Assembly (NCBI RefSeq): GCF_010731715.1
Contig: NZ_AP022587.1
Coordinates: 2,356,001-2,420,000 of the forward strand
DNA from: Mycobacterium stomatepiae
GTDB lineage: Bacteria; Actinomycetota; Actinomycetes; Mycobacteriales; Mycobacteriaceae
Length of the DNA stretch: 64,000 nt
Direction: 5' to 3'
How positions within the stretch are numbered: position 1 is the first letter of the stretch; each line of letters begins with the position of its first letter. The position numbers and the translations under genes are program-made. Positions 1 to 64,000 of the stretch are shown in pieces. The notes under the pieces were generated by a model. The model searched no databases. It saw only the letters and a program-made list of their open reading frames with translations, and was not told the DNA's origin.

Positions 1-184
1 CCATGAACAGGTCATACATCTTCGGGTTTTTCTCACGCAGCACGAAGGCCTGCGTGAAGTACTGCAGCGCGGCGGTGAGTTCACCATTGGCACCACCGAA
101 CTGCTCCATGAGCAGCGAAGCAAACCGCGGGTCGGGCTGCGCCACCCGAACCTCGAATTGGAGATCTTTGTTGTGGACGAACAT
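1..184 (-). CDS. Manganese catalase, N-terminal part (runs off the window)
   Basis: Only the first 61 residues are inside the window. The N-terminus MFVHNKDLQFEVRVAQPDP followed by EQFGGANGELTAALQYF matches the start of non-haem dimanganese catalases, which break down hydrogen peroxide in the cytoplasm. Glu35 in the GEL motif falls at the position of the first manganese ligand known for this family. The ATG at 184 is preceded by GGGAGG at a good distance, which fixes the start. The other ligands lie outside the window, so activity cannot be judged. The gene reads out of the window to the left; its upstream side is a long stretch without a recognisable gene. Confidence 0.85.
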   Translation of the reverse strand, partial: MFVHNKDLQFEVRVAQPDPRFASLLMEQFGGANGELTAALQYFTQAFVLREKNPKMYDLFM

Positions 185-746
185 TTGAGTGCCTCCCATA
201 GGGGTAAAGAGGTCTACGGTGATCGGCGACCGGAAACCCACGACGCGAACCAGGGGCTGTAGTTCGTTTCGTCGAATACGAGCGATGCGGCGCTATCTCG
301 CCGCCTCGCCATGTGCAGTACCCCTGCGGCTATCACCTAAACGAAGACCGAGTCCAGTCCAGCCCGCAGACCTTCTGCTCGGCGCCAAATGAATCAGTGT
401 GGACGTCGCGCCACGGGGCACACCTGTGCAACCCCGTCGCGCACTACTTTCCAACCCCCCACGGCGGACCGCGTGCACTCCGCGGCCTGCAGGTGCTGAT
501 CAAAACCCTGGGCCGGTAAGGCCTACGGCAGTAGTAGTGCACTGGAGAAGTTTCGTGGCGGGGTTGGCGTCGCAGTGCTGACCGCCCCCGTGGGGTGTCA
601 GGCGCAGTGTTCCTACTGCGCGTTCAACTCACCGTCCTGCAGGTGCCAAACCTCGCGGTCACACCCGCCCGAGGGCAATTCTCAGAAACCGTTGACGGAC
701 CTGACACACGAATCGTAAGTGGCTTCGCTACGACGCCATTTCCCCA
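185..746. other. Stretch without a recognisable gene
   Basis: About 560 bases between the manganese catalase start and the end of a small membrane-protein gene. Short open frames occur on both strands, but none has a convincing start, ribosome site or recognisable product. The promoter of the catalase gene should lie in the first hundred bases. No tRNA, insertion sequence or strong hairpin was seen. Confidence 0.5.
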
Positions 747-1037
747 TTACTTCTTACTCGGAATGACGATGACGACGATCAAGGTCAGGATGGAGAAGAA
801 CAGCCCGAGAAGCCCCCAGCCCAGCGGATTGCGTCCTTTCATCGCGGCTATGAGGCCGCAGACTATCGCCGCGACCACGCTCCCGATGAAAACGAAAATT
901 CCCTTAATTCCACGCAGAATAAACCCTGCCGCAATGGGATCCGAACTAGCCAGAATGACCGTGCAACATGTCAGGCCCTTTCTTTGCGAGAAGTCGTTAC
1001 GGAATACCCTCGCAAAACCTTGCCAAACAAATTGCAC
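747..1037 (-). CDS. Small two-helix membrane protein, unknown function
   Basis: A frame of up to 96 residues whose last 55 look real: a hydrophobic helix (GIFVFIGSVVAAIVCGLIAA), a short basic loop (MKGRNPLG) and a second helix (LGLFFSILTLIVVIVIP) ending in SKK. This is a small integral membrane hairpin with the charged loop probably cytoplasmic. The first 40 residues are less convincing, and the true start may be a later, non-ATG codon close to the first helix. No family was recognised and the flanking genes give no functional hint. It could also be the remnant of a larger membrane protein. Confidence 0.45.
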   Translation of the reverse strand: MQFVWQGFARVFRNDFSQRKGLTCCTVILASSDPIAAGFILRGIKGIFVFIGSVVAAIVCGLIAAMKGRNPLGWGLLGLFFSILTLIVVIVIPSKK

Positions 1038-1086
1038 TTGCCTACCAGCACAACCGGTTTGCCATGGGCCCGACCGCTAAAGCGCT

Positions 1087-1500
1087 CTAGAGCTCGCCGG
1101 AGAAATCGGCGGTGATCCAGCGGTCGGGCCGGATGGTGAAGAGCACACTTTCCTGCCCTTCGAGGCTTTTGACGAACGCGCGCCCGCCCTCCTCGCCGAG
1201 GTAACGGATCGCGATCTCTTCGCGCACGTCGAGCGGGGTCGGCTTGGTGGTCTCGACCACGGTTCCCTCGACGACCACATATTGATAGGGCGGTTCTTCG
1301 CGCTGGACCACCAGCGTCACCACTCCGGCCCGCTCGATGAGCTTGGCCTTGCGCGACGACGAACCGGTGTTGACCCGGATGTTTCCGCCGGGCTCGTAGT
1401 CATACCAAATCGGGACGCTGGCCGGCGGACGGCCGTCATCGGCCGCGACGGACAACACACCGACGTGTAGCGCGGCGAGGAATTCTTCACGCTGGGGCAC
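1087..1500 (-). CDS. PNPOx-fold (pyridoxamine 5'-phosphate oxidase family) flavin/F420-binding protein
   Basis: A 137-residue protein of the split-barrel PNPOx-like family, common in mycobacteria as F420- or FMN-dependent reductases or binding proteins. Family-type segments are HVGVLSVAADDGRPPASVPI near the start, WYDYEPGGNIRVNTG, then SRKAKLIERAGVVTLVVQ and YQYVVVEGTVVE. I chose the GTG at 1500 because the family normally begins just before the EEFLAALHVGVLSV segment. The open frame continues 44 codons further upstream but there overlaps the small MFS partner gene. It lies downstream of the OFA transporter genes on the same strand and could be co-transcribed. Substrate unknown. Confidence 0.75.
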   Translation of the reverse strand: MPQREEFLAALHVGVLSVAADDGRPPASVPIWYDYEPGGNIRVNTGSSSRKAKLIERAGVVTLVVQREEPPYQYVVVEGTVVETTKPTPLDVREEIAIRYLGEEGGRAFVKSLEGQESVLFTIRPDRWITADFSGEL

Positions 1501-1553
1501 GCTGAAAGCAGTCTTGGCCCGGTGAACGCGCCCGCCGCTGCCGGCTATTCCCG

Positions 1554-1691
1554 CTAGTTCGTGAATAGCGCGGGAATCTTTACCACCAGCTCGTAGAGGC
1601 CGTAGGCGAATGGCACTCCCACCCACAACCAACTGGCCAGACCCAGCAGCTTGAGGTGTGGCGGCGTCGGCTCGATCGTTTCCTCGGTCAT
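1554..1691 (-). CDS. Small subunit of OFA-type MFS transporter, 45 residues
   Basis: A short gene starting ATG at 1691 and ending TAG at 1554. The protein starts MTEETIEPTPPHLKLLG, has one hydrophobic helix (LGLASWLWVGVPFAYGLYEL) and ends IPALFTN. It overlaps the transporter gene by the ATGA arrangement, so translational coupling is likely. Short one-helix proteins of this form directly behind OFA-family MFS genes are annotated as MFS transporter small subunits in actinobacteria. I infer that it associates with the carrier in the membrane; nothing in the sequence proves it. Confidence 0.75.
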   Translation of the reverse strand: MTEETIEPTPPHLKLLGLASWLWVGVPFAYGLYELVVKIPALFTN

Positions 1692-3070
1692 TGTCCGGCC
1701 TCTCCGGAGATCACGGACGCCGGCTTTCGCGTATCCATCCCTGCCACAACGAAGCTGGGCGGCCGTGGCGTACGAATCAGCTCATTGCAGAGCATGCCGA
1801 TCAGCAACAAGATCACCATGATCGTGAACGACCAGCGGTACCGTTCGGGGCCCACCACATGGGCCGCAATGCGATTATCGGCAATCGCATTGACGATCAC
1901 CGGTCCGAGCACGCCCGCGGTCGACCATGCAGTCAGCAACCTGCCGTGGATCGCCCCGACTTCGAGGTAGCCGAACAGGTCACGCAGATAGGCCGGTACC
2001 GTAGCGAACCCCGCGCCGTAGAACGACAACAGCAGTATGCACACCACCAGGAACAGCGGCTTGCTCGCATTTTGTGCGACGATCAACACGGCGTAGAGCA
2101 TCGCCCCGACACCGAGATAAAGCCGGTACATGTTCTTGCGCCCGACCGCATCCGAAGCGGTGGACCAGAGTAGGCGTCCCAACGAATTCGCCAGCGACAG
2201 CATCGCGACGAATCCGGCCGCGGCCGCCGTCAACGCCGCGGGAGAGGCCGCATGGGGAAAGTAATCCCGGTAAATGGGCGCCGCCCGTTCCAGAATGCCG
2301 ATTCCCGCGGTGACGTTGAAGCACAACACAATCCACAGCAGCCAGAACTGGGGTGTCTTGATCGCCTCATTGGCGGTGCGATCGGGTCCTGCGGCATGCG
2401 GCATCTTCGATGCGGCGACTCTGACGATGGGCGGGTCCCATTCGTGCGGTGGTACCCGGATCAACAGGACCCCCACCGACATCAGGACGACGTACACCAG
2501 CGCCATCACGAAGAACGTCGCCGCCAGCCCGTGCCGGTCGGTGCCGAACCACTTCATCAACTGCGACGACCACGGGGAGGCTATGAGCGCACCGCCGCCA
2601 AATCCCATGATGGCGAAGCCGGTCGCCATACCCGGCTTGTCGGGGAACCATTTCATCAGGGTGGAAACCGGTGAGATGTAACCGATTCCGAGGCCAATCC
2701 CGCCGAGGACGCTATAGCCGAGGATGACGAGCCACATCTGGCCTATCTCGGCCGCCAGCGCGGCGACGAGCAAGCCGCCGCAAAAGCAGGTGGCCGCCAC
2801 GAACATCGCCCAGCGGGGGCCTCGGCGCTCGACCGCCGTGCCGAAGACGGCCGCCGACACGCCCAGCATGACGATGCCCAAGGTGAAGGGCATGGCACTT
2901 AAAAGCCCTGATGCCCTGAGTGATTCATGTAATGGGAGCTTGAAGACGCTCCAGGAGTAAACGCTGCCTATCGCTAGATGTATCGAGAGCGCGGCGGGCG
3001 GAACGAGCCACCTACTCCATCCTGGGCGGGCAACGATTCGATCGCGTGAGAGTACTCCAGCAGACTCCAT
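1688..3070 (-). CDS. OFA-family MFS transporter (oxalate/formate antiporter type)
   Basis: A 460-residue major facilitator carrier with about twelve hydrophobic helices. The first loop and helix (LSIHLAIGSVYSWSVFKLPL) and the later GYISPVSTLMKWFPDKPGMA segment are typical of the oxalate:formate antiporter (OFA) family, whose substrates are usually small carboxylates. The ATG at 3070 is chosen because AGAGGA lies just upstream; the open frame continues 29 codons further but without a ribosome site. The stop overlaps the start of the 45-residue partner gene. The substrate is not known; the genes after it give no clear clue. Confidence 0.85.
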   Translation of the reverse strand: MESAGVLSRDRIVARPGWSRWLVPPAALSIHLAIGSVYSWSVFKLPLHESLRASGLLSAMPFTLGIVMLGVSAAVFGTAVERRGPRWAMFVAATCFCGGLLVAALAAEIGQMWLVILGYSVLGGIGLGIGYISPVSTLMKWFPDKPGMATGFAIMGFGGGALIASPWSSQLMKWFGTDRHGLAATFFVMALVYVVLMSVGVLLIRVPPHEWDPPIVRVAASKMPHAAGPDRTANEAIKTPQFWLLWIVLCFNVTAGIGILERAAPIYRDYFPHAASPAALTAAAAGFVAMLSLANSLGRLLWSTASDAVGRKNMYRLYLGVGAMLYAVLIVAQNASKPLFLVVCILLLSFYGAGFATVPAYLRDLFGYLEVGAIHGRLLTAWSTAGVLGPVIVNAIADNRIAAHVVGPERYRWSFTIMVILLLIGMLCNELIRTPRPPSFVVAGMDTRKPASVISGEAGQ

Positions 3071-3288
3071 CGTCCTCTTTTCGCAGCGGGCTCCCCACGC
3101 CTCAGAACGTTCGGCGGTTTCCTGTCGGCGGCCAATGGGCAAGCAAGACAGAAACATCCGACAGCGTATCGATGATGCTTGGTAGAGCTAGACCGCCGAC
3201 CCTTCTCGGCGAGTCCACCCGATGCTAGCGACCTGGGTCACACGATGAGCTCGACGAGATGTGATGAAAACGGTTGTGGTCAAGGAGA

Positions 3289-3951
3289 CTAACGGGTTGC
3301 CCGGCCCATCATGAGCGGACGGACGATGCGCGGCATACCGCGCCACACGGCATCCTCGGCCGTGACAGCGAATCCGCAGGCGCGCATCAACTCCCCCGTC
3401 GGACGGTTGCAGCAACATCCGCCGGCGAAGGCGCGCCACGGCCGGAACAGGTAGTCCTGCCACGCCGCAAGCAACCGCGAATTCGCCCGTACGTGTTCGA
3501 CGAACAGCAACTGCCCATCCGGGCGCAACACGCGCGCGATCTCGCGTAACGCGCGTTCAGGATCCTCGACGGTGCACAAGACGAGCGTCGAGACGACGGT
3601 ATCGACGGACTCATCGGTCAGCGGTAAACACTCTGCGGGCGCATTGACGATCCGCGCCGGCCGGGCATGCCGCTGCAACCGACGGGCGAGCTTGCGGCGC
3701 ATCGCCGGCTCCGGCTCCATCAGCACCAGATCATCGATGCCGTCGGGGTAGTGCGCGATGTTCAGCCCGGTCCCGGCGCCGATCTCGACGACGCGCCCCC
3801 GCGCGCCACTGACCACCGTGCGCCGCCGGCGGCGCATGCCTGCCAGCTCGCCGACCCACACGAAGGGGTCGTACACCCATGCCATGATCCGCAGCCAACC
3901 CGCGGACGGCGCGCGCACAGCGTGTTCTGGTTCGGTCGCGATCCGTGTCAT
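3289..3951 (-). CDS. Class I SAM-dependent methyltransferase
   Basis: A 220-residue protein with the Rossmann-type methyltransferase fold. Motif I is VVEIGAGTGLNIAHY (about residues 54-68), the acidic end of strand 2 is LMEPEP, the motif IV region is VDTVVSTLVLCTVEDPERAL, followed by EIARVLRPDGQLLFVEHVRA. The C-terminus FAGGCCCNRPTGELMRACGF resembles mycobacterial methyltransferases acting on lipids or small molecules. The target is unknown. It stands between the MFS gene and the broken hydrolase-LuxR gene on the same strand, with gaps large enough that it probably has its own promoter. Confidence 0.85.
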   Translation of the reverse strand: MTRIATEPEHAVRAPSAGWLRIMAWVYDPFVWVGELAGMRRRRRTVVSGARGRVVEIGAGTGLNIAHYPDGIDDLVLMEPEPAMRRKLARRLQRHARPARIVNAPAECLPLTDESVDTVVSTLVLCTVEDPERALREIARVLRPDGQLLFVEHVRANSRLLAAWQDYLFRPWRAFAGGCCCNRPTGELMRACGFAVTAEDAVWRGMPRIVRPLMMGRATR

Positions 3952-4032
3952 GGGCGCAAACGTAGTTGTGGTCGTGGGGCGCGCGCATCGCCCAACGCGG
4001 CCATCTTTCGCCGATGGCCCGTTTCGGCTAGG

Positions 4033-5079
4033 TCATAGGAGCCCGAGGCGCGCGGCCTCGGCGACGGCGGCGGTGCGTGAAGTGCGCCCGAGCTTGCGGC
4101 GGATGTTCGCGACGTGGCGGTGCACCGTGTGTGGGCTCAGCACCAGATGCTCGGCAATCTCGCGATCGTTCAGACCTCGCGCGAGGCAGCGAAGGATCTC
4201 GCGTTCACGAGCGGAGAGCAGCACCGGCTCACTCGAGTGCTGCGGCGACGGAGGCTCGGGCGGCGCCAGCGCCTCGCGGCACGCACGCGCGACGGAATCG
4301 ACGTCGCCGTGCCATGGGAAGTGGGCGCTCCCGGGCAGCGAGATCAGTGCGGCGCCGGGGATCGCGGCCGCGACCTCACGCCCGAGGCGATGCGGTACGG
4401 CGCGGTCGTCGCGACGATGCACGACCAGCGTTTCCGCGCTGACCTCGGGGAGGTACTGCCGTACGTCGAGGCAATAGACCAGACGCAACAACGCGGCGGC
4501 GGTCTCGGCTGTCGCTGCCTCGCGCTGCAAGCGTGCAAAGCGTTCGTGCTCCGCGGCTTCCGCCGCACCAAGGAACATGTTGCTGAGCAGGCGGGAGCCG
4601 AGTCCCCAATGCGCGCGGACCGCCGCGACGATCGCATCGCCCACTTCCGACGCGGTAATCGCCGAACCGTCAGCGTACGACCCGTACAGCACCAACCGCT
4701 CGACACGCTCGGGATACGTTGCGGCAAAGGCGATCGCGGTGCAGCTCCCGCAAGATCCGCCCTACAGCGACACACGCTCGTACCCGAGCTCGTCGACAAG
4801 CGCGCGCAGCATCGCCACTTCGCCGTCCAGGGTCAGGTCCGAATCCCGCACCGTGCGGTCCGACATGCCAACTCCGAGCCGGTCGTAGCGGATCGCGGTG
4901 TATCCATCGGCGACGCCTTCCCAGAATCGCCGGAAGCCCGCACTCTCCCAGTCGAGTTCGAGATGGCTCACCCACCATGCCGGAGCGACCAGCGGTGGAC
5001 CGTCCCCGCGCGCGTCGAACGCCACGCGGCGGTCGCCAGCGCGCAGGAAGCGGATCTCGGACTTTGCCAGCATCGCCAC
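4033..5079 (-). pseudogene. Alpha/beta hydrolase - LuxR regulator fusion, interrupted by one in-frame TAG
   Basis: A single reading frame of 348 codons except for one amber stop at 4762-4764. The first part is an alpha/beta hydrolase N-terminus (FDARGDGPPLVAPAWW, AIRYDRLGVGMSDR). The stop falls directly before the nucleophile elbow GGSCGS; the frame then continues with the acid loop LVVHRRDDRAVP and the histidine region GSAHFPWHGD. A C-terminal LuxR helix-turn-helix follows (LSAREREILRCLARGL, SPHTVHRHVANIRRKL). Such hydrolase-LuxR proteins are known actinobacterial regulators. The stop should remove both active site and DNA-binding domain. The start may be ATG 5079 or 5073. Without the stop the gene looks intact, so sequencing error or recent mutation are both possible. 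Confidence 0.8.
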
Positions 5080-5123
5080 GAGCGTACGACGTTCTGGCCA
5101 GCGAAAGGACCGTTATCGAAAGG

Positions 5124-7483
5124 CTAGAGCAGTCCGAGCAGTTGCAGGTCGGTGACGTATTTGACGATCATCGGCGCGCAGACATGCGGGATGTCGTTGT
5201 CGGGACCGATTTTGGCTTCCTGCACCGCGGCCCGGAATCTGTCGGTCGACGCCGACGCCCCGCGGATCGGGATTGCCGGCCGCACGTATTCGGGGCCGGC
5301 CGAATCCAGTAGCTGCAGCACGCTGCCCTGCCGCTGCCGCTCGCGCAGGGCACGCAGGCCCACCTCGAACCGTCGCAACCATTCGTCGAAATCGTGGACG
5401 CGCTGGACGGGATAACCGACTTCGATCAGCCAGTCGACATACTCGTCGAGCCCGATGCCGTCGTCGTGGGGGTTCATCACGTGATACGTCTGGAACCCAT
5501 GGGCGGTTTGGGCGGTCTGGGCGCCCAGCATGGTGATCGCCTCGGCCACGAATCCGACCGGCAGCCCGTCGTAGTGCGCCCGCTGCCGGTTGCCGTTGGC
5601 GTCGCGCCGGTAGAACGATCCGGGCGCGACGCCGGCGGCCACCACGCTCAGCACCATCCGCGTGACCAAGTCCGAGACGTTGAGCTGGCCCAGGTAACTG
5701 GTGTCGGCCAGGATCATGCCGCTGCGGAACACCAGCACCGGCAGCCCGAACTGCTCATGTGCTTCCCGCAGCAGTACCTCACCGGCCCACTTGCTGTTGG
5801 CGTAGCCGATGACGGAACTGCCGGCGTTGACGCGGGTCGGGTTGATAACCCGGATGTCGGCGTCCTCGGTGAATACCGACCGCTCGATCGGGTCGCCGAC
5901 GTTGGCCGTCGACACATAGGTGTACGGCTTGAGTTTCGTGGTCAGCGCCTACCGGATCAGCTCGGCGGTACCGCCGACGTTAGGTCCGAACAATTCGCTG
6001 TAGGGCAGCACGCCGTTGACCAAGGCGGCCGAATCGGCAATCAGGTCAACGGTTTCGGCCAGCTCCTGCCAGGTCGGTCCATCCAGGCCCAGCTCGGATT
6101 GGGCGTTGTCTCCGGCGACGACCCGCAGACGACCGGCCGCCAGTTCCCGAAAGTGCGCCAGCAGTCGCGGATCCCCGCTGTCGAAGATCTTTTCCAGACG
6201 ATGCAGCGCATCCGCGTCGGACTTGCCGCGCACCAGGCAGACCAGCGTGCCGTCGACCAGTTCCAGCTGCTCGAGCCATTGCAGCACCAGGTAGCGCCCG
6301 AGGAAGCCCGTCGCCCCGGTCAACAGCACCGTGCGCACTTGCGCACTCGGGCCCGGCAACGCGCCGGCCGCCGAAAGCGTTGCGGCATCGAGGAATCTGT
6401 CCAGGGCCAGATCTGCGGCGTGGAACTCGGCGGCGTCGGTACCGTGCACGGCCACAAACCGCGGATCGACGACGTGACGATCCACCTGTCGACTCAAGGC
6501 GTGACCGACGGCGCGTCGAACAGGACGCGGACGGTGAGCTGGGTGTCGATCGCGGCGATCAGACGCATCGCCGAGATGCTGTCCCCGCCCAGGTCGAAGA
6601 AGGAATCGTCGACCCCGACCCGCTCGAGGTCCAGGGTCTGGGCGTAGATGCCGGCCAGGGTTTCCTCGACGGCGTTACTCGGGGCGCGGTATTCGGTGTG
6701 GTGGTACTGCGGTACCGGCAACGCACGGGTGTCGAGTTTGCCGTTGACCGTCAACGGCCATGCGTCGAGGACCACGACGGCGGCCGGAACCATGCAGGCC
6801 GGCAATCGCGTGGCCAACTGGGCACGTGCGTCGGCGACATCGACTGTCCCGGTCACGTAGCCGACCAGTCGTTTAGCGCCCGGACTGTCTTCGCGAACGA
6901 CCACGGCCGCCGCTTCGACGCCGTCCAAACCGCTTAGCGCCGACTGGATTTCGCCGAGTTCGATGCGATACCCGCGGATCTTGACCTGCCCGTCGGCGCG
7001 TCCGACGTAGCGCAGTTGTCCGTCGGGACCCCAGCACACCAGATCCCCGGTGCGGTACATGCGTTGTCCCGGCGCTCCGGTGAACGGGCAGGCCACAAAC
7101 CGTGACGCCGTCAACCCCGCCCGGCGCAGATAGCCCAGCCCGACGCCAAGGCCGGCCACATACAACTCGCCCACCACGCCCGGCGCCACCGGGCGCAACC
7201 ATCCGTCCAGTACGAACAACGCCGCGCCCGGGATCGGCACCCCGATGGGCACGACGCCGGCCCCCGCGCGCAGCGGCACACTGACCGTCACGCACAGCGT
7301 GGTCTCGGTCGGCCCGTAGGCGGTGGTCATCACCCGCCCCGGCGCCCACCGATCCACCAACTCCGCCGTACACGCCTCCGCGGCCACCGACTCGGGCACG
7401 ATCAGCAGCCGAGACCCGTGCAGCAACGCACCCCAGATCTCTTCCACCGAAGCGTCAAACGCATACGAGTATGTCACCCCGGC
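5124..7483 (-). pseudogene. Remnant of NRPS terminal module (adenylation - carrier - thioester reductase)
   Basis: The C-terminal part of a non-ribosomal peptide synthetase. Adenylation motifs A4-A10 are readable ([56 protein letters not shown]), then a carrier domain ([14 protein letters not shown]) and a reductase domain with the NAD(P) motif LLTGATGFLGRYL, ending LQLLGLL. The condensation domain and the first half of the adenylation domain are missing. A one-base loss near 6494-6500 shifts the frame between carrier and reductase, and a TAG at 5949-5951 (probably a former TTG) interrupts the reductase. Reductive release is known for Nrp (Rv0101-type) and glycopeptidolipid synthetases; this end resembles Nrp most, from memory. 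Confidence 0.85.
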
Positions 7484-7639
7484 CGACAGCCAAGCGGTGA
7501 TCTGCTCAGCTTGTTTGTGCTTCTGGGATCGCCTCCGTTCCCATACCTCGTACGCGAATACGGTACTCGCCGCTGCGATTGCCAACGCGGTGCCGACACC
7601 AGCTACCCAGTCAGGTACTGATCCCCAGTTGGCTCCCAT
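7484..7639 (-). pseudogene. Truncated one-helix membrane protein joined to the NRPS remnant
   Basis: From ATG 7639 the frame codes for [20 protein letters not shown], one membrane helix ([16 protein letters not shown]) and a basic tail [19 protein letters not shown]. This looks like the start of a small one-helix protein of unknown function. Without a stop it runs into adenylation-domain sequence at about residue 52, so the two unrelated sequences now form one open frame. This marks a deletion or recombination end point; its exact base is uncertain by about ten bases. An expressed product would be a membrane-tethered half adenylation domain, probably inactive. Confidence 0.55.
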
Positions 7640-7841
7640 ACCGCGCTCTTGCAATTGACCCCACTGTGCGAAAGCGAGTACGCCAAGAACCGTTGAGCGT
7701 ACTTGCCGGCCCATCTCCGTGCGGCGATGAGTAACCTTCACCCGTCCTGTCATTCCGCCGCACCACCCTCTCGTAGCGCGCTACCGAACCGCATGCCCAT
7801 ACATCGTCGCGGTCGCCTGCGGTCTCCACACCACAGTGGTG

Positions 7842-7858
7842 CTTGCACAAATTGCATA
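7842..7858. promoter_or_regulatory. Candidate operator, copy 1 of the 17-bp repeat (CTTGCACAAATTGCATA)
   Basis: Matches the inverted repeat CTTGCA-N5-TGCAAG at five of six positions in the right arm and all six in the left. It lies about 200 bases before the leftward truncated gene and 350 bases before the ferredoxin gene. The binding protein is inferred, possibly the TetR regulator at 36025-36792. Confidence 0.5.
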
Positions 7859-8114
7859 CCACGCATGCGAGATCGGCAACTGTGTACCGGCTATTCCAGA
7901 TCGGCGCTGGCGCGACGACCCAGAATAGCCGGAAACTGCTTGTCACAGCCCATGTAGCGAGGCGGGGCGGCACAAAACAGCATCGGGGCGCAATGCCGGT
8001 CTGGGCGTGCGTATCTTGTCAATAGGCACCGTCTGCCCGTCTCGGCTGGCAGCACCTCGAGCCAGCTGGACATACCATGGATTAGCGCGGTTCGTGGCGG
8101 CCCTGATAGTTTGA

Positions 8115-8131
8115 ATTGCAGTTATCGCTAG
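8115..8131. promoter_or_regulatory. Candidate operator, copy 2 (ATTGCAGTTATCGCTAG)
   Basis: Read on the opposite strand it is CTAGCGATAACTGCAAT, with the same spacing as the copies at 30772 and 35866. It lies about 77 bases before the ferredoxin start, a typical operator position for the ferredoxin-P450-LLM-epoxide hydrolase operon. Confidence 0.55.
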
Positions 8132-8207
8132 GCGGTCATGCATCCTATGGAAGTGCTAATCCGCCGATCCCGAGACCCGACGTACAACCAGATCGGAAGG
8201 AGTTGGG

Positions 8208-8402
8208 ATGAGGATGAGCGTGGACCCCGACAAGTGCCAGGGGCACACCTTGTGTTGGCTTGCGGCGCCCGACGCTTTCGTGCTCGATGACGAGGATGGC
8301 CATTCATCGCCGGTCAGCGAAGTCGTCGCACCCGAACACCAAGTAAAGGTCGCCGAGGCGGCGTTGAGCTGCCCCGAACAAGCAATCGAGGTGACCCCGT
8401 GA
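8208..8402 (+). CDS. 3Fe-4S type ferredoxin, P450 partner
   Basis: A 64-residue ferredoxin with the motif CQGHTLC near residues 10-16 and a final Cys-Pro (SCPEQAIEV). This C-x2-His-x2-C...CP pattern, with histidine at the usual non-cysteine position, is known from mycobacterial ferredoxins encoded beside cytochromes P450. It passes electrons singly to the haem enzyme in the cytoplasm. The ribosome site AAGGAG lies a few bases before ATG 8208. The stop overlaps the GTG of the P450 gene, so the two are translationally coupled. An inverted repeat of the window-wide motif lies about 77 bases upstream. Confidence 0.92.
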   Translation: MRMSVDPDKCQGHTLCWLAAPDAFVLDDEDGHSSPVSEVVAPEHQVKVAEAALSCPEQAIEVTP

Positions 8403-9727
8403 CCGCGATGGACAACAAGTCGTGTGCCTACCAGTTCGACCGGCACGCCGCGGACTACCGCGACAACTTCGAAAGCATCACCCACGATCTACACGCCAAA
8501 TGTCCGGTCGCGTGGTCGCCGACGTACGGCGGGCACTGGGTGGTCAGCGGTCACCAGGAACTGTTCAACATCGCCCGCCGCGCCGACGTGCTGTCCAACG
8601 ACCATGACCCCGACGGAATTCGCAAGGGCTATCAGGGAATCGGTATTCCCCCTGCCAGCGACCGCCAGGGCGGCTTTCTGGAAATGGATCCGCCCGAGCA
8701 GCGCGAGTACCGCCAGGTGCTCAACCCCTACCTGTCCCCCGCAGCTGTGGCACGGTGGAAACCGATGGTCGACGACCTTGTCAACGCCTGCCTCGATGAG
8801 CGGATTGAAACTGGCCGTATCGATTTCGTCGATGATCTCGCCAACATCGTTCCCGCGGTGTTGACGTTGGCGGTTCTTGGGCTGCCGCTGAAGGACTGGC
8901 AAGTCTACTGTGAGCCGACCCACGCGTTCGTCTACACCCACCCCGAGTCGCCGGACATGCCGCGGGTGCGCGCGCTGCAGACCGAGAAGACCACACGGAT
9001 GTACGGGAGCATCGTCGATCGGCGAGGAAAGCAGGTGCCGGGGATCATCGACGGGCTGATGTCGTCGACCATCTGTGGAGCACCGCCGTCAGACGAGGAC
9101 ATCATGGGTGTCCTCGGGCTACTCATCGGCGGCGGTTTCGACACCACGACCGCCTTGACCGCACACTCCTTGGAGTGGTTGTCGCAACACCCGCAAGCCC
9201 GCGAACAGTTGCGCGCGCACCTTGATGACCTCATCGACAGCGCCACCGAGGAGTTTCTGCGGTACTTCACCCCCGCGGTCGGTGATGCCCGCACGGTTTC
9301 GCAGGACTGCGAGATCGACGGCGTGGCATTCAAGGAGGGCGAGCGAGTGTGGCTGTCGTGGGCCATGGCCAATCGTGATCCGGTGATGTTTCCCGCCGCC
9401 GACGAAGTCGTCCTCGACCGGACGGGCAACCGTCACTACAGCTTCGGTCTGGGTGTTCACCGCTGCATCGGGTCGAACGTGGCTCGGATGGTTTTCAAAG
9501 CGATGCTCACCATCGTGCTGACGCGCATGCCCGATTTTGTCTGTCTACCCGAAGGCACTGAACATTACGACACGGTGGGCGTCATCAACGGAATGAAGCA
9601 TCTGCCGGCGACGTTCACCCCGGGCCGCCGGATAGGATCCTCGCTCGACGAAACACTGGGCCGCTGGCAGCAACTGTGCGACGAGCAGCGCCTCGCTGAA
9701 CCCATCACACGGTCATCGAAGTCGTAA
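8399..9727 (+). CDS. Cytochrome P450 monooxygenase
   Basis: A 442-residue P450. The I-helix oxygen-binding motif GGGFDTTTA sits near residues 243-251, the ExxR motif is EEFLRY, and the haem loop is FGLGVHRCIG with Cys356 as thiolate ligand. Length and motifs are complete, so it should be a soluble haem monooxygenase inserting one oxygen atom into a hydrophobic substrate. It starts with GTG at 8399 in a GTGA overlap with the ferredoxin stop; ATG 8408 is an alternative. Electrons come from the adjacent ferredoxin; no dedicated reductase gene is nearby. With the following epoxide hydrolase, an epoxidation-hydrolysis sequence is a plausible inference. The subfamily was not assigned. Confidence 0.95.
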   Translation: MTAMDNKSCAYQFDRHAADYRDNFESITHDLHAKCPVAWSPTYGGHWVVSGHQELFNIARRADVLSNDHDPDGIRKGYQGIGIPPASDRQGGFLEMDPPEQREYRQVLNPYLSPAAVARWKPMVDDLVNACLDERIETGRIDFVDDLANIVPAVLTLAVLGLPLKDWQVYCEPTHAFVYTHPESPDMPRVRALQTEKTTRMYGSIVDRRGKQVPGIIDGLMSSTICGAPPSDEDIMGVLGLLIGGGFDTTTALTAHSLEWLSQHPQAREQLRAHLDDLIDSATEEFLRYFTPAVGDARTVSQDCEIDGVAFKEGERVWLSWAMANRDPVMFPAADEVVLDRTGNRHYSFGLGVHRCIGSNVARMVFKAMLTIVLTRMPDFVCLPEGTEHYDTVGVINGMKHLPATFTPGRRIGSSLDETLGRWQQLCDEQRLAEPITRSSKS

Positions 9728-9735
9728 GGCAGGCA

Positions 9736-10593
9736 ATGAGACCCGACTTAGGCCGACTCGGTATCTGGGCCCAGGAATACAAGCTGAACCCGACGTTGGT
9801 GGCCGAACTGGAGGCGATGGGATACGGCACCGTCTGGCTGGGGGGCTCGCCCGACGGTGACTTGCGCATCATCGACGAATTTCTGGGTGCCGCCACCCGG
9901 CTGGTAATGGCCACCGGAATCGTCAACATCTGGCGCGACGAGGCCACCAAAGTGGCTGCCGCGCACCGGCGAATCAGTGACGCATTCCCCGGCAGGTTCC
10001 TCCTCGGGATCGGAGTCGGCCATCCCGAGCGGACCTCGCAATACCAGCGTCCCTACGCCAGCCTGGTCAGCTACCTCGACATACTCGAAGCCGAGGGCGT
10101 CCCGAAAGACGAATTGGTGCTGGCTGCACTAGGACCCAAGGTCTTGCAACTGGCGGCAGACCGCACCGCGGGAGCCCATCCCTACCTGACCACACCGGAG
10201 CACACTCGGCGCGCGCGGCAACTCGTCGGACCCGAAACCCTGCTGGCTCCGGAACAGAAGGGCGTCCTGACCACCGACGCGCAGCGCGCACGCGAACTGG
10301 CGCGATCGGTCGTGGTCTTTCCCTACCTCAGCCGCATCAACTATCTGCAAAACCTGCGCAGCCTAGGATGGACCGACAACGACGTCGCCGGGGACGGCAG
10401 TGACGCACTCATCGACGCACTCGTCGGCCACGGAAATCCGGCCGCCGCCACCGCGCCGATCAGCGCCCATCTCGACGCTGGTGCCGATCACGTTGCCGCA
10501 CAATTGATCACCGAGCCCGATGTCGACCCGCGTGCGGGCTACGCGACGATCGCCGAGGCCGTGCTGCAATCGCAGTCGTCGAAACCTTTGTGA
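9736..10593 (+). CDS. LLM-class F420-dependent oxidoreductase
   Basis: A 285-residue TIM-barrel protein of the luciferase-like monooxygenase class, in a mycobacterial subgroup that uses coenzyme F420. Typical segments are LGRLGIWAQEYKLNPTLVAELE at the start (quoted here in two overlapping parts LGRLGIWAQEY and LNPTLVAELE), GYGTVWLGGSPDGDL, ATGIVNIW and FPGRFLLGIGVGHPE. It probably performs a hydride transfer to or from F420 on a product of the P450. The gene begins eight bases after the P450 stop with AAGGCAGG before the ATG, and is followed after four bases by the epoxide hydrolase gene, so all four genes form one operon. Substrate unknown. Confidence 0.9.
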   Translation: MRPDLGRLGIWAQEYKLNPTLVAELEAMGYGTVWLGGSPDGDLRIIDEFLGAATRLVMATGIVNIWRDEATKVAAAHRRISDAFPGRFLLGIGVGHPERTSQYQRPYASLVSYLDILEAEGVPKDELVLAALGPKVLQLAADRTAGAHPYLTTPEHTRRARQLVGPETLLAPEQKGVLTTDAQRARELARSVVVFPYLSRINYLQNLRSLGWTDNDVAGDGSDALIDALVGHGNPAAATAPISAHLDAGADHVAAQLITEPDVDPRAGYATIAEAVLQSQSSKPL

Positions 10594-10597
10594 CGCA

Positions 10598-11743
10598 ATG
10601 GAGTTACAGCCGTTTAGCGTCGACATCCCCGAGGCAGCGGTACAGGACCTCCGATTGCGATTGGCCAACGCTCGCTGGCCAGCACAGCTGCCTGGTGCTC
10701 CATGGGAGCGCGGCGTTCCCGTTGAGTACCTCCAGAATCTGTCCAGGTATTGGGGCGAACAGTTCGATTGGCGAGCCACCGAACGCCTGCTGAACTCCCA
10801 TCCGCAATTCCGCACCGACGTCGGCGGTCAAACCGTGCACTTTCTGCACGTACGGTCGCCGTCGCCCGATGCTGTGCCGTTGCTTCTGCTGCACGGCTGG
10901 CCAGGTTCCGTGATCGAATTCCTCGACGTCATCGGACCGCTCGCCGATCCCGAGGCACATGGGCTGCGCGCGCCGGCCTTCGACCTCGTCATTCCGTCAC
11001 TGATCGGATTCGGTTTCTCAACGCCGCTGTCATCGGCGGGGTGGACTCCCGCCCGGAACGCCGAAGCATTCGTGGCGCTGATGGGCGGGCTTGGGTACCC
11101 CCGCTTCGGGGTTCAGGGCGGCGACTTCGGCGCGGCCATCGGGCCCGAGGTGGGTCGCCTTGCCGCCGACCGGGTCATCGGTGTCCACGTCAACGCCCCG
11201 GTAGCCAACTTCCGCTCCTCGACGCCGATTCCCGCCGAGGAGTTGGCGTCTCTGACCGACGTTGAACGACGCCGCGCGGCCACCGCTTCGCTGTGGAGGG
11301 CCGAGCGGATGGGGTACTTCAAACAGCAGGCCACCCGGCCACAGACGTTGAGCTACGGTCTGACTGACTCACCGATCGGGCAGCTGGCCTGGATCGTGGA
11401 GAAGTTCAAGGAGTGGACCAACGCCGGGCACGCACTGCCCGAGGACGCCGTTTCGCGCGACCGACTGCTTGCCAACGTATCGCTGTACTGGTTCACGGGC
11501 ACCGCGGCGTCCTCGGCGAACATCTATTACGAGGTGGCGCACGCCAGGCAACGACCCACGCCGTCCAGGGTCCCCACCGCGGTCGCGAACTTCGCCGAGG
11601 ACATGGGCATCCGTCGGTACGCCGAGCGCTGGCACAACATCGTGCGGTGGAACGACTTCGACGCCGGCGGACACTTCGCCGCCCTGGAAACACCCGAGTT
11701 ACTGGTTCGTGACATCGGGCAGTTCTTTTCCAGTTTGGTCTGA
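10598..11743 (+). CDS. Epoxide hydrolase (EHN domain, alpha/beta hydrolase)
   Basis: A 381-residue epoxide hydrolase. The N-terminal EHN domain is seen in FSVDIPEAAVQDLRLRLANA, the oxyanion motif is HGWPGS, and the nucleophile Asp176 lies in QGGDFGAAIG. The lid tyrosine region is YWFTGTAASSANIYYE and the catalytic His359 lies in GGHFAALE. It adds water to an epoxide through an aspartyl ester. The ATG at 10598 is four bases after the preceding stop; a longer frame upstream overlaps the LLM gene and is not the likely start. As last gene of the ferredoxin-P450 operon it may open an epoxide made by the P450. Confidence 0.92.
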   Translation: MELQPFSVDIPEAAVQDLRLRLANARWPAQLPGAPWERGVPVEYLQNLSRYWGEQFDWRATERLLNSHPQFRTDVGGQTVHFLHVRSPSPDAVPLLLLHGWPGSVIEFLDVIGPLADPEAHGLRAPAFDLVIPSLIGFGFSTPLSSAGWTPARNAEAFVALMGGLGYPRFGVQGGDFGAAIGPEVGRLAADRVIGVHVNAPVANFRSSTPIPAEELASLTDVERRRAATASLWRAERMGYFKQQATRPQTLSYGLTDSPIGQLAWIVEKFKEWTNAGHALPEDAVSRDRLLANVSLYWFTGTAASSANIYYEVAHARQRPTPSRVPTAVANFAEDMGIRRYAERWHNIVRWNDFDAGGHFAALETPELLVRDIGQFFSSLV

Positions 11744-12038
11744 TCCGCGAATCTTCTTGCGCGCCACGTCAGTCAAGGCCCGAAAGGTCAGTCGGCAGTC
11801 CATCCAGAGATTGTGACGGCTGGTTGCCGACCACCGCTACCGAGGTGGCAATCGACCAATTCTTGTTTGGAGACGACCGCTAGACCCGCCACGGATGATC
11901 ACCGGACATGGCCGCGGTCTACCCCTCCGCGACAAGCTCGTAGCCGGCTGAGCGGGCGGCACGAGGAATGTGATGCGCCTCCTCGGGCGCACCGTTGGTC
12001 AGAGTCCAGGTTCGATACAAAGCTGACCGAGTCAATCA
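11744..12038. other. Convergent gap without a recognisable gene
   Basis: About 295 bases between the ends of the epoxide hydrolase gene and the exported DUF5078-type gene. No convincing coding frame, RNA gene or strong terminator hairpin was seen. Confidence 0.45.
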
Positions 12039-12488
12039 TTAGTGCCAGTCCCAGACGGACATGTCGCCTGCAGGGTAGTTCTGGCAGATGTCGGTGGTGT
12101 GGGCGGCGACGCCTTTGTTGTTGAAGAACAGTTTGGCCCAGTTGGGCCAGCGCCAGGCCATGTTTTCGAAGAAGGCGTTGGTGGCGGTGTGTTCGGAGTA
12201 TTGGCGTCGGCCAGCGTAGTCCGTGGAGAAGAACCAGTGGATGCGGTCTTGGGCGCCTTGTTGGTCGACGGCGGGTTTGTTGTTGTAGTCGATCATGTAG
12301 CGCTCGTAGTAGACGGGTTCGACGTCGCGGGCGGCGGCCATGATCTGTTCGGCGGTGCAGGGGGTTTTGAGGATGCGTTTGGGGATGGGGTAGTCGTCGG
12401 TGGCGTCGGCCGAAGCGACCGCGGAGGTGGTGATGGCGCCGGCCAGCGCTGCGGTGGCCATCGCGAAGCGGATGGTGTTGCGAAACAT
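12039..12488 (-). CDS. Exported mycobacterial protein, DUF5078 type
   Basis: A 149-residue protein with a Sec signal peptide: basic start MFRNTIRFAM, hydrophobic core ATAALAGAITTSAVA, and probable cleavage after ASA near residue 27. The mature part is rich in aromatic and polar residues (EPVYYERYMIDYNNKP, RIHWFFSTDYAGRRQY, FENMAWRWPNWAKLFF) with two cysteines (TPCTAE and DICQNYP) that could form a disulfide. I recall this pattern as the mycobacterial DUF5078 family, function unknown. It follows the DUF732-type gene after 27 bases and so probably ends the mmpS-mmpL operon; it may act in the cell envelope with the transporter. Confidence 0.75.
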   Translation of the reverse strand: MFRNTIRFAMATAALAGAITTSAVASADATDDYPIPKRILKTPCTAEQIMAAARDVEPVYYERYMIDYNNKPAVDQQGAQDRIHWFFSTDYAGRRQYSEHTATNAFFENMAWRWPNWAKLFFNNKGVAAHTTDICQNYPAGDMSVWDWH

Positions 12489-12515
12489 GAGTTTTCCTTT
12501 TTTGGGTGCTCGCCG

Positions 12516-12854
12516 CTACGCGGCGTGGTTGATGACGCCGCGCTTGTCGGGGCAGTAGTAGTCGACGGCCAGTCCGACGAACTGCCATACCTGCTCGGTG
12601 CTGCTGTCCCGGTCCAGCTGATTGCGCACGAACGTCGCAGACTGGGCGGCGCTGGTGTCGACGTTGTTGTATGTCCGCTTGCACATGATCTTGCCGATCC
12701 AGGCGTTGGAGTCCTTCTGCCCGTAGATCCCCACCGTGCTGAGCTGGTTGGTGAAGTTGGTGTCCAGATCGCGGTCGATGGACGGATCGGCGTGGGCGGG
12801 TGCGGCCAATCCCACTGCGGCACCGGTGATCAGGGCAGCGACGGTGTACTTCAT
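12516..12854 (-). CDS. Exported DUF732-type small protein
   Basis: A 112-residue protein with a signal peptide (MKYTVAALITGAAVGLAAPA, cleavage near AHA-DPS). The mature domain has the DUF732 pattern: an N-terminal helix, a Cys in GKIMCKRTYNN, the TFVRNQLDRDSS region and a second Cys in VDYYCPDKRG, then a C-terminal helix. DUF732 proteins are small exported mycobacterial proteins of unknown function. The start overlaps the mmpL stop (ATGA), so it is translationally coupled to the transporter. This tight coupling suggests a periplasmic accessory role, which is inference. Confidence 0.8.
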   Translation of the reverse strand: MKYTVAALITGAAVGLAAPAHADPSIDRDLDTNFTNQLSTVGIYGQKDSNAWIGKIMCKRTYNNVDTSAAQSATFVRNQLDRDSSTEQVWQFVGLAVDYYCPDKRGVINHAA

Positions 12855-15718
12855 GCCAGGGCCTCCTCGGGCTTCTTCTGGATCGGTGCCGGCCAGGGTT
12901 CCCGGACCGGGCGTTGGCGCACCGGCACCGGCCACCAGAACCACTTGCCCAGTAGTGCGGCGATGGACGGGGTCATGAACGACCGCACGATCAGAGTGTC
13001 GAACAACAGACCCAGACCGATGGTCGTGCCGATCTGCCCCAGGATCACGAGGTCGCTGAAGATGAACGACGCCATGGTCGCCGAGAACACGAGGCCGGCG
13101 GCGGTGACCACCCGGCCCGTGCCCGCCATTGACCGGACGATGGCGGTGTTCAGGCCGGCGTGCAGCTCTTCTTTGAACCGCGAGACCAGCAGCAGGTTGT
13201 AGTCCGCACCCACGGCCAGTAGCAGGACGATGGCCAGCGGTATGACCACCCAGAACAGGCGGATCCCGAAGATGTACTGCCACACCAGGATCGACAGACC
13301 CACCGAGGCGCCCAGCGATACCGCGACGGTGCCAACGATGACGAAGGCGGCGACGATGCTGCGGGTCACGAACATCATGATCAGCAGGATGAGGGCCAGT
13401 GCGGCCAACGCGGAGAGGAGCAGGTCGTAGGTCATCCCCTCCTGAAGGTCCTTGTTGGTGGACCCGATTCCGGCGACGTAGATCTCGGCGTCGGACATCG
13501 GTGTCGCTTTCAAGGCATCGAAGACCGCGTTCTTCATGGCGTCGATGTGTGGGATGGCTTGGGGGTCAGCCGGGTTGCCCTGGTGGGTGATGATGAACCG
13601 GGCGGCTTTGCCGTCGGGGGACAGAAACAGCTTGAGCCCCCGCTTGAAGTCGGCGTTGTCGAAGGCCTCCGGCGGCAAGTAGAACGAGTCGTCGTTCTTG
13701 ACGTCATCGAAGGCCTCACCCATCGCGGTCGCGTTCTTCAACGCCTCGCCGCTCTGCGTATTCGTGCCACCGGTGGTCGCGTAGTTCGACAAGGTGAGGT
13801 CGCGGTTGCGTTCCTGGATGGCGATCTGCGGCGGCAAGAGGGCAACCAATTGCGGTTGCAATGCGTCCAGTTTGTCCAGGCTCGCGGTGATGTTGGCGAA
13901 CTTGTCGGCAAGCTCGGAGATTCCGTCCAGCGAGTCGAACACCGACCGCAGCGCCCAACACATAGGGATGTTGAAGCAATGTGGCTCCCAATAAAAGTAG
14001 CTGCGCAGTGGACGGAACTCGTCGTCGAAGTTGGCCAGCTTGTCCCGTAGGTCGTTGACGGTCGCCACGGTGTCGTGGAACGCCTCGGTCTGTTCGTGGG
14101 TGGCGTCGGCGCTCTGCTGTTGGAGCGCGAGCTGATGCTTGAGCACGTCGATGGTGTTGCCGATCTCGTTGGCCTGCCTAAGCAGATCGTCGGCCCGGTC
14201 CCGCTGATAGCCGAGGTTCATGATCTGGCTCGCGCTGGTCGCACTGATCTGGAACGGAATGGAACTGTGGGTGATCGGTGTGCCGAGGGGGCGGGTGATC
14301 GACTGCACCAGCGCGACACCTGGTGTGTGCAGGACCGCTCTGGCGGCGCGCTCCAGGATCAGCATGTCGGCCGGGTTGCGCATGTCGTGGTCGGTTTCGA
14401 TCATGAGGAGTTCGGGGTTAATTCGGGCCTGCGTGAAGTGTCTTTCGGCGGCCTCCATTCCGATCACGCCGGGTGCACTTTTCGGCATATAGGGCCGGTT
14501 GTCGAAGCTGGTCTGGTAGCCCGGCAGCGCGAGCACGCCGATGAGGGCGACGCCGCAGGTCACCACCAGGATGGGCCCCGGCCAGCGCACGATGGCGGTG
14601 CCGATCCGGCGCCAGCCGCGGGCGCGTAACGAGCCCTTGGGCTCCATGAGCCCGAACCTGCTGGCGATCAACAAAACTGCGGGGCCCAGCGTCAGTGCGG
14701 CCACCAAGGTTACGACGACGCCGATGGCGGAGGGGACTCCGAGGGTCTGGAAGTAGGGCAGTCGGGTGAACGCCATGCACGCGACGGCGCCGGCGATGGT
14801 CAGCCCCGATCCGACGATGACGTGGACTGTGCCGCGCCACATGTCGTAGTAGGCCGGTATCCGTTCCTGCCCGTTGCTGCGCGCTTCTTGGTAGCGGCCG
14901 ACGATGAAGATGGCGTAGTCGGTGCCGGCGGCGATGGCGAGCAGCGTCAGGATGTTGGTTGCATAGGTGGACAGCCCGATAAGCCCGGAGTGGGCGAGCA
15001 TCGCAACGACGCCACGGGCGGCGGCGAGTTCGATGGAGACTGTCACCAGCACGATGAGCATGGTGACCAGCGAGCAGTAGACGAACAGCAGGATGATCCC
15101 GATGACCAGGAAGGTGATCGCGGTGACCTCGTTGGTGCCCGCGCTGCCCACCTCGAAGTTGTCGGTCTGCAGCGGTGACGCGCCGGTGACGTATGCCCTG
15201 ACGCCGCGAGGGGGCGGGGTGTCGGCGACGATCTTGCGAATGGCGTCGACGGATTCGTTCGACAGGGCCTCACCCTGGTTGCCGCGCAGGTACACCTGTG
15301 TCAGGGCGGCCTTGCCATCCTTGCTCTGCGAGCCGCCTGCGGTCAACGGGTCGCCCCAGAAGTCCTGGACATGCTGGACATGCCGGGTATCGGCCTGCAG
15401 CTTCTTGACCAGGCCGTCGTAGAACTTGTGGGCCGCCTTGCCCAGCGGCTGGTCACCCTCGAGCACGATCATCGCCGCGCTGTCGGAGTCGAATTCGTGG
15501 AAGACCTGGCCGATGTGGCGCATCGCGAGGATGCTCGGCGCGTCCGGGGCATTCAGGCCGACCGAGCGCTCCCAGCCGACGACCTCGAGTTGCGGCACCA
15601 GGGTATTGGACAGCGCAGCGATGGCGATCCAAATGAACAGGATCGGAACCGAGAAGGTGCGGATGAGCCGCGCCGGCAAGGAGCCCTCGACGGCGGCATC
15701 GACCTGATGCTGACTCAT
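12851..15718 (-). CDS. MmpL-family RND transporter
   Basis: A 955-residue RND protein with about twelve membrane helices and two large periplasmic loops. The proton-relay aspartate-tyrosine pairs are present in helix 4 (AGTDYAIFIVGRYQEA) and helix 10 (GADYNLLLVSRFKEEL). The first loop carries the mycobacterial RGNQGEALSNESVDAI segment and the second loop has a coiled-coil-like region near residues 500-600. MmpL4/MmpL5-like proteins with an MmpS partner export siderophores, lipids or drugs. ATG 15718 is chosen because it overlaps the mmpS stop (ATGA). The regulator type and the MmpS partner point to the MmpS5/MmpL5 group; the cargo is not shown by the sequence. Confidence 0.92.
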   Translation of the reverse strand: MSQHQVDAAVEGSLPARLIRTFSVPILFIWIAIAALSNTLVPQLEVVGWERSVGLNAPDAPSILAMRHIGQVFHEFDSDSAAMIVLEGDQPLGKAAHKFYDGLVKKLQADTRHVQHVQDFWGDPLTAGGSQSKDGKAALTQVYLRGNQGEALSNESVDAIRKIVADTPPPRGVRAYVTGASPLQTDNFEVGSAGTNEVTAITFLVIGIILLFVYCSLVTMLIVLVTVSIELAAARGVVAMLAHSGLIGLSTYATNILTLLAIAAGTDYAIFIVGRYQEARSNGQERIPAYYDMWRGTVHVIVGSGLTIAGAVACMAFTRLPYFQTLGVPSAIGVVVTLVAALTLGPAVLLIASRFGLMEPKGSLRARGWRRIGTAIVRWPGPILVVTCGVALIGVLALPGYQTSFDNRPYMPKSAPGVIGMEAAERHFTQARINPELLMIETDHDMRNPADMLILERAARAVLHTPGVALVQSITRPLGTPITHSSIPFQISATSASQIMNLGYQRDRADDLLRQANEIGNTIDVLKHQLALQQQSADATHEQTEAFHDTVATVNDLRDKLANFDDEFRPLRSYFYWEPHCFNIPMCWALRSVFDSLDGISELADKFANITASLDKLDALQPQLVALLPPQIAIQERNRDLTLSNYATTGGTNTQSGEALKNATAMGEAFDDVKNDDSFYLPPEAFDNADFKRGLKLFLSPDGKAARFIITHQGNPADPQAIPHIDAMKNAVFDALKATPMSDAEIYVAGIGSTNKDLQEGMTYDLLLSALAALALILLIMMFVTRSIVAAFVIVGTVAVSLGASVGLSILVWQYIFGIRLFWVVIPLAIVLLLAVGADYNLLLVSRFKEELHAGLNTAIVRSMAGTGRVVTAAGLVFSATMASFIFSDLVILGQIGTTIGLGLLFDTLIVRSFMTPSIAALLGKWFWWPVPVRQRPVREPWPAPIQKKPEEALA

Positions 15719-16224
15719 GCCGTCTTGTCCAAGCAAGCGATGTAGCCGTTCACGTTGTCCGTAGACCTTTCGTCTTTGACGATCCCGTTGACCGTGATGC
15801 GGCAGCTGATGACGTTGCCGTCACCCTGCGCCCGCAGATCGGCGTACAGCGTCGGGTCGTCGGTGATCAGTGTCTGTGACCAGGGCAGCGGGACGTTGTC
15901 GACCCGCTGCGGCTGGGCGTGAATGTCCAGATAGTTGATGGTCGCCACGGACCCGGGTGAGCCCGACACCTCAAACAGCACTGTCTTGGGGTTGTAGCCG
16001 GTGTTCTCCAGGGCCTCAGAGCCAGGCCGTGACACCTCGTTGTCCGAGCCGAAGATGCCGTGCAACCGGTAGACGGCGACCGCCGTCAGCGCGACGACGA
16101 CGGCGAGAACTACCGACATCCAGAAGCGACCAAGCCCGCGGATAACCCAACTCAACCTTCGACCATTCCCGGTTGTCCCCGAAGTGAAGGCGCTCGGAGA
16201 GGTCCGCCTGCCCGGCGCGTCCAT
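15715..16224 (-). CDS. MmpS-family accessory protein
   Basis: A 169-residue protein with one N-terminal membrane helix (FWMSVVLAVVVALTAVAVYR) and a periplasmic domain with the MmpS signatures YNPKTVLFEVSGSPGSVATI, NYLDIHAQPQRVDNVPLPW and NVISCRITVNGIVKDE. MmpS proteins are small periplasmic partners of MmpL transporters. It directly precedes and overlaps mmpL. The N-terminal region of about 30 residues before the helix is longer than usual, so a later start is possible. Its promoter faces that of the TetR gene, with a perfect 37-bp palindrome between them, so repression by that TetR protein is likely. Confidence 0.9.
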   Translation of the reverse strand: MDAPGRRTSPSAFTSGTTGNGRRLSWVIRGLGRFWMSVVLAVVVALTAVAVYRLHGIFGSDNEVSRPGSEALENTGYNPKTVLFEVSGSPGSVATINYLDIHAQPQRVDNVPLPWSQTLITDDPTLYADLRAQGDGNVISCRITVNGIVKDERSTDNVNGYIACLDKTA

Positions 16225-16258
16225 ACCGCCACGATGCGGCGAGGATCCGCGAGCGAGC

Positions 16259-16295
16259 AGAACGTATCAGTTCCATAATGGAACTGATACGTTCT
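16259..16295. promoter_or_regulatory. Perfect 37-bp palindromic operator between mmpS and tetR
   Basis: Arms of 18 bases, AGAACGTATCAGTTCCAT and its exact reverse complement, flank a single A at 16277. It lies 35 bases before the mmpS start and 36 bases before the TetR start, centred between the divergent genes. The perfect symmetry and position strongly suggest the operator of the adjacent TetR regulator, controlling both genes. Long enough for two TetR dimers. Confidence 0.85.
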
Positions 16296-16330
16296 TTTAC
16301 GGGCCGCTATGTTCCTTTAGGCTGTATGTG

Positions 16331-16897
16331 ATGAGCACCTCATCCCAGATCCTGTCCCACGCTCAGGCGCGCACGCGAGCGGCAATCATCGAAGCGACCG
16401 TCTCGGTACTTGCGGCCAATCAAACAGCGTCGCTGCCGGTGATCGCCGAGGCCGCCGGTGTGGGCCGCACGACGCTGCACCGGTATTTCCCCGACCGCGA
16501 CCACCTCATTAGAGAAGCCACAGCCGATTCGATCGCAAAGGTTCGCGAGCTTGGCCTGGGAGCCGCTACCGACCAAGGCACACCGATCGATGCATTGCAT
16601 CGCCTGGTCGCGTCGTTCCTGTCCGCGAGTGACCGGATCGTGTTCCTCTTCAAGGACCCGGCGGTGTTGCAAAACATCCACCCGGAGGAGCGACCAGATG
16701 ACGATCTTGTGATGGACCTCGTTCGGCGAGGTCAGACCGAGGGCGTCTTCGCCTCAGACCTGAGTGCAGTGTGGATTGAGCACGCGCTCCTGGCGCTCGT
16801 GTTGCAAGGGTGCGAAGACGTGCGCACCGGTGAGCTCCAAGCTCATACCGCGGTGACAACGATTCTGCGAACATTCCTCCGAGGGGTGTCAGCATAA
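16331..16897 (+). CDS. TetR-family repressor of the mmpS-mmpL operon
   Basis: A 188-residue TetR regulator. The N-terminal helix-turn-helix is RTRAAIIEATVSVLAANQ, LPVIAEAAGVGRTTLHRYFP, DRDHLIREATAD. The C-terminal ligand domain is short and helical with no assigned ligand. ATG 16331 is the start that leaves the 37-bp palindrome outside the gene; the frame is open further upstream but would then run through the palindrome. Divergent placement next to mmpS-mmpL is the classic arrangement of a local repressor of an MmpL pump. Loss of such repressors is known to raise pump expression in mycobacteria. Confidence 0.9.
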   Translation: MSTSSQILSHAQARTRAAIIEATVSVLAANQTASLPVIAEAAGVGRTTLHRYFPDRDHLIREATADSIAKVRELGLGAATDQGTPIDALHRLVASFLSASDRIVFLFKDPAVLQNIHPEERPDDDLVMDLVRRGQTEGVFASDLSAVWIEHALLALVLQGCEDVRTGELQAHTAVTTILRTFLRGVSA

Positions 16898-17584
16898 GGG
16901 GCCCCGGACAGAATTCCACACCGCCGGCTGCCAAATGCTAACCGCCGCCGCATCATCCTCGGTCGCGTCGCCATCCTGTTCGGTGTGGCGGTTTGGGCTC
17001 AGCGCACCGGAACCCTCGCCGCTGTAACGGTGCTCGAATGCAACCACGTCGGCCGCAACGACGGGTGTATGGGTTGATGGAAAAGACGGAACGACAACCC
17101 GGATGGTCTACGTCGTGGCAGGCGCCGCCCCACGCGCTGGGGCGGTCATTCCGATGCGCATCCAAGGCGCGACGCGCACGACGACATTCTCGCCGGCGAC
17201 GTCGCGCGGCTGTCGGCATCACAGCGTCAACACCGGCGCCGAGCACAGGACGAATTCGTAGCGCACCTGCGCGAGACGCACCGCTCGTGACCGCGGCGAT
17301 CACTTCTGTCCAAGGCGCATGATCTACGCGCTTGACCGCTAGCACGTCGAATAAGTTCGTTCGCCGCCGCTGGGCGATCGCACCACGGTCGCGGCCGGGC
17401 AGTGACACCAAACCGTGCAAAGCGTCATGGAGCAGGTGATGGACGAACGCGACCGCAGCCAGCGCCTGGCTGATGTCAAAGCAGCGATCAGTAATGCCGA
17501 TGAGGAGACGCTGCGGAACGGGCGAGCTGACCAAAACTTGGGACGCCCTCGACGAGATCTTGATGGGCGACGCGCAGTGACCGA
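16898..17584. other. Decayed stretch without an intact gene
   Basis: About 690 bases between the TetR gene and the deleted acyl-CoA synthetase remnant. No intact gene was recognised. On the plus strand near 17415-17578 a frame with coding-like composition (SVMEQVMDERDRSQRLADVK, then after a one-base shift GELTKTWDALDEILMGDAQ) suggests a small broken gene of unknown family. Other short frames are ambiguous. Confidence 0.4.
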
Positions 17585-18191
17585 TCAGATCGCGCCTGGA
17601 TCCGTCGTGTGGGCCTTGCCGTTCGACGTCAGCGGCAGTTCGTCGACGAACAAGACGTGGCGGGGCCGTTTGAAGGGCGAGATCTGGGCGCGCACGTGCG
17701 CGATCAGTTCGTCTACCGACGGGCTGGCCCCGCTGCGCGCAACGACGATCGCGCAGATCGCTTCGCCCCAGTAGTCGTCGGGAACGCCGACAACGGACAC
17801 CATCTCGACGTCCGCGTGCGTCGACAACGCTGCCAAGTCCGTCCAGATAGCGGGCGTCTCCGAGGAGAATCCGGGGCTCGCTGGCAACGATGAGCGCGAG
17901 TTGTCCTGCGGGGCTGAGTCTCTGGTTGATCATGCTGAGTATGCGACCGCTGCGGGGGGCAGCGTAGTACAGCTGAACATACGGTAGGCCGTTGTCGGCC
18001 ACGACGGCGATCCTGTCGCCAGCAGCGCTGTGCTGTCCCAGCCAGCCCGCGATCGAACCGACCTGCTGGTGCAGTTCTTCGAAGGTGGTCGCGGTGCCCG
18101 CGCCGGATACCACGGCGCAACGATCGGGTGCAGCCGTGGCCGCCTGCGATAGCAGATCCCCGAGGCGCCGCGCCGGGTGGTCGGTCAACAC
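17585..18191 (-). pseudogene. Acyl-CoA synthetase with central deletion and frameshift
   Basis: The N-terminal part of an adenylate-forming ligase (LGDLLSQAATAAPDRCAVVS, IAGWLGQHSAAGDRIAVVAD, LYYAAPRSGRILSMINQRLS) starts at GTG 18191, overlapping the stop of the preceding synthetase gene. After about 120 residues the frame changes, near 17800-17850, and continues as the C-terminal domain (HADVEMVSVVGVPDDYWGEA, ISPFKRPRHVLFVDELPLTS, then NGK). The central 250 or so residues with the ATP-binding P-loop are missing. The catalytic lysine motif remains but the enzyme cannot work. It was probably a second fadD of the operon. Confidence 0.8.
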
Positions 18192-19777
18192 GGCTGCCTG
18201 CCGTTCCGCTGGTCGACGAGCATCGCCCGCAATCGACGGATATCCACTTTCTGGCTGGACAGCCACGGGATGTCGTCCTCATGCATGACCACCGCAAGCT
18301 TGGGCACTTTGTAGGACGCGAGCTGTTGACGTGCTGCTGCCAGAATGGTTGGCACGTCAAGAGTGTCGTCGTCGCCGACCAGAACCGCTCCGACGTCCTC
18401 ACCTCGAGCTGCAGCGGGCACGCCAACGACGAATGCTTGCCGCACCGTCGGCTGGGCCTCGAGCACCGCTTGGACCTCTGCCGGTGACACGTTGGCGCCC
18501 GCCGTCTTGATGACATCGTCGAGGCGGCCGTTGAAGAACAGCCAACCGTCACGTAGCGCGGCCGCGTCTCCGGTGCGGTACCAGCCGTCGGGGGTGAACA
18601 CCGCCTGGCGCTCACGGCGGTGAAGGCCCAGCATCAGCGCATCGCCGCGGACCAGCAGCTCCCCGGTTTGCCCGTCGGAAACGTCGCTGAGGGTGATCGG
18701 ATCCACGATGCGGTGCGCCATGTCCGATAGCGCACGGCCCCAGCTGCCCGCGGCACCAGCGGGCACATCCCAAGCCGCCGAGACCGGCCAACCCGAGTGA
18801 GGCCCAAGCGTCTCGGTCATCCCCAACGCACTCGGCCGCTCGCCGTCCTGCGGTAGCAGCCAGCCCAATCCCTTGATGTGCCCGAACATTTCATCGGAGT
18901 ATGACGGGTGCTGACGCATCCGCTCCACCACGGGCCCCCAGGCGGTCACTGTGTCGACACTGGTTTCGGACAGCAGCGCCAACGCCGCCCCCGGTTCGAA
19001 CCACGGCTGGGTCACGAAAGTGCCGCCGGCGACGGCGGTGCGCAAGAACGACCACACCAGCCCACCAACCCACTTCAGAGGCATCGACGTCCACAGCACG
19101 GTCGGCTCGTCGGTCGCGGTGAGCCGTCCGAGGCGCCGGGCTTGGCGAAGTGCCGAACCGTGGCTGTGGACAACGCCTTTCGGGTCACCGGTGGAACCGC
19201 TGGAGTAGATGATCGTCAGCACGTCGCATGCCTCGACATCGTCGGCCAGCGCAGCGACGACGGCGTCCGTACCGATGTCGGGCGCCACGGTCTCGACCTC
19301 ATCGAGCCACAGCACCCGGCGCAACTGGGGCAGTTCGGCCGCGCGGCGTTCGCTTGACGGTCCAGCGCTGCCGAGCAGATCCGCCAGGTCGTCGCGGTAG
19401 GTCTTGTCCGCGAATGCCGGTACCGCGACGAACATGTGGGCGCCGCTGTGTGATAAGACGCGTTGCACCTCGACGGAGGTGGCGAAGGTGTTCATCGGTA
19501 CGACCACCGCGCCGATCCGGGCGCAGGCTGCCCACCACCAGATCCAATCACCGCCGTTGGGTAGCAGCAGGGCCACGACGGTGCCCTTGCGGGCGCCCAT
19601 GGTCACGAGTTTGGCTGCCAGAGTTGAGGATCGCGCCAGCATGTCGGCGTAGCCGGCTGATTCTTGGGGTGTCACGACGGCGGTCTTGGTCGGCCGGCGG
19701 CGGGCAAGCTCGGCCAACAGTTTCGGGACCGTTTCACTCGTTCCAAGCGGCGCGTCGCCGGTACTCACCGGATTCAT
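18185..19777 (-). CDS. Acyl-CoA synthetase (FadD type)
   Basis: A 530-residue adenylate-forming enzyme that activates a carboxylic acid to its CoA thioester via an acyl-adenylate. The P-loop is IIYSSGSTGDPKGVVHSHG, the A5-like motif is ALGMTETLGPHSG, the A7 motif is GWYRTGDAAAL, the A8 hinge is FNGRLDDVIKTAGANVSPAE and the C-terminal lysine region is SSQKVDIRRLR. It starts at ATG 19777, overlapping the preceding dehydrogenase stop (TGATG). Membership in the fadE-aldh-echA operon suggests it activates an intermediate of the same pathway. The substrate is unknown. Confidence 0.9.
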   Translation of the reverse strand: MNPVSTGDAPLGTSETVPKLLAELARRRPTKTAVVTPQESAGYADMLARSSTLAAKLVTMGARKGTVVALLLPNGGDWIWWWAACARIGAVVVPMNTFATSVEVQRVLSHSGAHMFVAVPAFADKTYRDDLADLLGSAGPSSERRAAELPQLRRVLWLDEVETVAPDIGTDAVVAALADDVEACDVLTIIYSSGSTGDPKGVVHSHGSALRQARRLGRLTATDEPTVLWTSMPLKWVGGLVWSFLRTAVAGGTFVTQPWFEPGAALALLSETSVDTVTAWGPVVERMRQHPSYSDEMFGHIKGLGWLLPQDGERPSALGMTETLGPHSGWPVSAAWDVPAGAAGSWGRALSDMAHRIVDPITLSDVSDGQTGELLVRGDALMLGLHRRERQAVFTPDGWYRTGDAAALRDGWLFFNGRLDDVIKTAGANVSPAEVQAVLEAQPTVRQAFVVGVPAAARGEDVGAVLVGDDDTLDVPTILAAARQQLASYKVPKLAVVMHEDDIPWLSSQKVDIRRLRAMLVDQRNGRQPC

Positions 19778-20931
19778 CAGGCCGGGCGTGGGAGTCCCAG
19801 TCCCCGTTGGGCGATGATTGAGCGCTGTATCTCGCTGGTGCCGCCATAGATGGTGGTGGGCTGGGCATGTCTGATCGCACGGTCGAGTTGGCCGCCGTGG
19901 CCGGTGTCGTCGGCACGTAGGCCATCGGGGGCGAGCATGGCCAGGTCGTCGGCCATCCGCACCAGCGACTCGGAGGAGAACAGCTTGGCCATCGATCCCT
20001 CGACGCCGGGCAGCACCCCCTTGGCCGACAGCCAAACACTGCGGTGGCCGAGCAGGCGGGTGACGCGGGCTTCGGTGGCGGCTCGGGCGAGACGGGCAGC
20101 GACCGACGGGTCATCGAGCAGCAACCCTCCGTCAGCGGCTCTGGCAGTTGCAGCCCAGCGCTCGGCGGCCGCGACGAGGCGGCGGTGCTCGCCGCCGGTG
20201 GCATTGGTGCGTTCCAGCGTCAGTGCCACGGTCATGGTCTCCCATCCCCCGTTGAGCGCACCTATGCGCGCGGAATCATGGACGCGGACATCGTCGTAAA
20301 ACGTCGCGTTGGTCCGCTCCCCCGACATCGTCATGACCGGCTGGATCGTGACGCCAGGCTGATCGAGCGGTACCAGAAAAGTGGTGAGCCCCTTGTGTTT
20401 CGGCACATTGGGATCGGTGCGTGCCAGCAGGAAGACGTAATCGGCGACATGGGCATTGGTGGTGAACATCTTCTGGCCGTTGATGCGCCACTCGTCGCCC
20501 TCACCGACGGCGCGGGTGGCCGCGGCAGCGACGTCGGAACCGCACTCGGGCTCGGTGAAGCCGAGAACGATCAGGATTTCGCCGCCCAGCGCTTTGGGCA
20601 AGATCTGCGCTTTCTGATCCGGGGTTCCGAGCTCACGGATGACCCCGGCGATCATCATGGTGGTGACTGCGCCGTACATCGGGGCGCCTGCGTCGGCGAG
20701 TTCCTCCTGGAAGGCCAACACATCGAGGGGGTCGAGTCCGCGACCGCCGAATTCGACCGGCCAGCCGGGAGCCAACCAGCCGCGCCGGGCCAGTGCGCGG
20801 TGAAAGTCCCAGTGATGAAACGTCCCGGTCCGGTGGACCTCGTCGAGCCGGTCGGCCATCAGCTCCTCGGCCAGCAGTGAGCGCGCCTGCTCTTTGTATT
20901 CCAGGCTGGTGGGCCCGAAGTCGAAGTTCAC
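19777..20931 (-). CDS. Acyl-CoA dehydrogenase (FadE type), large subunit of a pair
   Basis: A 384-residue flavoprotein with the full acyl-CoA dehydrogenase architecture: N-terminal helical domain (LARRGWLAPGWPVEFGGRGL), the beta domain with FTEPECGSDVAAAATRAVGE and INGQKMFTTNAHVADYVFLL, and the C-terminal helical domain ending IYGGTSEIQRSIIAQRGLGL. It removes two hydrogens from an acyl-CoA using FAD. It overlaps the 265-residue dehydrogenase upstream by four bases. Mycobacterial FadE pairs of this kind form mixed tetramers in sterol side-chain degradation; such pairing is inferred here. Confidence 0.92.
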   Translation of the reverse strand: MNFDFGPTSLEYKEQARSLLAEELMADRLDEVHRTGTFHHWDFHRALARRGWLAPGWPVEFGGRGLDPLDVLAFQEELADAGAPMYGAVTTMMIAGVIRELGTPDQKAQILPKALGGEILIVLGFTEPECGSDVAAAATRAVGEGDEWRINGQKMFTTNAHVADYVFLLARTDPNVPKHKGLTTFLVPLDQPGVTIQPVMTMSGERTNATFYDDVRVHDSARIGALNGGWETMTVALTLERTNATGGEHRRLVAAAERWAATARAADGGLLLDDPSVAARLARAATEARVTRLLGHRSVWLSAKGVLPGVEGSMAKLFSSESLVRMADDLAMLAPDGLRADDTGHGGQLDRAIRHAQPTTIYGGTSEIQRSIIAQRGLGLPRPA

Positions 20932-21725
20932 GACGGCACCTCGTCACGGTAGCGGTATCGGGCGACGCGACGGTAGGCCGCATCGGAGCCGCCGAAGACA
21001 CCGGCCCAACCGCGCGCCCGACGGAAATACAGTTGGGCGTCGTACTCGAGCATGACGCCGTATCCGCCGAGGGTGTGCACACCCCAGTAAGTGGACAGCC
21101 GGGCAACGTCGGCGGCGAAAGCGAAGGCCATGCACTGCCGTTCGGCCGCCTCATCGTGCCCGGCGTCGACTGACCAGGCGGCCTCGCGGACCAGCAGCCG
21201 TGCCCCGTCGATCGCGGTGGCGACATCGGCCAGTGGCAGGTTGGCGTGGTTAGGGACCGACGGTGGGACTGGGCGGTTCGGGACGACCAGCACAGAGTCT
21301 GGGCTTGACACCAGAACCATGTCGGCGACGGCGCCTGCGGGGACCAGCCGCGCCACCCCGCCGGCGGGGCCGTGCAGCGCCGGGGAGGTGATCTGACCAT
21401 CATCGAGCAACGGGGTCAGCATCTGGCCCTGCAGCTGCGCGAGCAGCCGGGCCGTGACCTGAGTCTCCACGACGGGCGCCGACGCGCAGTGTCGCCCAAG
21501 GCATTCGGCGACCAGGACCAGGTCGAGCATCGAGGCGCCCCAGCCACCCTGGGCCTCCGGCACAGCCATGTGGATCGTTCCGATGTCGTGCAACGCCGCC
21601 CACAGCGCGGGGTCGAAGCCCAGTGGTTCGGCGGCCCGGATATCGACGGGGCGTGAATGTTTGTCGAGCAGTGCGCTCACCGAATCGACGAGCAGTTCCT
21701 GGTCCTCGCTAAGTGCCAGATCCAT
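20928..21725 (-). CDS. Acyl-CoA dehydrogenase partner subunit, unusually short (265 residues)
   Basis: Starts MDLALSEDQELLVDSVSALL and keeps the N-terminal domain (VPEAQGGWGASMLDLVLVAE, CLGRHCASAPVVET) and the C-terminal helices (RLSTYWGVHTLGGYGVMLEY, DAQLYFRRARGW). Partner subunits normally have 320-380 residues. Here the sequence goes from a beta-domain strand (DSVLVVPNRPVPPSVPNH) almost directly to the helical part that normally follows the R-x-FG FAD-binding segment (LADVATAIDGARLLVREAAW). About 70 residues seem missing in frame. It may be a natural short variant or an in-frame deletion. Start and stop overlap the neighbours, so it is part of the operon. Confidence 0.8.
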   Translation of the reverse strand: MDLALSEDQELLVDSVSALLDKHSRPVDIRAAEPLGFDPALWAALHDIGTIHMAVPEAQGGWGASMLDLVLVAECLGRHCASAPVVETQVTARLLAQLQGQMLTPLLDDGQITSPALHGPAGGVARLVPAGAVADMVLVSSPDSVLVVPNRPVPPSVPNHANLPLADVATAIDGARLLVREAAWSVDAGHDEAAERQCMAFAFAADVARLSTYWGVHTLGGYGVMLEYDAQLYFRRARGWAGVFGGSDAAYRRVARYRYRDEVPS

Positions 21726-23199
21726 CAGTTCAACGGTCCTGCAATGATTTTGGTCTCGGTGTACTGGGCAAATCCCTCCAGGCCGTTCTGCCTGCCGAGC
21801 CCGCTGGATTTGTAGCCGCCGAACGGGGATTCCGCGCCGTACCAGGCGGCGCCGTTGATGGCTGCGGCGCCTGCCTTGATGCGCATTGCCACTGCAAAGG
21901 CTCGCTCCTGGCTGGCGGAGGTCACGCCGGCGGCCAGTCCGTAGACCGAGTCGTTGGCGATGCGGACTGCGTCGTCGTCGTCGTCGAATCCGATCACCAC
22001 GAGCACCGGTCCGAAGATCTCTTCCTGTGCGATGGTCATCGCGTTGTCGACGTCGGCGAACAGTGTCGGCTCGACGAAGTAGCCGTGCGGCAGATGCGCC
22101 GGCCTGCCGCCGCCGGTGACCAGCCGCGCGCCCCCGGCGATGCCCTTGTTGACGTAGCCCAGGATCCGATCGCGCTGACGCGCGTTGATCTGGGGGCCCT
22201 GAAGCACCTCGTAGTCGTTGGGGTCGCCATACTTGACCGCCTGCAGGCCAGCGGTGGCCAGCTCGACGGCCTCTTCGTAGCGGCTGCGGGGCACCAGCAG
22301 GCGGCTGAGAATGCCGCACCCCTGTCCCCCGTGCATGCCGATGGTGCCCGCATCCCGGGGAATCGTCGCGGCGAAATCGGCGTCGTCGAGCACGATGTGG
22401 GCCGACTTGCCGCCGAGCTCGAGGAAAACCCGCTTCATCAGCGGCCCCGCGGACCGCTGATGAACCGGCCGACCGCGGTGGATCCGGTGAAGGAGATGAG
22501 ATCGACGCGGGGATCGGTCACCAGCATCGAACTGACTTCGTTGTCGGAGGTGGTCACCACGTTGACCACGCCGGGTGGGATGTCGGTGTGCTCGGCGACG
22601 ATGCGTCCCAACCGGGTGGCGTTGAACGGTGTGTCCGGTACCGGCTTGATGATGACGGTGTTGCCGGTGATCAACGCCTGGGCGGTCTTGGCGAGGGTGA
22701 CCTCGAAAGGGAAGTTCCACGGGACGATGGCACCGACCACGCCGACCGGCTCTTTGAAGACCGAGCGCCAGCTGCGCTTGCCGAAGGCGGTGCCGATCGA
22801 AAGGTCGCGCTCCCAATCAAATTCATCGACATGGTCGACTACCCACGGGATGACCTCACCCAGCGGGGTGTCGAGTTGAGGGCCGTACGTCAGCGCGATC
22901 GGGCTACCCACCTCGGCGACGAGTTCGGCTCGCAATGCCTCCCGCTCGGCCTCGATCCCTGCCTGCAACTGCAGCAGGCAGGCTTTGCGGAATGCGCGAT
23001 CGGTGGCCCAGCGACTGCCGTCGAAGGCGGTCCGGGCGGCGCCGATCGCCTCGTCCATGTCCGACGTGTCGGCGTCGGCGACCTGGCCCAGCACCTGCTC
23101 GGTGAACGGGTTGACGTTGTCGAACTCAAGTCCCGACCGCGCATCGACGAGCTTGCCGTCGATGAGCATCCGTTTGTCGGCCGTCGCGCTGATGGTCAT
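21725..23199 (-). pseudogene. Aldehyde dehydrogenase with a single frameshift
   Basis: An NAD(P)-dependent aldehyde dehydrogenase gene of about 491 codons if one base is restored. The first part (ATG 23199, preceded by GGGAGGAC) carries VGAIVPWNFPFEVTLAKTAQ, TGNTVIIKPVPDTPFNATRL and SFTGSTAVGRFI. The frame is lost near 22440-22453 and continues as MKRVFLELGGKSAHIVLDDA, GGQGCGILSRLLVPRS with the catalytic cysteine, EEIFGPVLVVIGF and SPFGGYKSSGLGRQNG. Both catalytic Glu and Cys are coded. Restoring one C in a GGGGCC run repairs the frame. The break lies inside an 11-bp stem-loop, so sequencing error is a real possibility. Confidence 0.85.
22434..22464. repeat. Stem-loop at the aldehyde dehydrogenase frameshift
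   Basis: TTCATCAGCGG and CCGCTGATGAA form a perfect 11-bp stem around the nine-base loop CCCCGCGGA. It lies inside the coding region, exactly where the reading frame breaks. GC-rich hairpins favour both replication slippage and sequencing compression. Confidence 0.7.
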
Positions 23200-23957
23200 A
23201 AAGTCCTCCCGTTTTCGGCGGCCGCAGCGTGACCGGCCTGGTGGTAGAGGGCATGGAACTGGGCACCGCGCCGGGCAGCGACATGGCAACCGGCGGTTTC
23301 GGTCCACGTGTTGACGGCGGCCTTGGTGACCAATAACCGGCCGAGGTTCACCTCGGCGATGGAGGACGCGAGGGTGTCGACGGTGGCACCCAGGACCGCA
23401 TCGGGAACGCACGCAAGCGCCAAGCCGATCCGCGCGGCCTCGGCGCCATCGACGAGGCGGCCGGTCAACACCGATTCCATCGTTCGCTGCACGCCGAGTC
23501 GCTCGGGCCAGAACCCCAGCGTCGGGAACAGTCCGATCTCTCGGACCTCGGGCATGCCGAAGCGTGCTGACTCACCACACACCACCAGGTCTGCGCAGCC
23601 GAGCAACTCGTTGGCGAGCCCAAGGCAGTGGCCGTGCACCTGCGCGATGACGGGTTTGGGCAGCGACTTGAGCCGCAACCATTCCGCCACCCGCTGCCCG
23701 GTGGCGGCCATGTCCTGCGGCGCATCGCGAAGGCGTGCCCGAAACGCGTCGTCCTCGGCGCGAATGTCGGCTCCGGCGCTGAACGCGCGACCAGCGCCGG
23801 ATAAGACGACAACCCGGACGTCGGGGTCGCCCATCGCGGTATCGAGCGCCGCTGTCAGTTGGTCGAGCAGCGCCGGCGATAGCGCATTGAGCTTGTCCGG
23901 GCGGTTGAGTCGCAGCCGACGCACCCCTGCGGCGGTTTCGACGATGACGAGGCTCAC
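23196..23957 (-). CDS. Enoyl-CoA hydratase/isomerase (crotonase family)
   Basis: A 253-residue crotonase-fold protein. The first oxyanion-hole motif is SGAGRAFSAGADIRAEDDAF and the second is HGHCLGLANELLGCADLVVC, followed by RFGMPEVREIGLFPTLGFWP where the catalytic glutamate region lies. It would hydrate an enoyl-CoA or act in a related isomerase or hydrolase reaction. It starts with GTG 23957 in a GTGA overlap with the preceding dehydrogenase stop, and its stop overlaps the aldehyde dehydrogenase start, so it is embedded in the operon. The order dehydrogenase-hydratase-aldehyde dehydrogenase suggests a retro-aldol or beta-oxidation sequence; the substrate is not evident. Confidence 0.88.
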   Translation of the reverse strand: MSLVIVETAAGVRRLRLNRPDKLNALSPALLDQLTAALDTAMGDPDVRVVVLSGAGRAFSAGADIRAEDDAFRARLRDAPQDMAATGQRVAEWLRLKSLPKPVIAQVHGHCLGLANELLGCADLVVCGESARFGMPEVREIGLFPTLGFWPERLGVQRTMESVLTGRLVDGAEAARIGLALACVPDAVLGATVDTLASSIAEVNLGRLLVTKAAVNTWTETAGCHVAARRGAQFHALYHQAGHAAAAENGRTL

Positions 23958-25195
23958 GCGCCACCCACGTTGCGTGCGACTTCGCGAAATGGCACACCGC
24001 GGTCGGGGTGCTGCTCGCGCGGCATGCCGAGCAATCTCTCGCTGATGACGTTGCGGGCCATCTCGGTCGTTCCGCCGCCGATGCTGGAGGCTTGTCGCAT
24101 CAGGAATCGGTTGCCGACCCCCGTCGTCGGGGCGTCCGCATCCCACGCAACGGCGCCGAATGCGCTGATGTCGGCGGCGAGGGTGGCTCGTCGAGCCGAT
24201 GCGCCCGCCTCGAATAGACGCAGGATCGTGCCAGCCGTCTCGGGCATGTCGCCGCGGGCCAAACCGAGCAGGATTCGGGCGTTGAGTTTCTCCTGCACGA
24301 TGTCATCGACGCATTGCCGTCCGACGAGTTGGCCGATCAGCGGGTCTTCGGCCCGGCCAGTGGCCAGCGCAAGATCGATGAGCGTGCGGTCGCGCCCAAC
24401 GGCGGCCACGCTGCGCGACCCGCCCGTAAAGGGCGATGCACCGGCAACCGCTTTTCGCTCGTGGTTGATCAGCGTCATGATGACCGACCAGCCGCCGTCC
24501 ACAGCGCCGAGAACATGGTCGTCGGCGACGAACACATCGGTGAAAAACTCTTCGCAGAAATTCGAGGCGCCGTCGCTGGTGCGGATCGGCCGGATGTCGA
24601 TCGCCGGCTGGCTGATCGGCACCAGAAACACCGTCAGTCCCTGGTGTTTGGGAACGTCCCAGTTGGTCCGCGCGGGGCACAGCGCCCAGTCGGCGCGGTC
24701 GGCACCCGAACTCCAGGTCTTGGCCCCGTTGAGGACGAAGCCACCGTCCACACGGTCGGCTGTCATCGACGTGGAGGCGACGTCCGAACCCCCGCCGGGT
24801 TCGGAGAGGAACTGGACCCAGCGTTCCTCGCCGCGAAGTATCCGCGGCAGGTGGCGTAGCTTCTGTCCTTCGGTTCCGCAGTCGTAGATGGTCGGCGCGA
24901 TGATGTTCAACGTTGGCTCCTGCAGCACGAGCGGCGACTCGAACCGTGCGGCTTCCTCGGCGAATGCGCGCGCATACTCCACGCCCAGACCTTGTCCGCC
25001 GTATGCGGGCGGATAAACAAGGCCCGCGAATCCGGCGTCGAAGAGCATTCGCTGCAGTTCTCGGGCGCGGGCCACGGCTTGGTCTCCGTGGCTTCGAGTG
25101 TGACTGCCGGCGCGAGCGGCCAGGGGCACGTTGGCCTCCAGCCACGAGCGGGCCGTGAGGCGGAAGTCATTGACGCCGGCGAACCGGCCGTTCAT
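23954..25195 (-). CDS. Acyl-CoA dehydrogenase (FadE type), large subunit of second pair
   Basis: A 413-residue acyl-CoA dehydrogenase. Recognisable parts are AGFAGLVYPPAYGGQGLGVE, FLSEPGGGSDVASTSMTADR, NGAKTWSSGADRADWALCPA, and the C-terminal IGGGTTEMARNVISERLLGM in place of the usual glutamate-containing loop. It is encoded directly after, and overlapping by four bases, another dehydrogenase gene (25192-26292), so the two probably form a heteromeric enzyme. Function in the cytoplasm: FAD-dependent alpha,beta-desaturation of an acyl-CoA. Substrate unknown. Confidence 0.9.
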   Translation of the reverse strand: MNGRFAGVNDFRLTARSWLEANVPLAARAGSHTRSHGDQAVARARELQRMLFDAGFAGLVYPPAYGGQGLGVEYARAFAEEAARFESPLVLQEPTLNIIAPTIYDCGTEGQKLRHLPRILRGEERWVQFLSEPGGGSDVASTSMTADRVDGGFVLNGAKTWSSGADRADWALCPARTNWDVPKHQGLTVFLVPISQPAIDIRPIRTSDGASNFCEEFFTDVFVADDHVLGAVDGGWSVIMTLINHERKAVAGASPFTGGSRSVAAVGRDRTLIDLALATGRAEDPLIGQLVGRQCVDDIVQEKLNARILLGLARGDMPETAGTILRLFEAGASARRATLAADISAFGAVAWDADAPTTGVGNRFLMRQASSIGGGTTEMARNVISERLLGMPREQHPDRGVPFREVARNVGGA

Positions 25196-26292
25196 GGCGT
25201 CGCCTCACCAACCTCGGTGGCGGCCACCTCGGCGTATAAATCCGCGGGCGTGCCGTACGAGTTGGCGATCAGCGTGGCCCGGCGCAAGTACAGGTGCAGG
25301 TCGTGTTCCCAGGTCACGCACATCCCGCCGTGTAGTTGGACACAGTCCTGGATGAGCTCGACGGCATGCGCGGCGGCATAGGCCTTCGCGGCCCGCGCCA
25401 GCAGGCCAGCGCCCCGGGATTCAGCTCCCACTGCGTCGGCGGCAGCGTCGGCCACCGCATGGGTCGCCTCGACCCACATCTTCATATCGGCGCATCGATG
25501 TTTGAGCGCCTGATACGACGCCAGCGGCCTGCCGAATAAGTAGCGGTTGGCCAGCCAGTCCAGCGTCAGGCCGAAGACCGCGTCGACGACGCCCGTCAGC
25601 TCGGCGGCCTGAAGCACCCAAGCCAGGCGGCGTGCGCGTTCCACCTCGTCGGGACCGGTGCTCAGCGCCTGACCGGCGGGCAACCGAACATTGTCCAAGC
25701 TCACCACGGCATGCCGCGTGGAGGCGTCAAGCCATTTCAGCGCACGAACCGACACACCCGATGTTTCGCGTTCCAGCAGGCAGGTGGCCGTTGGGCCGGA
25801 TAGCAGCAGCAGCGCTTCCTGCGTTGGCAGAGTTGCGGTTATCTCACCGTCGATGCAGACATCGCCGTTGCTGTGCCTGTCGATCACAATGCCGCTGGTC
25901 GGCGAACGCTGCAGCCACCATCCGGCTACCGCCGAACCCTCCAGCAGGCCGGGTAGATGCCGGTCGCGAAGGTCCGCGTTGTCGCTGCGGACCAGGGCAT
26001 CGATAGCGACGTTGGTCTCCAGGAACGGGCCAGGGGCTACCGCACGCCCGATCTCAGCGGCGATCACGGTCAAGTCGACCACCGGCGCGTCGCTGATGCT
26101 GGCGCCCCCGTGCTCGTCTGGAACGAGCGGTGACGTCCAGCCCAGCGCCGACATCTTCTTCCATAGTTCCGCGTCGAATCCGCTCGGTTCTTCGAGCGTG
26201 GCACGCACGGCGCTCAGCGGTTGCTCGGTCGACAAGAACCTCTGTACGACATCGCGGGCCAGTCGCTGATCCTCAGTGAGGTCGAACCTCAT
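25192..26292 (-). CDS. Acyl-CoA dehydrogenase, first gene of the leftward operon
   Basis: A 366-residue dehydrogenase starting MRFDLTEDQRLARDVVQRFL, with GWTSPLVPDEHGGASISDAP, YLFGRPLASYQALKHRCADM (FAD-binding R/QFG-like segment) and the C-terminal VQLHGGMCVTWEHDLHLYLR. ATG 26292 is chosen because GGGAGGCGGAG lies just upstream; an ATG at 26310 is possible. It leads an operon of overlapping genes: two dehydrogenase pairs, enoyl-CoA hydratase, aldehyde dehydrogenase and two synthetase genes. A 17-bp inverted repeat at 26339-26355 lies in the divergent promoter region. Confidence 0.9.
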   Translation of the reverse strand: MRFDLTEDQRLARDVVQRFLSTEQPLSAVRATLEEPSGFDAELWKKMSALGWTSPLVPDEHGGASISDAPVVDLTVIAAEIGRAVAPGPFLETNVAIDALVRSDNADLRDRHLPGLLEGSAVAGWWLQRSPTSGIVIDRHSNGDVCIDGEITATLPTQEALLLLSGPTATCLLERETSGVSVRALKWLDASTRHAVVSLDNVRLPAGQALSTGPDEVERARRLAWVLQAAELTGVVDAVFGLTLDWLANRYLFGRPLASYQALKHRCADMKMWVEATHAVADAAADAVGAESRGAGLLARAAKAYAAAHAVELIQDCVQLHGGMCVTWEHDLHLYLRRATLIANSYGTPADLYAEVAATEVGEATP

Positions 26293-26338
26293 CGGCTCCG
26301 CCTCCCTCACATTGCGATTTCACATAACAGAACTGGCA

Positions 26339-26355
26339 CTAGCACAGACTGCAAC
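26339..26355. promoter_or_regulatory. Candidate operator, copy 3 (CTAGCACAGACTGCAAC)
   Basis: Same 17-bp design as the copies at 30772 and 35866. It lies 47 bases before the leftward acyl-CoA dehydrogenase operon and 83 bases before the rightward enoyl-CoA hydratase gene, well placed to control both. A nearby ATTGCATAAT at about 26361-26370 resembles the core of the other sites. Confidence 0.6.
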
Positions 26356-26437
26356 TAGTAATTGCATAATACGCATGGGAGACTACCGCTGAGCGTGTCG
26401 TAGCTGCGAACGCGCCCGAACCTGAAAGGCGACACCT

Positions 26438-27340
26438 GTGACAGCTGGCCGCTACATCACCTACGAGACGCTGGATCAAGGCCGCATCGCTCGGATCATG
26501 CTCAACCGGCCCGATGCACGTAACGCGCAGAACCGCGGGCTTCTCGTCGAGCTCAACGACGCGTTCCTGCGCGCCGAGGCCGACGACGATGTGCGTGTGG
26601 TGATCCTCGGCGGTGTCGGCACGATGTTCTCGTCAGGACACGACCTCGGGTCCAAGGACCAGGTGCGTGACCGAACCCCGGGACCGGGTCAGCATCCCTC
26701 GTATCAAGGCAACGGAGGCACGCGGCAGGGTGCTGAGCGATTGATGCTGCAGGAGTGGCATTACTTCTTCGAGAACACCCGTCGGTGGCGCAATCTGCGC
26801 AAGATCACGATCGCTGCGGTGCACGGTCCGGTTTACGCCGCGGGCCTGATGGTGATGTGGGCGTGTGATCTCATCGTCGCCGCCGACGACACGACGTTCG
26901 CCGAGGTGGTCGGGACGCGCCTCGGGATGTGCGGTACCGAGTACTTCGCTCACCCCTGGGAGTTCGGGCCCCGGCGCGCCAAGGAGCTACTGCTGACCGG
27001 TGATTCGCTCGGGGTCGACGAAGCTCATGCCATCGGGATGGTGAGCAAGGTGTTCCCCGCCGGGGAACTGGCTGACAAGACCCTGGAGTATGCCCGCCGC
27101 ATCGCTGCGCAGCCGTCGATGTCCTCGCTGTTGATCAAGGAGTCAGTGAACCAGTCCGTCGACAACATGGGCTTCTACAACGCGCTCAACGCCTGCTTCA
27201 CGCTGCACGAGCTCAATCACGCGCACTGGGCGTGGGTCACCAACGGCCAGTTCATGATGGGCACCCCCGAGCACGGTGTGCCTGCCTGGAAGGATGCGCC
27301 ACCGGTGGTCCCGCGGAACAAGAACGAGGTCCGCGCGTGA
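26438..27340 (+). CDS. Enoyl-CoA hydratase/isomerase (crotonase family)
   Basis: A 300-residue crotonase-fold enzyme. The first oxyanion motif is GGVGTMFSSGHDLGSKDQ and the second HGPVYAAGLMVMWACDLIVA, followed by FAEVVGTRLGMCGTEYFAHP. An insertion of about 40 residues with a conserved-looking HYFFENTRRWRNLRKITIAA lies between them, as in several mycobacterial EchA proteins. It starts with GTG 26438 and overlaps the thioesterase gene by GTGA. Its promoter region shares a 17-bp inverted repeat with the divergent dehydrogenase operon, so both sides may be induced together. Confidence 0.9.
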   Translation: MTAGRYITYETLDQGRIARIMLNRPDARNAQNRGLLVELNDAFLRAEADDDVRVVILGGVGTMFSSGHDLGSKDQVRDRTPGPGQHPSYQGNGGTRQGAERLMLQEWHYFFENTRRWRNLRKITIAAVHGPVYAAGLMVMWACDLIVAADDTTFAEVVGTRLGMCGTEYFAHPWEFGPRRAKELLLTGDSLGVDEAHAIGMVSKVFPAGELADKTLEYARRIAAQPSMSSLLIKESVNQSVDNMGFYNALNACFTLHELNHAHWAWVTNGQFMMGTPEHGVPAWKDAPPVVPRNKNEVRA

Positions 27341-28203
27341 CCTCGGCGCAGGCACTCAGCGATGAATTGCTCGCGGCCCTGACGCTGACCGAATCCTCCG
27401 ATGGCGCACTGCACGCTCCGTACTTCAGCGAGGGGCGCGGTGTCGTATTCGGCGGTCAGCTGTTGGGCCAGGCGATCGTCGCCGCGGCCCGACGGATGCC
27501 GGGCAAGCGGGTGAAATCGGTACAGACGATCTTCTCCCGCGGCGTGAAGGTCGCCGAGCCGGTGGACATCCTCGTCGAGCCGATGCACGAGGGCCGCAAC
27601 ATCGGCAGCGCCACAGTCAGTTTCGTGCAGGATGGCTGCACCTGCGCTCGCGCGCTGGTGCTGCTCGACGTCGCCGAACCCGACCTCGTCCGCTACCAGA
27701 TACCGATGCCCGAGGTCGATGGCCCCGATCCCGCCGCGGCACGGCCGCATCCACTGACCGCACCACAGACCATCATGGTCGGTGACGTCGACATTCACGA
27801 TCCAGCGCTGACCGGGCCGGCCACCCTGCAGCTGTGGGTGCGGTTCCCCGACGCACCGGCCGACTCTCCTGCCGTACACCGCGCCCTGTTGGCGCACACC
27901 ACCGACGGATGGCTGATCGCGACCGCGATGCGCCCACACCCCGATCTGGGCCAGTCGATGGCACACGTCGAGGTGTCCACGGCCGTGCTGAGCCAATCGT
28001 TGGCGTTTCACGGCGATGTCGACGCACGGCGGTGGCTGCTCATCGACCACGCGGCGCTGGCCACCGCCGGTGGGCGCACGTACGGTCGCGGGCACATCTT
28101 CACCGAAGGCGGCGAACTGGTCGCGTCCTTCGTGCAGGAAGGCCTGCTGCGCAACTTTCCCCGCGGGCAGGACCCACGGGGAAAGCACAGAACCATCTTC
28201 TGA
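27337..28203 (+). CDS. Acyl-CoA thioesterase II-like (TesB type)
   Basis: A 288-residue double-hotdog thioesterase. The N-terminal hotdog has GVVFGGQLLGQAIVAAARRM and KSVQTIFSRGVKVAEPVDIL; the C-terminal one has STAVLSQSLAFHGDVDAR, LLIDHAALATAGGRTYGRGH and ELVASFVQEGLLR, the usual TesB end. It hydrolyses acyl-CoA to free acid and CoA. The GTG at 27337 overlaps the enoyl-CoA hydratase stop, so the pair is one unit. In a catabolic cluster it may release CoA from a dead-end intermediate; that is inference. Confidence 0.9.
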   Translation: MTSAQALSDELLAALTLTESSDGALHAPYFSEGRGVVFGGQLLGQAIVAAARRMPGKRVKSVQTIFSRGVKVAEPVDILVEPMHEGRNIGSATVSFVQDGCTCARALVLLDVAEPDLVRYQIPMPEVDGPDPAAARPHPLTAPQTIMVGDVDIHDPALTGPATLQLWVRFPDAPADSPAVHRALLAHTTDGWLIATAMRPHPDLGQSMAHVEVSTAVLSQSLAFHGDVDARRWLLIDHAALATAGGRTYGRGHIFTEGGELVASFVQEGLLRNFPRGQDPRGKHRTIF

Positions 28204-28233
28204 GTTGAAGCGGATTGGGGCCGAAGCTACCGA

Positions 28234-29493
28234 CTAGGAGGCCGCGGCCTGTGCCGCCTCGAATCGTTCACGCCACACGCGTCGGGACACCTCGCTGGTA
28301 TCGACGTCGGCCGCGCCTGCGCGCAACGCAGCGACCGTGGCCTGCTCACGCGGAACCGTCGCGAACGGATCGACGCCGAAGAAACGGCAGCTGTTCTGCC
28401 AGGTGATCTTGTGGATCTCCTCGTCGGTGGCATTGGCGTTCCACAGCTCCTCGTGCAGCTCCTCAGCGGCGTGCGGCCAGTTCGAGTCCGAGTGGGGGTA
28501 GTCGCATTCCCAGGCGATGTTGTCGACCCCGATCTGCTGGCGCAGCTGCAGCCCGGACGGGTCAGTGATGAAACAGGCCAGCACGTGTTCCTTGAACACC
28601 TCGCTGGGTAGGCGCTGGTCGCGGTTGCCGGTCCACACCTGGTTGTTGTGATGGCGGTCGGCCCTATCCAGGAAGAACGGAATCCAGCCAATCCCGCCCT
28701 CGGACAACGCGATTCGCAGGTCCGGGAACTTACGCAGGGTCGGCCCGAGCAGCAGATCGGATGCGGTGATCGCCGAGATCTGCCCGGCGATCACGATGAA
28801 GTTGTCCACAGATGAATCCGGCGCCTGTTGGAGCAGACGTATCCCGAGACCAATGTGCAGGCACAGCACCACGCCGAGTTCAGAGACGACCTTCAGCAGC
28901 GGATCCCAGTGCCCGCTTTGGAAGCTCGGCAGGCCAATCGCATACGGGGTCTCCGGGAATGTCACGGCGCGAACGCCTTTGGCGGCTAGCCGACGCAGTT
29001 CTGCAATGCAGGCGTCGACGTCCCACAGCGGCAGCACCCCCAACGGGATGAACCGTCCCGGGTATGCACCGCACCACTCGTCGATGTGCCAGTCGTTGTA
29101 CGCGCTGATGACCACCCCGGTGAGTTCCTTGTCGGCGGAGTCGTTGAACGCTCTGCCGCTGAAACCGCCCATCGTCGGGAAGCACATCGACATGAGAATG
29201 CCGGCGGCGTCCATATCGCGGACCCGATGGTGGACGTCGTAACACCCCGGCCGCATCTCGGCCATCCCGACCGGATCGAGCGACCACTCCTCTTTCGGCC
29301 AACTAGCGACCGCGTTGAGACCCACCGATCCGATTTCCATATCCTGGAACACCCAGCGCTCCACCCCGTTTGGTCCAGGGACGAGCTTCGGCGCCCGGTC
29401 CAGGTACTTGGCGGGCAGATGATTGTCGAACACGTCGGGCGGTTCAATGAGGTGGTCATCGACGCTGACGAGGATCAGATCGCCGATATTCAC
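28234..29493 (-). CDS. Amidohydrolase-2 family protein (ACMSD-like)
   Basis: A 419-residue TIM-barrel metal-dependent hydrolase or decarboxylase of the amidohydrolase 2 (ACMSD-like) group. The start SVDDHLIEPPDVFDNHLPAK holds the first metal ligands as D-x-H, as in many mycobacterial members. LCLHIGLGIRLLQQ provides a barrel histidine and NIAWECDYPHSDSNWPHA the conserved aspartate. GTG 29493 is chosen because AAGGAGCGAGAC lies before it. It follows the next amidohydrolase gene after 18 bases, so they form one operon. Such enzymes cleave C-C bonds or amides in ring-degradation pathways; the substrate here is unknown. Confidence 0.85.
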   Translation of the reverse strand: MNIGDLILVSVDDHLIEPPDVFDNHLPAKYLDRAPKLVPGPNGVERWVFQDMEIGSVGLNAVASWPKEEWSLDPVGMAEMRPGCYDVHHRVRDMDAAGILMSMCFPTMGGFSGRAFNDSADKELTGVVISAYNDWHIDEWCGAYPGRFIPLGVLPLWDVDACIAELRRLAAKGVRAVTFPETPYAIGLPSFQSGHWDPLLKVVSELGVVLCLHIGLGIRLLQQAPDSSVDNFIVIAGQISAITASDLLLGPTLRKFPDLRIALSEGGIGWIPFFLDRADRHHNNQVWTGNRDQRLPSEVFKEHVLACFITDPSGLQLRQQIGVDNIAWECDYPHSDSNWPHAAEELHEELWNANATDEEIHKITWQNSCRFFGVDPFATVPREQATVAALRAGAADVDTSEVSRRVWRERFEAAQAAAS

Positions 29494-29511
29494 GAGTCTC
29501 GCTCCTTGCGA

Positions 29512-30699
29512 TCAGACGCGCGTGGTCAAGCCGAGGACGTCGTAGAGGTTTCCGCCCATGATCTTGCGGACCTCCTCGTCAGTGCGGTGACCGAGCTCGT
29601 CGAGCCACGACAACGGCTCGGCAAGGCCCTCAGGGTGTGGGTAGTCGGATCCGAACACCACCCGGTCGGCTCCAATGGTGTCGATCAGGGTGTCGATGGA
29701 GTCCTCCCAGAACGGGTTGACGTAGACGGATCGCAGGAACGTGTCCTTGGGGTGCTCGGTGAACTCCTGGGGCATCTTCTTGTACACGCCCTCAAGGGTT
29801 TTCAGCGCCGGCAGCACCCAGCCGCCGCCGTTTTCCACCGAGATCAGCCGCACGTTGGGGAACCGGATCAACATGCCGTGGCAGATCGCCGAATAGATCG
29901 TGTCGGAGATCGGGCGTGCGCCCATCGCCGCCGCTGCGAACGTCGACGGCTTGAAGGCGGAGAACTCGATCTGGCGTCCCTCCCAGTCGTTGATGTACTT
30001 CTGGTATCCCGAGTCGGATGCGTGCAGTGCCACCAAGACCCCGGCCTCCTGTACCCGCGCCCAGAACGGATCGAACTCGGGCAGGAACGGCGACCGTGTC
30101 ACCGGGCTGCCCGCCACCGGACCCGGACGCATGAGGACCACTTTGGCGCCGTGCTCGAGGCAGAACTCCAGCTCGGCGATGCCCTTCTCGACCACACTGG
30201 GGTTGACGACAGGCGTGGGGAAGATCCGGTCCTGGTAATTGAACGTCCACTCGTCGAGCAGCCAGCGGTTGAACCCGTGGATGAGCTTCTCGGTGATGTC
30301 GGGCAGGTCCAGGAAGTTGACCTCAACCAGTGACGCGAGTGTGGGGAACATCAGCGCCGAGTCAATGCCGAGCTCGTCGAGTAGCGCCAGGCGATCGGCT
30401 GGATTGCGGAACGCGGGAATGCTGCGCATCGGCTTGCCCATGATCTCGCGCAGCGACTTTCCCTCCGGGTTGTTGCCCGAGTAGAAGTCCATCGTCGCGC
30501 CCGGCCGGGCGACCACCTCGAAGGTCGGGTTGGGGATGTAGTCACTGACCTTGTTGCGGATCGCCACTTTGGTGCGGCCATCGACCGTGATGTACCGGAA
30601 GACGTCCTTCAACTCGGCGGGCAGGTACCGGGTGAACGATTCCTCAGTCTCGTAGAGGTGGTGGTCGCCATCGAACACCGGGAAATTGAGCTGCGGCAC
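29512..30699 (-). CDS. Amidohydrolase-2 family protein (ACMSD-like)
   Basis: A 395-residue member of the same family, starting VPQLNFPVFDGDHHLYETEE. Metal-site regions are FDGDHHLYE, VALHASDSGYQKY and RVVFGSDYPHPEGLAEPL. The start is set at GTG 30699 because GGTAGGAAGGACCGAC directly precedes it. An ATG at 30765 would put the start against the operator and leave no room for a promoter. Related proteins also begin near this point. It is the first gene of a two-gene operon, and the candidate operator at 30772-30788 lies about 70 bases upstream. Confidence 0.85.
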   Translation of the reverse strand: MPQLNFPVFDGDHHLYETEESFTRYLPAELKDVFRYITVDGRTKVAIRNKVSDYIPNPTFEVVARPGATMDFYSGNNPEGKSLREIMGKPMRSIPAFRNPADRLALLDELGIDSALMFPTLASLVEVNFLDLPDITEKLIHGFNRWLLDEWTFNYQDRIFPTPVVNPSVVEKGIAELEFCLEHGAKVVLMRPGPVAGSPVTRSPFLPEFDPFWARVQEAGVLVALHASDSGYQKYINDWEGRQIEFSAFKPSTFAAAAMGARPISDTIYSAICHGMLIRFPNVRLISVENGGGWVLPALKTLEGVYKKMPQEFTEHPKDTFLRSVYVNPFWEDSIDTLIDTIGADRVVFGSDYPHPEGLAEPLSWLDELGHRTDEEVRKIMGGNLYDVLGLTTRV

Positions 30700-30771
30700 G
30701 TCGGTCCTTCCTACCGCCCGCCGGACAGCGACGGGCACTGAATTTGGCGCTTCCATTCTTTTCATGTCACG

Positions 30772-30788
30772 CTAGCATAATCTGCAAG
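30772..30788. promoter_or_regulatory. Candidate operator, copy 4 (CTAGCATAATCTGCAAG)
   Basis: The flanking bases CATGTCACG before and TAAACG after are also shared with the copy at 35866, giving a conserved block of about 38 bases. It lies between the leftward amidohydrolase operon and the rightward CoA-transferase gene and probably overlaps a promoter (TATGCT-like -10 on the minus strand at the other copy). Confidence 0.7.
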
Positions 30789-30869
30789 TCAGATAAACGC
30801 GCCGCGTATCGCGGACCAGAACGTCCCTCAACACCGCCGAGCGTGGCGTGGGGCCCAAAGGAGGCAATC

Positions 30870-32111
30870 ATTTCCCGAACGGATTCCGGTGGCGGTGCTC
30901 ACCCGAAAGTCATGCAAGGGGTACGCGTGCTCGAGGTCGCCGCCTGGACGTACGTGCCCGCGGCGGGCGCAGTCCTAGCCGAGTGGGGAGCCGATGTCAT
31001 CAAGATCGAGCACCCCGAGACCGGCGACCCGCAGCGAGGCCTGATCACCTCGGGCCTGGTTCAGGCGGCCGCGGTCAACACCATGGTGGAGCTACCCAAC
31101 CGCGGAAAACGCAGCGTGGGGCTGGATCTGCGGTCTGACGCGGGCCGCCAGGTGCTCATGGAGTTGGCCGCCACCAGTGACGTGTTTCTGACCAACTTTC
31201 TCCCGCCAGCGCGCGCGGCCTTGCGTATCGAGGTTGAAGATCTGCGCGAGGCAAATCCGGACATCATCTACGTTCGCGGGTCGGGGCAGGGCCAGCGCGG
31301 CCCCGAACGCGACCGCGGCGGTTACGACGGAAGTGCGTTTTGGGCGCGATCGATCGCCGACATCGCCACCGGTAGCAGCGACGGGTGGCCAATGCGCCAG
31401 CCGGGCCCGGCCTTCGGAGATCTCATCGGCGGCATGACCATCGCCGGCGGCATCGCCGCTGCCCTGTTCCATCGAGAGCGCACCGGACGATCGACCGTCG
31501 TCGACAACTCGCTTCTGCACACCGCGATGTGGGCGGCCGGGGCGAGCCTGCTCGGCGCCGGGGTGAACGGTTCCTACGAACCGGCGACGACTGATCGCTA
31601 CAACGTGCCCAATCCGGTCGTCAACGTCTACCGCACCGGCGACGAGCGGTACATCACACTGGTGATGTTGCAGTCGGATCGCTACTGGGACGAGTTCGTG
31701 ACCAAAGGCGGGCGCCCTGATCTGGCCAGCGATGCGCGGTTCTGTTCGGCCAAGGCGCGTTACGCGAATCGCCGGGCCTGCATCGCCGAACTCGACGCGA
31801 TGTTTGCGGCGCGATCGTTCGACGAATGGCGCACCGTCCTGGCCGACGTCGAAGGCGTCTGGGCTCCTGTGCTGCGACCCAACGAAGTGCTCGCCGACCC
31901 CCAGGTGCAGGCCAACGGATACCTTCGCGAGATCGCGCTGGACGATGGCACCAGGTTCGCAATCGTTTCCGGGCCAATACAGTTCGACGAGTCGCCGCCC
32001 GTGTTGGCACGTGCTCCTGAGCACGGCGAGCACACCGACGAGGTCCTGACCGAACTCGGGTACGAGACCGAAAAAATCCTGGAGCTCAAAGTCGCCGGCG
32101 CCGTTCTGTGA
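30870..32111 (+). CDS. CaiB/BaiF-type CoA-transferase (family III)
   Basis: A family III CoA-transferase of about 413 residues. Typical are GVRVLEVAAWTYVPAAGAVL, AEWGADVIKIEHPETGDPQR, the N-terminal catalytic Asp region VGLDLRSDAGRQVLMELAA, ETDRGG-like RDRGGYDGSAFWARS, and GDLIGGMTIAGGIAAALFHR. It moves CoA from one acyl-CoA to another acid. The strongest ribosome site (AAAGGAGG at 30857-30864) is followed five bases later by ATT at 30870, in frame. The next ATG is 30912, without a ribosome site and cutting into the first strand. I therefore mark 30870 as likely start, an unusual codon. Divergent from the amidohydrolase operon. Confidence 0.85.
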   Translation: MSRTDSGGGAHPKVMQGVRVLEVAAWTYVPAAGAVLAEWGADVIKIEHPETGDPQRGLITSGLVQAAAVNTMVELPNRGKRSVGLDLRSDAGRQVLMELAATSDVFLTNFLPPARAALRIEVEDLREANPDIIYVRGSGQGQRGPERDRGGYDGSAFWARSIADIATGSSDGWPMRQPGPAFGDLIGGMTIAGGIAAALFHRERTGRSTVVDNSLLHTAMWAAGASLLGAGVNGSYEPATTDRYNVPNPVVNVYRTGDERYITLVMLQSDRYWDEFVTKGGRPDLASDARFCSAKARYANRRACIAELDAMFAARSFDEWRTVLADVEGVWAPVLRPNEVLADPQVQANGYLREIALDDGTRFAIVSGPIQFDESPPVLARAPEHGEHTDEVLTELGYETEKILELKVAGAVL

Positions 32112-32143
32112 CGGTTCCGAAGACTCGCATGTGGTAACGGTTG

Positions 32144-32932
32144 CTAGCCAATGTCATTGACGAATCGCATCTGCCGGCTCTGCGCCAGCAGCACGCCTGT
32201 GCAAGTCCATACCTCCACGTCCTCGTCGACGAAGCCGCCGGCGGAGACCCGGTTGGTGAGCACGACCAATAGCGGGCTACCCGCCGGGACATCCTGATCC
32301 GGAAGTTCGTGGCGCAGGTGGTAGGTGAGGTCTACGGTTGTCACCGTGTGCCGCGGTGTCCAGGCCCGATACACCGCCGGAGCCCACAGATCCACCAGCA
32401 CGGCGACCCACCGGTGGTCGATAGGCTCGGCGGTTCGCGGCGCGACCCACCCGCCCACGCGTGACACGCGGTGCCCGTCTCCGTCTTTGATCCGGGGCTG
32501 AATCCACAGCCGTTCATGAATCGGTGTCAGCGCACGCGTGTGGGCCGAATTCTCATTGGGATCATAGGGTTTCACCAGTGGTGCATCGACAAGGGCTACT
32601 TCGCCGGTCTTGCGCCGCTGCGCTACCGAGGCCACCCCGAGGCCGGAAAGCCGTTCCGCAGAGAACAGCCGGACGGACACGTTGGCCATTCGGCGGCCCT
32701 GTCGTTCGACGGTCACCTCTACTCGCAACCGGCCGTCGACGATTGGGCGCAGGTAGTGCAACGTCAGCTGTTGGAGCATCATCTCGGATCCAGCGAATTC
32801 GGTCTCCACCGCGCTGATCGCCAATGCAAGTACGTAGCCGCCATGCACGGACCCCTGTGCCAACCAGCCCCGGCCCACCTCGCGCTCATAGACACCGGCG
32901 CAGGTTCGCTCCAATTGGCACTCGTCGACCAT
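32144..32932 (-). CDS. Thioesterase-like protein (double hotdog)
   Basis: A 262-residue acyl-CoA thioesterase-like protein. The N-terminal hotdog contains GRGWLAQGSVHGGYVLALAI and LTLHYLRPIVDGRLRVEV; the C-terminal one TTVDLTYHLRHELPDQDV and GGFVDEDVEVWTCTGVLLAQ. It lies directly behind the acyl-CoA synthetase gene, with ATG 32932 two bases after that stop; a GTG six bases earlier overlaps it. It probably hydrolyses a CoA ester, in opposition to or in proofreading of the synthetase. The pairing of synthetase and thioesterase in one operon is visible; the substrate is not. Confidence 0.82.
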   Translation of the reverse strand: MVDECQLERTCAGVYEREVGRGWLAQGSVHGGYVLALAISAVETEFAGSEMMLQQLTLHYLRPIVDGRLRVEVTVERQGRRMANVSVRLFSAERLSGLGVASVAQRRKTGEVALVDAPLVKPYDPNENSAHTRALTPIHERLWIQPRIKDGDGHRVSRVGGWVAPRTAEPIDHRWVAVLVDLWAPAVYRAWTPRHTVTTVDLTYHLRHELPDQDVPAGSPLLVVLTNRVSAGGFVDEDVEVWTCTGVLLAQSRQMRFVNDIG

Positions 32933-32934
32933 GC

Positions 32935-34554
32935 TCACCGCGGCGCACTCTGCGCCACCCGCGCCAGAATCATGTCGGTGAGCTGATGGGTGCGGACCTT
33001 GAACGTTGGTGTCCACGGGATCTCCTCGGACTCGAATATCGCGACAAGTGTCGGAACCTTGTACGGGGACAGATCCCTCTTCAACTCTGCCCTGATCCGC
33101 GCCGCGTCGAGCCCGCTACCGCTATCGAGGACCGCCGCTGCGGCGACGAGTTGCCCGCGCGTGTCGTCGGGTACCGGCACCACATACGCCTCGCGCACAC
33201 CGTTAAGGGCAAGCATCGCTTCTGCCACCTCCGCTGGAGCGACGTTGGCTCCCGCGGTCTTGATCATCTGAGTCAGGCGGCCAAGGTAGTGGATCGAATT
33301 CCCGTCGCGCAGCCCCCGGTCGCCGGTGTGCAACCATCCGTCGGCGTCGAATCCGAAGTCCTTGGGCCGCTTGTAGTAACCGGGCGTGACACACCGGCCC
33401 CGCACCGCGATCTCACCGGTCTCCCCGTCGGCGACGGACTGGTTGTGCTCGTCGACGACCCGGACTTCCAGGCCCGGCTGAATGTCCTCGATCGCCGCGA
33501 TGTGGTTGGCACCGCCCGATCCCCAGGAGAACGGGCCGAAGGTTTCCGACATCCCCAACGCCATGCGGTGGCCCTCAGGGGTGCGGATACCGTCGCCCTC
33601 GTGGCCGACCACCAGGCGCGGATCGGCAACCCGCAGCGAAGCGCGATCGGTTGTGGCGAAGGCAGAATGCGCGAGTAGTTGTTCAACCTGGTGCGGATAG
33701 ATGACCAGTCGGGTGACCTTCTCTCGTTCGATCAGCGCGAGCACCTCACCCGCGCCGAAGCGCTCGCACCACACCGAGGTGGCGCCCGCGGCAAGGCTGG
33801 TGAACAAGCTCATCGTGAGTCCACCGATCCAGAAGAGCACGTGGCTGGTGTATGTCCGTTCGCCGGGCCGGTACTGCATCCGCTCGGCCAGGTACCGCGC
33901 ACGGAAGCACACCGTGTCATGAAGGTGCGGAACCCCTTTGGGGTCCGCCGTGGTCCCCGAGGTGTGGATCATCAGCGCCACGTCAGTGCCGAGGACATCG
34001 GCCTCGACCGCCTCCAACAATGCCTCGCTGACAGGGGTTGAGGGGTGGCCGTACTGCGCGGAGGACGCCCACGGGGGCAAGCCGGCTTCGGCATTCACGA
34101 AGTCGACCCACCGCAGATTTGGCACGTCGGGCAGCGTAAGGAACGGTCCGCGAGCGGATTCCAGCCCCGGCAATGCCGCCGCGAGGCGCTCGACCTGATC
34201 GGTGCCCATCATGGTGCGCGCGGTCAAGATGGCAGCGACATCACCGTAGCGCAGCAGCCGCAACAGCTCCCGGCCACGAGCGAAGGCCGAGATCGGCACG
34301 GCAACCGCCCCGATGCGGCTGACGGCCAACAGCGACACGATGAAGTCGGTGTCGTTGCCGAAGGAGATGCCGACATGGCAGCCCTTGGTGACCCCGCGTC
34401 CGATCAGATTGCGCGCCAGGGTTCGTGTGCGTTGGTCGAGTTCGGTGAATGTCAACCGCGTACCACCCGCAACGACGGCGTCGGCGTCGCCGAAGCTGTC
34501 GGCTGCCGTGCGGAGCAGTTGCCCGATCGTCGCCGCTTCGATCGGCGTCGCCAT
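32935..34554 (-). CDS. Acyl-CoA synthetase (FadD type)
   Basis: A 539-residue adenylate-forming ligase. The P-loop is LMIHTSGTTADPKGVPHLHD, followed by ALGMSETFGPFSWGSGG, the GWLHTGDRGLRDGN motif, LGRLTQMIKTAGANVAPAEV and a C-terminal FKVRTHQLTDMI that carries the catalytic lysine. ATG 34554 has GGAGGACTGACAC before it. It follows the amidohydrolase gene (34580-35728) by 25 bases and is followed by a thioesterase gene, so these three form an operon led by the 35866 operator. It activates a carboxylic acid, perhaps the product of the neighbouring amidohydrolase. Confidence 0.9.
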   Translation of the reverse strand: MATPIEAATIGQLLRTAADSFGDADAVVAGGTRLTFTELDQRTRTLARNLIGRGVTKGCHVGISFGNDTDFIVSLLAVSRIGAVAVPISAFARGRELLRLLRYGDVAAILTARTMMGTDQVERLAAALPGLESARGPFLTLPDVPNLRWVDFVNAEAGLPPWASSAQYGHPSTPVSEALLEAVEADVLGTDVALMIHTSGTTADPKGVPHLHDTVCFRARYLAERMQYRPGERTYTSHVLFWIGGLTMSLFTSLAAGATSVWCERFGAGEVLALIEREKVTRLVIYPHQVEQLLAHSAFATTDRASLRVADPRLVVGHEGDGIRTPEGHRMALGMSETFGPFSWGSGGANHIAAIEDIQPGLEVRVVDEHNQSVADGETGEIAVRGRCVTPGYYKRPKDFGFDADGWLHTGDRGLRDGNSIHYLGRLTQMIKTAGANVAPAEVAEAMLALNGVREAYVVPVPDDTRGQLVAAAAVLDSGSGLDAARIRAELKRDLSPYKVPTLVAIFESEEIPWTPTFKVRTHQLTDMILARVAQSAPR

Positions 34555-34579
34555 GTGTCAGTCCTCCGGGCTTCCGCTG

Positions 34580-35728
34580 TCAGAACGGCTGGGCCAAGAG
34601 CTTTCGATCGAACCGGAACACCTCGATGGCGTTCTCCCGGAATATCTTTCGTGCTTGCTCCGGTGAGACGTGCGCGGCCTGCTCATCGACGAGTCGGCGC
34701 GAATTGGGGTAGGTCCCCTCCTCGTGCGGATAGTCGTGGCCCCACATCAGCGAAACGTCGCCTGACATTGGCACATTGCGCATCCCGATGTGGTCGACCT
34801 GAAAGGTCGCGTGGCATTGTCGCTGGACGTACCAGCTGGGCGGATGTGCGAGATCGGGGTACACCGTCGGCTTGGTCTGCTGATCTTTGCGGATTTCGTC
34901 GTATTCGCGGAACACCTTGTCGTAGTAGTCCATCAGTTCTTCAACCCAGGCGATCCAGCCGGTGTTGAACTCGACGAAGACGACATGGAGGTTGGGGTGA
35001 CGCTCGAGCACTCCCGACGTCGCCAACAGAGTCGCCACCCGTGGTGCGATGGTCTGGGTCGACACCAGGTTCGCGACGGTGGCGCCGGGCCCTCGGTACC
35101 AGATGGTGTTGAAGCCGGTGCCCTGATGCATGACTACGGGTAGCCTCGCGGCGTCGATGGCGTCCCACATCGGGTCCCATACCCGGTGGTTCCATGCCAC
35201 CTCGGTGTGAGAGGGCAGCATGATGGCCCGCAGCCCCTGTTCGGCGACGCGCTCGACTTCAACGGCGGCGTTCTCGGGCTCCCAGGTGGGGATGATGCCC
35301 GCACAGCAGAAGCGGTCCGACGCGCGCTGCAGGGTGTCGTAGATCCAGTCGTTGTAGATGTGACAGCTGGCCTGGCCGCCCTTGGCATCTTCCAGTAGCC
35401 AGACGTACAACCCGATGGTGGGGAAGATCGTCTCGGCGACGATGCCCTCGGACCGCAACACTTCGAAGCGCTTCGCGGGATCGAGCACCGAAAGCCGTTC
35501 GGCTTCGGAAGCCATGTCCTTCTTGAAGACATGCTTGCCCTCGAAGACCACCTTCCAACTGCCGTCCTCGCCCGACTGCAGTCCTTGCATGGCCTGTGAA
35601 CGCAGCGATGGCGGGAGGTTTTCCGACCACAGATCCCGGGGCTCGTTGACGTGAGAGTCCGCCGAGACCAGGCCGATGTCCGACACCTTGGCTTCCGTTG
35701 ACTGCGGGATCGAATCCGTGACGGTCAT
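34580..35728 (-). CDS. Amidohydrolase-2 family protein (ACMSD-like)
   Basis: A 382-residue amidohydrolase. Metal-site regions are VSADSHVNEPRDLWSENLPP (D-x-H), VVMHQGTGFNTIWYRGPG and the final LMWGHDYPHEEGTYPNSRRL. The middle part, FVEFNTGWIAWVEELMDYYD, is typical of mycobacterial ACMSD-like proteins. ATG 35728 has GGAGGAAGGACGACC before it; an in-frame ATG 28 codons upstream lacks a ribosome site. It is the third such gene in 8 kb and carries the same operator block as the 30699 gene upstream, which argues that all three act in one pathway. Confidence 0.87.
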   Translation of the reverse strand: MTVTDSIPQSTEAKVSDIGLVSADSHVNEPRDLWSENLPPSLRSQAMQGLQSGEDGSWKVVFEGKHVFKKDMASEAERLSVLDPAKRFEVLRSEGIVAETIFPTIGLYVWLLEDAKGGQASCHIYNDWIYDTLQRASDRFCCAGIIPTWEPENAAVEVERVAEQGLRAIMLPSHTEVAWNHRVWDPMWDAIDAARLPVVMHQGTGFNTIWYRGPGATVANLVSTQTIAPRVATLLATSGVLERHPNLHVVFVEFNTGWIAWVEELMDYYDKVFREYDEIRKDQQTKPTVYPDLAHPPSWYVQRQCHATFQVDHIGMRNVPMSGDVSLMWGHDYPHEEGTYPNSRRLVDEQAAHVSPEQARKIFRENAIEVFRFDRKLLAQPF

Positions 35729-35865
35729 CTGGTCGTCCTTCCTCCGGCGGGTGCCCATCGGCGAACACGGACCTGAGGTTTCGTCCGCTGTCCGCGATTC
35801 GTGCTGGAACACCCGCGTATCAGGTCCGGGATTGCAAATCGTACTTCTATATCTCGCATGTCACG

Positions 35866-35882
35866 CTAGCATATTATGCAAG
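35866..35882. promoter_or_regulatory. Candidate operator, copy 5 (CTAGCATATTATGCAAG)
   Basis: Closest copy to the TetR gene. The core GCATATTATGC is a perfect inverted repeat around one base. With its flanks it shares most of a 38-base block with the site at 30772. It lies 138 bases before the leftward amidohydrolase-synthetase-thioesterase operon and about 140 bases past the TetR stop. Confidence 0.7.
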
Positions 35883-36024
35883 TTGTCTAAACGTCGCCAG
35901 GATACGACGCTTTAGGCGCTGCCCGCCGCGCACCGGGCGCCCGATCATCGGGCAGGCCTTAGCCACAGATTTTGGCCGTCAGTTGGTCGACACGTGTCAA
36001 CGCAAGAGGCCCTGCGATGGATGT

Positions 36025-36792
36025 CTAGGTATTAGCTGAGACGCCGATACCGCGCAAACAATAAGCAACGACATCGCTTTGGCCCGCGGGGGCAGCAGCT
36101 GGACCGGCCGTGACAGTCAGACCACTGGTATCCCCCAGCAGTTTGGAGTAGTTGTACGAGCGTGTGGTGGCGAAGATCAGCGACACCGCATCCTCCGGCC
36201 GACAATGAGTCATCTTCCCCTCGCTGGCGACTGACGACACCACCTCGAGCGCCAGCTGTGCCATCGGGGCGTGGGCACGAGCCACCTCATCGGCACGCTC
36301 GGCTCGCAACGCGAGTTCGTGCTTGGCCAACGCAACCGTGAACGGGGTGCGCTCGTTGCTGACGAGGTCGGCGATAAACGTCGCCAGACGCTGGACGGGA
36401 TCGGTGATCTTCGCCGACTGGGTGCGCATCCTCTTGACCGCCGTAGACAGGCTTTCCTCCAGCACCGCCGCCAACAGATCGTCCTTACTCGCGAAGTGCC
36501 GGTAGAGGATCCGCAGCGAGAAGCCTGCCCGATCGGCGACATCCTGAACCGTCAGGCTCTCCCCCTCCACCTCGAGGATTTCCATCGCGGCGCGTACGAA
36601 CGCAGCACCGCGGTCGATCGATTGGGACCGCGCCGCTCCCAAGGAGCGGGCGACAACGCGGTCGCGCCACGGTCCCGCACTGAGGGCATCGCGACTGGTG
36701 TCCTCGACAGGCGCGCCGTTGTTCGGCACGTCTCGCACTGCCGCCCTTTTTGCTGTTCTGGCCACGATCTCCGCCTTATCCGAGCTGGTCAC
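36025..36792 (-). CDS. TetR-family regulator, candidate controller of the degradative cluster
   Basis: A 255-residue TetR protein with an N-terminal extension of about 55 residues, then the DNA-binding domain (RGAAFVRAAMEILEVEGESL, TVQDVADRAGFSLRILYRHF, ASKDDLLAAVLEE) and a helical ligand-binding domain. The long charged N-terminus is seen in several mycobacterial lipid-catabolism regulators. It is the only regulator gene in or next to the 18-36 kb cluster and lies beside operator copy 5, so control of the 17-bp repeat is a reasonable inference. No copy of the repeat was found before its own start. Confidence 0.87.
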   Translation of the reverse strand: MTSSDKAEIVARTAKRAAVRDVPNNGAPVEDTSRDALSAGPWRDRVVARSLGAARSQSIDRGAAFVRAAMEILEVEGESLTVQDVADRAGFSLRILYRHFASKDDLLAAVLEESLSTAVKRMRTQSAKITDPVQRLATFIADLVSNERTPFTVALAKHELALRAERADEVARAHAPMAQLALEVVSSVASEGKMTHCRPEDAVSLIFATTRSYNYSKLLGDTSGLTVTAGPAAAPAGQSDVVAYCLRGIGVSANT

Positions 36793-37649
36793 TTGCCGTC
36801 AAGAGTAGCCGACCGGTCCGCGTAAACGGGTTGTTGTGTCGCCTGCCGGCACCTGCAACGTCGGCCATCGGAGTTCCCGGCACCCATAATCAGGAAGCAC
36901 GAGTATCAGAATTGGTGAAGTCTCATTCGCGATTTGCGCAAAGACGATGTGCAGCGGCGAGCGGGCGCTGCACTCGCGGGCGCGTCGGGCTGTCGCCCGC
37001 CCGGTGTCGGGCCTGGCATTTGCAGTCGGTCTCCACCGGACATACGGCTTCCTGTAAGCGCCCTCTGATACGAGTCACGCTGCTCCGTGCGATGTCCGCA
37101 GGATTCTGCGGCGCCTTCGTCTGCACCGCAGAGTCGCCCTTAGACACTGTTCGTCTGTCTGTCGCGGTCGAGCAGTTCGCGGCCGCACCATACTCAACGG
37201 CAGCCGAGTTCATTCGAAGGGCCGGCTACGACACGAGAGTCTTGCGTAAGCAAGATCTTTAGCGTCTCTCACAACTGGTCAAAACGCCTCTGCCCCAACA
37301 TGTGTCGCCAATCGTAATCGATATTGATCGCGTTGGCACGCAGCAGGAGCGGCTGTCGAGATGCAGCGAAGATTGACAAGACACGCCTGGGTACTTTGAC
37401 AAAACATCGGCGTGTCGCGAGAGGCTGTTAATCTTCGTTGCATAAGCGCTGGTCACAGTACCATCGCAGCGTCGGCTAGCTCCCCGGTATCCGCCGTGCC
37501 GAGCGCGCGGCACTGTCCGAGCCAGGCTCTCCAAGACAAAACGAGCTTGTCTTCGACCTACTTTGGGAAACCCAGCAAGATCGTTCTGACTCGTTCTTGC
37601 GACTCCAGGTTCATCAAATCGGGACGCTCGAGTACACGTTTGAACGCGT
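36793..37649. other. Stretch without an intact gene
   Basis: About 860 bases between the TetR gene and the formyltransferase fragment. Open frames exist, for example rightward to 37261, ending FAAAPYSTAAEFIRRAGYDT, but without a ribosome site or a recognised family. No RNA gene or insertion sequence ends were seen. The base composition is less GC-rich than the flanking genes, consistent with decayed DNA. Confidence 0.45.
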
Positions 37650-37925
37650 CTATAGCCACGCAACCCTGTCGCGCTCCGAACGCTTGTGGAAGTACGTCCG
37701 ATCCGCCTTGCTCTGTGGCCGAAAGACCGCGGTGCCGGACTCCAGCGCGGTCAACGCCTCGTCCAGTGCGCCGGGAATCAGGTCCATGCCCCGTATGACC
37801 AATTCGGTGCCGGTATCGGTCGGGCCGATCGGTAGCGAATGCTGCACCAGGATGTCGCCGGTGTCCAGACCGTCGTCCATCCGGTGCACGGTCAGCCCGA
37901 ACTCCGACTCGCCACTGATCAGCGC
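37650..37925 (-). pseudogene. Formyltransferase fragment (Fmt-like)
   Basis: About 90 residues matching the middle of formyltransferases: ISGESEFGLTVHRMDDGLDT, GDILVQHSLPIGPTDTGTEL, then a helical part and PQSKADRTYFHKRSERD before a stop. The HRMDDGLDTGDI motif is the conserved folate-enzyme segment of methionyl-tRNA and sugar formyltransferases. The N-terminal half with the catalytic Asn-His region and the C-terminal domain are missing. It is joined at its start to a truncated MFS carrier in another frame, so both are leftovers of a deletion. Confidence 0.75.
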
Positions 37926-38461
37926 CTGCCGATCAACCACCCGCCGAGGATCGGCCCGCCAATAGGGCCGAGTAAGAAGGGTACTGCCCCAACCGCGACC
38001 AGGCGGCCGAGTCGTTTGGGGCCGGCCTCGCGGGTGACGATCACAAAACTCAGCGGTGACAAGATGCCGCCACCGATTCCCTGCAGCACCCGAAATGCGA
38101 TGAGCCACCATATGTTTGGCGCGATTACGCACAGCAGCGACGCTGCCGTGAATATTGCGACCGCACCCAAGAAAAGTCGCTTGGTGCCGAATCTGTCGAC
38201 CGCCCAACCGGTTACCGGGACGACGGCCGCGAACGCGAGCAGGTAGCCGGCGATCGTCCACGAGACGACGGCTGGGGTGGATCCGAATTCGGCGGCAAAA
38301 GTGCGCTGGGCCACCGCGACCGCGGTCGCATCCAAAAACCCCAGCAGGGCGGCCAGGCCGCACACCGCGCCGATCCGGAGCAGCCTGGCGTCGAGCCTGT
38401 CGGGGTGGTCGGCCTCACCCACGCCCGATTGTCCGATGGTTGCCGAAGGCGCGTCGTTCAT
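37919..38461 (-). pseudogene. Truncated MFS transporter (DHA2/EmrB type)
   Basis: The N-terminal third of a drug:proton antiporter. Present are helix 1 with the LGFLDATAVAVAQRTFAAEF motif, SWTIAGYLLAFAAVVPVTGW, the loop 2-3 motif DRFGTKRLFLGAVAIFTAAS, and the motif RVLQGIGGGILSPLSFVIV. It stops after GPIGGPILGGWLI, the family motif C region, where the sequence becomes a formyltransferase fragment. About five or six of fourteen helices remain, so it cannot transport. The start may be ATG 38461 or 38476. Confidence 0.8.
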
Positions 38462-38539
38462 AGCGTTGCCGAGCATATCGACGGCAACCGAATGCGTTTC
38501 GCCGACGTTGCGTCGACCGCCGGGTAGCCCTGCCGGGGT

Positions 38540-38773
38540 CTAGTCCTCCGACTCGTCGGAGTTGTTGGCCTCCTCAGACTCGTCGGACTCGCCTGGATCC
38601 TCGGACTCGTCGAGCTTGTCGGCGAACTTCGTCAACAGCCCCGCCAGTTCCCGGGCCTCGTCGGATGCCAGCGAATCTTCGAACACGTGGTCTTCGTCGT
38701 CGGAGATGCGCTCTAGGCAAACCGCGTTGCTCTTGATGCTGACGTCCCACCGGCTCCCCTCTTGATTGGTCAT
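38540..38773 (-). CDS. Small acidic protein, unknown function
   Basis: A 77-residue protein. The first part (SRWDVSIKSNAVCLERISDD) looks folded; the middle EARELAGLLTKFADKLDE is an amphipathic helix, and the C-terminus is a run of Ser, Asp and Glu. GGAAGGCGGGATCGA lies before ATG 38773. No family was assigned with certainty, but codon use and ribosome site suggest a real gene. The strongly acidic tail suggests a soluble cytoplasmic protein that binds a basic partner. It is divergent from the glutathione peroxidase gene. Confidence 0.6.
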   Translation of the reverse strand: MTNQEGSRWDVSIKSNAVCLERISDDEDHVFEDSLASDEARELAGLLTKFADKLDESEDPGESDESEEANNSDESED

Positions 38774-38928
38774 TCGATCCCGCCTTCCCGACTAGCAAAC
38801 CCATTTGTCGAAACGCCACGTGCGCTACCGATTCGATTACCCACTTCCGTGGGTGTGGGAACGGTCGGAATTTCCCGAGCGGCGGCACGGCCTGGCCGCC
38901 AGAATCACGTTGCGTTAGCGTCATCGGC

Positions 38929-39423
38929 GTGACCCTCAAAAACATCGCCCTCACCACCCTCGACGGCAAACCGACCACACTGGCCGAATTATCCGACGGC
39001 GCAACGCTGGTCGTGAGCGTAGCCTCCAAATGTGGACTAACGCCGCAGTACACCGTCCTGGAACAACTGGCCAAGGACTACGGCGACCGGGGCCTGACCG
39101 TCGTCGGCGTCCCGTGCAACCAATTCATGGGTCAGGAGCCGGGCACCGCGGACGAGATTCAGCAGTTCTGCTCGACGACCTACGGGGTGACTTTCCCGTT
39201 GCTGGCGAAGACCGACGTCAACGGCGACGACCGACACCCGCTGTACGCCGAGCTGACCAAGGCCGCCGATGCCGACGGCGAAGCGGGCGACATCCAATGG
39301 AACTTCGAGAAGTTCCTGGTCGCACCCGACGGTACGGTGGCCAACCGGTTCCGGCCGCGCACCGAGCCCAATGCCCCGGAGGTCATCACCGCCATCGAGG
39401 AGGTGCTGACCCCTATCGCCTGA
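38929..39423 (+). CDS. Glutathione peroxidase-family thiol peroxidase
   Basis: A 164-residue thioredoxin-fold peroxidase. The peroxidatic Cys35 lies in SVASKCGLTPQY, the glutamine in VPCNQFMGQEPGTADEI and the tryptophan-asparagine in IQWNFEKFLVAPDG, so the Cys-Gln-Trp-Asn tetrad is complete. In actinobacteria, which lack glutathione, these enzymes usually use thioredoxin and reduce hydrogen peroxide or lipid peroxides. GTG 38929 is the only likely start. It stands alone, divergent from the small acidic-protein gene. Confidence 0.92.
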   Translation: MTLKNIALTTLDGKPTTLAELSDGATLVVSVASKCGLTPQYTVLEQLAKDYGDRGLTVVGVPCNQFMGQEPGTADEIQQFCSTTYGVTFPLLAKTDVNGDDRHPLYAELTKAADADGEAGDIQWNFEKFLVAPDGTVANRFRPRTEPNAPEVITAIEEVLTPIA

Positions 39424-39596
39424 GTTCGTAGTCGTCCGGGTCGGGCCGCGCATCAAGATCACGGAAATCAACACTCAATCTCTCCATTGTGCGTGGTCCC
39501 TGCTGAGAACTGACTGAGACGACCGTCGGCGCACGGAACAGGACGGTATCGTCGCGCTACGGGCCTGGCCGAACCATTGGGCTGCAGTTAGAAAGC

Positions 39597-40901
39597 GTGA
39601 ACACGGTGGCAACTACCAGGCGCAGCGACCGGCTGACGACACGAGCACCGTCGACGACGGTGCGGGCAGCGCACGGTCTCTTCGTGACCGGGGAAGTCGA
39701 CGCCGCGTATCTGGAAGCAGCCAAGTTGCCGCGCGTAATCGTCGAGAGTTGGCAACGCAGCCTGGCTACGGGAGTCAACCCCGATTGCGGTGCCAAGGTC
39801 GCGACCGCCGCCGGCCGGTTAACCGCCCTTCGCAATGCCCATCCGCTCGCCGAGGCATTGCCCGTCGTCAGACGCCTGCTCGTGGATCACGCATCGGATT
39901 CCGGAGTGGCCGTCGCCATCACCTCGGCCGACGGCATGATCCTGTGGGTAGAGGGAGATGCCGACGTCTGTCGCAAGGCAACGGCGATGAACTTCGTCCC
40001 GGGCGCCGACTGGAGCGAACGGGGCGCCGGCACGAACGCCCCAGGCACCGCCCTGGCCTTGGACCGAGAAATTCAGATTCGTGCGTGTGAGCACTTTTCC
40101 CGGCCCGTGCAACGCTGGAACTGCACGGCGACACCGTTGCATGATCGCCGCAACGGTGAATTACTCGGCTCTCTCGACCTCACCGGTGGCGCGTCGGTCG
40201 CATCCTCGCAAACACTGGCGTTGGTCCGGGCGGTCGCGCTCGCGATCGAGAATCACCTCGCCCTGCTGACGTACACCCAGCCCCAGCCTCCACCGACGGG
40301 CGCTCGCCTGACGGTGCTCGGGCCGGATCGCCCAGCATGGGAAACGACCGACGACGTCTCGGGCCCACGACGCAAGACGCTGACCGGCAGGCATGCCGAC
40401 ATCCTGGTTCTGTTGATTCGCCATCCGGAGGGATTGAGCGCCGATCACCTCGCCTACCTTCTCGACGAGAAGGAACTCGACGTCGTCACCATTCGCGCCG
40501 AGATGTCGCGGTTGCGCAAGGTCATCGGAGAGGCAGTGCTCGCGTCGCGGCCCTACCGGCTCCTGACCACGGTGTGCAGCGACATGGACGACGTCATAGA
40601 CCTCTTGCGCTCGGGCGATCTGCACGCGGCCCTGGACCGCTACACGGGCTCCCTGCTACCGCGGTCAGTATCGCCGGCGATCGCCCGTCTGCGCAGTGAA
40701 CTCAGCGCAAGCCTGCGTGAAGCCGTTCTCTCCGAATCCCCAACCGGGGACCCGCGACTGCTACGCCGCTGGCTCGATCTGCCCGAAGCACGCGACGATC
40801 GTCAGGGCTGGCGCACGCTGATCGACCATCGCGGCGCGGCGGCTTGCATCCGAGCCGAGGCGCGTGGGCACCTCGTCGGACTGGATGCGGATCTGGCGTG
40901 A
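39597..40901 (+). CDS. GAF-domain transcriptional regulator of the ethanolamine module
   Basis: A 434-residue regulator. A GAF domain spans about residues 85-220 (SGVAVAITSADGMILWVEGD, FVPGADWSERGAGTNAPGTA, HDRRNGELLGSLDLTGG), as in sigma-54 activators of the AcoR type, but no AAA+ domain follows. Instead there is a C-terminal winged helix (LTGRHADILVLLIRHPEGLS, VTIRAEMSRLRKVIGEAV). Actinobacterial proteins of this form sit beside aldehyde or alcohol dehydrogenase genes and activate them. It starts with GTG 39597 and precedes the aldehyde dehydrogenase-eut genes by about 105 bases on the same strand. Activation of that operon in response to an aldehyde or amine is inferred. Confidence 0.85.
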   Translation: MNTVATTRRSDRLTTRAPSTTVRAAHGLFVTGEVDAAYLEAAKLPRVIVESWQRSLATGVNPDCGAKVATAAGRLTALRNAHPLAEALPVVRRLLVDHASDSGVAVAITSADGMILWVEGDADVCRKATAMNFVPGADWSERGAGTNAPGTALALDREIQIRACEHFSRPVQRWNCTATPLHDRRNGELLGSLDLTGGASVASSQTLALVRAVALAIENHLALLTYTQPQPPPTGARLTVLGPDRPAWETTDDVSGPRRKTLTGRHADILVLLIRHPEGLSADHLAYLLDEKELDVVTIRAEMSRLRKVIGEAVLASRPYRLLTTVCSDMDDVIDLLRSGDLHAALDRYTGSLLPRSVSPAIARLRSELSASLREAVLSESPTGDPRLLRRWLDLPEARDDRQGWRTLIDHRGAAACIRAEARGHLVGLDADLA

Positions 40902-41006
40902 CGAGCATTCGTCCCACCGAAATGTGCAACCTTGGTGCAACTAACTAGCGCCTTAACTTCAGTGATCACCGACACATCGAGTGTTGGATTGAAGTAGGAG
41001 AAACGC

Positions 41007-42530
<1,524 letters not shown>

Positions 42531-42580
42531 TCACTAGCGCCACCTAGTCAGCCCCATTTCGAATCGAAGCAAGGACGCCA

Positions 42581-44005
42581 ATGACGACCACCAAGAGCGG
42601 CAAAGTCGAAGAGCACCTCGAGGAAGCCAGCTATCTGGAGAAACGCCAGCTGAAGTCCGGCAGCGCCGGCTGGCTGCTGCTCGCCGGCCTGGGTATCAGT
42701 TACGTGATCTCCGGCGACTACTCGGGGTGGAACTTCGGACTGGCCGAAGGCGGGTTCGGCGGCCTGGCGATTGCGTCCGTGGTGATCGCGGGCATGTACC
42801 TTGCGCTCGTGCTGGGTATGGCCGAATTGTCCTCCGCGCTGCCGGCCGCAGGCGGTGGCTACACCTTCGCCCGACGCGCGCTCTGTCCCTGGGGTGGATT
42901 CGCCACCGGCACCGCCATCCTGATCGAATACTCGATCGCTCCGGCCGCCATCGCCACGTTCATCGGCTCCTACGTCGAGTCCCTCAATCTCTTCGGCATC
43001 ACCAACGGCTGGTGGGTGTACCTCGCCGTCTATGCCTTCTTCATCGTCATCCACCTTGTCGGAGTCGGTGAAGCACTGAAGGTCATGTTCGTGATCACCG
43101 CCATAGCGCTCGTCGGTTTACTGGTATTCGCCATCGCCGCGGCCGGCCACTTCGACACGGCCAACCTGACGAACATCGCTCCCGCCAACGCCCTCGGCGC
43201 GTCGAAGTTCCTCCCCCACGGCTACCTCGGGATCTGGGCGGCGATTCCGTTCGCCATCTGGTTCTTCTTAGCGGTAGAGGGCGTTCCGCTGGCCGCCGAG
43301 GAGACGGCCAACCCCGAGCGCAACGTGCCACGCGGCATCATCGCCGCCATTGTCGTACTGCTCATCTCCTGCGCCGCGGTGCTGGTGCTCACCACCGGCG
43401 CCGGTGGCGCCGAGCAGATGTCGTCCTCCGGCAATCCCCTGGTCGAAGCACTCGGGCACGGCGCCGCCAGCAAGACCGTCAACTACATCGGCTTGGCCGG
43501 CCTGATCGCCAGCTTCTTCTCGATCATCTACGCCTACTCGCGCCAGCTCTTCGCCCTGTCGCGCGCCGGATACCTGCCCACCCGGTTGTCGGTCACCAAT
43601 TCCCGCAAGACGCCCACGCTGGCGTTGATCGTCCCGGGCGTGATCGGCTTCGCCCTGTCGCTGATCGGTCACGGTGCACTATTGCTGGACATGGCGGTGT
43701 TTGGCGCGGCGGTAAGCTACGTGCTGATGATGGTCAGCCACATCGTGCTGCGCATCCGCGAACCTCAGATGCGGCGGCCCTACCGGACTCCCGGCGGCGC
43801 CGTAACCTCCGGTTTCGCACTGGCAATCGCCGTGCTGGCGGTGATCGCCACGTTCCTGGTCGACAGCGTTGCCGCACTGTGGTGCCTCGGAGTGTTCGCG
43901 GCCTTCATGGCCTACTTTGCGTTCTACAGCCGGCATCGACTGGTCGCCAACTCCCCCGACGAAGAGTTCGCGATGTTGAAGAGCGCCGAGAGCGAATTGA
44001 AATGA
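42581..44005 (+). CDS. Ethanolamine permease (APC superfamily)
   Basis: A 474-residue amino acid-polyamine-organocation permease with twelve helices. LLLAGLGISYVISGDYSGWN in helix 1 and GGYTFARRALCPWGGFATGT are characteristic of the ethanolamine permease group; FFLAVEGVPLAAEETANPER follows in the later half. It lies between the aldehyde dehydrogenase gene and eutB, and its stop overlaps the eutB start (ATGA), which supports the substrate assignment. It imports ethanolamine with protons across the plasma membrane. AAGCAAGGA precedes the ATG. Confidence 0.9.
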   Translation: MTTTKSGKVEEHLEEASYLEKRQLKSGSAGWLLLAGLGISYVISGDYSGWNFGLAEGGFGGLAIASVVIAGMYLALVLGMAELSSALPAAGGGYTFARRALCPWGGFATGTAILIEYSIAPAAIATFIGSYVESLNLFGITNGWWVYLAVYAFFIVIHLVGVGEALKVMFVITAIALVGLLVFAIAAAGHFDTANLTNIAPANALGASKFLPHGYLGIWAAIPFAIWFFLAVEGVPLAAEETANPERNVPRGIIAAIVVLLISCAAVLVLTTGAGGAEQMSSSGNPLVEALGHGAASKTVNYIGLAGLIASFFSIIYAYSRQLFALSRAGYLPTRLSVTNSRKTPTLALIVPGVIGFALSLIGHGALLLDMAVFGAAVSYVLMMVSHIVLRIREPQMRRPYRTPGGAVTSGFALAIAVLAVIATFLVDSVAALWCLGVFAAFMAYFAFYSRHRLVANSPDEEFAMLKSAESELK

Positions 44006-45417
44006 TTTACCGCCAAAAGATTTCGGGCACGACGTACGCCTTCGACGGGCTCGTCGAGGTCATGGCGAAGGCGACGCCATTGCGCTCCGGCGATCAACTC
44101 GCCGGCTGCGCGGCGGAGTCGGACGCCGAAAGGGCATCTGCGGCATGGGTTTTGGCTGACCTGTCGTTGCAGACGTTCCTCAACAACGATGTCGTTCCAT
44201 ACGACGATGATGAAGTCACGCGCCTGATCCTCGACACGCACGACCGAGATGCGTTCGCCGCCATCTCCCACCTCACCGTCGGTGGATTCCGCGACTGGTT
44301 GCTGGAACAAGCTGCCGCCGACGACAGCGCCGAGCGGATCGGCGCCATCAAGACGGGCGTCACACCCGAAATGGTGGCAGCCGTCAGCAAAATCATGCGC
44401 AACCAGGATCTGATCGCGGTCGCGGCGGCGATCGAAGTCACCGCGGCGTTCCGCACTACGATCGGTGGCAAGGGCACACTGGCCACGCGCCTGCAGCCCA
44501 ACCATCCAACCGACGATCCGCGCGGCATCGCGGCCGGAGTTCTCGACGGACTCCTGTTGGGTTGCGGCGACGCCGTCATCGGCATCAATCCCGCGACGGA
44601 TTCACCGCACGCCACGGCCGACCTGCTGTATCTCCTCGACTCCATCCGGTCGCGCTACGACATCCCCGCGCAGTCCTGCGTGTTGTCACACGTCACCACG
44701 ACCATCGGATTGATCGAGCAGGGTGTGCCCGTGGACCTGGTCTTTCAGTCCGTCGCCGGTACCGAAAGTGCGAATAAGGCTTTCGGGGTCGACATTGCGG
44801 TCCTGCGTGAAGGCCGAGACGCTGCCCGTTCCCTCAACCGCGGCACCGTGGGCAACAACGTGATGTACCTGGAAACCGGCCAGGGGTCGGCGCTGAGTTC
44901 ACACGCCCACCTGGGCACGGGGGGCAAACCGGTCGATCAACAAACCCTGGAGGCGCGTGCGTATGCCGTGGCCCGAGACCTCGATCCGCTGCTGGTGAAC
45001 ACCGTCGTTGGCTTCATCGGCCCCGAATACCTCTATGACGGCCGACAGATCATCCGCGCCGGCCTCGAAGATCACTTCTGCGGCAAGCTCCTCGGGCTGC
45101 CGATGGGCGTGGACGTGTGCTACACCAATCACGCTGAGGCAGACCAAAACGACATGGACACCTTGCTCACGCTGCTGGCAGCGGCGCGCGTGGCGTTCGT
45201 CATCACGGTTCCCGGCGCCGACGACATCATGCTGGGCTACCAGAGTCTGTCGTTTCACGATGTACTGCTCACTCGACACACGCTTGGTCTTCGTCCGGCC
45301 CCCGAGTTCGAGAGCTGGCTACGCAAGATCGGCATGATCGACCAGACCGGGCGGCTCACCCTATTCGACGTCGCGCAGTCGCCCCTGCGGTCCCTCACCT
45401 CGGCTTGCGCGCCATGA
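44002..45417 (+). CDS. eutB: Ethanolamine ammonia-lyase large subunit
   Basis: A 471-residue EutB. Conserved segments include MAKATPLRSGDQLAGCAAES, LQTFLNNDVVPYDDDEVTRL, RLQPNHPTDDPRGIAAGVLD, GDAVIGINPATDSPHATADL, FQSVAGTESANKAFGV and VGFIGPEYLYDGRQIIRAGL. With EutC and adenosylcobalamin it converts ethanolamine into acetaldehyde and ammonia. The ATG overlaps the permease stop, and the stop overlaps the eutC start, so permease, eutB and eutC are translationally coupled. No EutA reactivase and no microcompartment shell genes are in the window. Confidence 0.95.
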   Translation: MIYRQKISGTTYAFDGLVEVMAKATPLRSGDQLAGCAAESDAERASAAWVLADLSLQTFLNNDVVPYDDDEVTRLILDTHDRDAFAAISHLTVGGFRDWLLEQAAADDSAERIGAIKTGVTPEMVAAVSKIMRNQDLIAVAAAIEVTAAFRTTIGGKGTLATRLQPNHPTDDPRGIAAGVLDGLLLGCGDAVIGINPATDSPHATADLLYLLDSIRSRYDIPAQSCVLSHVTTTIGLIEQGVPVDLVFQSVAGTESANKAFGVDIAVLREGRDAARSLNRGTVGNNVMYLETGQGSALSSHAHLGTGGKPVDQQTLEARAYAVARDLDPLLVNTVVGFIGPEYLYDGRQIIRAGLEDHFCGKLLGLPMGVDVCYTNHAEADQNDMDTLLTLLAAARVAFVITVPGADDIMLGYQSLSFHDVLLTRHTLGLRPAPEFESWLRKIGMIDQTGRLTLFDVAQSPLRSLTSACAP

Positions 45418-46187
45418 CATCCGAATCCCTTGCCCGTCAGCAATTTTGGGATGAGCTCCGCAAGACGACGCAGGCCCGGATCGGCTTGGGGCGGGCCGGA
45501 AACGCGCTTCCCACACACGAGGTACTGGAGTTGGCCGGCGCGCACGCCGCGGCTCGCGACGCGGTCCACATCCCCCTCGACATAACGCGCCTCGCTCAGG
45601 AAATCGAGCCGATCGGCATCGGCGAACCCGTGATCGTGACCAGTCGCGCAACCTCGCGGGAAGAGTATCTGCGCCGCCCAGATCTCGGCCGGCTGCTTGC
45701 CGATTCGATCGTCGTTCCCGAGGAACCCGCTGACGTCGGATTCGTTCTCGCGGACGGTCTTTCACCAACGGCGTTGATGCACCACGGACCGGCGCTGCTG
45801 CAGGAACTCGTCGCACAGTTACGCACTTCCTACCGCCTTGCGCCGCCGGTCATCGCTACGCAAGCGCGCGTCGCACTCGGCGATCACGTTGCCACGCAAG
45901 CGCACTACGGCACGCTCCTGGTGATCATCGGTGAGCGCCCCGGCCTCAGCGTCGCCGACAGCCTCGGCATTTACCTGACACACCTGCCGCGTCCCGGCTG
46001 CACCGACGCCGACCGCAATTGCATCTCCAACATCCGTCCGCCCGATGGACTCAGCTACCGCGAAGCCGCCCGCATCGCCATGAGCCTCATTGCCGGCGCA
46101 CGTCGACTCGGACGATCCGGTGTGGCATTGAAGGACACATCGCGGGCGGTCACGCTGGAAGCAGATCAGCACACCGAGGTGCGTTGA
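45414..46187 (+). CDS. eutC: Ethanolamine ammonia-lyase small subunit
   Basis: A 257-residue EutC, the B12-binding small subunit. Conserved parts are TQARIGLGRAGNALPTHEVL, FVLADGLSPTALMHHGPALL, VIIGERPGLSVADSLGIYLT, and CISNIRPPDGLSYREAAR near the end. ATG 45414 overlaps the eutB stop by ATGA. Together with EutB it forms the cytoplasmic ammonia-lyase. It ends the operon; the PPE gene follows in convergent orientation after 36 bases. Confidence 0.95.
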   Translation: MTSESLARQQFWDELRKTTQARIGLGRAGNALPTHEVLELAGAHAAARDAVHIPLDITRLAQEIEPIGIGEPVIVTSRATSREEYLRRPDLGRLLADSIVVPEEPADVGFVLADGLSPTALMHHGPALLQELVAQLRTSYRLAPPVIATQARVALGDHVATQAHYGTLLVIIGERPGLSVADSLGIYLTHLPRPGCTDADRNCISNIRPPDGLSYREAARIAMSLIAGARRLGRSGVALKDTSRAVTLEADQHTEVR

Positions 46188-46217
46188 ATACCCGCTGCCG
46201 TAGCGAAAGGATTTGTG

Positions 46218-46235
46218 GCGCAGCTACTCCTGCGC
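46218..46235. terminator. Small GC hairpin between eutC and the PPE gene
   Basis: GCGCAG and CTGCGC form a 6-bp stem around CTACTC, at the converging ends of eutC and the PPE gene (it includes the PPE stop). There is no T-run, so its role as terminator is uncertain. Confidence 0.3.
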
Positions 46236-47444
46236 AGCTTTGATCATGAAGGACGCCGTGCGATTGAGTACGTCGCATTCCTTGGTCAGGTCGTTGAATG
46301 CCCGCCTCAGTTGATTGAGTTCGTCACGCTTGTTGGCCGTGTCAACCGTGCGGTCCAACGCCACGTGAGTCGGCTGCGCGGGCTCGCGCGTTCCGGCGGC
46401 GGACGGAACGAACCTGAGCCTGGAACCCGACCGGTTACCGGCGTCGCCGCTTCGAGGCGAGTTGACCACCGTGGCCACCGCCGGCATTCCGCCGGCCCAT
46501 GTCCCCGGCAGCGGCAGGCCCGCGGTCGGCGCGCCGGCATACCCTTCCATCGGCATGGCCGCGGAGACGAGCCGGATCGCCGGTGACGTCGACCACGAGG
46601 GCGGGGCCGACAGACCACCGATCGGTACGGCGCGGCCCAATGCCGCCGACGTCCCCGCGCCCAGCGATGTCGGACCGACGGTGCCGACCGTCGACACCGA
46701 CGACGACGCCGCGGCGGCAAGCGGAGCCGCGGCCGCCGCCGGAGCCTGGGCCGCCGATATGGCCGGCGCCATGGCCGCGTCGACCATCGGGTCAAGGATG
46801 TATCCAACGGCGGTGGGCAAGAACGTCATTCCTTCGATGAAGTTCTCAACGTTGGCCAGTTTGTCGTTCAGCGACTTGTACCACTCGAAGAATTGCGACA
46901 GCGGACCGTCGTTGCCCGCAGACGATTGCGAGTTTTGCGCGGTGTCAGCCGCCTGCTCGACGGCCGCGGCCTGGCCACTCGCCCCGGAATCATCGGTGTT
47001 CTGCTGCGGTGGACTAAACGGCACCAACTCACTAGCCGCCGCCGAACTACCCGCATACCCACACATCGCCGCGGCATCCTGAGCCCACATCTCGACATAG
47101 TGAGCCTCCGTCACCGCAATCGCCGCCGAATTCTGCCCCAAAACATTCGACGCCACCAACGCCGCCAGCAACGCCCGATTCTCCGCAATCACCGGAGGCG
47201 GCACCACCGCAGCAAACGCCACCTCATACGCCGCCGCCGCCGCGGCCATCGCCACCGACGACGGACCCGCCCACAAACCCCCCACCAAATCGGAGACCAC
47301 CCCGTGATACCGACCCGCCGCCGAACTCAACTCCGCAGCCACCCCATCCCAGGACGACGCCGCCGCCAGCAACGGCCCCGACCCCGCCCCCACATACATC
47401 CGCGCCGAATTCACCTCCGGCGGCAACGCCGCAAAATCGAACAC
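46224..47444 (-). CDS. PPE-family protein
   Basis: A 406-residue PPE protein. The PPE domain begins [20 protein letters not shown] (PPE at residues 7-9), continues [40 protein letters not shown] and ends near [19 protein letters not shown], with the WxG-like turn. The later GGLSAPPSW resembles the SVP-type motif with Ala for Val, and the C-terminus is a charged helix. GTG 47444 is chosen because GGGAGG lies upstream; the frame before it has no ribosome site. PPE proteins are secreted by type VII systems, usually with a PE partner; no PE gene is next to it. A GntR-type site lies about 120 bases upstream. Confidence 0.92.
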
Positions 47445-47565
47445 TCCGACCTCCCTGTCAGTTATCCGACGCATTCGGGGCGACGGCATTCTCGACGCCA
47501 GGTATTGCTTCGCCCAGGGGAGCGGCTAATGCGCGAGCCGCCAACCTGATCAATTGATCCGTAAC

Positions 47566-47590
47566 TGATATATCTAATATCGATATATGT
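47566..47590. promoter_or_regulatory. Two TGATATATC-like sites before the PPE gene
   Basis: TGATATATC at 47566-47574 and the related TCGATATATG at 47580-47589, in an AT-rich patch that contrasts with the GC-rich surroundings. They resemble the perfect palindrome TTGATATATCAA at 54225. A GntR/FCD operator is inferred. Confidence 0.45.
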
Positions 47591-47680
47591 TTCGACAATT
47601 CATATATTTATAGTTTAGAAACAGGGATGGGCCTTTTTCCAGGCAAAACTAGGAATTAACCTGTCGCTGGACGGACGCGG

Positions 47681-50600
47681 TCACGCCAACTCGATCAGCA
47701 GATCGCCAGGCGACACCTGGGCCACGCGGTCGATCGCTACCCGGCGCACCGCGCCCGCGACCGGAGCAGTGATCGTCGCTTCCATCTTCATCGCCTCGAT
47801 CGTGGCGACCGTTTCGCCACTGGCGACCTCATCCCCGACGCCCACGCTCAGCGTGACGACGCCACCGAAGGGGGCGCCGACGTGCCGCGGATTCGCGCGA
47901 TCGGCGCGTTCGGCCGCTTCGACCGTGGGACTCACCGAACGGTCGCGGACCGAGACGAGGCGCATCTGCCCGTTCAGGGTGCACACCACGGTGCGTACGC
48001 CGCGTTCGTCGGGGTTGCCGACGGCCTCGACGGTGATCAGCAGATCCACCCCGGGTTCGAGACGGACGCGGTGCTCCTGGCCGTGCACCAGGCCGTAGAA
48101 GAATTCGAGGGCCGACATCCGTGAGGTGTCCCCAAACTCCTGGCAGTGCTGCTCGAATTCCGCTGTGGGACCCGGGAACAGCAGTCGGTTCAACGTCCGT
48201 TGCCGGTCGCTTCCGGGCTTGTCCAGCCGCGCCTCATCCTCACCGGTCAGCCGGGCCGGAGGCGGCGCCGGCGCGCGGCCTTCGAGAGCTCGGGTGCGCA
48301 GAGGCTCCGGCCAGCCTCCGGCGGGTTCCCCGAGATCACCCCGCAGAAAGCCGACGACCGAGTCGGGGATGTCGTAGGACGACGGCTCGGCGGCGAACTC
48401 CGCCGTCGTGATGCCGCTCCCGACCAGGGCGAGGGCGAGGTCGCCGACCACCTTCGACGAAGGGGTCACCTTGATCAGCCGGCCCAGCATCCGATCGGCC
48501 GCGGCGTAGGCGCCCTCGACCGCCTCGAAGCGGTGCCCCAGCCCCAGCGCGATGGTCTGCTGCCGCAGGTTGGACAACTGGCCGCCGGGCACCTCGTGGG
48601 TGTAGACGCGGCCAGTCGGGGCGGGCAGCCCGGATTCGAAGGGCGCGTACACCTTTCGCAGCGCCTCCCAGTAAGGCTCGAGGTCGCAGACGGCCGCCAG
48701 ATCCAGCCCGGAATCGACGTCGGTGTGGGCGGCCGCGGCGACGATAGCCGACAAAGCCGGCTGGCTGGTTGTCCCGGAGAGGGGCGCACTGGCTCCGTCG
48801 ACGGCGTCGGCGCCGGCCTGCCACGCGGCCAGATAGGTGGCGAGTTGCCCGCCGGGCGTGTCGTGGGTGTGGACGTGGATCGGCAGGTCGAAGTTGACGC
48901 GCAGCGCCGCGACCAGCTTCGTGGCGGCGGCCGGGCGCAGCAAGCCGGCCATGTCCTTGATGGCCAGTACGTGCGCGCCCGCCGCCACGCACGCTTCGGC
49001 CAGCCGCAGGTAGTAGTCCAACGTGTAGAGGTCTTCGCTGGGGTCGGCGAGGTCGCCGGTGTAGCACAGGGCGACCTCGGCCACCGCCGTGCCGGTTTTG
49101 CGCACCGCGTCGATGGCTGGTCGCATGGCGTCAATATTGTTGAGCGCGTCGAAGATTCGGAAAATATCGATGCCGACCTCGGTGGCTTCGGCAACGAAGG
49201 CCGTGGTCACCTTCGTCGGATAGTGGGTGTAGCCAACGGTATTCGCGCCACGCAGCAACATCTGCAGACAAATGTTGGGGATCGCGTCGCGTAACTGGGC
49301 CAACCGGTCCCACGGGTCTTCCTTCAGAAAGCGCAGGGCGACGTCGTAGGTGGCGCCGCCCCAGCACTCGACCGACAGCAGCTCCGATGTCAGCGCCGCG
49401 ACGTACGGCGCGACTTCCACCAGACCGCTGGTACGCACGCGCGTCGCGAGCAACGACTGGTGGGCGTCGCGGAAAGTGGTGTCCGTGATGCCGAGCGCCC
49501 GCCGGGCGCGCAGGTCGGCGGCAAAGCCCTCCGGACCGAGCCGTAGCAAACGCTGCCGCGACCCGGGCGCCGGTGCGGTCAGCAGCGCGCGATCGACAGC
49601 GGGCAGCTTCTCGCGAGGGTGGATCACCGTCGGCCGGTCGCCATGGGGTTTATTTACCGTCACGTCGGCGAGATACGCCAGCATCCGCGATACGCGATTG
49701 TCCGACTCGCGCGCGGTCAGCAGCCAGGGTCGGTCCTCGACGAACGACGTCGTCACCCGGCCGTCACAGAAGTCAGGATCGTCGAGCACGGCCTGCAGGA
49801 ACGAGATGTTGGTGGCGACGCCGCGAATGCAGAATTCGGCGACGGCGCGGCGCGCCCGGGCCACCGCGGTTGCGAAATCCTGGCCGCGGCAGGTGACCTT
49901 GACCAGCATCGAATCGAAGAATCCGGTGACCCGGCCGCCCAGGGTCGCCGCGCCGTCCAGTCGTACCCCGGCCCCGCCGGGCGTGCGGTAGACCGAGATG
50001 CGTCCGACGTCCGGCCGGAACCCGTCGGCGGGGTCCTCGGTGGTGATCCGGCACTGCAGCGCAGCGCCGCGCACCACGACGCGGTCCTGGGTCAACCCCA
50101 TCTCGGGCAGCGACTGGCCGGACGCGATCCGCAGCTGCGCACCCACCAGGTCGACGTCGGTGATCTCCTCGGTCACCGTGTGTTAAACCTGGATCCGCGG
50201 TTCATCTCGATGAAGACATACCGCCCGCTGTCATCGAGCAGGAATTCGACGGTGCCCGCGCAGGTGTAGCCGATATGGCGAGCGAAGGCCACCGCGTCCG
50301 CGCAGATGCGGTCGCGCAGTTCGGGATCGAGGTTGGGCGCGGGGGCGATTTCGACAACCTTCTGGTGCCGGCGTTGCACGCTGCAGTCCCGCTCGTAGAG
50401 GTGCGTCGTGTTGCCGACGGTGTCAGCGAGAATCTGCACCTCAATATGGCGGGGATTGATCACCGCCTGCTCCAGGAAGACCGTCGGATCTCCGAACGCC
50501 GACTCCGCCTCGCGCGAGGCCGCCCGCACCGCGTCGGCTAGATCTGCGGGCTTGGCGACGTAGCGCATCCCGCGACCGCCGCCACCGGCCACCGCCTTGA

Positions 50601-51066
50601 CGAAGACCGGGAATTGCAGCGGCGCAGCGGCGAGCAGCTCGTCGACGTCGGATGACGGCGCCGAACTGGCCAGCACGGGAAGACCCGCATCACGCGCCGC
50701 CGCGACGGCCCGGGCCTTGTTGCCGGTCAACTCCAGCACGTCGGATGTCGGCCCGATGAACGTGATTCCGGCCTCGGCGGATGACCGGGCCAGGACGGAG
50801 TTCTCGGAGAGAAATCCGTACCCCGGATAGATCGCGTCGGCGCCGCATCGGCGCGCGATGCCGACGATCTCGTCGACGGACAGATAAGCGCGCACCGGTT
50901 GCCCCGGCACCCCGATCTGGTACGCCTCGTCGGCCTTCAGCCGATGCACAGAGTTGCGGTCCTCGTGTGGGTAGACGGCAACGGTGCGGGCGCCGAGCTC
51001 GCACGCCGCGCGAAATGCACGGACCGCGATCTCGCCACGGTTGGCCACGAGTATCTTGTCGAACAC
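47681..51066 (-). pseudogene. pyc: Pyruvate carboxylase broken by a one-base loss and an adjacent stop
   Basis: If repaired, a protein of about 1128 residues, the normal length of pyruvate carboxylase. Biotin carboxylase start: MFDKILVANRGEIAVRAFRA, ATP loop VKAVAGGGGRGMRYV. Carboxyltransferase: ITDTTFRDAHQSLLATRVRT. C-terminal biotin site: ATIEAMKMEATI. The frame is lost at 50190-50200, where EMNPRIQVEHTVTEE should be read. One C is missing (AACCG for AACCCG), and the glutamate codon GAA of QVEH is TAA. The two parts are each open (47681-50176 and 50173-51066). The damage is in the catalytic motif, so the enzyme should be inactive. The enzyme normally makes oxaloacetate from pyruvate and bicarbonate. 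Confidence 0.88.
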
Positions 51067-51127
51067 CGACGGGTCCCTCCGGGCGCGGGCTATGCGATGG
51101 GCGACTCATATATTAGCTGAATCCGTG

Positions 51128-51136
51128 TGATATACA
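51128..51136. promoter_or_regulatory. TGATATACA site in the divergent carboxylase/Rieske region
   Basis: TGATATACAAC resembles the TGATATATCAA palindrome at 54225 with one change. It lies 62 bases before the pyruvate carboxylase start and about 150 before the Rieske ferredoxin start. Confidence 0.35.
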
Positions 51137-51212
51137 ACTCATCGACGGCCCCCTTGCCTGCGCGCGGCCACCGTGACGCTCGTCTTGAGAGCTTGACAAC
51201 CCCTGTGACCCG

Positions 51213-51255
51213 CGCAACACTGTTGCGTAATACGATTTGTGTTTCGTTATACGCA
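51213..51255. promoter_or_regulatory. Clustered TTGCG-type inverted repeats before the Rieske ferredoxin gene
   Basis: CGCAACA-C-TGTTGCG at 51213-51227 is a perfect 15-bp inverted repeat. It overlaps TTGCGTAATACGA, which pairs with TCGTTATACGCA at 51244-51255. Related TTGCG sites occur before the betaine-aldehyde dehydrogenase gene and the IclR gene, so an IclR operator is inferred. Confidence 0.55.
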
Positions 51256-51282
51256 GAGTCTCGGCTTCGGGAGGCCCGCATC

Positions 51283-51645
51283 ATGCTCGCAATCTGTCCC
51301 CTCGCCGACCTCGCTCCCGGCGAGGCCCGCCGCGTGGAAACCCAACCGCCCATCGCCGTCTTCCACACCGAAGACGGCGAGGTGTTCGCCATCGACGACA
51401 CGTGCTCACATCAGGACGCGTCGCTCGCCGACGGCTGGGTGGAGGGCTGCGAGGTGGAGTGCCCGCTGCATGCCTCCCGGTTCAATCTGCGCACCGGCGC
51501 CGTCGATGCGCCGCCCGCCAAACTGCCGGTCCGGGCGCACACCGTGGTGATCGAACACGGGATCGTCTACATCGAGCCGAGCACCGCAGAACCTAACCTG
51601 CCACCACAGCTCCGCGCACGCATCGCCGACACGGGCCGACCGTGA
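51283..51645 (+). CDS. Rieske-type ferredoxin of a ring/N-demethylating oxygenase system
   Basis: A 120-residue Rieske ferredoxin. The [2Fe-2S] ligands are Cys41 and His43 in TCSHQDASLADG and Cys60 and His63 in ECPLHASRFN, the full C-x-H and C-x2-H set. It carries electrons from the flavoprotein reductase encoded next to the Rieske oxygenase further downstream. CGGGAGG precedes ATG 51283. The stop overlaps the GTG of the reductase gene. This gene starts the rightward choline/betaine region, divergent from the broken pyruvate carboxylase. Confidence 0.92.
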   Translation: MLAICPLADLAPGEARRVETQPPIAVFHTEDGEVFAIDDTCSHQDASLADGWVEGCEVECPLHASRFNLRTGAVDAPPAKLPVRAHTVVIEHGIVYIEPSTAEPNLPPQLRARIADTGRP

Positions 51646-52839
51646 AGCACATTGCGGTCATCGGGGCCTCGCTGGCGGGTCTCTCGGCAGCCCGCGCGCT
51701 GCGCGACCAGGGTTACGACGGGCGTCTCACCATCGTCGGCGACGAGACTCGCCGCCCCTACGACCGCCCCCGCTGTCCAAGGAATTCCTCGCCGGGGAGA
51801 TCTCCGAAGCTGACCTGGCGCTGGAGGACCCGCCGGAGGATCTGCAGGCCCATTGGCACCTCGGCGCGTCGGCCACCAAGCTCGATACCGGTGCTGCCGC
51901 AATTGAACTCGCGACCGGTGAGCGCATCCCCGCCGACGGTGTGGTCATCGCCACCGGTTCGCGCGCGCGGCGCTGGCCCGACAGCCAGACCATGGCGGGG
52001 GTACACGTCGTGCGCACCGTCGACGACGCTGTCGCGCTGCGCGCCGAACTGGTACCCGGCGCCCACATCGTCGTCATCGGAGCCGGATTCGTCGGCGCCG
52101 AGGTTGCCTCGACGGCCCGCAAGATGGGCGTCGACGTCACCATCGTCGAGGCCGCTCCGACGCCGCTGCACGCTCAGCTCGGGCGGCGCCTCGGCGCGGC
52201 GGTAGCGGCCGCGCACGCGGTGAACGGCACGAGGCTGATCTGCGGCGCCGGTGTGGCCCGGCTGACCGGGCAGTGCCGCGACCTTCGGGCCGGCCACGGC
52301 GCCGACCGGGTTACCGGAGTGGACCTCACCGACGGGCGCCACCTGCCCGCCGACGTCGTCGTAGTCGGAATCGGCGGTACCCCGAACATCGAGTGGCTGC
52401 GGTGCAGCCCGCTCGCGCTCGGCGACGGCGTGTTGTGCGGAGCCAACGGCCAGACCGCGATCCCGAACGTAGTCGCCGCAGGCGACTGTGCGGCCTGGCA
52501 TGACTTCACTACGGATCCCACCGGCGCGTCGAGCATTGGACGGGCGCGATAGAACGTCCCGCGATCGCCGTCGCCGCGCTGCTTGCCGGCGGCGCGGACT
52601 GCCGCCTTCCCGTGAAGCCGCCCTACTTCTGGTCCGATCAGTACGGGTCGCGCATCCAGTTTGCCGGCAGCACCCACCCCGACGACGAGATCAGCATCGA
52701 GGAGGGCAGCTGCGAAGAGCGCAGCTTCCTCGCGACCTATCGCCGCGGCGGGCACGTCACCGGGGTTCTCGGCGTCGACCAGCCCCGGCTGTTCGCCCGG
52801 TGGCGTCGCCAACTGGCCGCCGTGCCCACGCCGGTCTAA
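51642..52839 (+). pseudogene. FAD ferredoxin reductase with two frameshifts
   Basis: Three frames together give a reductase of about 399 residues, a normal length for the HcaD/ThcD type. Frame one: HIAVIGASLAGLSAARALRD and DETRRPYDRP. After a break near 51772: SKEFLAGEISEADLALEDPP, the NADH site IVVIGAGFVGAEVASTARKM and VVAAGDCAAWHD. After a second break near 52530: VEHWTGAIERPAIAVAALLA, FWSDQYGSRIQFAG and the usual end. Each break is a loss of one base; at the first, six C are five, and at the second a single C between GGC and GCG would restore the frame. Two added bases make the total length divisible by three. It may be an intact gene with sequencing errors. Confidence 0.85.
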
Positions 52840-52854
52840 GTCCCGAATTTCAAG

Positions 52855-52882
52855 CCCAGGCCCAGGCCCAGGCCCAGGCCCA
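52855..52882. repeat. CCCAGG short tandem repeat before the Rieske oxygenase gene
   Basis: Four perfect copies of CCCAGG and a partial fifth (CCCA). It lies between the reductase stop at 52839 and the oxygenase start at 52908, in the untranslated leader. Copy-number change would alter leader length by six bases per unit, leaving the coding frame untouched. Confidence 0.85.
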
Positions 52883-52907
52883 AAAGACAGAAAGCCCGAG
52901 GGAATCC

Positions 52908-54038
52908 ATGACGACCACCACAGCGACCAACCTGCCGGACAGCCTGATCTCTACGCTCGCGGGCTGCTACTACACCGATCCGGCGATCTTCGCCCTCGAG
53001 CAGGAGAATATCTACGAGACGATGTGGTTCTGCGCCGTGCGCGCAGCGGGCCTGGACAAGGCCGGCGCCTTCCGAACCGTCCAGGTAGGCCGGGAGAGCG
53101 TGCTGTTGACCAGGTCAAGAAAGGGCAACATCAACGCCTTCTACAACGTGTGCCGGCACCGGGGCGCGCAGCTGTGCACCGAGAGCAGCGGGGAGGTCAA
53201 GCGCGCGTTGCAGTGCCCCTACCATGCCTGGACCTACGACCTCGACGGAAAGCTCGTTGCGGCGCCGCATTTGACGAAGATGCCTGATGTCGACCGGTTC
53301 GAGTACGGCCTGCGCAGGATTGCGATCAAGGAGTGGCTCGGCTACGTGTGGGTGTGCTTGGCCGACGAACCGCCGTCATTCGAAGACACTGTGATGCGCG
53401 AAGTCGTCGAGCGCCTCGGCGACGTGGCAGCGATCGATCACTACACCGTGGCCGACCTGAAGGTAGGCCGTCGGATCGTCTACGACGTCAAGGCGAACTG
53501 GAAGCTGATCGTCGAGAACTTCATGGAGTGCTACCACTGCGCCACCATCCACCCGGAACTGACCGAGGTGCTCCCGGAGTTCGCCGACGGGTATGCCGCG
53601 CAATATTACGTGGGGCACGGCGCGGAGTTCGGCGAGGACATCCAGGGTTTCACGATCGACGGTTCCGCCGGGCTCGACCCGATCCCCGGAGTGAGCAAAG
53701 ACCAGGATCGGCGCTACTACGCGATCACCATCCGCCCTCAGGTCTTCATCAACTTGGTGCCCGACCACGCGATCGTGCACCGGATGTACCCTATGGCGGC
53801 CGATCACACCATCGTCGAATGCGATTGGCTCTACCTGCCCCAAGTCGTGGAATCCGGGCACGACATCAGTCGCTCGGTCGAGCTGTTCCACCGGGTCAAT
53901 CAGCAGGATTTCGCCGCGTGCGAACGCTGCCAGCCCACGATGGGTTCGCGCATGTACCGCGACGGCGGGGTCCTGGTCCCCAGTGAGCATCACATTGGGG
54001 CTTTCCACGACTGGCTGCGCTCCATGCTCGCAATCTGA
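52908..54038 (+). CDS. Rieske oxygenase alpha subunit (choline/betaine-type monooxygenase)
   Basis: A 376-residue ring-hydroxylating-type oxygenase. The Rieske centre is Cys82, His84 (VCRHRGAQLC) and Cys103, His106 (CPYHAWTYDL); the mononuclear iron site is ENFMECYHCATIHPEL with His210 and His215. It belongs to the group with choline monooxygenase, carnitine oxygenase and glycine-betaine demethylase (GbcA). A choline dehydrogenase and betaine-aldehyde dehydrogenase are encoded in the same region, so demethylation of glycine betaine to dimethylglycine is the most likely role, as inference. ATG 52908 has a GAGGGA-like ribosome site and follows the CCCAGG repeat. Confidence 0.9.
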   Translation: MTTTTATNLPDSLISTLAGCYYTDPAIFALEQENIYETMWFCAVRAAGLDKAGAFRTVQVGRESVLLTRSRKGNINAFYNVCRHRGAQLCTESSGEVKRALQCPYHAWTYDLDGKLVAAPHLTKMPDVDRFEYGLRRIAIKEWLGYVWVCLADEPPSFEDTVMREVVERLGDVAAIDHYTVADLKVGRRIVYDVKANWKLIVENFMECYHCATIHPELTEVLPEFADGYAAQYYVGHGAEFGEDIQGFTIDGSAGLDPIPGVSKDQDRRYYAITIRPQVFINLVPDHAIVHRMYPMAADHTIVECDWLYLPQVVESGHDISRSVELFHRVNQQDFAACERCQPTMGSRMYRDGGVLVPSEHHIGAFHDWLRSMLAI

Positions 54039-54044
54039 CCAAGA

Positions 54045-54084
54045 GCACCCCTCGGCCCCGCAATCCGGCCGAGCCGAGGGGTGC
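54045..54084 (+). terminator. Strong hairpin after the Rieske oxygenase gene
   Basis: GCACCCCTCGGC and GCCGAGGGGTGC form a perfect 12-bp stem with a 16-base loop, starting seven bases after the oxygenase stop. No T-run follows, as is common for mycobacterial terminators. It would separate the Rieske transcript from the betaine operon. Confidence 0.75.
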
Positions 54085-54224
54085 CGTGCTAGACGTTCGC
54101 GGCGCCAAGCCAACGGAGAGGGACAGCACCGCCTACGTCCGCGAGAGGCGCCGATCCCGGAAGCTCGGGGTCGGCGCCTCCGTCGCACGGTCGGGACCGC
54201 GGACCGCCGCCCAACACGACGCAA

Positions 54225-54236
54225 TTGATATATCAA
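54225..54236. promoter_or_regulatory. Perfect palindrome TTGATATATCAA, candidate GntR operator
   Basis: A 12-bp perfect palindrome, flanked by GCAA and ATTGC. It lies 183 bases before the betaine-aldehyde dehydrogenase start. TGATATATC occurs again 67 bases before the GntR gene at 62681-63358, the usual arrangement for an autoregulated GntR/FCD protein. Confidence 0.6.
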
Positions 54237-54374
54237 ATTGCGACACGACCTCGCTTGACGCGCAGCTCAGCGGCCTCGGCCTGGTCGCACGTGCCCGGAC
54301 CTGCGAATTTAGTTCGCCGCTACCCTTGACATGACCCAGTTCATAAGACAGGCTGTTGCACAACCAGAATCACA

Positions 54375-54389
54375 TTGCGCTATACGCAA
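54375..54389. promoter_or_regulatory. Inverted repeat TTGCGCTATACGCAA, candidate IclR operator
   Basis: Arms TTGCG and CGCAA around CTATA, 29 bases before the betaine-aldehyde dehydrogenase start. Related repeats lie at 51213-51255 and next to the IclR gene. Confidence 0.55.
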
Positions 54390-54418
54390 CGAATCTGTAT
54401 AAGTCCGGGGGCGATGGC

Positions 54419-55906
54419 GTGGCCGAACATCTGAACCTGTACATCGCAGGCGAATGGAGGCCGGCCGGCGACGGCGCTCGTCGCGAGATCCGCTGCCCCG
54501 CGGACAGTCAGCTGGTGGCCACCGCTGCCGAGGCCTCCGCTGCGGACACCCGGGCGGCAATTGCCGCCGCGCGCAAGGCTTTCGACGAAGGCTCCTGGCC
54601 GCGCACACCCGAGCGCGAACGCGCGGACTTGCTGGGCCGCACGGCGGCCCTGATCGCCCGCAACCGAGGCGACTTCGCCCGGGCCGAGGCGCTGGACACG
54701 GGCAAGCGCCTCGTCGAAGCCGAATGCGACATGGACGACGTCGTGGCGTGCCTGCGGCACTACGCCGCGGTCGGTGGCAGCCATGCCGGACAGGTAGTGG
54801 ACACCGGCAGACCCGATGTCGTCAGCCGGCTCGTGTACGAGCCGATCGGCGTCTGCGGATTGATCACCCCCTGGAATTACCCCCTGCTGCAGGCGATCTG
54901 GAAGGTAGCCCCCGCGCTGTTAGCGGGCAACACCGTGGTCCTCAAGCCCAGTGAGCTCACCCCCTCCACCGCGGTCCTGTTGATGCAAGCGCTACAAGAG
55001 GCCGGTTTGCCCGCCGGCGTCGCCAATCTGGTTCTCGGGCCCGGTCCGACGGCCGGCGCCCCGCTCGCCGAGCATCCCGACGTGGACATGGTGTCGTTCA
55101 CCGGCGGCATGACTTCGGGCACCCGGGTAATGACCGCGGCCGCGCAGACAGTGAAACGGGTCGCACTGGAACTCGGCGGCAAGAACCCGAACGTGGTCTT
55201 CGCCGACGCCGACTTCGAGACCGCAGTGGACTACGCACTCACCGCGGTGTTCCTGCACTCCGGCCAGGTGTGTTCGGCTGGGGCGCGGCTGCTCGTCGAG
55301 CAGAACCTGCACGACCGGTTCGTCGACGAGGTCGTCGCGCGGGCCCGCCGGATCACGCTCGGCGGGCCCTTCGATCCCGACGCCGAAACGGGCCCGCTGA
55401 TCTCGGCCGCGCACCGGGACAAGGTCGAGGCATACATGGCCGCGGGACTCGCCGAAGGCGCGGTCCTACGGTGCGGCGGGCGCCGACCCGATGATCCGCG
55501 CCTGCGCGACGGGTTTTTCTACCCGCCCACCGTTCTGGACGAGTGCTCTTCGGGAATGTCCGTGACACAAGAGGAATCGTTCGGTCCGGTGCTCACCGTC
55601 GAAACGTTCACCGACGAGGACGAGGCGGTAGCACTAGCGAACGACACCGTCTATGGCCTGGCCGGCGCGGTGTGGACCCAGGACGCCGGCAAGGCGCAGC
55701 GCGTGGCAAATCGTTTGCGGCACGGCACAATCTGGATCAACGACTACCACCCCTATGTGCCGCAGGCCGAATGGGGCGGGATGAAGCGTTCGGGCAACGG
55801 CCGCGAGCTCGGCCGCGCGGGCCTGGACGAATATCGCGAGATCAAGCACATCTGGCAGAACATCAACCCACAGCCGACACGGTGGTTCCGCGGATCGCCG
55901 ACCTGA
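54419..55906 (+). CDS. betB: Betaine-aldehyde dehydrogenase-like aldehyde dehydrogenase
   Basis: A 495-residue NAD-dependent aldehyde dehydrogenase. Present are CGLITPWNYPLLQAIWKVAP, FTGGMTSGTRVMTAAAQTVK, catalytic Glu in ALELGGKNPNVVFADADF and Cys285 in LHSGQVCSAGARLLVE, and the BADH-like NDYHPYVPQAEWGGMKRSGN near the end. It would oxidise betaine aldehyde, made by the choline dehydrogenase further downstream, to glycine betaine. GTG 54419 is taken as start because the aligned family begins with the following residues (LNLYIAGEW); upstream in-frame codons lie in the promoter. The betaine transporter genes follow after 39 bases. The symbol rests on context and motifs. Confidence 0.85.
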   Translation: MAEHLNLYIAGEWRPAGDGARREIRCPADSQLVATAAEASAADTRAAIAAARKAFDEGSWPRTPERERADLLGRTAALIARNRGDFARAEALDTGKRLVEAECDMDDVVACLRHYAAVGGSHAGQVVDTGRPDVVSRLVYEPIGVCGLITPWNYPLLQAIWKVAPALLAGNTVVLKPSELTPSTAVLLMQALQEAGLPAGVANLVLGPGPTAGAPLAEHPDVDMVSFTGGMTSGTRVMTAAAQTVKRVALELGGKNPNVVFADADFETAVDYALTAVFLHSGQVCSAGARLLVEQNLHDRFVDEVVARARRITLGGPFDPDAETGPLISAAHRDKVEAYMAAGLAEGAVLRCGGRRPDDPRLRDGFFYPPTVLDECSSGMSVTQEESFGPVLTVETFTDEDEAVALANDTVYGLAGAVWTQDAGKAQRVANRLRHGTIWINDYHPYVPQAEWGGMKRSGNGRELGRAGLDEYREIKHIWQNINPQPTRWFRGSPT

Positions 55907-55945
55907 CTGCAGCCGACCGACAGCCCAAGACGTTAGGAGACACTG

Positions 55946-57037
55946 GTGGCCATCCACACGGAAAACTCACCACAGGCGGTAGTCACGCCGCCGATCCGGC
56001 GCACCTGTGCCGAGCTGCGCGTGCAGGAACTGTGGAAGATCTTCGGCGCCAACACTTCCGATATCGCCTGCGACAAGACCTTTGAGCACCTCAGCGTGCA
56101 GGACATCAAGAGGAAGACGGGCTGCGCGGTCGCGGTCCGCAACGTGAGCTTCGACGTAGGCCGCGGCGAGGTATTCGTCGTGATGGGCTTGTCCGGCTCC
56201 GGCAAGTCCACCCTCGTGCGGTGCCTGACGCGGCTGATCGAGCCGACCAAGGGCCGAGTGATGTTCCAGGGCATCGACATCACGACCGCGGGCGAGAAGG
56301 AATTGCGCGAACTGCGCCGCCGCAAGATCTCGATGGTATTCCAGCACTTCGGCCTGCTGCCGCACCGGCGGGTGCTCGACAACGTCTCTTACGGTCTCGA
56401 GGTTCGCGGTGCCGACAAGAAGGACCGGATGAAACGCGCCGGCGAGGTCACCGAGCTGGTCGGGCTGGCCGGATACGAGCAGTCCTATCCCGATCAGCTG
56501 TCCGGCGGCATGAAGCAGCGCGTCGGGCTGGCCCGCGCGCTGGCAAGCGATCCGGACCTGCTGCTCTTCGACGAGCCGTTCTCCGCGCTGGACCCGCTGA
56601 TCCGGCGCGACATGCAGAACGAGGTGATCCGCCTGCACCACGAGATGGGCAAGACGATGGTGTTCATCACCCATGATCTGTCCGAGGCGCTGCGGCTGGG
56701 CGACCGGATCCTGATCATGCGCAACGGCGAGGTCGTCCAGGTCGGCACCGGCGACGAGCTGGTCGGCGCGCCCGCGGATGACTACGTGCGCGAGTTTGTC
56801 AGCGACGTCCCCCGTTCCCGCGTGCTGACGCTGAAGTGGATCATGCGCGAGAAGCGCCCCGAAGACACGCTTGACGGACCAGAGATGTTGCCCAGCACCG
56901 TGATTCGTGACGCCGTCGACCCAGTACTGGCTGCCGACAGGCCCATCAAGGTGGTCTCGGACGGCAAGCTGCTGGGCATGGTCGGCCGCGACGAAATCCT
57001 CGCGGTGATCGGCAAGGTCGACGAAGGCGGTTGGTAA
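55946..57037 (+). CDS. proV: Glycine betaine/proline ABC transporter ATPase (ProV/OpuAA type)
   Basis: A 363-residue ATPase. Walker A is GLSGSGKST (residues 81-89), the signature is [16 protein letters not shown], and Walker B is [14 protein letters not shown]. The N-terminal extension LWKIFGANT is typical for quaternary-amine importers, and the C-terminus holds a partial regulatory CBS-like tail ([20 protein letters not shown]). It powers uptake of betaine or choline. GTG 55946 is preceded by TTAGGAGAC. Its TAA stop overlaps the permease ATG (TAATG). Confidence 0.93.
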
Positions 57038-59087
57038 TGGCCGCACCCGCAGTCAACGCAACCCGGTTGCCGTCGGCTCCGCGCCCCGCCCGCTCGTTCG
57101 GCGTGCGGTGGGCCGGACTCGGCTCCAAAGCATCGATCGCGGCCATCGTCGCGATCGCGGTCGTGTGGGCCGTGCTGTTCAGCGTGCTACGCGGCCGCGA
57201 CACACACGCGCTCGGACCGGCCGACACCACAGCGCTGCAACGGTGGCTGTCGGCCCAGCAAACCTGGATCGCCGAGTCACGCGCCACCAATCCCCTGTTC
57301 ACCTTCGTGCTCAACCCGATCCGGTCCGCGATCGACGCCTTCGGTTCCACGATCCAGGATCTGATCGCGCACCCGGTCGACGGCCGCCCTGTTCCCTATA
57401 TCGGCTGGCTTGGCGTGGTCGTCGTGTTCACGTTCGTGGCCTGGATGGTCGGCAACGGAAAGACCGCGTTGCTCACGTGCGGCTCCCTGTTGTTCATGGG
57501 CCTGCAGGGTCTGTGGCAGGAGAGCATGCAGACGCTGGCGCTGACCATTGCCGCGGTTGCGATTTCACTGTTGATCGGGATCCCGCTGGGCATCTGGGCG
57601 GGGCTGTCGAATGCGTTCAACCGCGTGATCACGCCGGTGCTGGACTTCATGCAGATCCTGCCGTCGTTCGTCTACCTCACGCCACTGACGCTGGTGTTCC
57701 TGATCGGCCCGGCCGCGGCGATCATTGCCACGGTGATCTACGCCGCGCCCCCGGTCATCCGGCTCACAACGCACGGCATCCGGTCCGTGCCGCAGGAGTC
57801 ACGCGAGGCCGTCGAGTCGCTGGGAGCGACCCGGCTTCAGGAGCTGTTCGGCGCGCTGTTGCCGATGGCCAAGCGCACCATCGTGCTCGGCGTCAACCAG
57901 ACCATCATGGCGGCGCTGTCGATGGTGACGGTCGCGGCCCTGATCGCGGCGCCGGGCCTCGGGCAGGTGGTGGTCCAGGCGCTGGCCAGCCAAGACGTGG
58001 GCACCGCCTTCAACGCCGGCCTGGCCATCGTGCTGCTGGCCATCATCCTGGACCGGACGACGACGGCAGCGAGCGAACGCGTGGATGTCCATCGGCGAAG
58101 GTCGGCTGTTGTCAACAGGTTTCGGCGTCCACTGATCGCACTAGGGGCGGTTGTGACCGTCGTGGCGATCTGGCTGTCGTACACCTACCAGCTGGTTGCC
58201 ATCTTCCCGTCGTCGCTGCAGATCGGTTCGGTCCACGTCGGGCTCGACATCGGCTCGCACATCGTCGCTGCCGCGAATTCCGTAACAAGTTGGGCGCAAA
58301 CCAGTTTCGTCTCGGCGACCAGCGGGCTCAAGGACGCCGTCACAGCGTCGATGCTCAACCCGCTGCAGACGCTGCTGGACGGCTCCCGTGGTGGCTCAGC
58401 TTCGTCGCGCTCACCGCGATCGCGGCCGTCGTCGGAGGTCGCATGTCCGCGCTGATCTCGATGGCGTGTCTTGCCCTGATCATCATGATTGGCCTCTGGC
58501 AGGACACCATGGACACCCTGGCCGCGGTACTGGTGGCCACCGCGGTCGTCGTCGCGCTCGGGGTGGTGCTGGGCGTCTGGATGGGCCGTAATTCGCTGGC
58601 GGATAAGCTCATGCGGTCCTTCCTGGATGCCGCTCAGACCATCCCGACATTCGTGTACCTGGTTCCGTTCCTGTCCTTGTTCGCTGTGTCGCGATTCACC
58701 GGCATCGTCGCGGCGATCGTCTACGCCGCCCCTGGGTCGATCAAGATCGTCGCCGACGGGATTCGTTGTGTCCCACCTGAAATCGTCGAGGCGGCCCGCT
58801 CCGCGGGCTCCAACTCCTGGCAGATCATCACCAAGGTCCAGCTGCCGGGCGCGGCTCAGTCGTTGACGCTGGCCACCAATCAGGGCCTGATCTATGTGCT
58901 CGCGATGGTGGTCGTCGGCGGCCTGGCAGGTGGCGGGGCGCTGGGTTACCTTGTGGTCGCTGGCTTCTCGCAGGCAAGCCTGTTCGGCAAGGGCCTGGCC
59001 GCGGGTCTGGCCATCGTTCTGCTCGGCACGATTCTCGACCGCACGACGGCGGCCGCGTCGAAAAAGGTTGGGAGAACGGCCGAATGA
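57037..59087 (+). pseudogene. Fused double ProW permease with one frameshift
   Basis: If one base is restored the gene codes for about 683 residues with two complete permease domains in one chain. Domain one: ISLLIGIPLGIWAGLSNAFN, MQILPSFVYLTPLTLVFLIG, VPQESREAVESLGATRLQE. Domain two: VVVALGVVLGVWMGRNSLAD, AAQTIPTFVYLVPFLSLFAV, VPPEIVEAARSAGSNSWQI. Each has the EAA-type loop that contacts the ATPase. The frame breaks near 58390-58398, where TCC-CGTGGTGG should be TCC-CCG-TGG-TGG (SPWWLSF), again one C too few. A natural fusion of two ProW units is known in this family in actinobacteria. The stop overlaps the proX start (ATGA). Confidence 0.85.
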
Positions 59088-60088
59088 AGCGGATCTTGAA
59101 GCTCGTCGCGGCACTCGGGCTAGCCACGCTGTTCCTGATCGTGCTTGTCGGTTGCAATGCGACCAAGGTGGCGGACCTGGGCCACGGACGCCTGCGGCCG
59201 GGCAGCAGACCGTGCGGCGCCTTCAACCTCGCCGTCTTCTCGTGGGTTGGGGCCGAAGCCAATGCCGCGGTGATCAGCTATGTCGCCGAGGAAATCCTGG
59301 GCTGCTCCGTCAAACAGAAACACCTCGCGGAGCAGGTGTCCTGGCAGGGCCTGTCCACCGGGCAGGTGGACGCGATCGTCGAGAACTGGGGCCACGACGA
59401 CCTCAAGAAGCAGTACATCGACACCATGGGCGCCGCGCAGAGCGCCGGTTCCACCGGCATCAAGGGGCGGATCGGTTGGTACGTCCCGCCCGCGATGGTC
59501 GAGCGGTACCCGGACATCACCGACTGGCACAGCCTGAACAAGTACGCGGATCTGTTCAAAACGTCCGAGTCCGGCGACAAGGGGCAACTGCTGGACGGGG
59601 ACCCTTCCTACGTCACCAACGACGCTGCCCTCATCGCGAATCTCGGCCTGAACTACAAGGTGGTCCAGGGTGGCAGCGAGTCAGCATTGATCTCCAGCAT
59701 TCGCCGGGCGCAGCAGCAGCGGACTCCACTGCTCGCGTACTTCTTCTCGCCGCAGTGGCTGTTCAACGAGATCCCGATGGTCAAGGTAAACCTGCCGCCC
59801 TACACGCCGGGATGCGATGCCGATCCGGCCAAGATCGCCTGCGACTACCCGGTCTATGACCTGGACAAGATCGTCTCGAACACGTTCGCCAAGTCGGGCA
59901 GCCCGGCGTACACCCTGGTCAAACAGTTCCACTGGACGGAACAGGACCAGAACTCCGTCGCGCGCATGATCGTCGACGGGATGAGCGACTACCAGGCCGC
60001 CAAGAAGTTCGTCGACGCGCACCCCCAGCAGGTCGCCGCGTGGCTGGCCGGCACGGGAGCCGAACACCCCAAGGAGGGACAGCAATGA
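59084..60088 (+). CDS. proX: Glycine betaine/choline-binding lipoprotein (ProX/OpuAC type)
   Basis: A 334-residue substrate-binding protein. The signal peptide [20 protein letters not shown] ends in the lipobox LVGC, with Cys24 to be lipidated. The mature domain has [40 protein letters not shown] and [20 protein letters not shown], whose tryptophan and tyrosine residues can build the aromatic box for a quaternary amine. It delivers ligand to the permease-ATPase. Start and stop both overlap the neighbours by ATGA. Choline, betaine or carnitine cannot be distinguished from sequence. Confidence 0.93.
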
Positions 60089-61782
60089 CATCGACACGGT
60101 ACGACTTCGTCATCGTCGGCGGCGGATCGGCCGGCTGCGCGCTGGCCAACCGCCTCTCGGCCGACCCGTCGAACAAGGTCCTGGTGCTCGAGGCGGGACG
60201 CAACGACTCGCTGTGGGACGTGTTCGTGCACATGCCGGCGGCGCTGCCGTTTCCCATCGGCAGCCGGTTCTACGACTGGAAGTACGAGTCCGAACCGGAG
60301 CCGCACATGCACGGCCGGCGCATTTACCACGCCCGGGGCAAGGTCCTCGGGGGCTCAAGCAGCATCAACGGGATGATTTTCCAGCGCGGCAACCCCATGG
60401 ACTACGAGCGCTGGGGCGCCGACCCCGGCATGGGCGACTGGGACTTCGCGCACTGCCTGCCGTACTTCAACCGCATGGAGAACTGCCTGGCCGCGGCCCC
60501 CGAGGACCCGTTCCGCGGGCACGACGGGCCCCTGCACCTGGAACGGGGCCCATCGAAGAGCCCGCTGTTCGAGGCATTCTTCACCGCGGCCGAGCAGGCC
60601 GGCTACCCGCGCACCGACGACGTGAACGGTTACCGGCAGGAGGGTTTCGCGAGGTTCGACCGCAACATCCGTAACGGTCGGCGCCTCTCGGCGGCCCGCG
60701 CCTACCTGCACCCGGTCATGCGGCGCCTGAACCTGGATGTGATCACGAGGGCGTTCGCCGAGCGGGTCGTGTTCGACGGCGCCCGCGCGGTCGGCGTCGA
60801 CTACCGGCGCGGGTCTGGCGCCACCCAGCGCGTCAGCGCCGGGCAGGTCATCCTGTGCGGCGGCGCCATCAACAGCCCCCAGCTGCTGCAGCTCTCCGGC
60901 ATCGGCAACGCCACCGATCTCGGTGCGCTGGGGATCGACATGGTCCAGGATCTGCCGGGCGTGGGTGCGAACCTGCAGGATCACCTCGAGGTGTACATCC
61001 AGTACGCGTGCAAGCAGCCGGTAACCATGCAGAAGTACATGAAGTGGCGGTACCGGCCGTGGATCGGGGCAAACTGGCTGTTGCTGCGCCGCGGGCCGGG
61101 CGCGACGAACCACTTCGAGGGCGGCGGCTTCGTGCGCAGCAACGACACCGTCGCCTACCCCAACCTGATGTTTCACTTCCTGCCCATCGCGGTCCGCTAC
61201 GACGGCTCGTCACCCGAGAGCGGCGAGGGGTATCAGGTCCACGTCGGCCCGATGTACTCCGATGCCCGCGGCACACTGAAAATCGTCAGCCGCGACCCGA
61301 AAGTGCACCCGGCGCTCCGGTTCAACTATTTGTCGACCGAACAGGACCGCCGGGAGTGGGTGGAATCGATTCGGGTGGCGCGCGACATCCTCAACCAGCC
61401 CGCCCTGGCGCCGTTCAACGGCGGCGAGATCTCACCGGGCCCCCGCGTGGAAACCGACGAACAGATTCTCGACTGGGTCGCGCGCGACGCCGAAACCGCC
61501 CTGCACCCGTCGTGTACCGCCAAGATGGGCATCGACGCGATGAGCGTGGTCGACCCGCAAACCATGGGCGTGCACGGTGTCGAGGGACTCAAGGTAGTCG
61601 ACGCGTCCGTGATGCCGTACGCAACGAACGGCAACATCTACGCCCCGGTTATGATGGTCGCCGAGAAGGCGGCGGACCTAGTCCTCGGCAACCAGCCGTT
61701 GGCACCTGTCACGGTGCCGTTCTATCGGCACCGGCCCGAGGCTCCGCAGCCCGTCAGCTCGAAAGCGTTGGGCCGCAACTGA
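60085..61782 (+). CDS. betA: Choline dehydrogenase-like GMC oxidoreductase
   Basis: A 565-residue GMC flavoenzyme. The FAD motif is [17 protein letters not shown], followed by [20 protein letters not shown] and [20 protein letters not shown], and the catalytic His near residue 474 in [17 protein letters not shown]. This [14 protein letters not shown] segment is characteristic of choline dehydrogenase. It oxidises choline to betaine aldehyde, passing electrons to the respiratory chain. ATG 60085 overlaps the proX stop; the open frame further upstream lies inside proX. It ends the operon, converging on the IclR gene. Confidence 0.9.
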
Positions 61783-61809
61783 AAAGACGCCCGCGCCGGG
61801 TGCGGTGGT

Positions 61810-62592
61810 TCAGCCGTGAAAGCCGAGCCGGTGGCCGATTTCGATGGCGGCCGCGATCACCGGCGACATGATCTCCCGTTTGCGTTCCGCGGTAACGCGG
61901 AACGCGGGACCGGACACGCTCAGCGCGGCGATCACCACGCCCGCGTGGTCACGCACGGGGGCGGCGACGGCGTTGAGTCCGATCTCGAGCTCCTCGCAGG
62001 TGGTTGCATAGCCGTCCCGCTCGGCCACGGCGAGCTGGCGGTCGAGTTCCTCCATCGAGGTGATCGTCCGGTCGGTGAACCGCGACATCCCAGCCTCTCC
62101 GAGTAGGCGTTTGCGTTTGTCCGCGGACATGGACGCCAACAGGACCTTGCCGCTGGAGGTCGCGTGCAGGGGCGTCAGCTCCCCCACCCAGTTGTGCGTG
62201 CCGATTGCCGACGGGCCCCTTGCCTGCTCCACATTCACCGCAAAGTGCGAGCGCAGTACCGCGAGGTTGACCGTCTCGCCGACCTGCGCGGCCAGCCGCT
62301 CACAGACGTCGCGGGCCTGCTCAGTGAGGTCCAGACGGCCCGGCACCGCGTGGGCCAGCCGCAGGATTCCCAGACCGAGGTGGTACTTCCCCCGCCCGTG
62401 GAACTGTTCGACGAGGCCACGCTCCTCGAGTGAGCCGAGCAGCCGCGATGCCGTCGACTTGTGCACACCGATGGCAGCGGCCAGCTCCGTGACGCCGGCC
62501 TCGCCCTCACGCGCGAGAAGCTCGAGCATCTGCAGCGCGCGGTCGACCGACTGGACTCCGCCGATGCCGGTGTCGGAGCTCGCTTTGCTCAT
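61810..62592 (-). CDS. IclR-family regulator of the choline/betaine region
   Basis: An IclR protein of 260 residues from ATG 62592 (266 from ATG 62610). The N-terminal winged helix is VQSVDRALQMLELLAREG, TELAAAIGVHKSTASRLLGS; the C-terminal effector domain has TPLHATSSGKVLLASMSADK and GYATTCEELEIGLNAVAAPV, a normal IclR pattern. I prefer 62592 because the longer start lies inside a repeated motif, but both are possible. Convergent with the choline dehydrogenase gene. Repeats next to its start resemble sites before the Rieske and betaine-aldehyde dehydrogenase genes, so it likely senses a quaternary amine and controls them. Confidence 0.9.
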   Translation of the reverse strand: MSKASSDTGIGGVQSVDRALQMLELLAREGEAGVTELAAAIGVHKSTASRLLGSLEERGLVEQFHGRGKYHLGLGILRLAHAVPGRLDLTEQARDVCERLAAQVGETVNLAVLRSHFAVNVEQARGPSAIGTHNWVGELTPLHATSSGKVLLASMSADKRKRLLGEAGMSRFTDRTITSMEELDRQLAVAERDGYATTCEELEIGLNAVAAPVRDHAGVVIAALSVSGPAFRVTAERKREIMSPVIAAAIEIGHRLGFHG

Positions 62593-62608
62593 CCCTGCGA
62601 CCCTACTC

Positions 62609-62636
62609 ATTGCGAACGTGACCTATTGCCAACGTG
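62609..62636. promoter_or_regulatory. Direct repeat ATTGC(G/C)AACGTG before the IclR gene
   Basis: ATTGCGAACGTG at 62609-62620 and ATTGCCAACGTG at 62625-62636, twelve bases with one difference, 16 bases apart. They overlap the probable IclR promoter and contain the TTGCG element shared with the sites at 51213 and 54375. Autoregulation is inferred. Confidence 0.5.
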
Positions 62637-62680
62637 TTCGGTCGTTGCCCCGCAGGTGATCGGTTGCGCCGCGCGGCGCC

Positions 62681-63358
62681 TCACACGACTGCCCGGATCG
62701 CTTTCTCGAACCCGATGACGTGATCTGCGGCCAGCGCAGCGGCCGCGTCGGAGTCGCCGTCGGCGATGGTCCGCAAGAGGGCCGCGTGCTCTCCGACGTG
62801 GCGGGCCACCGCGGGTAGCCGATCGAGGAAAATGCAGAAAATGCGGGTGGCGAGGTTGTCATAACGCACCAGGACGTCCTCGAGGTGCGGATTGCCCGCC
62901 GCGCGGTAGATCGCGCGGTGCGCCCGCAGGTCCCACCGCATTAGCTCGCTGCGGTCGATCGTCTCGACTTCTAGAGCACTCGTGCAGTCCGCGAGCTCGA
63001 GAAGGTGTGACCGCACCGCGGCCGAGGTGTTCTCGGCGGCGGCGCGCGCCGCGACGGGTTCGAGGTTGACGCGGATCTGCGAGATATGCCGCAGGTCGGC
63101 GACGTCGACGCCGGTAGCAAACGTGCCCCTGCGCGGGAACGACACCACCAGCCGGTCGGCCTCCAGCCGCTTGAGGGCCTCCCGTACGGGCGTCCGGCCC
63201 GTCTTAAGCTGGGCGGCAAGCTCGCTCTCGACGATGGCCTGGTTGGGCCGGATCTCGAGCATGATGAGCTTGTCCCTGATCACCAGGTAGGCCTGGTCGG
63301 CAAACGACATGTGCTCCGGGGCAATCTCCTCGAACGCATCCATCCCCGCCACGGTCAT
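62681..63358 (-). CDS. GntR/FCD-family regulator
   Basis: A 225-residue regulator of the FadR-like FCD branch. The winged helix is LRDKLIMLEIRPNQ-like (VIRDKLIMLEIRPNQAIVES), LAAQLKTGRTPVREALKRLE, DRLVVSFPRRGTFATGVDVA. The C-terminal helical FCD domain has LRHISQIRVNLEPVAARAAA, MRWDLRAHRAIYRAAGNPHL and ARHVGEHAALLRTIADGDSD with the metal-binding Asp and His residues. TGATATATC lies 67 bases before its start. Ligands of this family are often small carboxylates. Regulation of the betaine operon through the same site is inferred. Confidence 0.92.
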   Translation of the reverse strand: MTVAGMDAFEEIAPEHMSFADQAYLVIRDKLIMLEIRPNQAIVESELAAQLKTGRTPVREALKRLEADRLVVSFPRRGTFATGVDVADLRHISQIRVNLEPVAARAAAENTSAAVRSHLLELADCTSALEVETIDRSELMRWDLRAHRAIYRAAGNPHLEDVLVRYDNLATRIFCIFLDRLPAVARHVGEHAALLRTIADGDSDAAAALAADHVIGFEKAIRAVV

Positions 63359-63425
63359 GGCCCGACGTTCCCTTCACGACTTTTGATGTTGCAGATAGAC
63401 AACTGAACTTGCTATGTGGCGCCAA

Positions 63426-63434
63426 TGATATATC
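63426..63434. promoter_or_regulatory. TGATATATC site before the GntR gene
   Basis: Matches the core of the palindrome at 54225. It lies between the two GntR genes, 67 bases before the start of the downstream one, consistent with autoregulation. Confidence 0.5.
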
Positions 63435-63505
63435 GAATGGCCCTTTGGTCGGTCCAGCTTTGCTCCGTGGTGGGTGGGAGTCGCGCGACCACGGCCCCGG
63501 AGGGT

Positions 63506-64000
63506 TCAGAGAAGTGCGCGGTGCTCGCGGGCGTGGCCGGCCACGCCGGCGATCCGATCGAGAAACACGCACCAGATCCGGGTGGCGTGGGCGTCGAGGC
63601 CGACCAGGATCTGCTCTAGGTGCGGGTTGCCTGGCGCGCGGTAGATGTCGCCGTGCACCCGCACGTCGAAACGCAACACCTCGCGCGCGTCCTGGCCGTC
63701 CTCGATCCGTCCGATCTCGTCGGCCAGAGCGGCAAGTCGACCCCGCATGCCGGTGGTTGCCATGCGCGCGGCACGAGCGGCCGCCAACGGTTCGAGTTGT
63801 TTGCGGATCTCCGAGATGTCGGCGAGGTCGGTCATGTCAACCGGGGTAGCGAAGGTGCCGTGGCGCGGGTAGGCGACCACAAGGCGGTCGCGCTCCAGTC
63901 GCTTGAGCGCCTCGCGGACCGGCGTCCGGCCGACACCGAGTTCGGCGGCCAGACGGTCGTCGTTGATGGGTTCACCGGGCCGGACGTCGAGAATCGCGAG
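63506..64000 (-). CDS. Second GntR/FCD-family regulator, partial and C-terminally short
   Basis: A close relative of the neighbouring GntR protein. The window shows the end of the winged helix (LAAELGVGRTPVREALKRLE, RDRLVVAYPRHGTFATPVDM) and most of the FCD domain (LADISEIRKQLEPLAAARAA, LRFDVRVHGDIYRAPGNPHL). The stop comes right after AREHRALL, about 20 residues earlier than in the neighbour, so the last FCD helix is missing. The N-terminus lies outside the window to the right. The pair is probably a duplication; the short end suggests loss of function or a variant domain. Confidence 0.8.
   Translation of the reverse strand, partial: LAILDVRPGEPINDDRLAAELGVGRTPVREALKRLERDRLVVAYPRHGTFATPVDMTDLADISEIRKQLEPLAAARAARMATTGMRGRLAALADEIGRIEDGQDAREVLRFDVRVHGDIYRAPGNPHLEQILVGLDAHATRIWCVFLDRIAGVAGHAREHRALL

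Follow-up and report, generated by a model that had tools for sequence, protein, structure and literature searches.

Putative operator arrays and a candidate TetR-family regulator in a catabolic island of Mycobacterium stomatepiae

Introduction

Do short inverted repeats that recur in front of degradative genes mark the binding sites of a single regulator, and if so, of which one? This question is raised by a 64,000-nucleotide stretch of the Mycobacterium stomatepiae genome, analysed here as a whole and referred to as the window. An initial annotation had described five copies of a 17-bp inverted repeat, CTTGCA-N5-TGCAAG, and had named a TetR protein, TetR36, as their most likely regulator. 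The genes concerned are the following:

8208..11743, plus strand: unit 1, ferredoxin (8208-8402), P450 (8399-9727), LLM oxidoreductase (9736-10593) and epoxide hydrolase (10520-11743)
18185..26310, minus strand: unit 2, running leftwards from 26310 with FadE25, FadE24, ECH23, an aldehyde dehydrogenase split over two frames, FadE21, FadE20 and FadD
26438..28203, plus strand: unit 3, divergent from unit 2, enoyl-CoA hydratase ECH26 and thioesterase TE27
28234..30765, minus strand: unit 4, amidohydrolases AH29 (29512-30765) and AH28 (28234-29493)
30744..32111, plus strand: class III CoA-transferase ORF, divergent from unit 4; start uncertain, Pfam match from residue 57
32144..35812, minus strand: unit 5, amidohydrolase AH35 (34580-35812), acyl-CoA ligase FadD33 (32935-34554) and thioesterase TE32 (32144-33016)
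36025..36792, minus strand: TetR36, candidate regulator, a single TetR of 255 residues
16184-16897: TetR16, facing mmpS/mmpL

A literature search for the island's gene combinations found no description of them, and one for the letters of the operator motif returned nothing relevant by title among the matches listed. On plasmid records, amidohydrolase matches reached at best 32% and TetR matches 30% or less, among the matches listed.

Results

The repeats are parts of a longer array

All five repeats are present in the window, but the statement that they all fit CTTGCA-N5-TGCAAG was too strong, as the sites at 7842, 8115, 26339, 30772 and 35866 deviate from it at 2, 3, 2, 1 and 1 positions, respectively. 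With up to three mismatches the pattern occurs 35 times in the window, against 19.3 expected and a maximum of 34 in 100 shuffles; CTNGCA-N5-TGCNAG with at most one mismatch occurs 5 times against 2.2 expected, a count equalled in 8 of 100 shuffles. Being so near to chance, the 17-mer alone is weak evidence, and we rejected it as the true unit. A first refinement, TTGCA-N5-YGCWWG, gave six perfect matches in the window, yet it merged pairs spaced by 3 bp with pairs spaced by 7 bp and was superseded.

The repeats proved to be parts of one longer array, correcting the unit from 17 bp in five copies to at least 28 bp in six, the sixth copy (26360-26387, minus strand) having been absent from the initial annotation. 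The 28-bp array comprises three half-sites resembling GCAAGT, inverted and spaced 3 and 7 bp apart, approximately GNAWGT-N3-NCTAGC-N7-GCAAGT. A fourth half-site in four of the six copies extends the array to 41 bp; judged one by one, a single 41-bp copy is clearly palindromic. The six arrays, and one weaker candidate, are listed below with the score and rank that each array obtains among the 127,946 window positions when left out of the matrix:

7841..7868, minus strand: operator 1, 28-bp array, 7841-7881 with the fourth half-site; left-out score 13.1, rank 9; half-site pairing over 41 bp 9/12, attained at 0.1% of positions
8114..8141, minus strand: operator 2, fourth half-site to 8154, 66 bp upstream of the ferredoxin start; left-out score 20.4, rank 6
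26329..26356, plus strand: operator 3, 28-bp array, 18 bp upstream of the FadE25 start; left-out score 8.0, rank 18
26360..26387, minus strand: operator 4, 28-bp array, 50 bp upstream of the ECH26 start; left-out score 23.0, rank 6
30762..30789, plus strand: operator 5, separating AH29 from the divergent CoA-transferase, fourth half-site from 30749; left-out score 32.1, rank 3
35856..35883, plus strand: operator 6, fourth half-site from 35843, 43 bp upstream of the AH35 start; left-out score 36.2, rank 1
36916..36943, plus strand: weak candidate operator, 123 bp upstream of the TetR36 ORF start; score 13.7

Under their own matrix the arrays are the top six positions of the window, and the leave-one-out ranks are 1, 3, 6, 6, 9 and 18, operator 3 being weak alone. 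The wider block ascribed to the 30772 and 35866 sites is real, spanning 30749-30797 and 35843-35890. When both of these sister sites were omitted, the matrix from the other four arrays still ranked 35856 and 30762 3rd and 6th, operator 5 scoring 25.1.

The six arrays occupy four promoter regions of the island. The promoter location claimed for all sites was borne out, with five of the six ending 18-66 bp upstream of the earliest start codon possible for a catabolic unit, or overlapping it, and with a reservation for 30762-30789: operator 5 overlaps the first possible AH29 start codon (30765) by 4 bases and, in the CoA-transferase ORF, lies downstream of the earliest possible start (30744), which makes both starts uncertain. 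Operator 1 sits between broken reductase ORFs (start 7753, minus strand) and the ferredoxin gene (8208, plus strand), and may serve the broken reductase genes on its left instead of, or besides, the P450 unit. The 36916 candidate is a poor palindrome at a score level expected 0.22 times per 64 kb; it is the strongest window match near the TetR36 gene and may reflect autoregulation.

Exact copies concentrate in the island

In the 6.21-Mb genome the degenerate array pattern has nine exact matches, six of which are the island operators, within 28 kb. The full-genome scan that had been suggested as a check thus favoured the motif at the level of exact matches; with at most one mismatch there were fewer matches than for the reversed control (63 versus 117), and a wider regulon beyond the island is not supported. 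In another genome scan the reversed control gave 21 matches versus 16. From the 57 non-operator matches with at most one mismatch, 18 were scored on the full matrix, one of these being operator 2 in mirror reading. Outside the island the highest full-matrix score was 18.8, at 6180923, 44 bp upstream of a methyltransferase gene; such a value arises by chance about once per genome. Among 188 genomes, this one alone has three exact operator matches in a cluster, and TetR36 was found in 1 of 198 genomes of the genus.

The array recurs beside TetR36 relatives in other actinobacteria

The window matrix detected the array on two Acidimicrobiales contigs, L042 and L053. On L053 it lies directly upstream of a TetR36 relative; on L042, a contig with two TetR relatives, it is flanked by relatives of the third amidohydrolase and of the ligase that goes with it. 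These TetR proteins are distant from TetR36 (33% on L053; 42% and 33-36% on L042). On the 28-bp matrix L042:570 scores 22.9, a value not reached in 8 Mb of simulated sequence, and L053:2182 scores 21.9 (0.0009 expected per contig). A further L042 match, of 14.5 (0.016 expected per contig), falls where the ECH26 orthologue of this contig begins, paralleling the operators upstream of ECH26 in the window.

As the 28-bp register was set with both contigs in view, these scores are not fully independent. Two further comparisons are: raw 34-mers of the two strongest sites, picked before any register was set, and a first 18-bp matrix, built before L042 and L053 were read. Across the whole of L042, both 34-mers matched best at 570-603 (25/34 and 24/34), and across the whole of L053 the 34-mer 30762-30795 matched best at 2176-2209 (23/34); the three values were reached in 0 of 60 shuffles. 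The 18-bp matrix had its top L042 match at the same place (13.2) and its top L053 match at 2183 (16.2). As a reverse test, a matrix was built solely from L042 and L053; it ranked 35856, 30762, 26329 and 26360 1st, 2nd, 4th and 8th of the 127,946 window positions, with operators 1 and 2 at just 80th.

Recurrence is partial. Seven loci carry TetR36 relatives, and by matrix the array is absent from five of them (L051, L052, L054, L055 and L111), L052 having only the inner half-site pair, twice. A matrix scan of L003, L014, L051, L054, L055 and L111 did not find it; L003 is the Blastococcus cluster, with an AH35 76% identical. The 7.4 kb of L053 show none of the window's catabolic genes. A match at 4383 of L043 to the 18-bp matrix was dropped, since it lies among unrelated genes.

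Two explanations that dispense with operators can be weighed here. That five loosely alike inverted repeats were chosen by eye and the motif is mere chance would agree with the near-chance behaviour of the 17-mer and the reversed controls, as numerous or more so genome-wide; given recovery of the array on L042 and L053, a reverse test that did not fail, and the clustering of exact matches in 28 kb, we regard its probability as negligible. Promoter elements, or one duplicated promoter, would account for the long block common to 35843-35890 and 30749-30797 and for arrays that overlap or directly precede likely promoters. However, the four remaining arrays retrieve both sister sites, eight sites in three genomes show inverted half-sites at even spacing, and a general element would scatter genome-wide, whereas six of nine exact matches lie here; this explanation is therefore very improbable.

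TetR36 as the candidate regulator

TetR36 carries a TetR_N DNA-binding domain (PF00440, 41.7 bits, cut-off 24, residues 67-110) and, among the matches listed in a fold comparison, fits the all-helical fold of the TetR family. Its close relatives P0001-P0005 are 61-95% identical, and the genome holds at least two further members of the wider family, at 4786061 and 5593891.

The initial annotation had placed the P450, acyl-CoA dehydrogenase, CoA-transferase and amidohydrolase units under one regulator, with TetR36 the first candidate, and the new sequence evidence favours this proposal: TetR36 relatives share contigs with the array in two other actinobacterial genomes, TetR16 has a different palindrome of its own, and exact-pattern sites concentrate in the island. 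TetR36 is thus probably a local, pathway-specific repressor of the catabolic island, and the recurrence of the array near relatives of its gene in distant actinobacteria suggests that the degradation genes, the switches and the regulator form one set.

Alternatively, the arrays could be real operators but bound by a different regulator, either TetR16 or a protein whose gene lies elsewhere in the genome. Contact between TetR36 and the array is putative, the wider family has its members at 4786061 and 5593891, and the TetR36 gene itself has just a weak operator candidate beside it. We nevertheless consider such a regulator unlikely, as array and TetR36 relatives lie on the same contigs in L042 and L053, adjoining a TetR gene in the latter. 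The loci of the two wider-family members (L100 and L110) have no matrix score above 9, and among all 55 wider-family loci (L056-L110) scores above 10.1 are confined to L056, which belongs to the L042 contig, and to L086, which is the window. Facing mmpS/mmpL, TetR16 has an unrelated perfect 18+1+18 palindrome of 37 bp (16259-16295) beside them and was rejected on that ground.

If TetR36 is the repressor, its dimers would sit on the inverted half-sites in the absence of inducer, and arrays near or over start codons would block RNA polymerase. Uptake and activation of the substrate would yield a pathway intermediate, probably an acyl-CoA thioester from the ligases or the CoA-transferase; its binding to the C-terminal pocket would release TetR36 and switch on the units together. 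TetR36 binding and repression, the number of dimers, the inducer and a horizontal origin of the island are what we infer here. A repeat picked by eye has become a proposed pairing of regulator and operator that can be tested in a CoA-dependent degradation pathway. Should TetR36 bind, its inducer would indicate the class of substrate, to which the enzymes by themselves do not point, and the island would exemplify catabolic genes carrying their own control between distant actinobacteria.

More tentatively, and with doubt attaching to the whole as one joint reading, units, operators and repressor may have moved together between actinobacterial classes and still work in the mycobacterium. The operator would be of an undescribed TetR type, with four half-sites over 41 bp (inverted-N7-direct-N3-inverted-N7-direct); outer pairs 22 bp, or two helical turns, apart would place two dimers on one face. 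The same reading would have array grammar define a TetR36 subfamily, marked by a WRxRVVxRSL helix conserved ahead of helix 1, and vary within it, to the inner pair only in G806.

Comparison with known regulators

QacR, CgmR and CprB are TetR regulators that bind as dimers of dimers, two dimers acting cooperatively on operators longer than those of single dimers. They are among the known systems closest to the island, whose h-N3-h-N7-h array, 28 bp long and 41 bp in four of six copies, may likewise exceed a single-dimer operator. The KstR2 core is CAAGnnCTTG; its sole window match (0.46 expected) lies inside the LLM oxidoreductase gene, at 10137-10146. For KstR (Rv3574) the reported core is TnnAACnnGTTnnA (PMC1995591), 14 bp long and bound as one dimer; the window contains no copy of it, against 0.31 expected by chance, and the KstR regulon is large and dispersed, unlike the island arrays. 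The initial view that the motif is foreign to both thus holds, and both were rejected by motif as island regulators.

BkaR is reported to be a TetR repressor that acts locally on its own gene and on adjoining genes of CoA metabolism, whose promoters can have more than one copy of its motif (PMC3920632). Local control of CoA-metabolism neighbours and more than one copy per promoter are its likeness to the arrangement proposed for the island; its core, GTTA(N)T(N4)A(N)TAAC, differs from the array, and BkaR is conserved across mycobacteria, in contrast to TetR36. Mce3R of M. tuberculosis is reported to be a TetR-like repressor with a non-palindromic operator (PMC11667970); it has a double TetR motif in one chain, whereas TetR36 is a single TetR.

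A second exact palindrome, in genome G909 (L119), contains no tRNA by ARAGORN. In M. abscessus, the TetR gene MAB_4384 is reported to be divergent from mmpS5/mmpL5 with a long palindrome between (PMC5895659), an arrangement that resembles TetR16 with mmpS/mmpL and not TetR36.

Structure of the putative operators

Five stretches had been proposed in the initial annotation as copies of a 17-mer, CTTGCA-N5-TGCAAG. They are present, starting at 7842, 8115, 26339, 30772 and 35866 with 2, 3, 2, 1 and 1 mismatches, but the 17-mer does not stand as the unit, and alone it barely exceeds shuffled DNA in the window. By aligning the window sites with promoters from two Acidimicrobiales contigs, L042 and L053, we identified instead a longer array, 28 bp with its three half-sites laid out as h-N3-h(inverted)-N7-h, of which the 17-mers are the N7 pairs.

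Array sequences, with score and rank in the window for each window site when left out of the matrix
35856 (+): GCATGT-cac-GCTAGC-atattat-GCAAGT; 36.2, rank 1
30762 (+): TCATGT-cac-GCTAGC-ataatct-GCAAGT; 32.1, rank 3
7841 (-): GCATGC-gtg-GTATGC-aatttgt-GCAAGC; 13.1, rank 9
8114 (-): GCATGA-ccg-CCTAGC-gataact-GCAATT; 20.4, rank 6
26329 (+): AGAACT-ggc-ACTAGC-acagact-GCAACT; 8.0, rank 18
26360 (-): GGTAGT-ctc-CCATGC-gtattat-GCAATT; 23.0, rank 6
L042: GAATGT-gac-ACTATC-atatttg-GCAAGT
L053 (-): GAAAGT-tac-ACTTAC-agaatct-GCAAGT

At four of the six window sites a fourth half-site (ACTTCT, GCTTCC, AGTTGC, ACTTCC) lies 7 bp further out, extending the array to 41 bp; it is poor at 26329 and absent at 26360. 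Judged one by one over 41 bp, the copies include a single clear palindrome, 7841-7881, with half-site pairing of 9/12, a value that 0.1% of positions reach; pairing in the remaining copies is reached by 2.6% to 67% of positions. At 28 bp, the conserved array is similar in length to the 22-32 bp operators of dimer-of-dimers TetR proteins (PMC4150764).

The six-site matrix ranks its own sites 1-6 of 127,946 window positions. By leave-one-out, four sites are strong, 7841 is fair and 26329 is weak alone. With the sister sites 35856 and 30762 both omitted, they still score 29.3 (rank 3) and 25.1 (rank 6). Throughout 24 Mb of simulated DNA, the maximum score for the 28-bp matrix stayed below 21.9.

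Six of the nine exact array matches in the 6.21-Mb genome are the island sites, within 28 kb. An earlier core pattern gave 16 matches, six of them in the island. Across the whole genome, reversed controls match as often or more (21 vs 16 for the core, 117 vs 63 for the array at up to one mismatch), so the matches point to a local regulon and give no indication of a genome-wide one. Of 188 genus genomes, this one alone has three exact operator matches in a cluster; 14 others have one match each.

Arrays in other genomes

The raw 34-mers 30762-30795 and 35856-35889 were compared with all of L042 and L053 at a stage when the 28-bp register had yet to be set; this comparison and the earlier matrix searches of both contigs are independent of the register. 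Both 34-mers matched L042 best at 570-603 (25/34 and 24/34, each equalled by 0/60 shuffles). In L053, 30762-30795 matched best at 2176-2209 (23/34; 0/60 shuffles), where 35856-35889 reached 19/34, equalled by 20/60 shuffles.

Results with the 28-bp matrix are not fully independent, as its register was set with knowledge of L042 and L053: L042:570-597, between diverging genes like those for the acyl-CoA ligase FadD33 and the amidohydrolase AH35, scores 22.9 (none in 8 Mb simulated); L053:2182-2209, flanked by a branched-chain permease gene and a relative of the candidate regulator TetR36 (ORF start 2262), scores 21.9 (0.0009 per contig simulated); and, in reverse, a matrix from these two sites alone ranks 35856, 30762, 26329 and 26360 at 1, 2, 4 and 8 in the window, with 7841 and 8114 only 80th. 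L042 also holds an orthologue (65%) of the enoyl-CoA hydratase ECH26 and two TetR36 relatives. A further array lies at its ECH26 start (5126-5153; 14.5, 0.016 expected per contig), and 4123-4150, upstream of where conservation begins in a solute-binding-protein ORF of uncertain start, scores 12.2; the next separate place scores 6.4. Other window proteins were sought in the 7.4 kb of L053 and none found.

The array occurs in two of the seven loci that carry relatives of TetR36 (L042, L051, L052, L053, L054, L055, L111). L052 carries an inner pair, GAAAGT-N3-ACTTTC, without the third half-site, at two promoters of a related cluster; these pairs are perhaps a diverged operator of the TetR36 subfamily.

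Inner pairs in L052 (genome G806)
6804-6818: before one unit of the cluster, 1 mismatch
16836-16850: before a second unit, 0 mismatches

L111 has loose inner-pair forms (2 and 3 mismatches). Searches for array or inner pair in L051, L054 and L055 found neither, nor was the array found in L003 (Blastococcus, AH35 76%) or L014 (AH35 72%).

The candidate regulator

We take the regulon to be real and local, with TetR36 (36025-36792, -), at the island edge, as its well-supported candidate regulator. TetR36 occurs in 1 of 198 genus genomes (E <= 1e-40); its closest proteins, from metagenome sources, are 95, 87, 66, 65 and 61% identical. Its family profile (E <= 1e-30) matches, mostly as more distant homologues, 40/395 genomes in the class of G199 and 14/396 in its own phylum. 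In its structural model TetR36 adopts the TetR fold, and residues 42-49 form an additional helix within a conserved stretch, WRxRVVxRSL. FadR and KstR are among the top fold matches, tied with RolR, EthR2 and others, so the acyl-CoA-type inducer that we infer is drawn from the pathway, not the fold.

The system resembles the pathway-specific TetR repressors KstR (PMC1995591) and BkaR (PMC3920632), and the regulon is, judged by sequence, a further case of this known type. We found no description of its operator in the text of open-licence papers; a mycobacterial TetR survey (PMC4482099) gives the motifs of 30 conserved regulators as logos outside its text.

Island content and origin

The island encodes a ferredoxin, a P450, an LLM oxidoreductase, an epoxide hydrolase, four FadE, two ECH, one aldehyde dehydrogenase, two FadD, two 4HBT_3 thioesterases, a class III CoA-transferase and three Amidohydro_2 proteins. 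In one named collection, the relatives of AH35 come from Blastococcus (76% identity) and from an Acidimicrobiales MAG (72%); at E <= 1e-90 it occurs, among 394 genomes in the class, in its own and G311 only. Rarity in the genus suggests horizontal acquisition of the island; composition is no proof of it, since third-position GC overlaps (0.74-0.87 in catabolic genes, 0.74-0.89 in the rest of the window). In G311 (L043 8872-13491), relatives of AH35 and the amidohydrolase AH28 adjoin a thiolase-like gene (Thiolase_C_1), with no TetR36 relative in the stretch.

Interrupted or partial genes in the window
5124-7753 (-): carboxylic acid reductase-like domains over three ORFs, the first without the front of the adenylation domain; broken gene
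16953-18266 (-): partial match to an AMP-binding enzyme, front portion; possible remnant, island edge
21734-23184 (-): aldehyde dehydrogenase in two overlapping frames, as judged against the intact relative in L054; either a broken gene or an assembly error
37650-38363 (-): partial match to formyl transferase; possible remnant, island edge
47681-51066 (-): pyruvate carboxylase-like domains across two abutting ORFs; broken gene or assembly error

An mmpS/mmpL efflux locus is situated within the catabolic region, its mmpS (15715-16224) and mmpL (12851-15736) facing the window's other TetR, TetR16 (16184-16897). A perfect 18+1+18 palindrome, 16259-16295, has mmpS/mmpL (12851-16224, -) on one side and the TetR16 (+) DNA-binding domain on the other, and is the probable operator of the efflux locus. 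The arrangement is like that of the MAB_4384-mmpS5/mmpL5 pair (PMC5895659).
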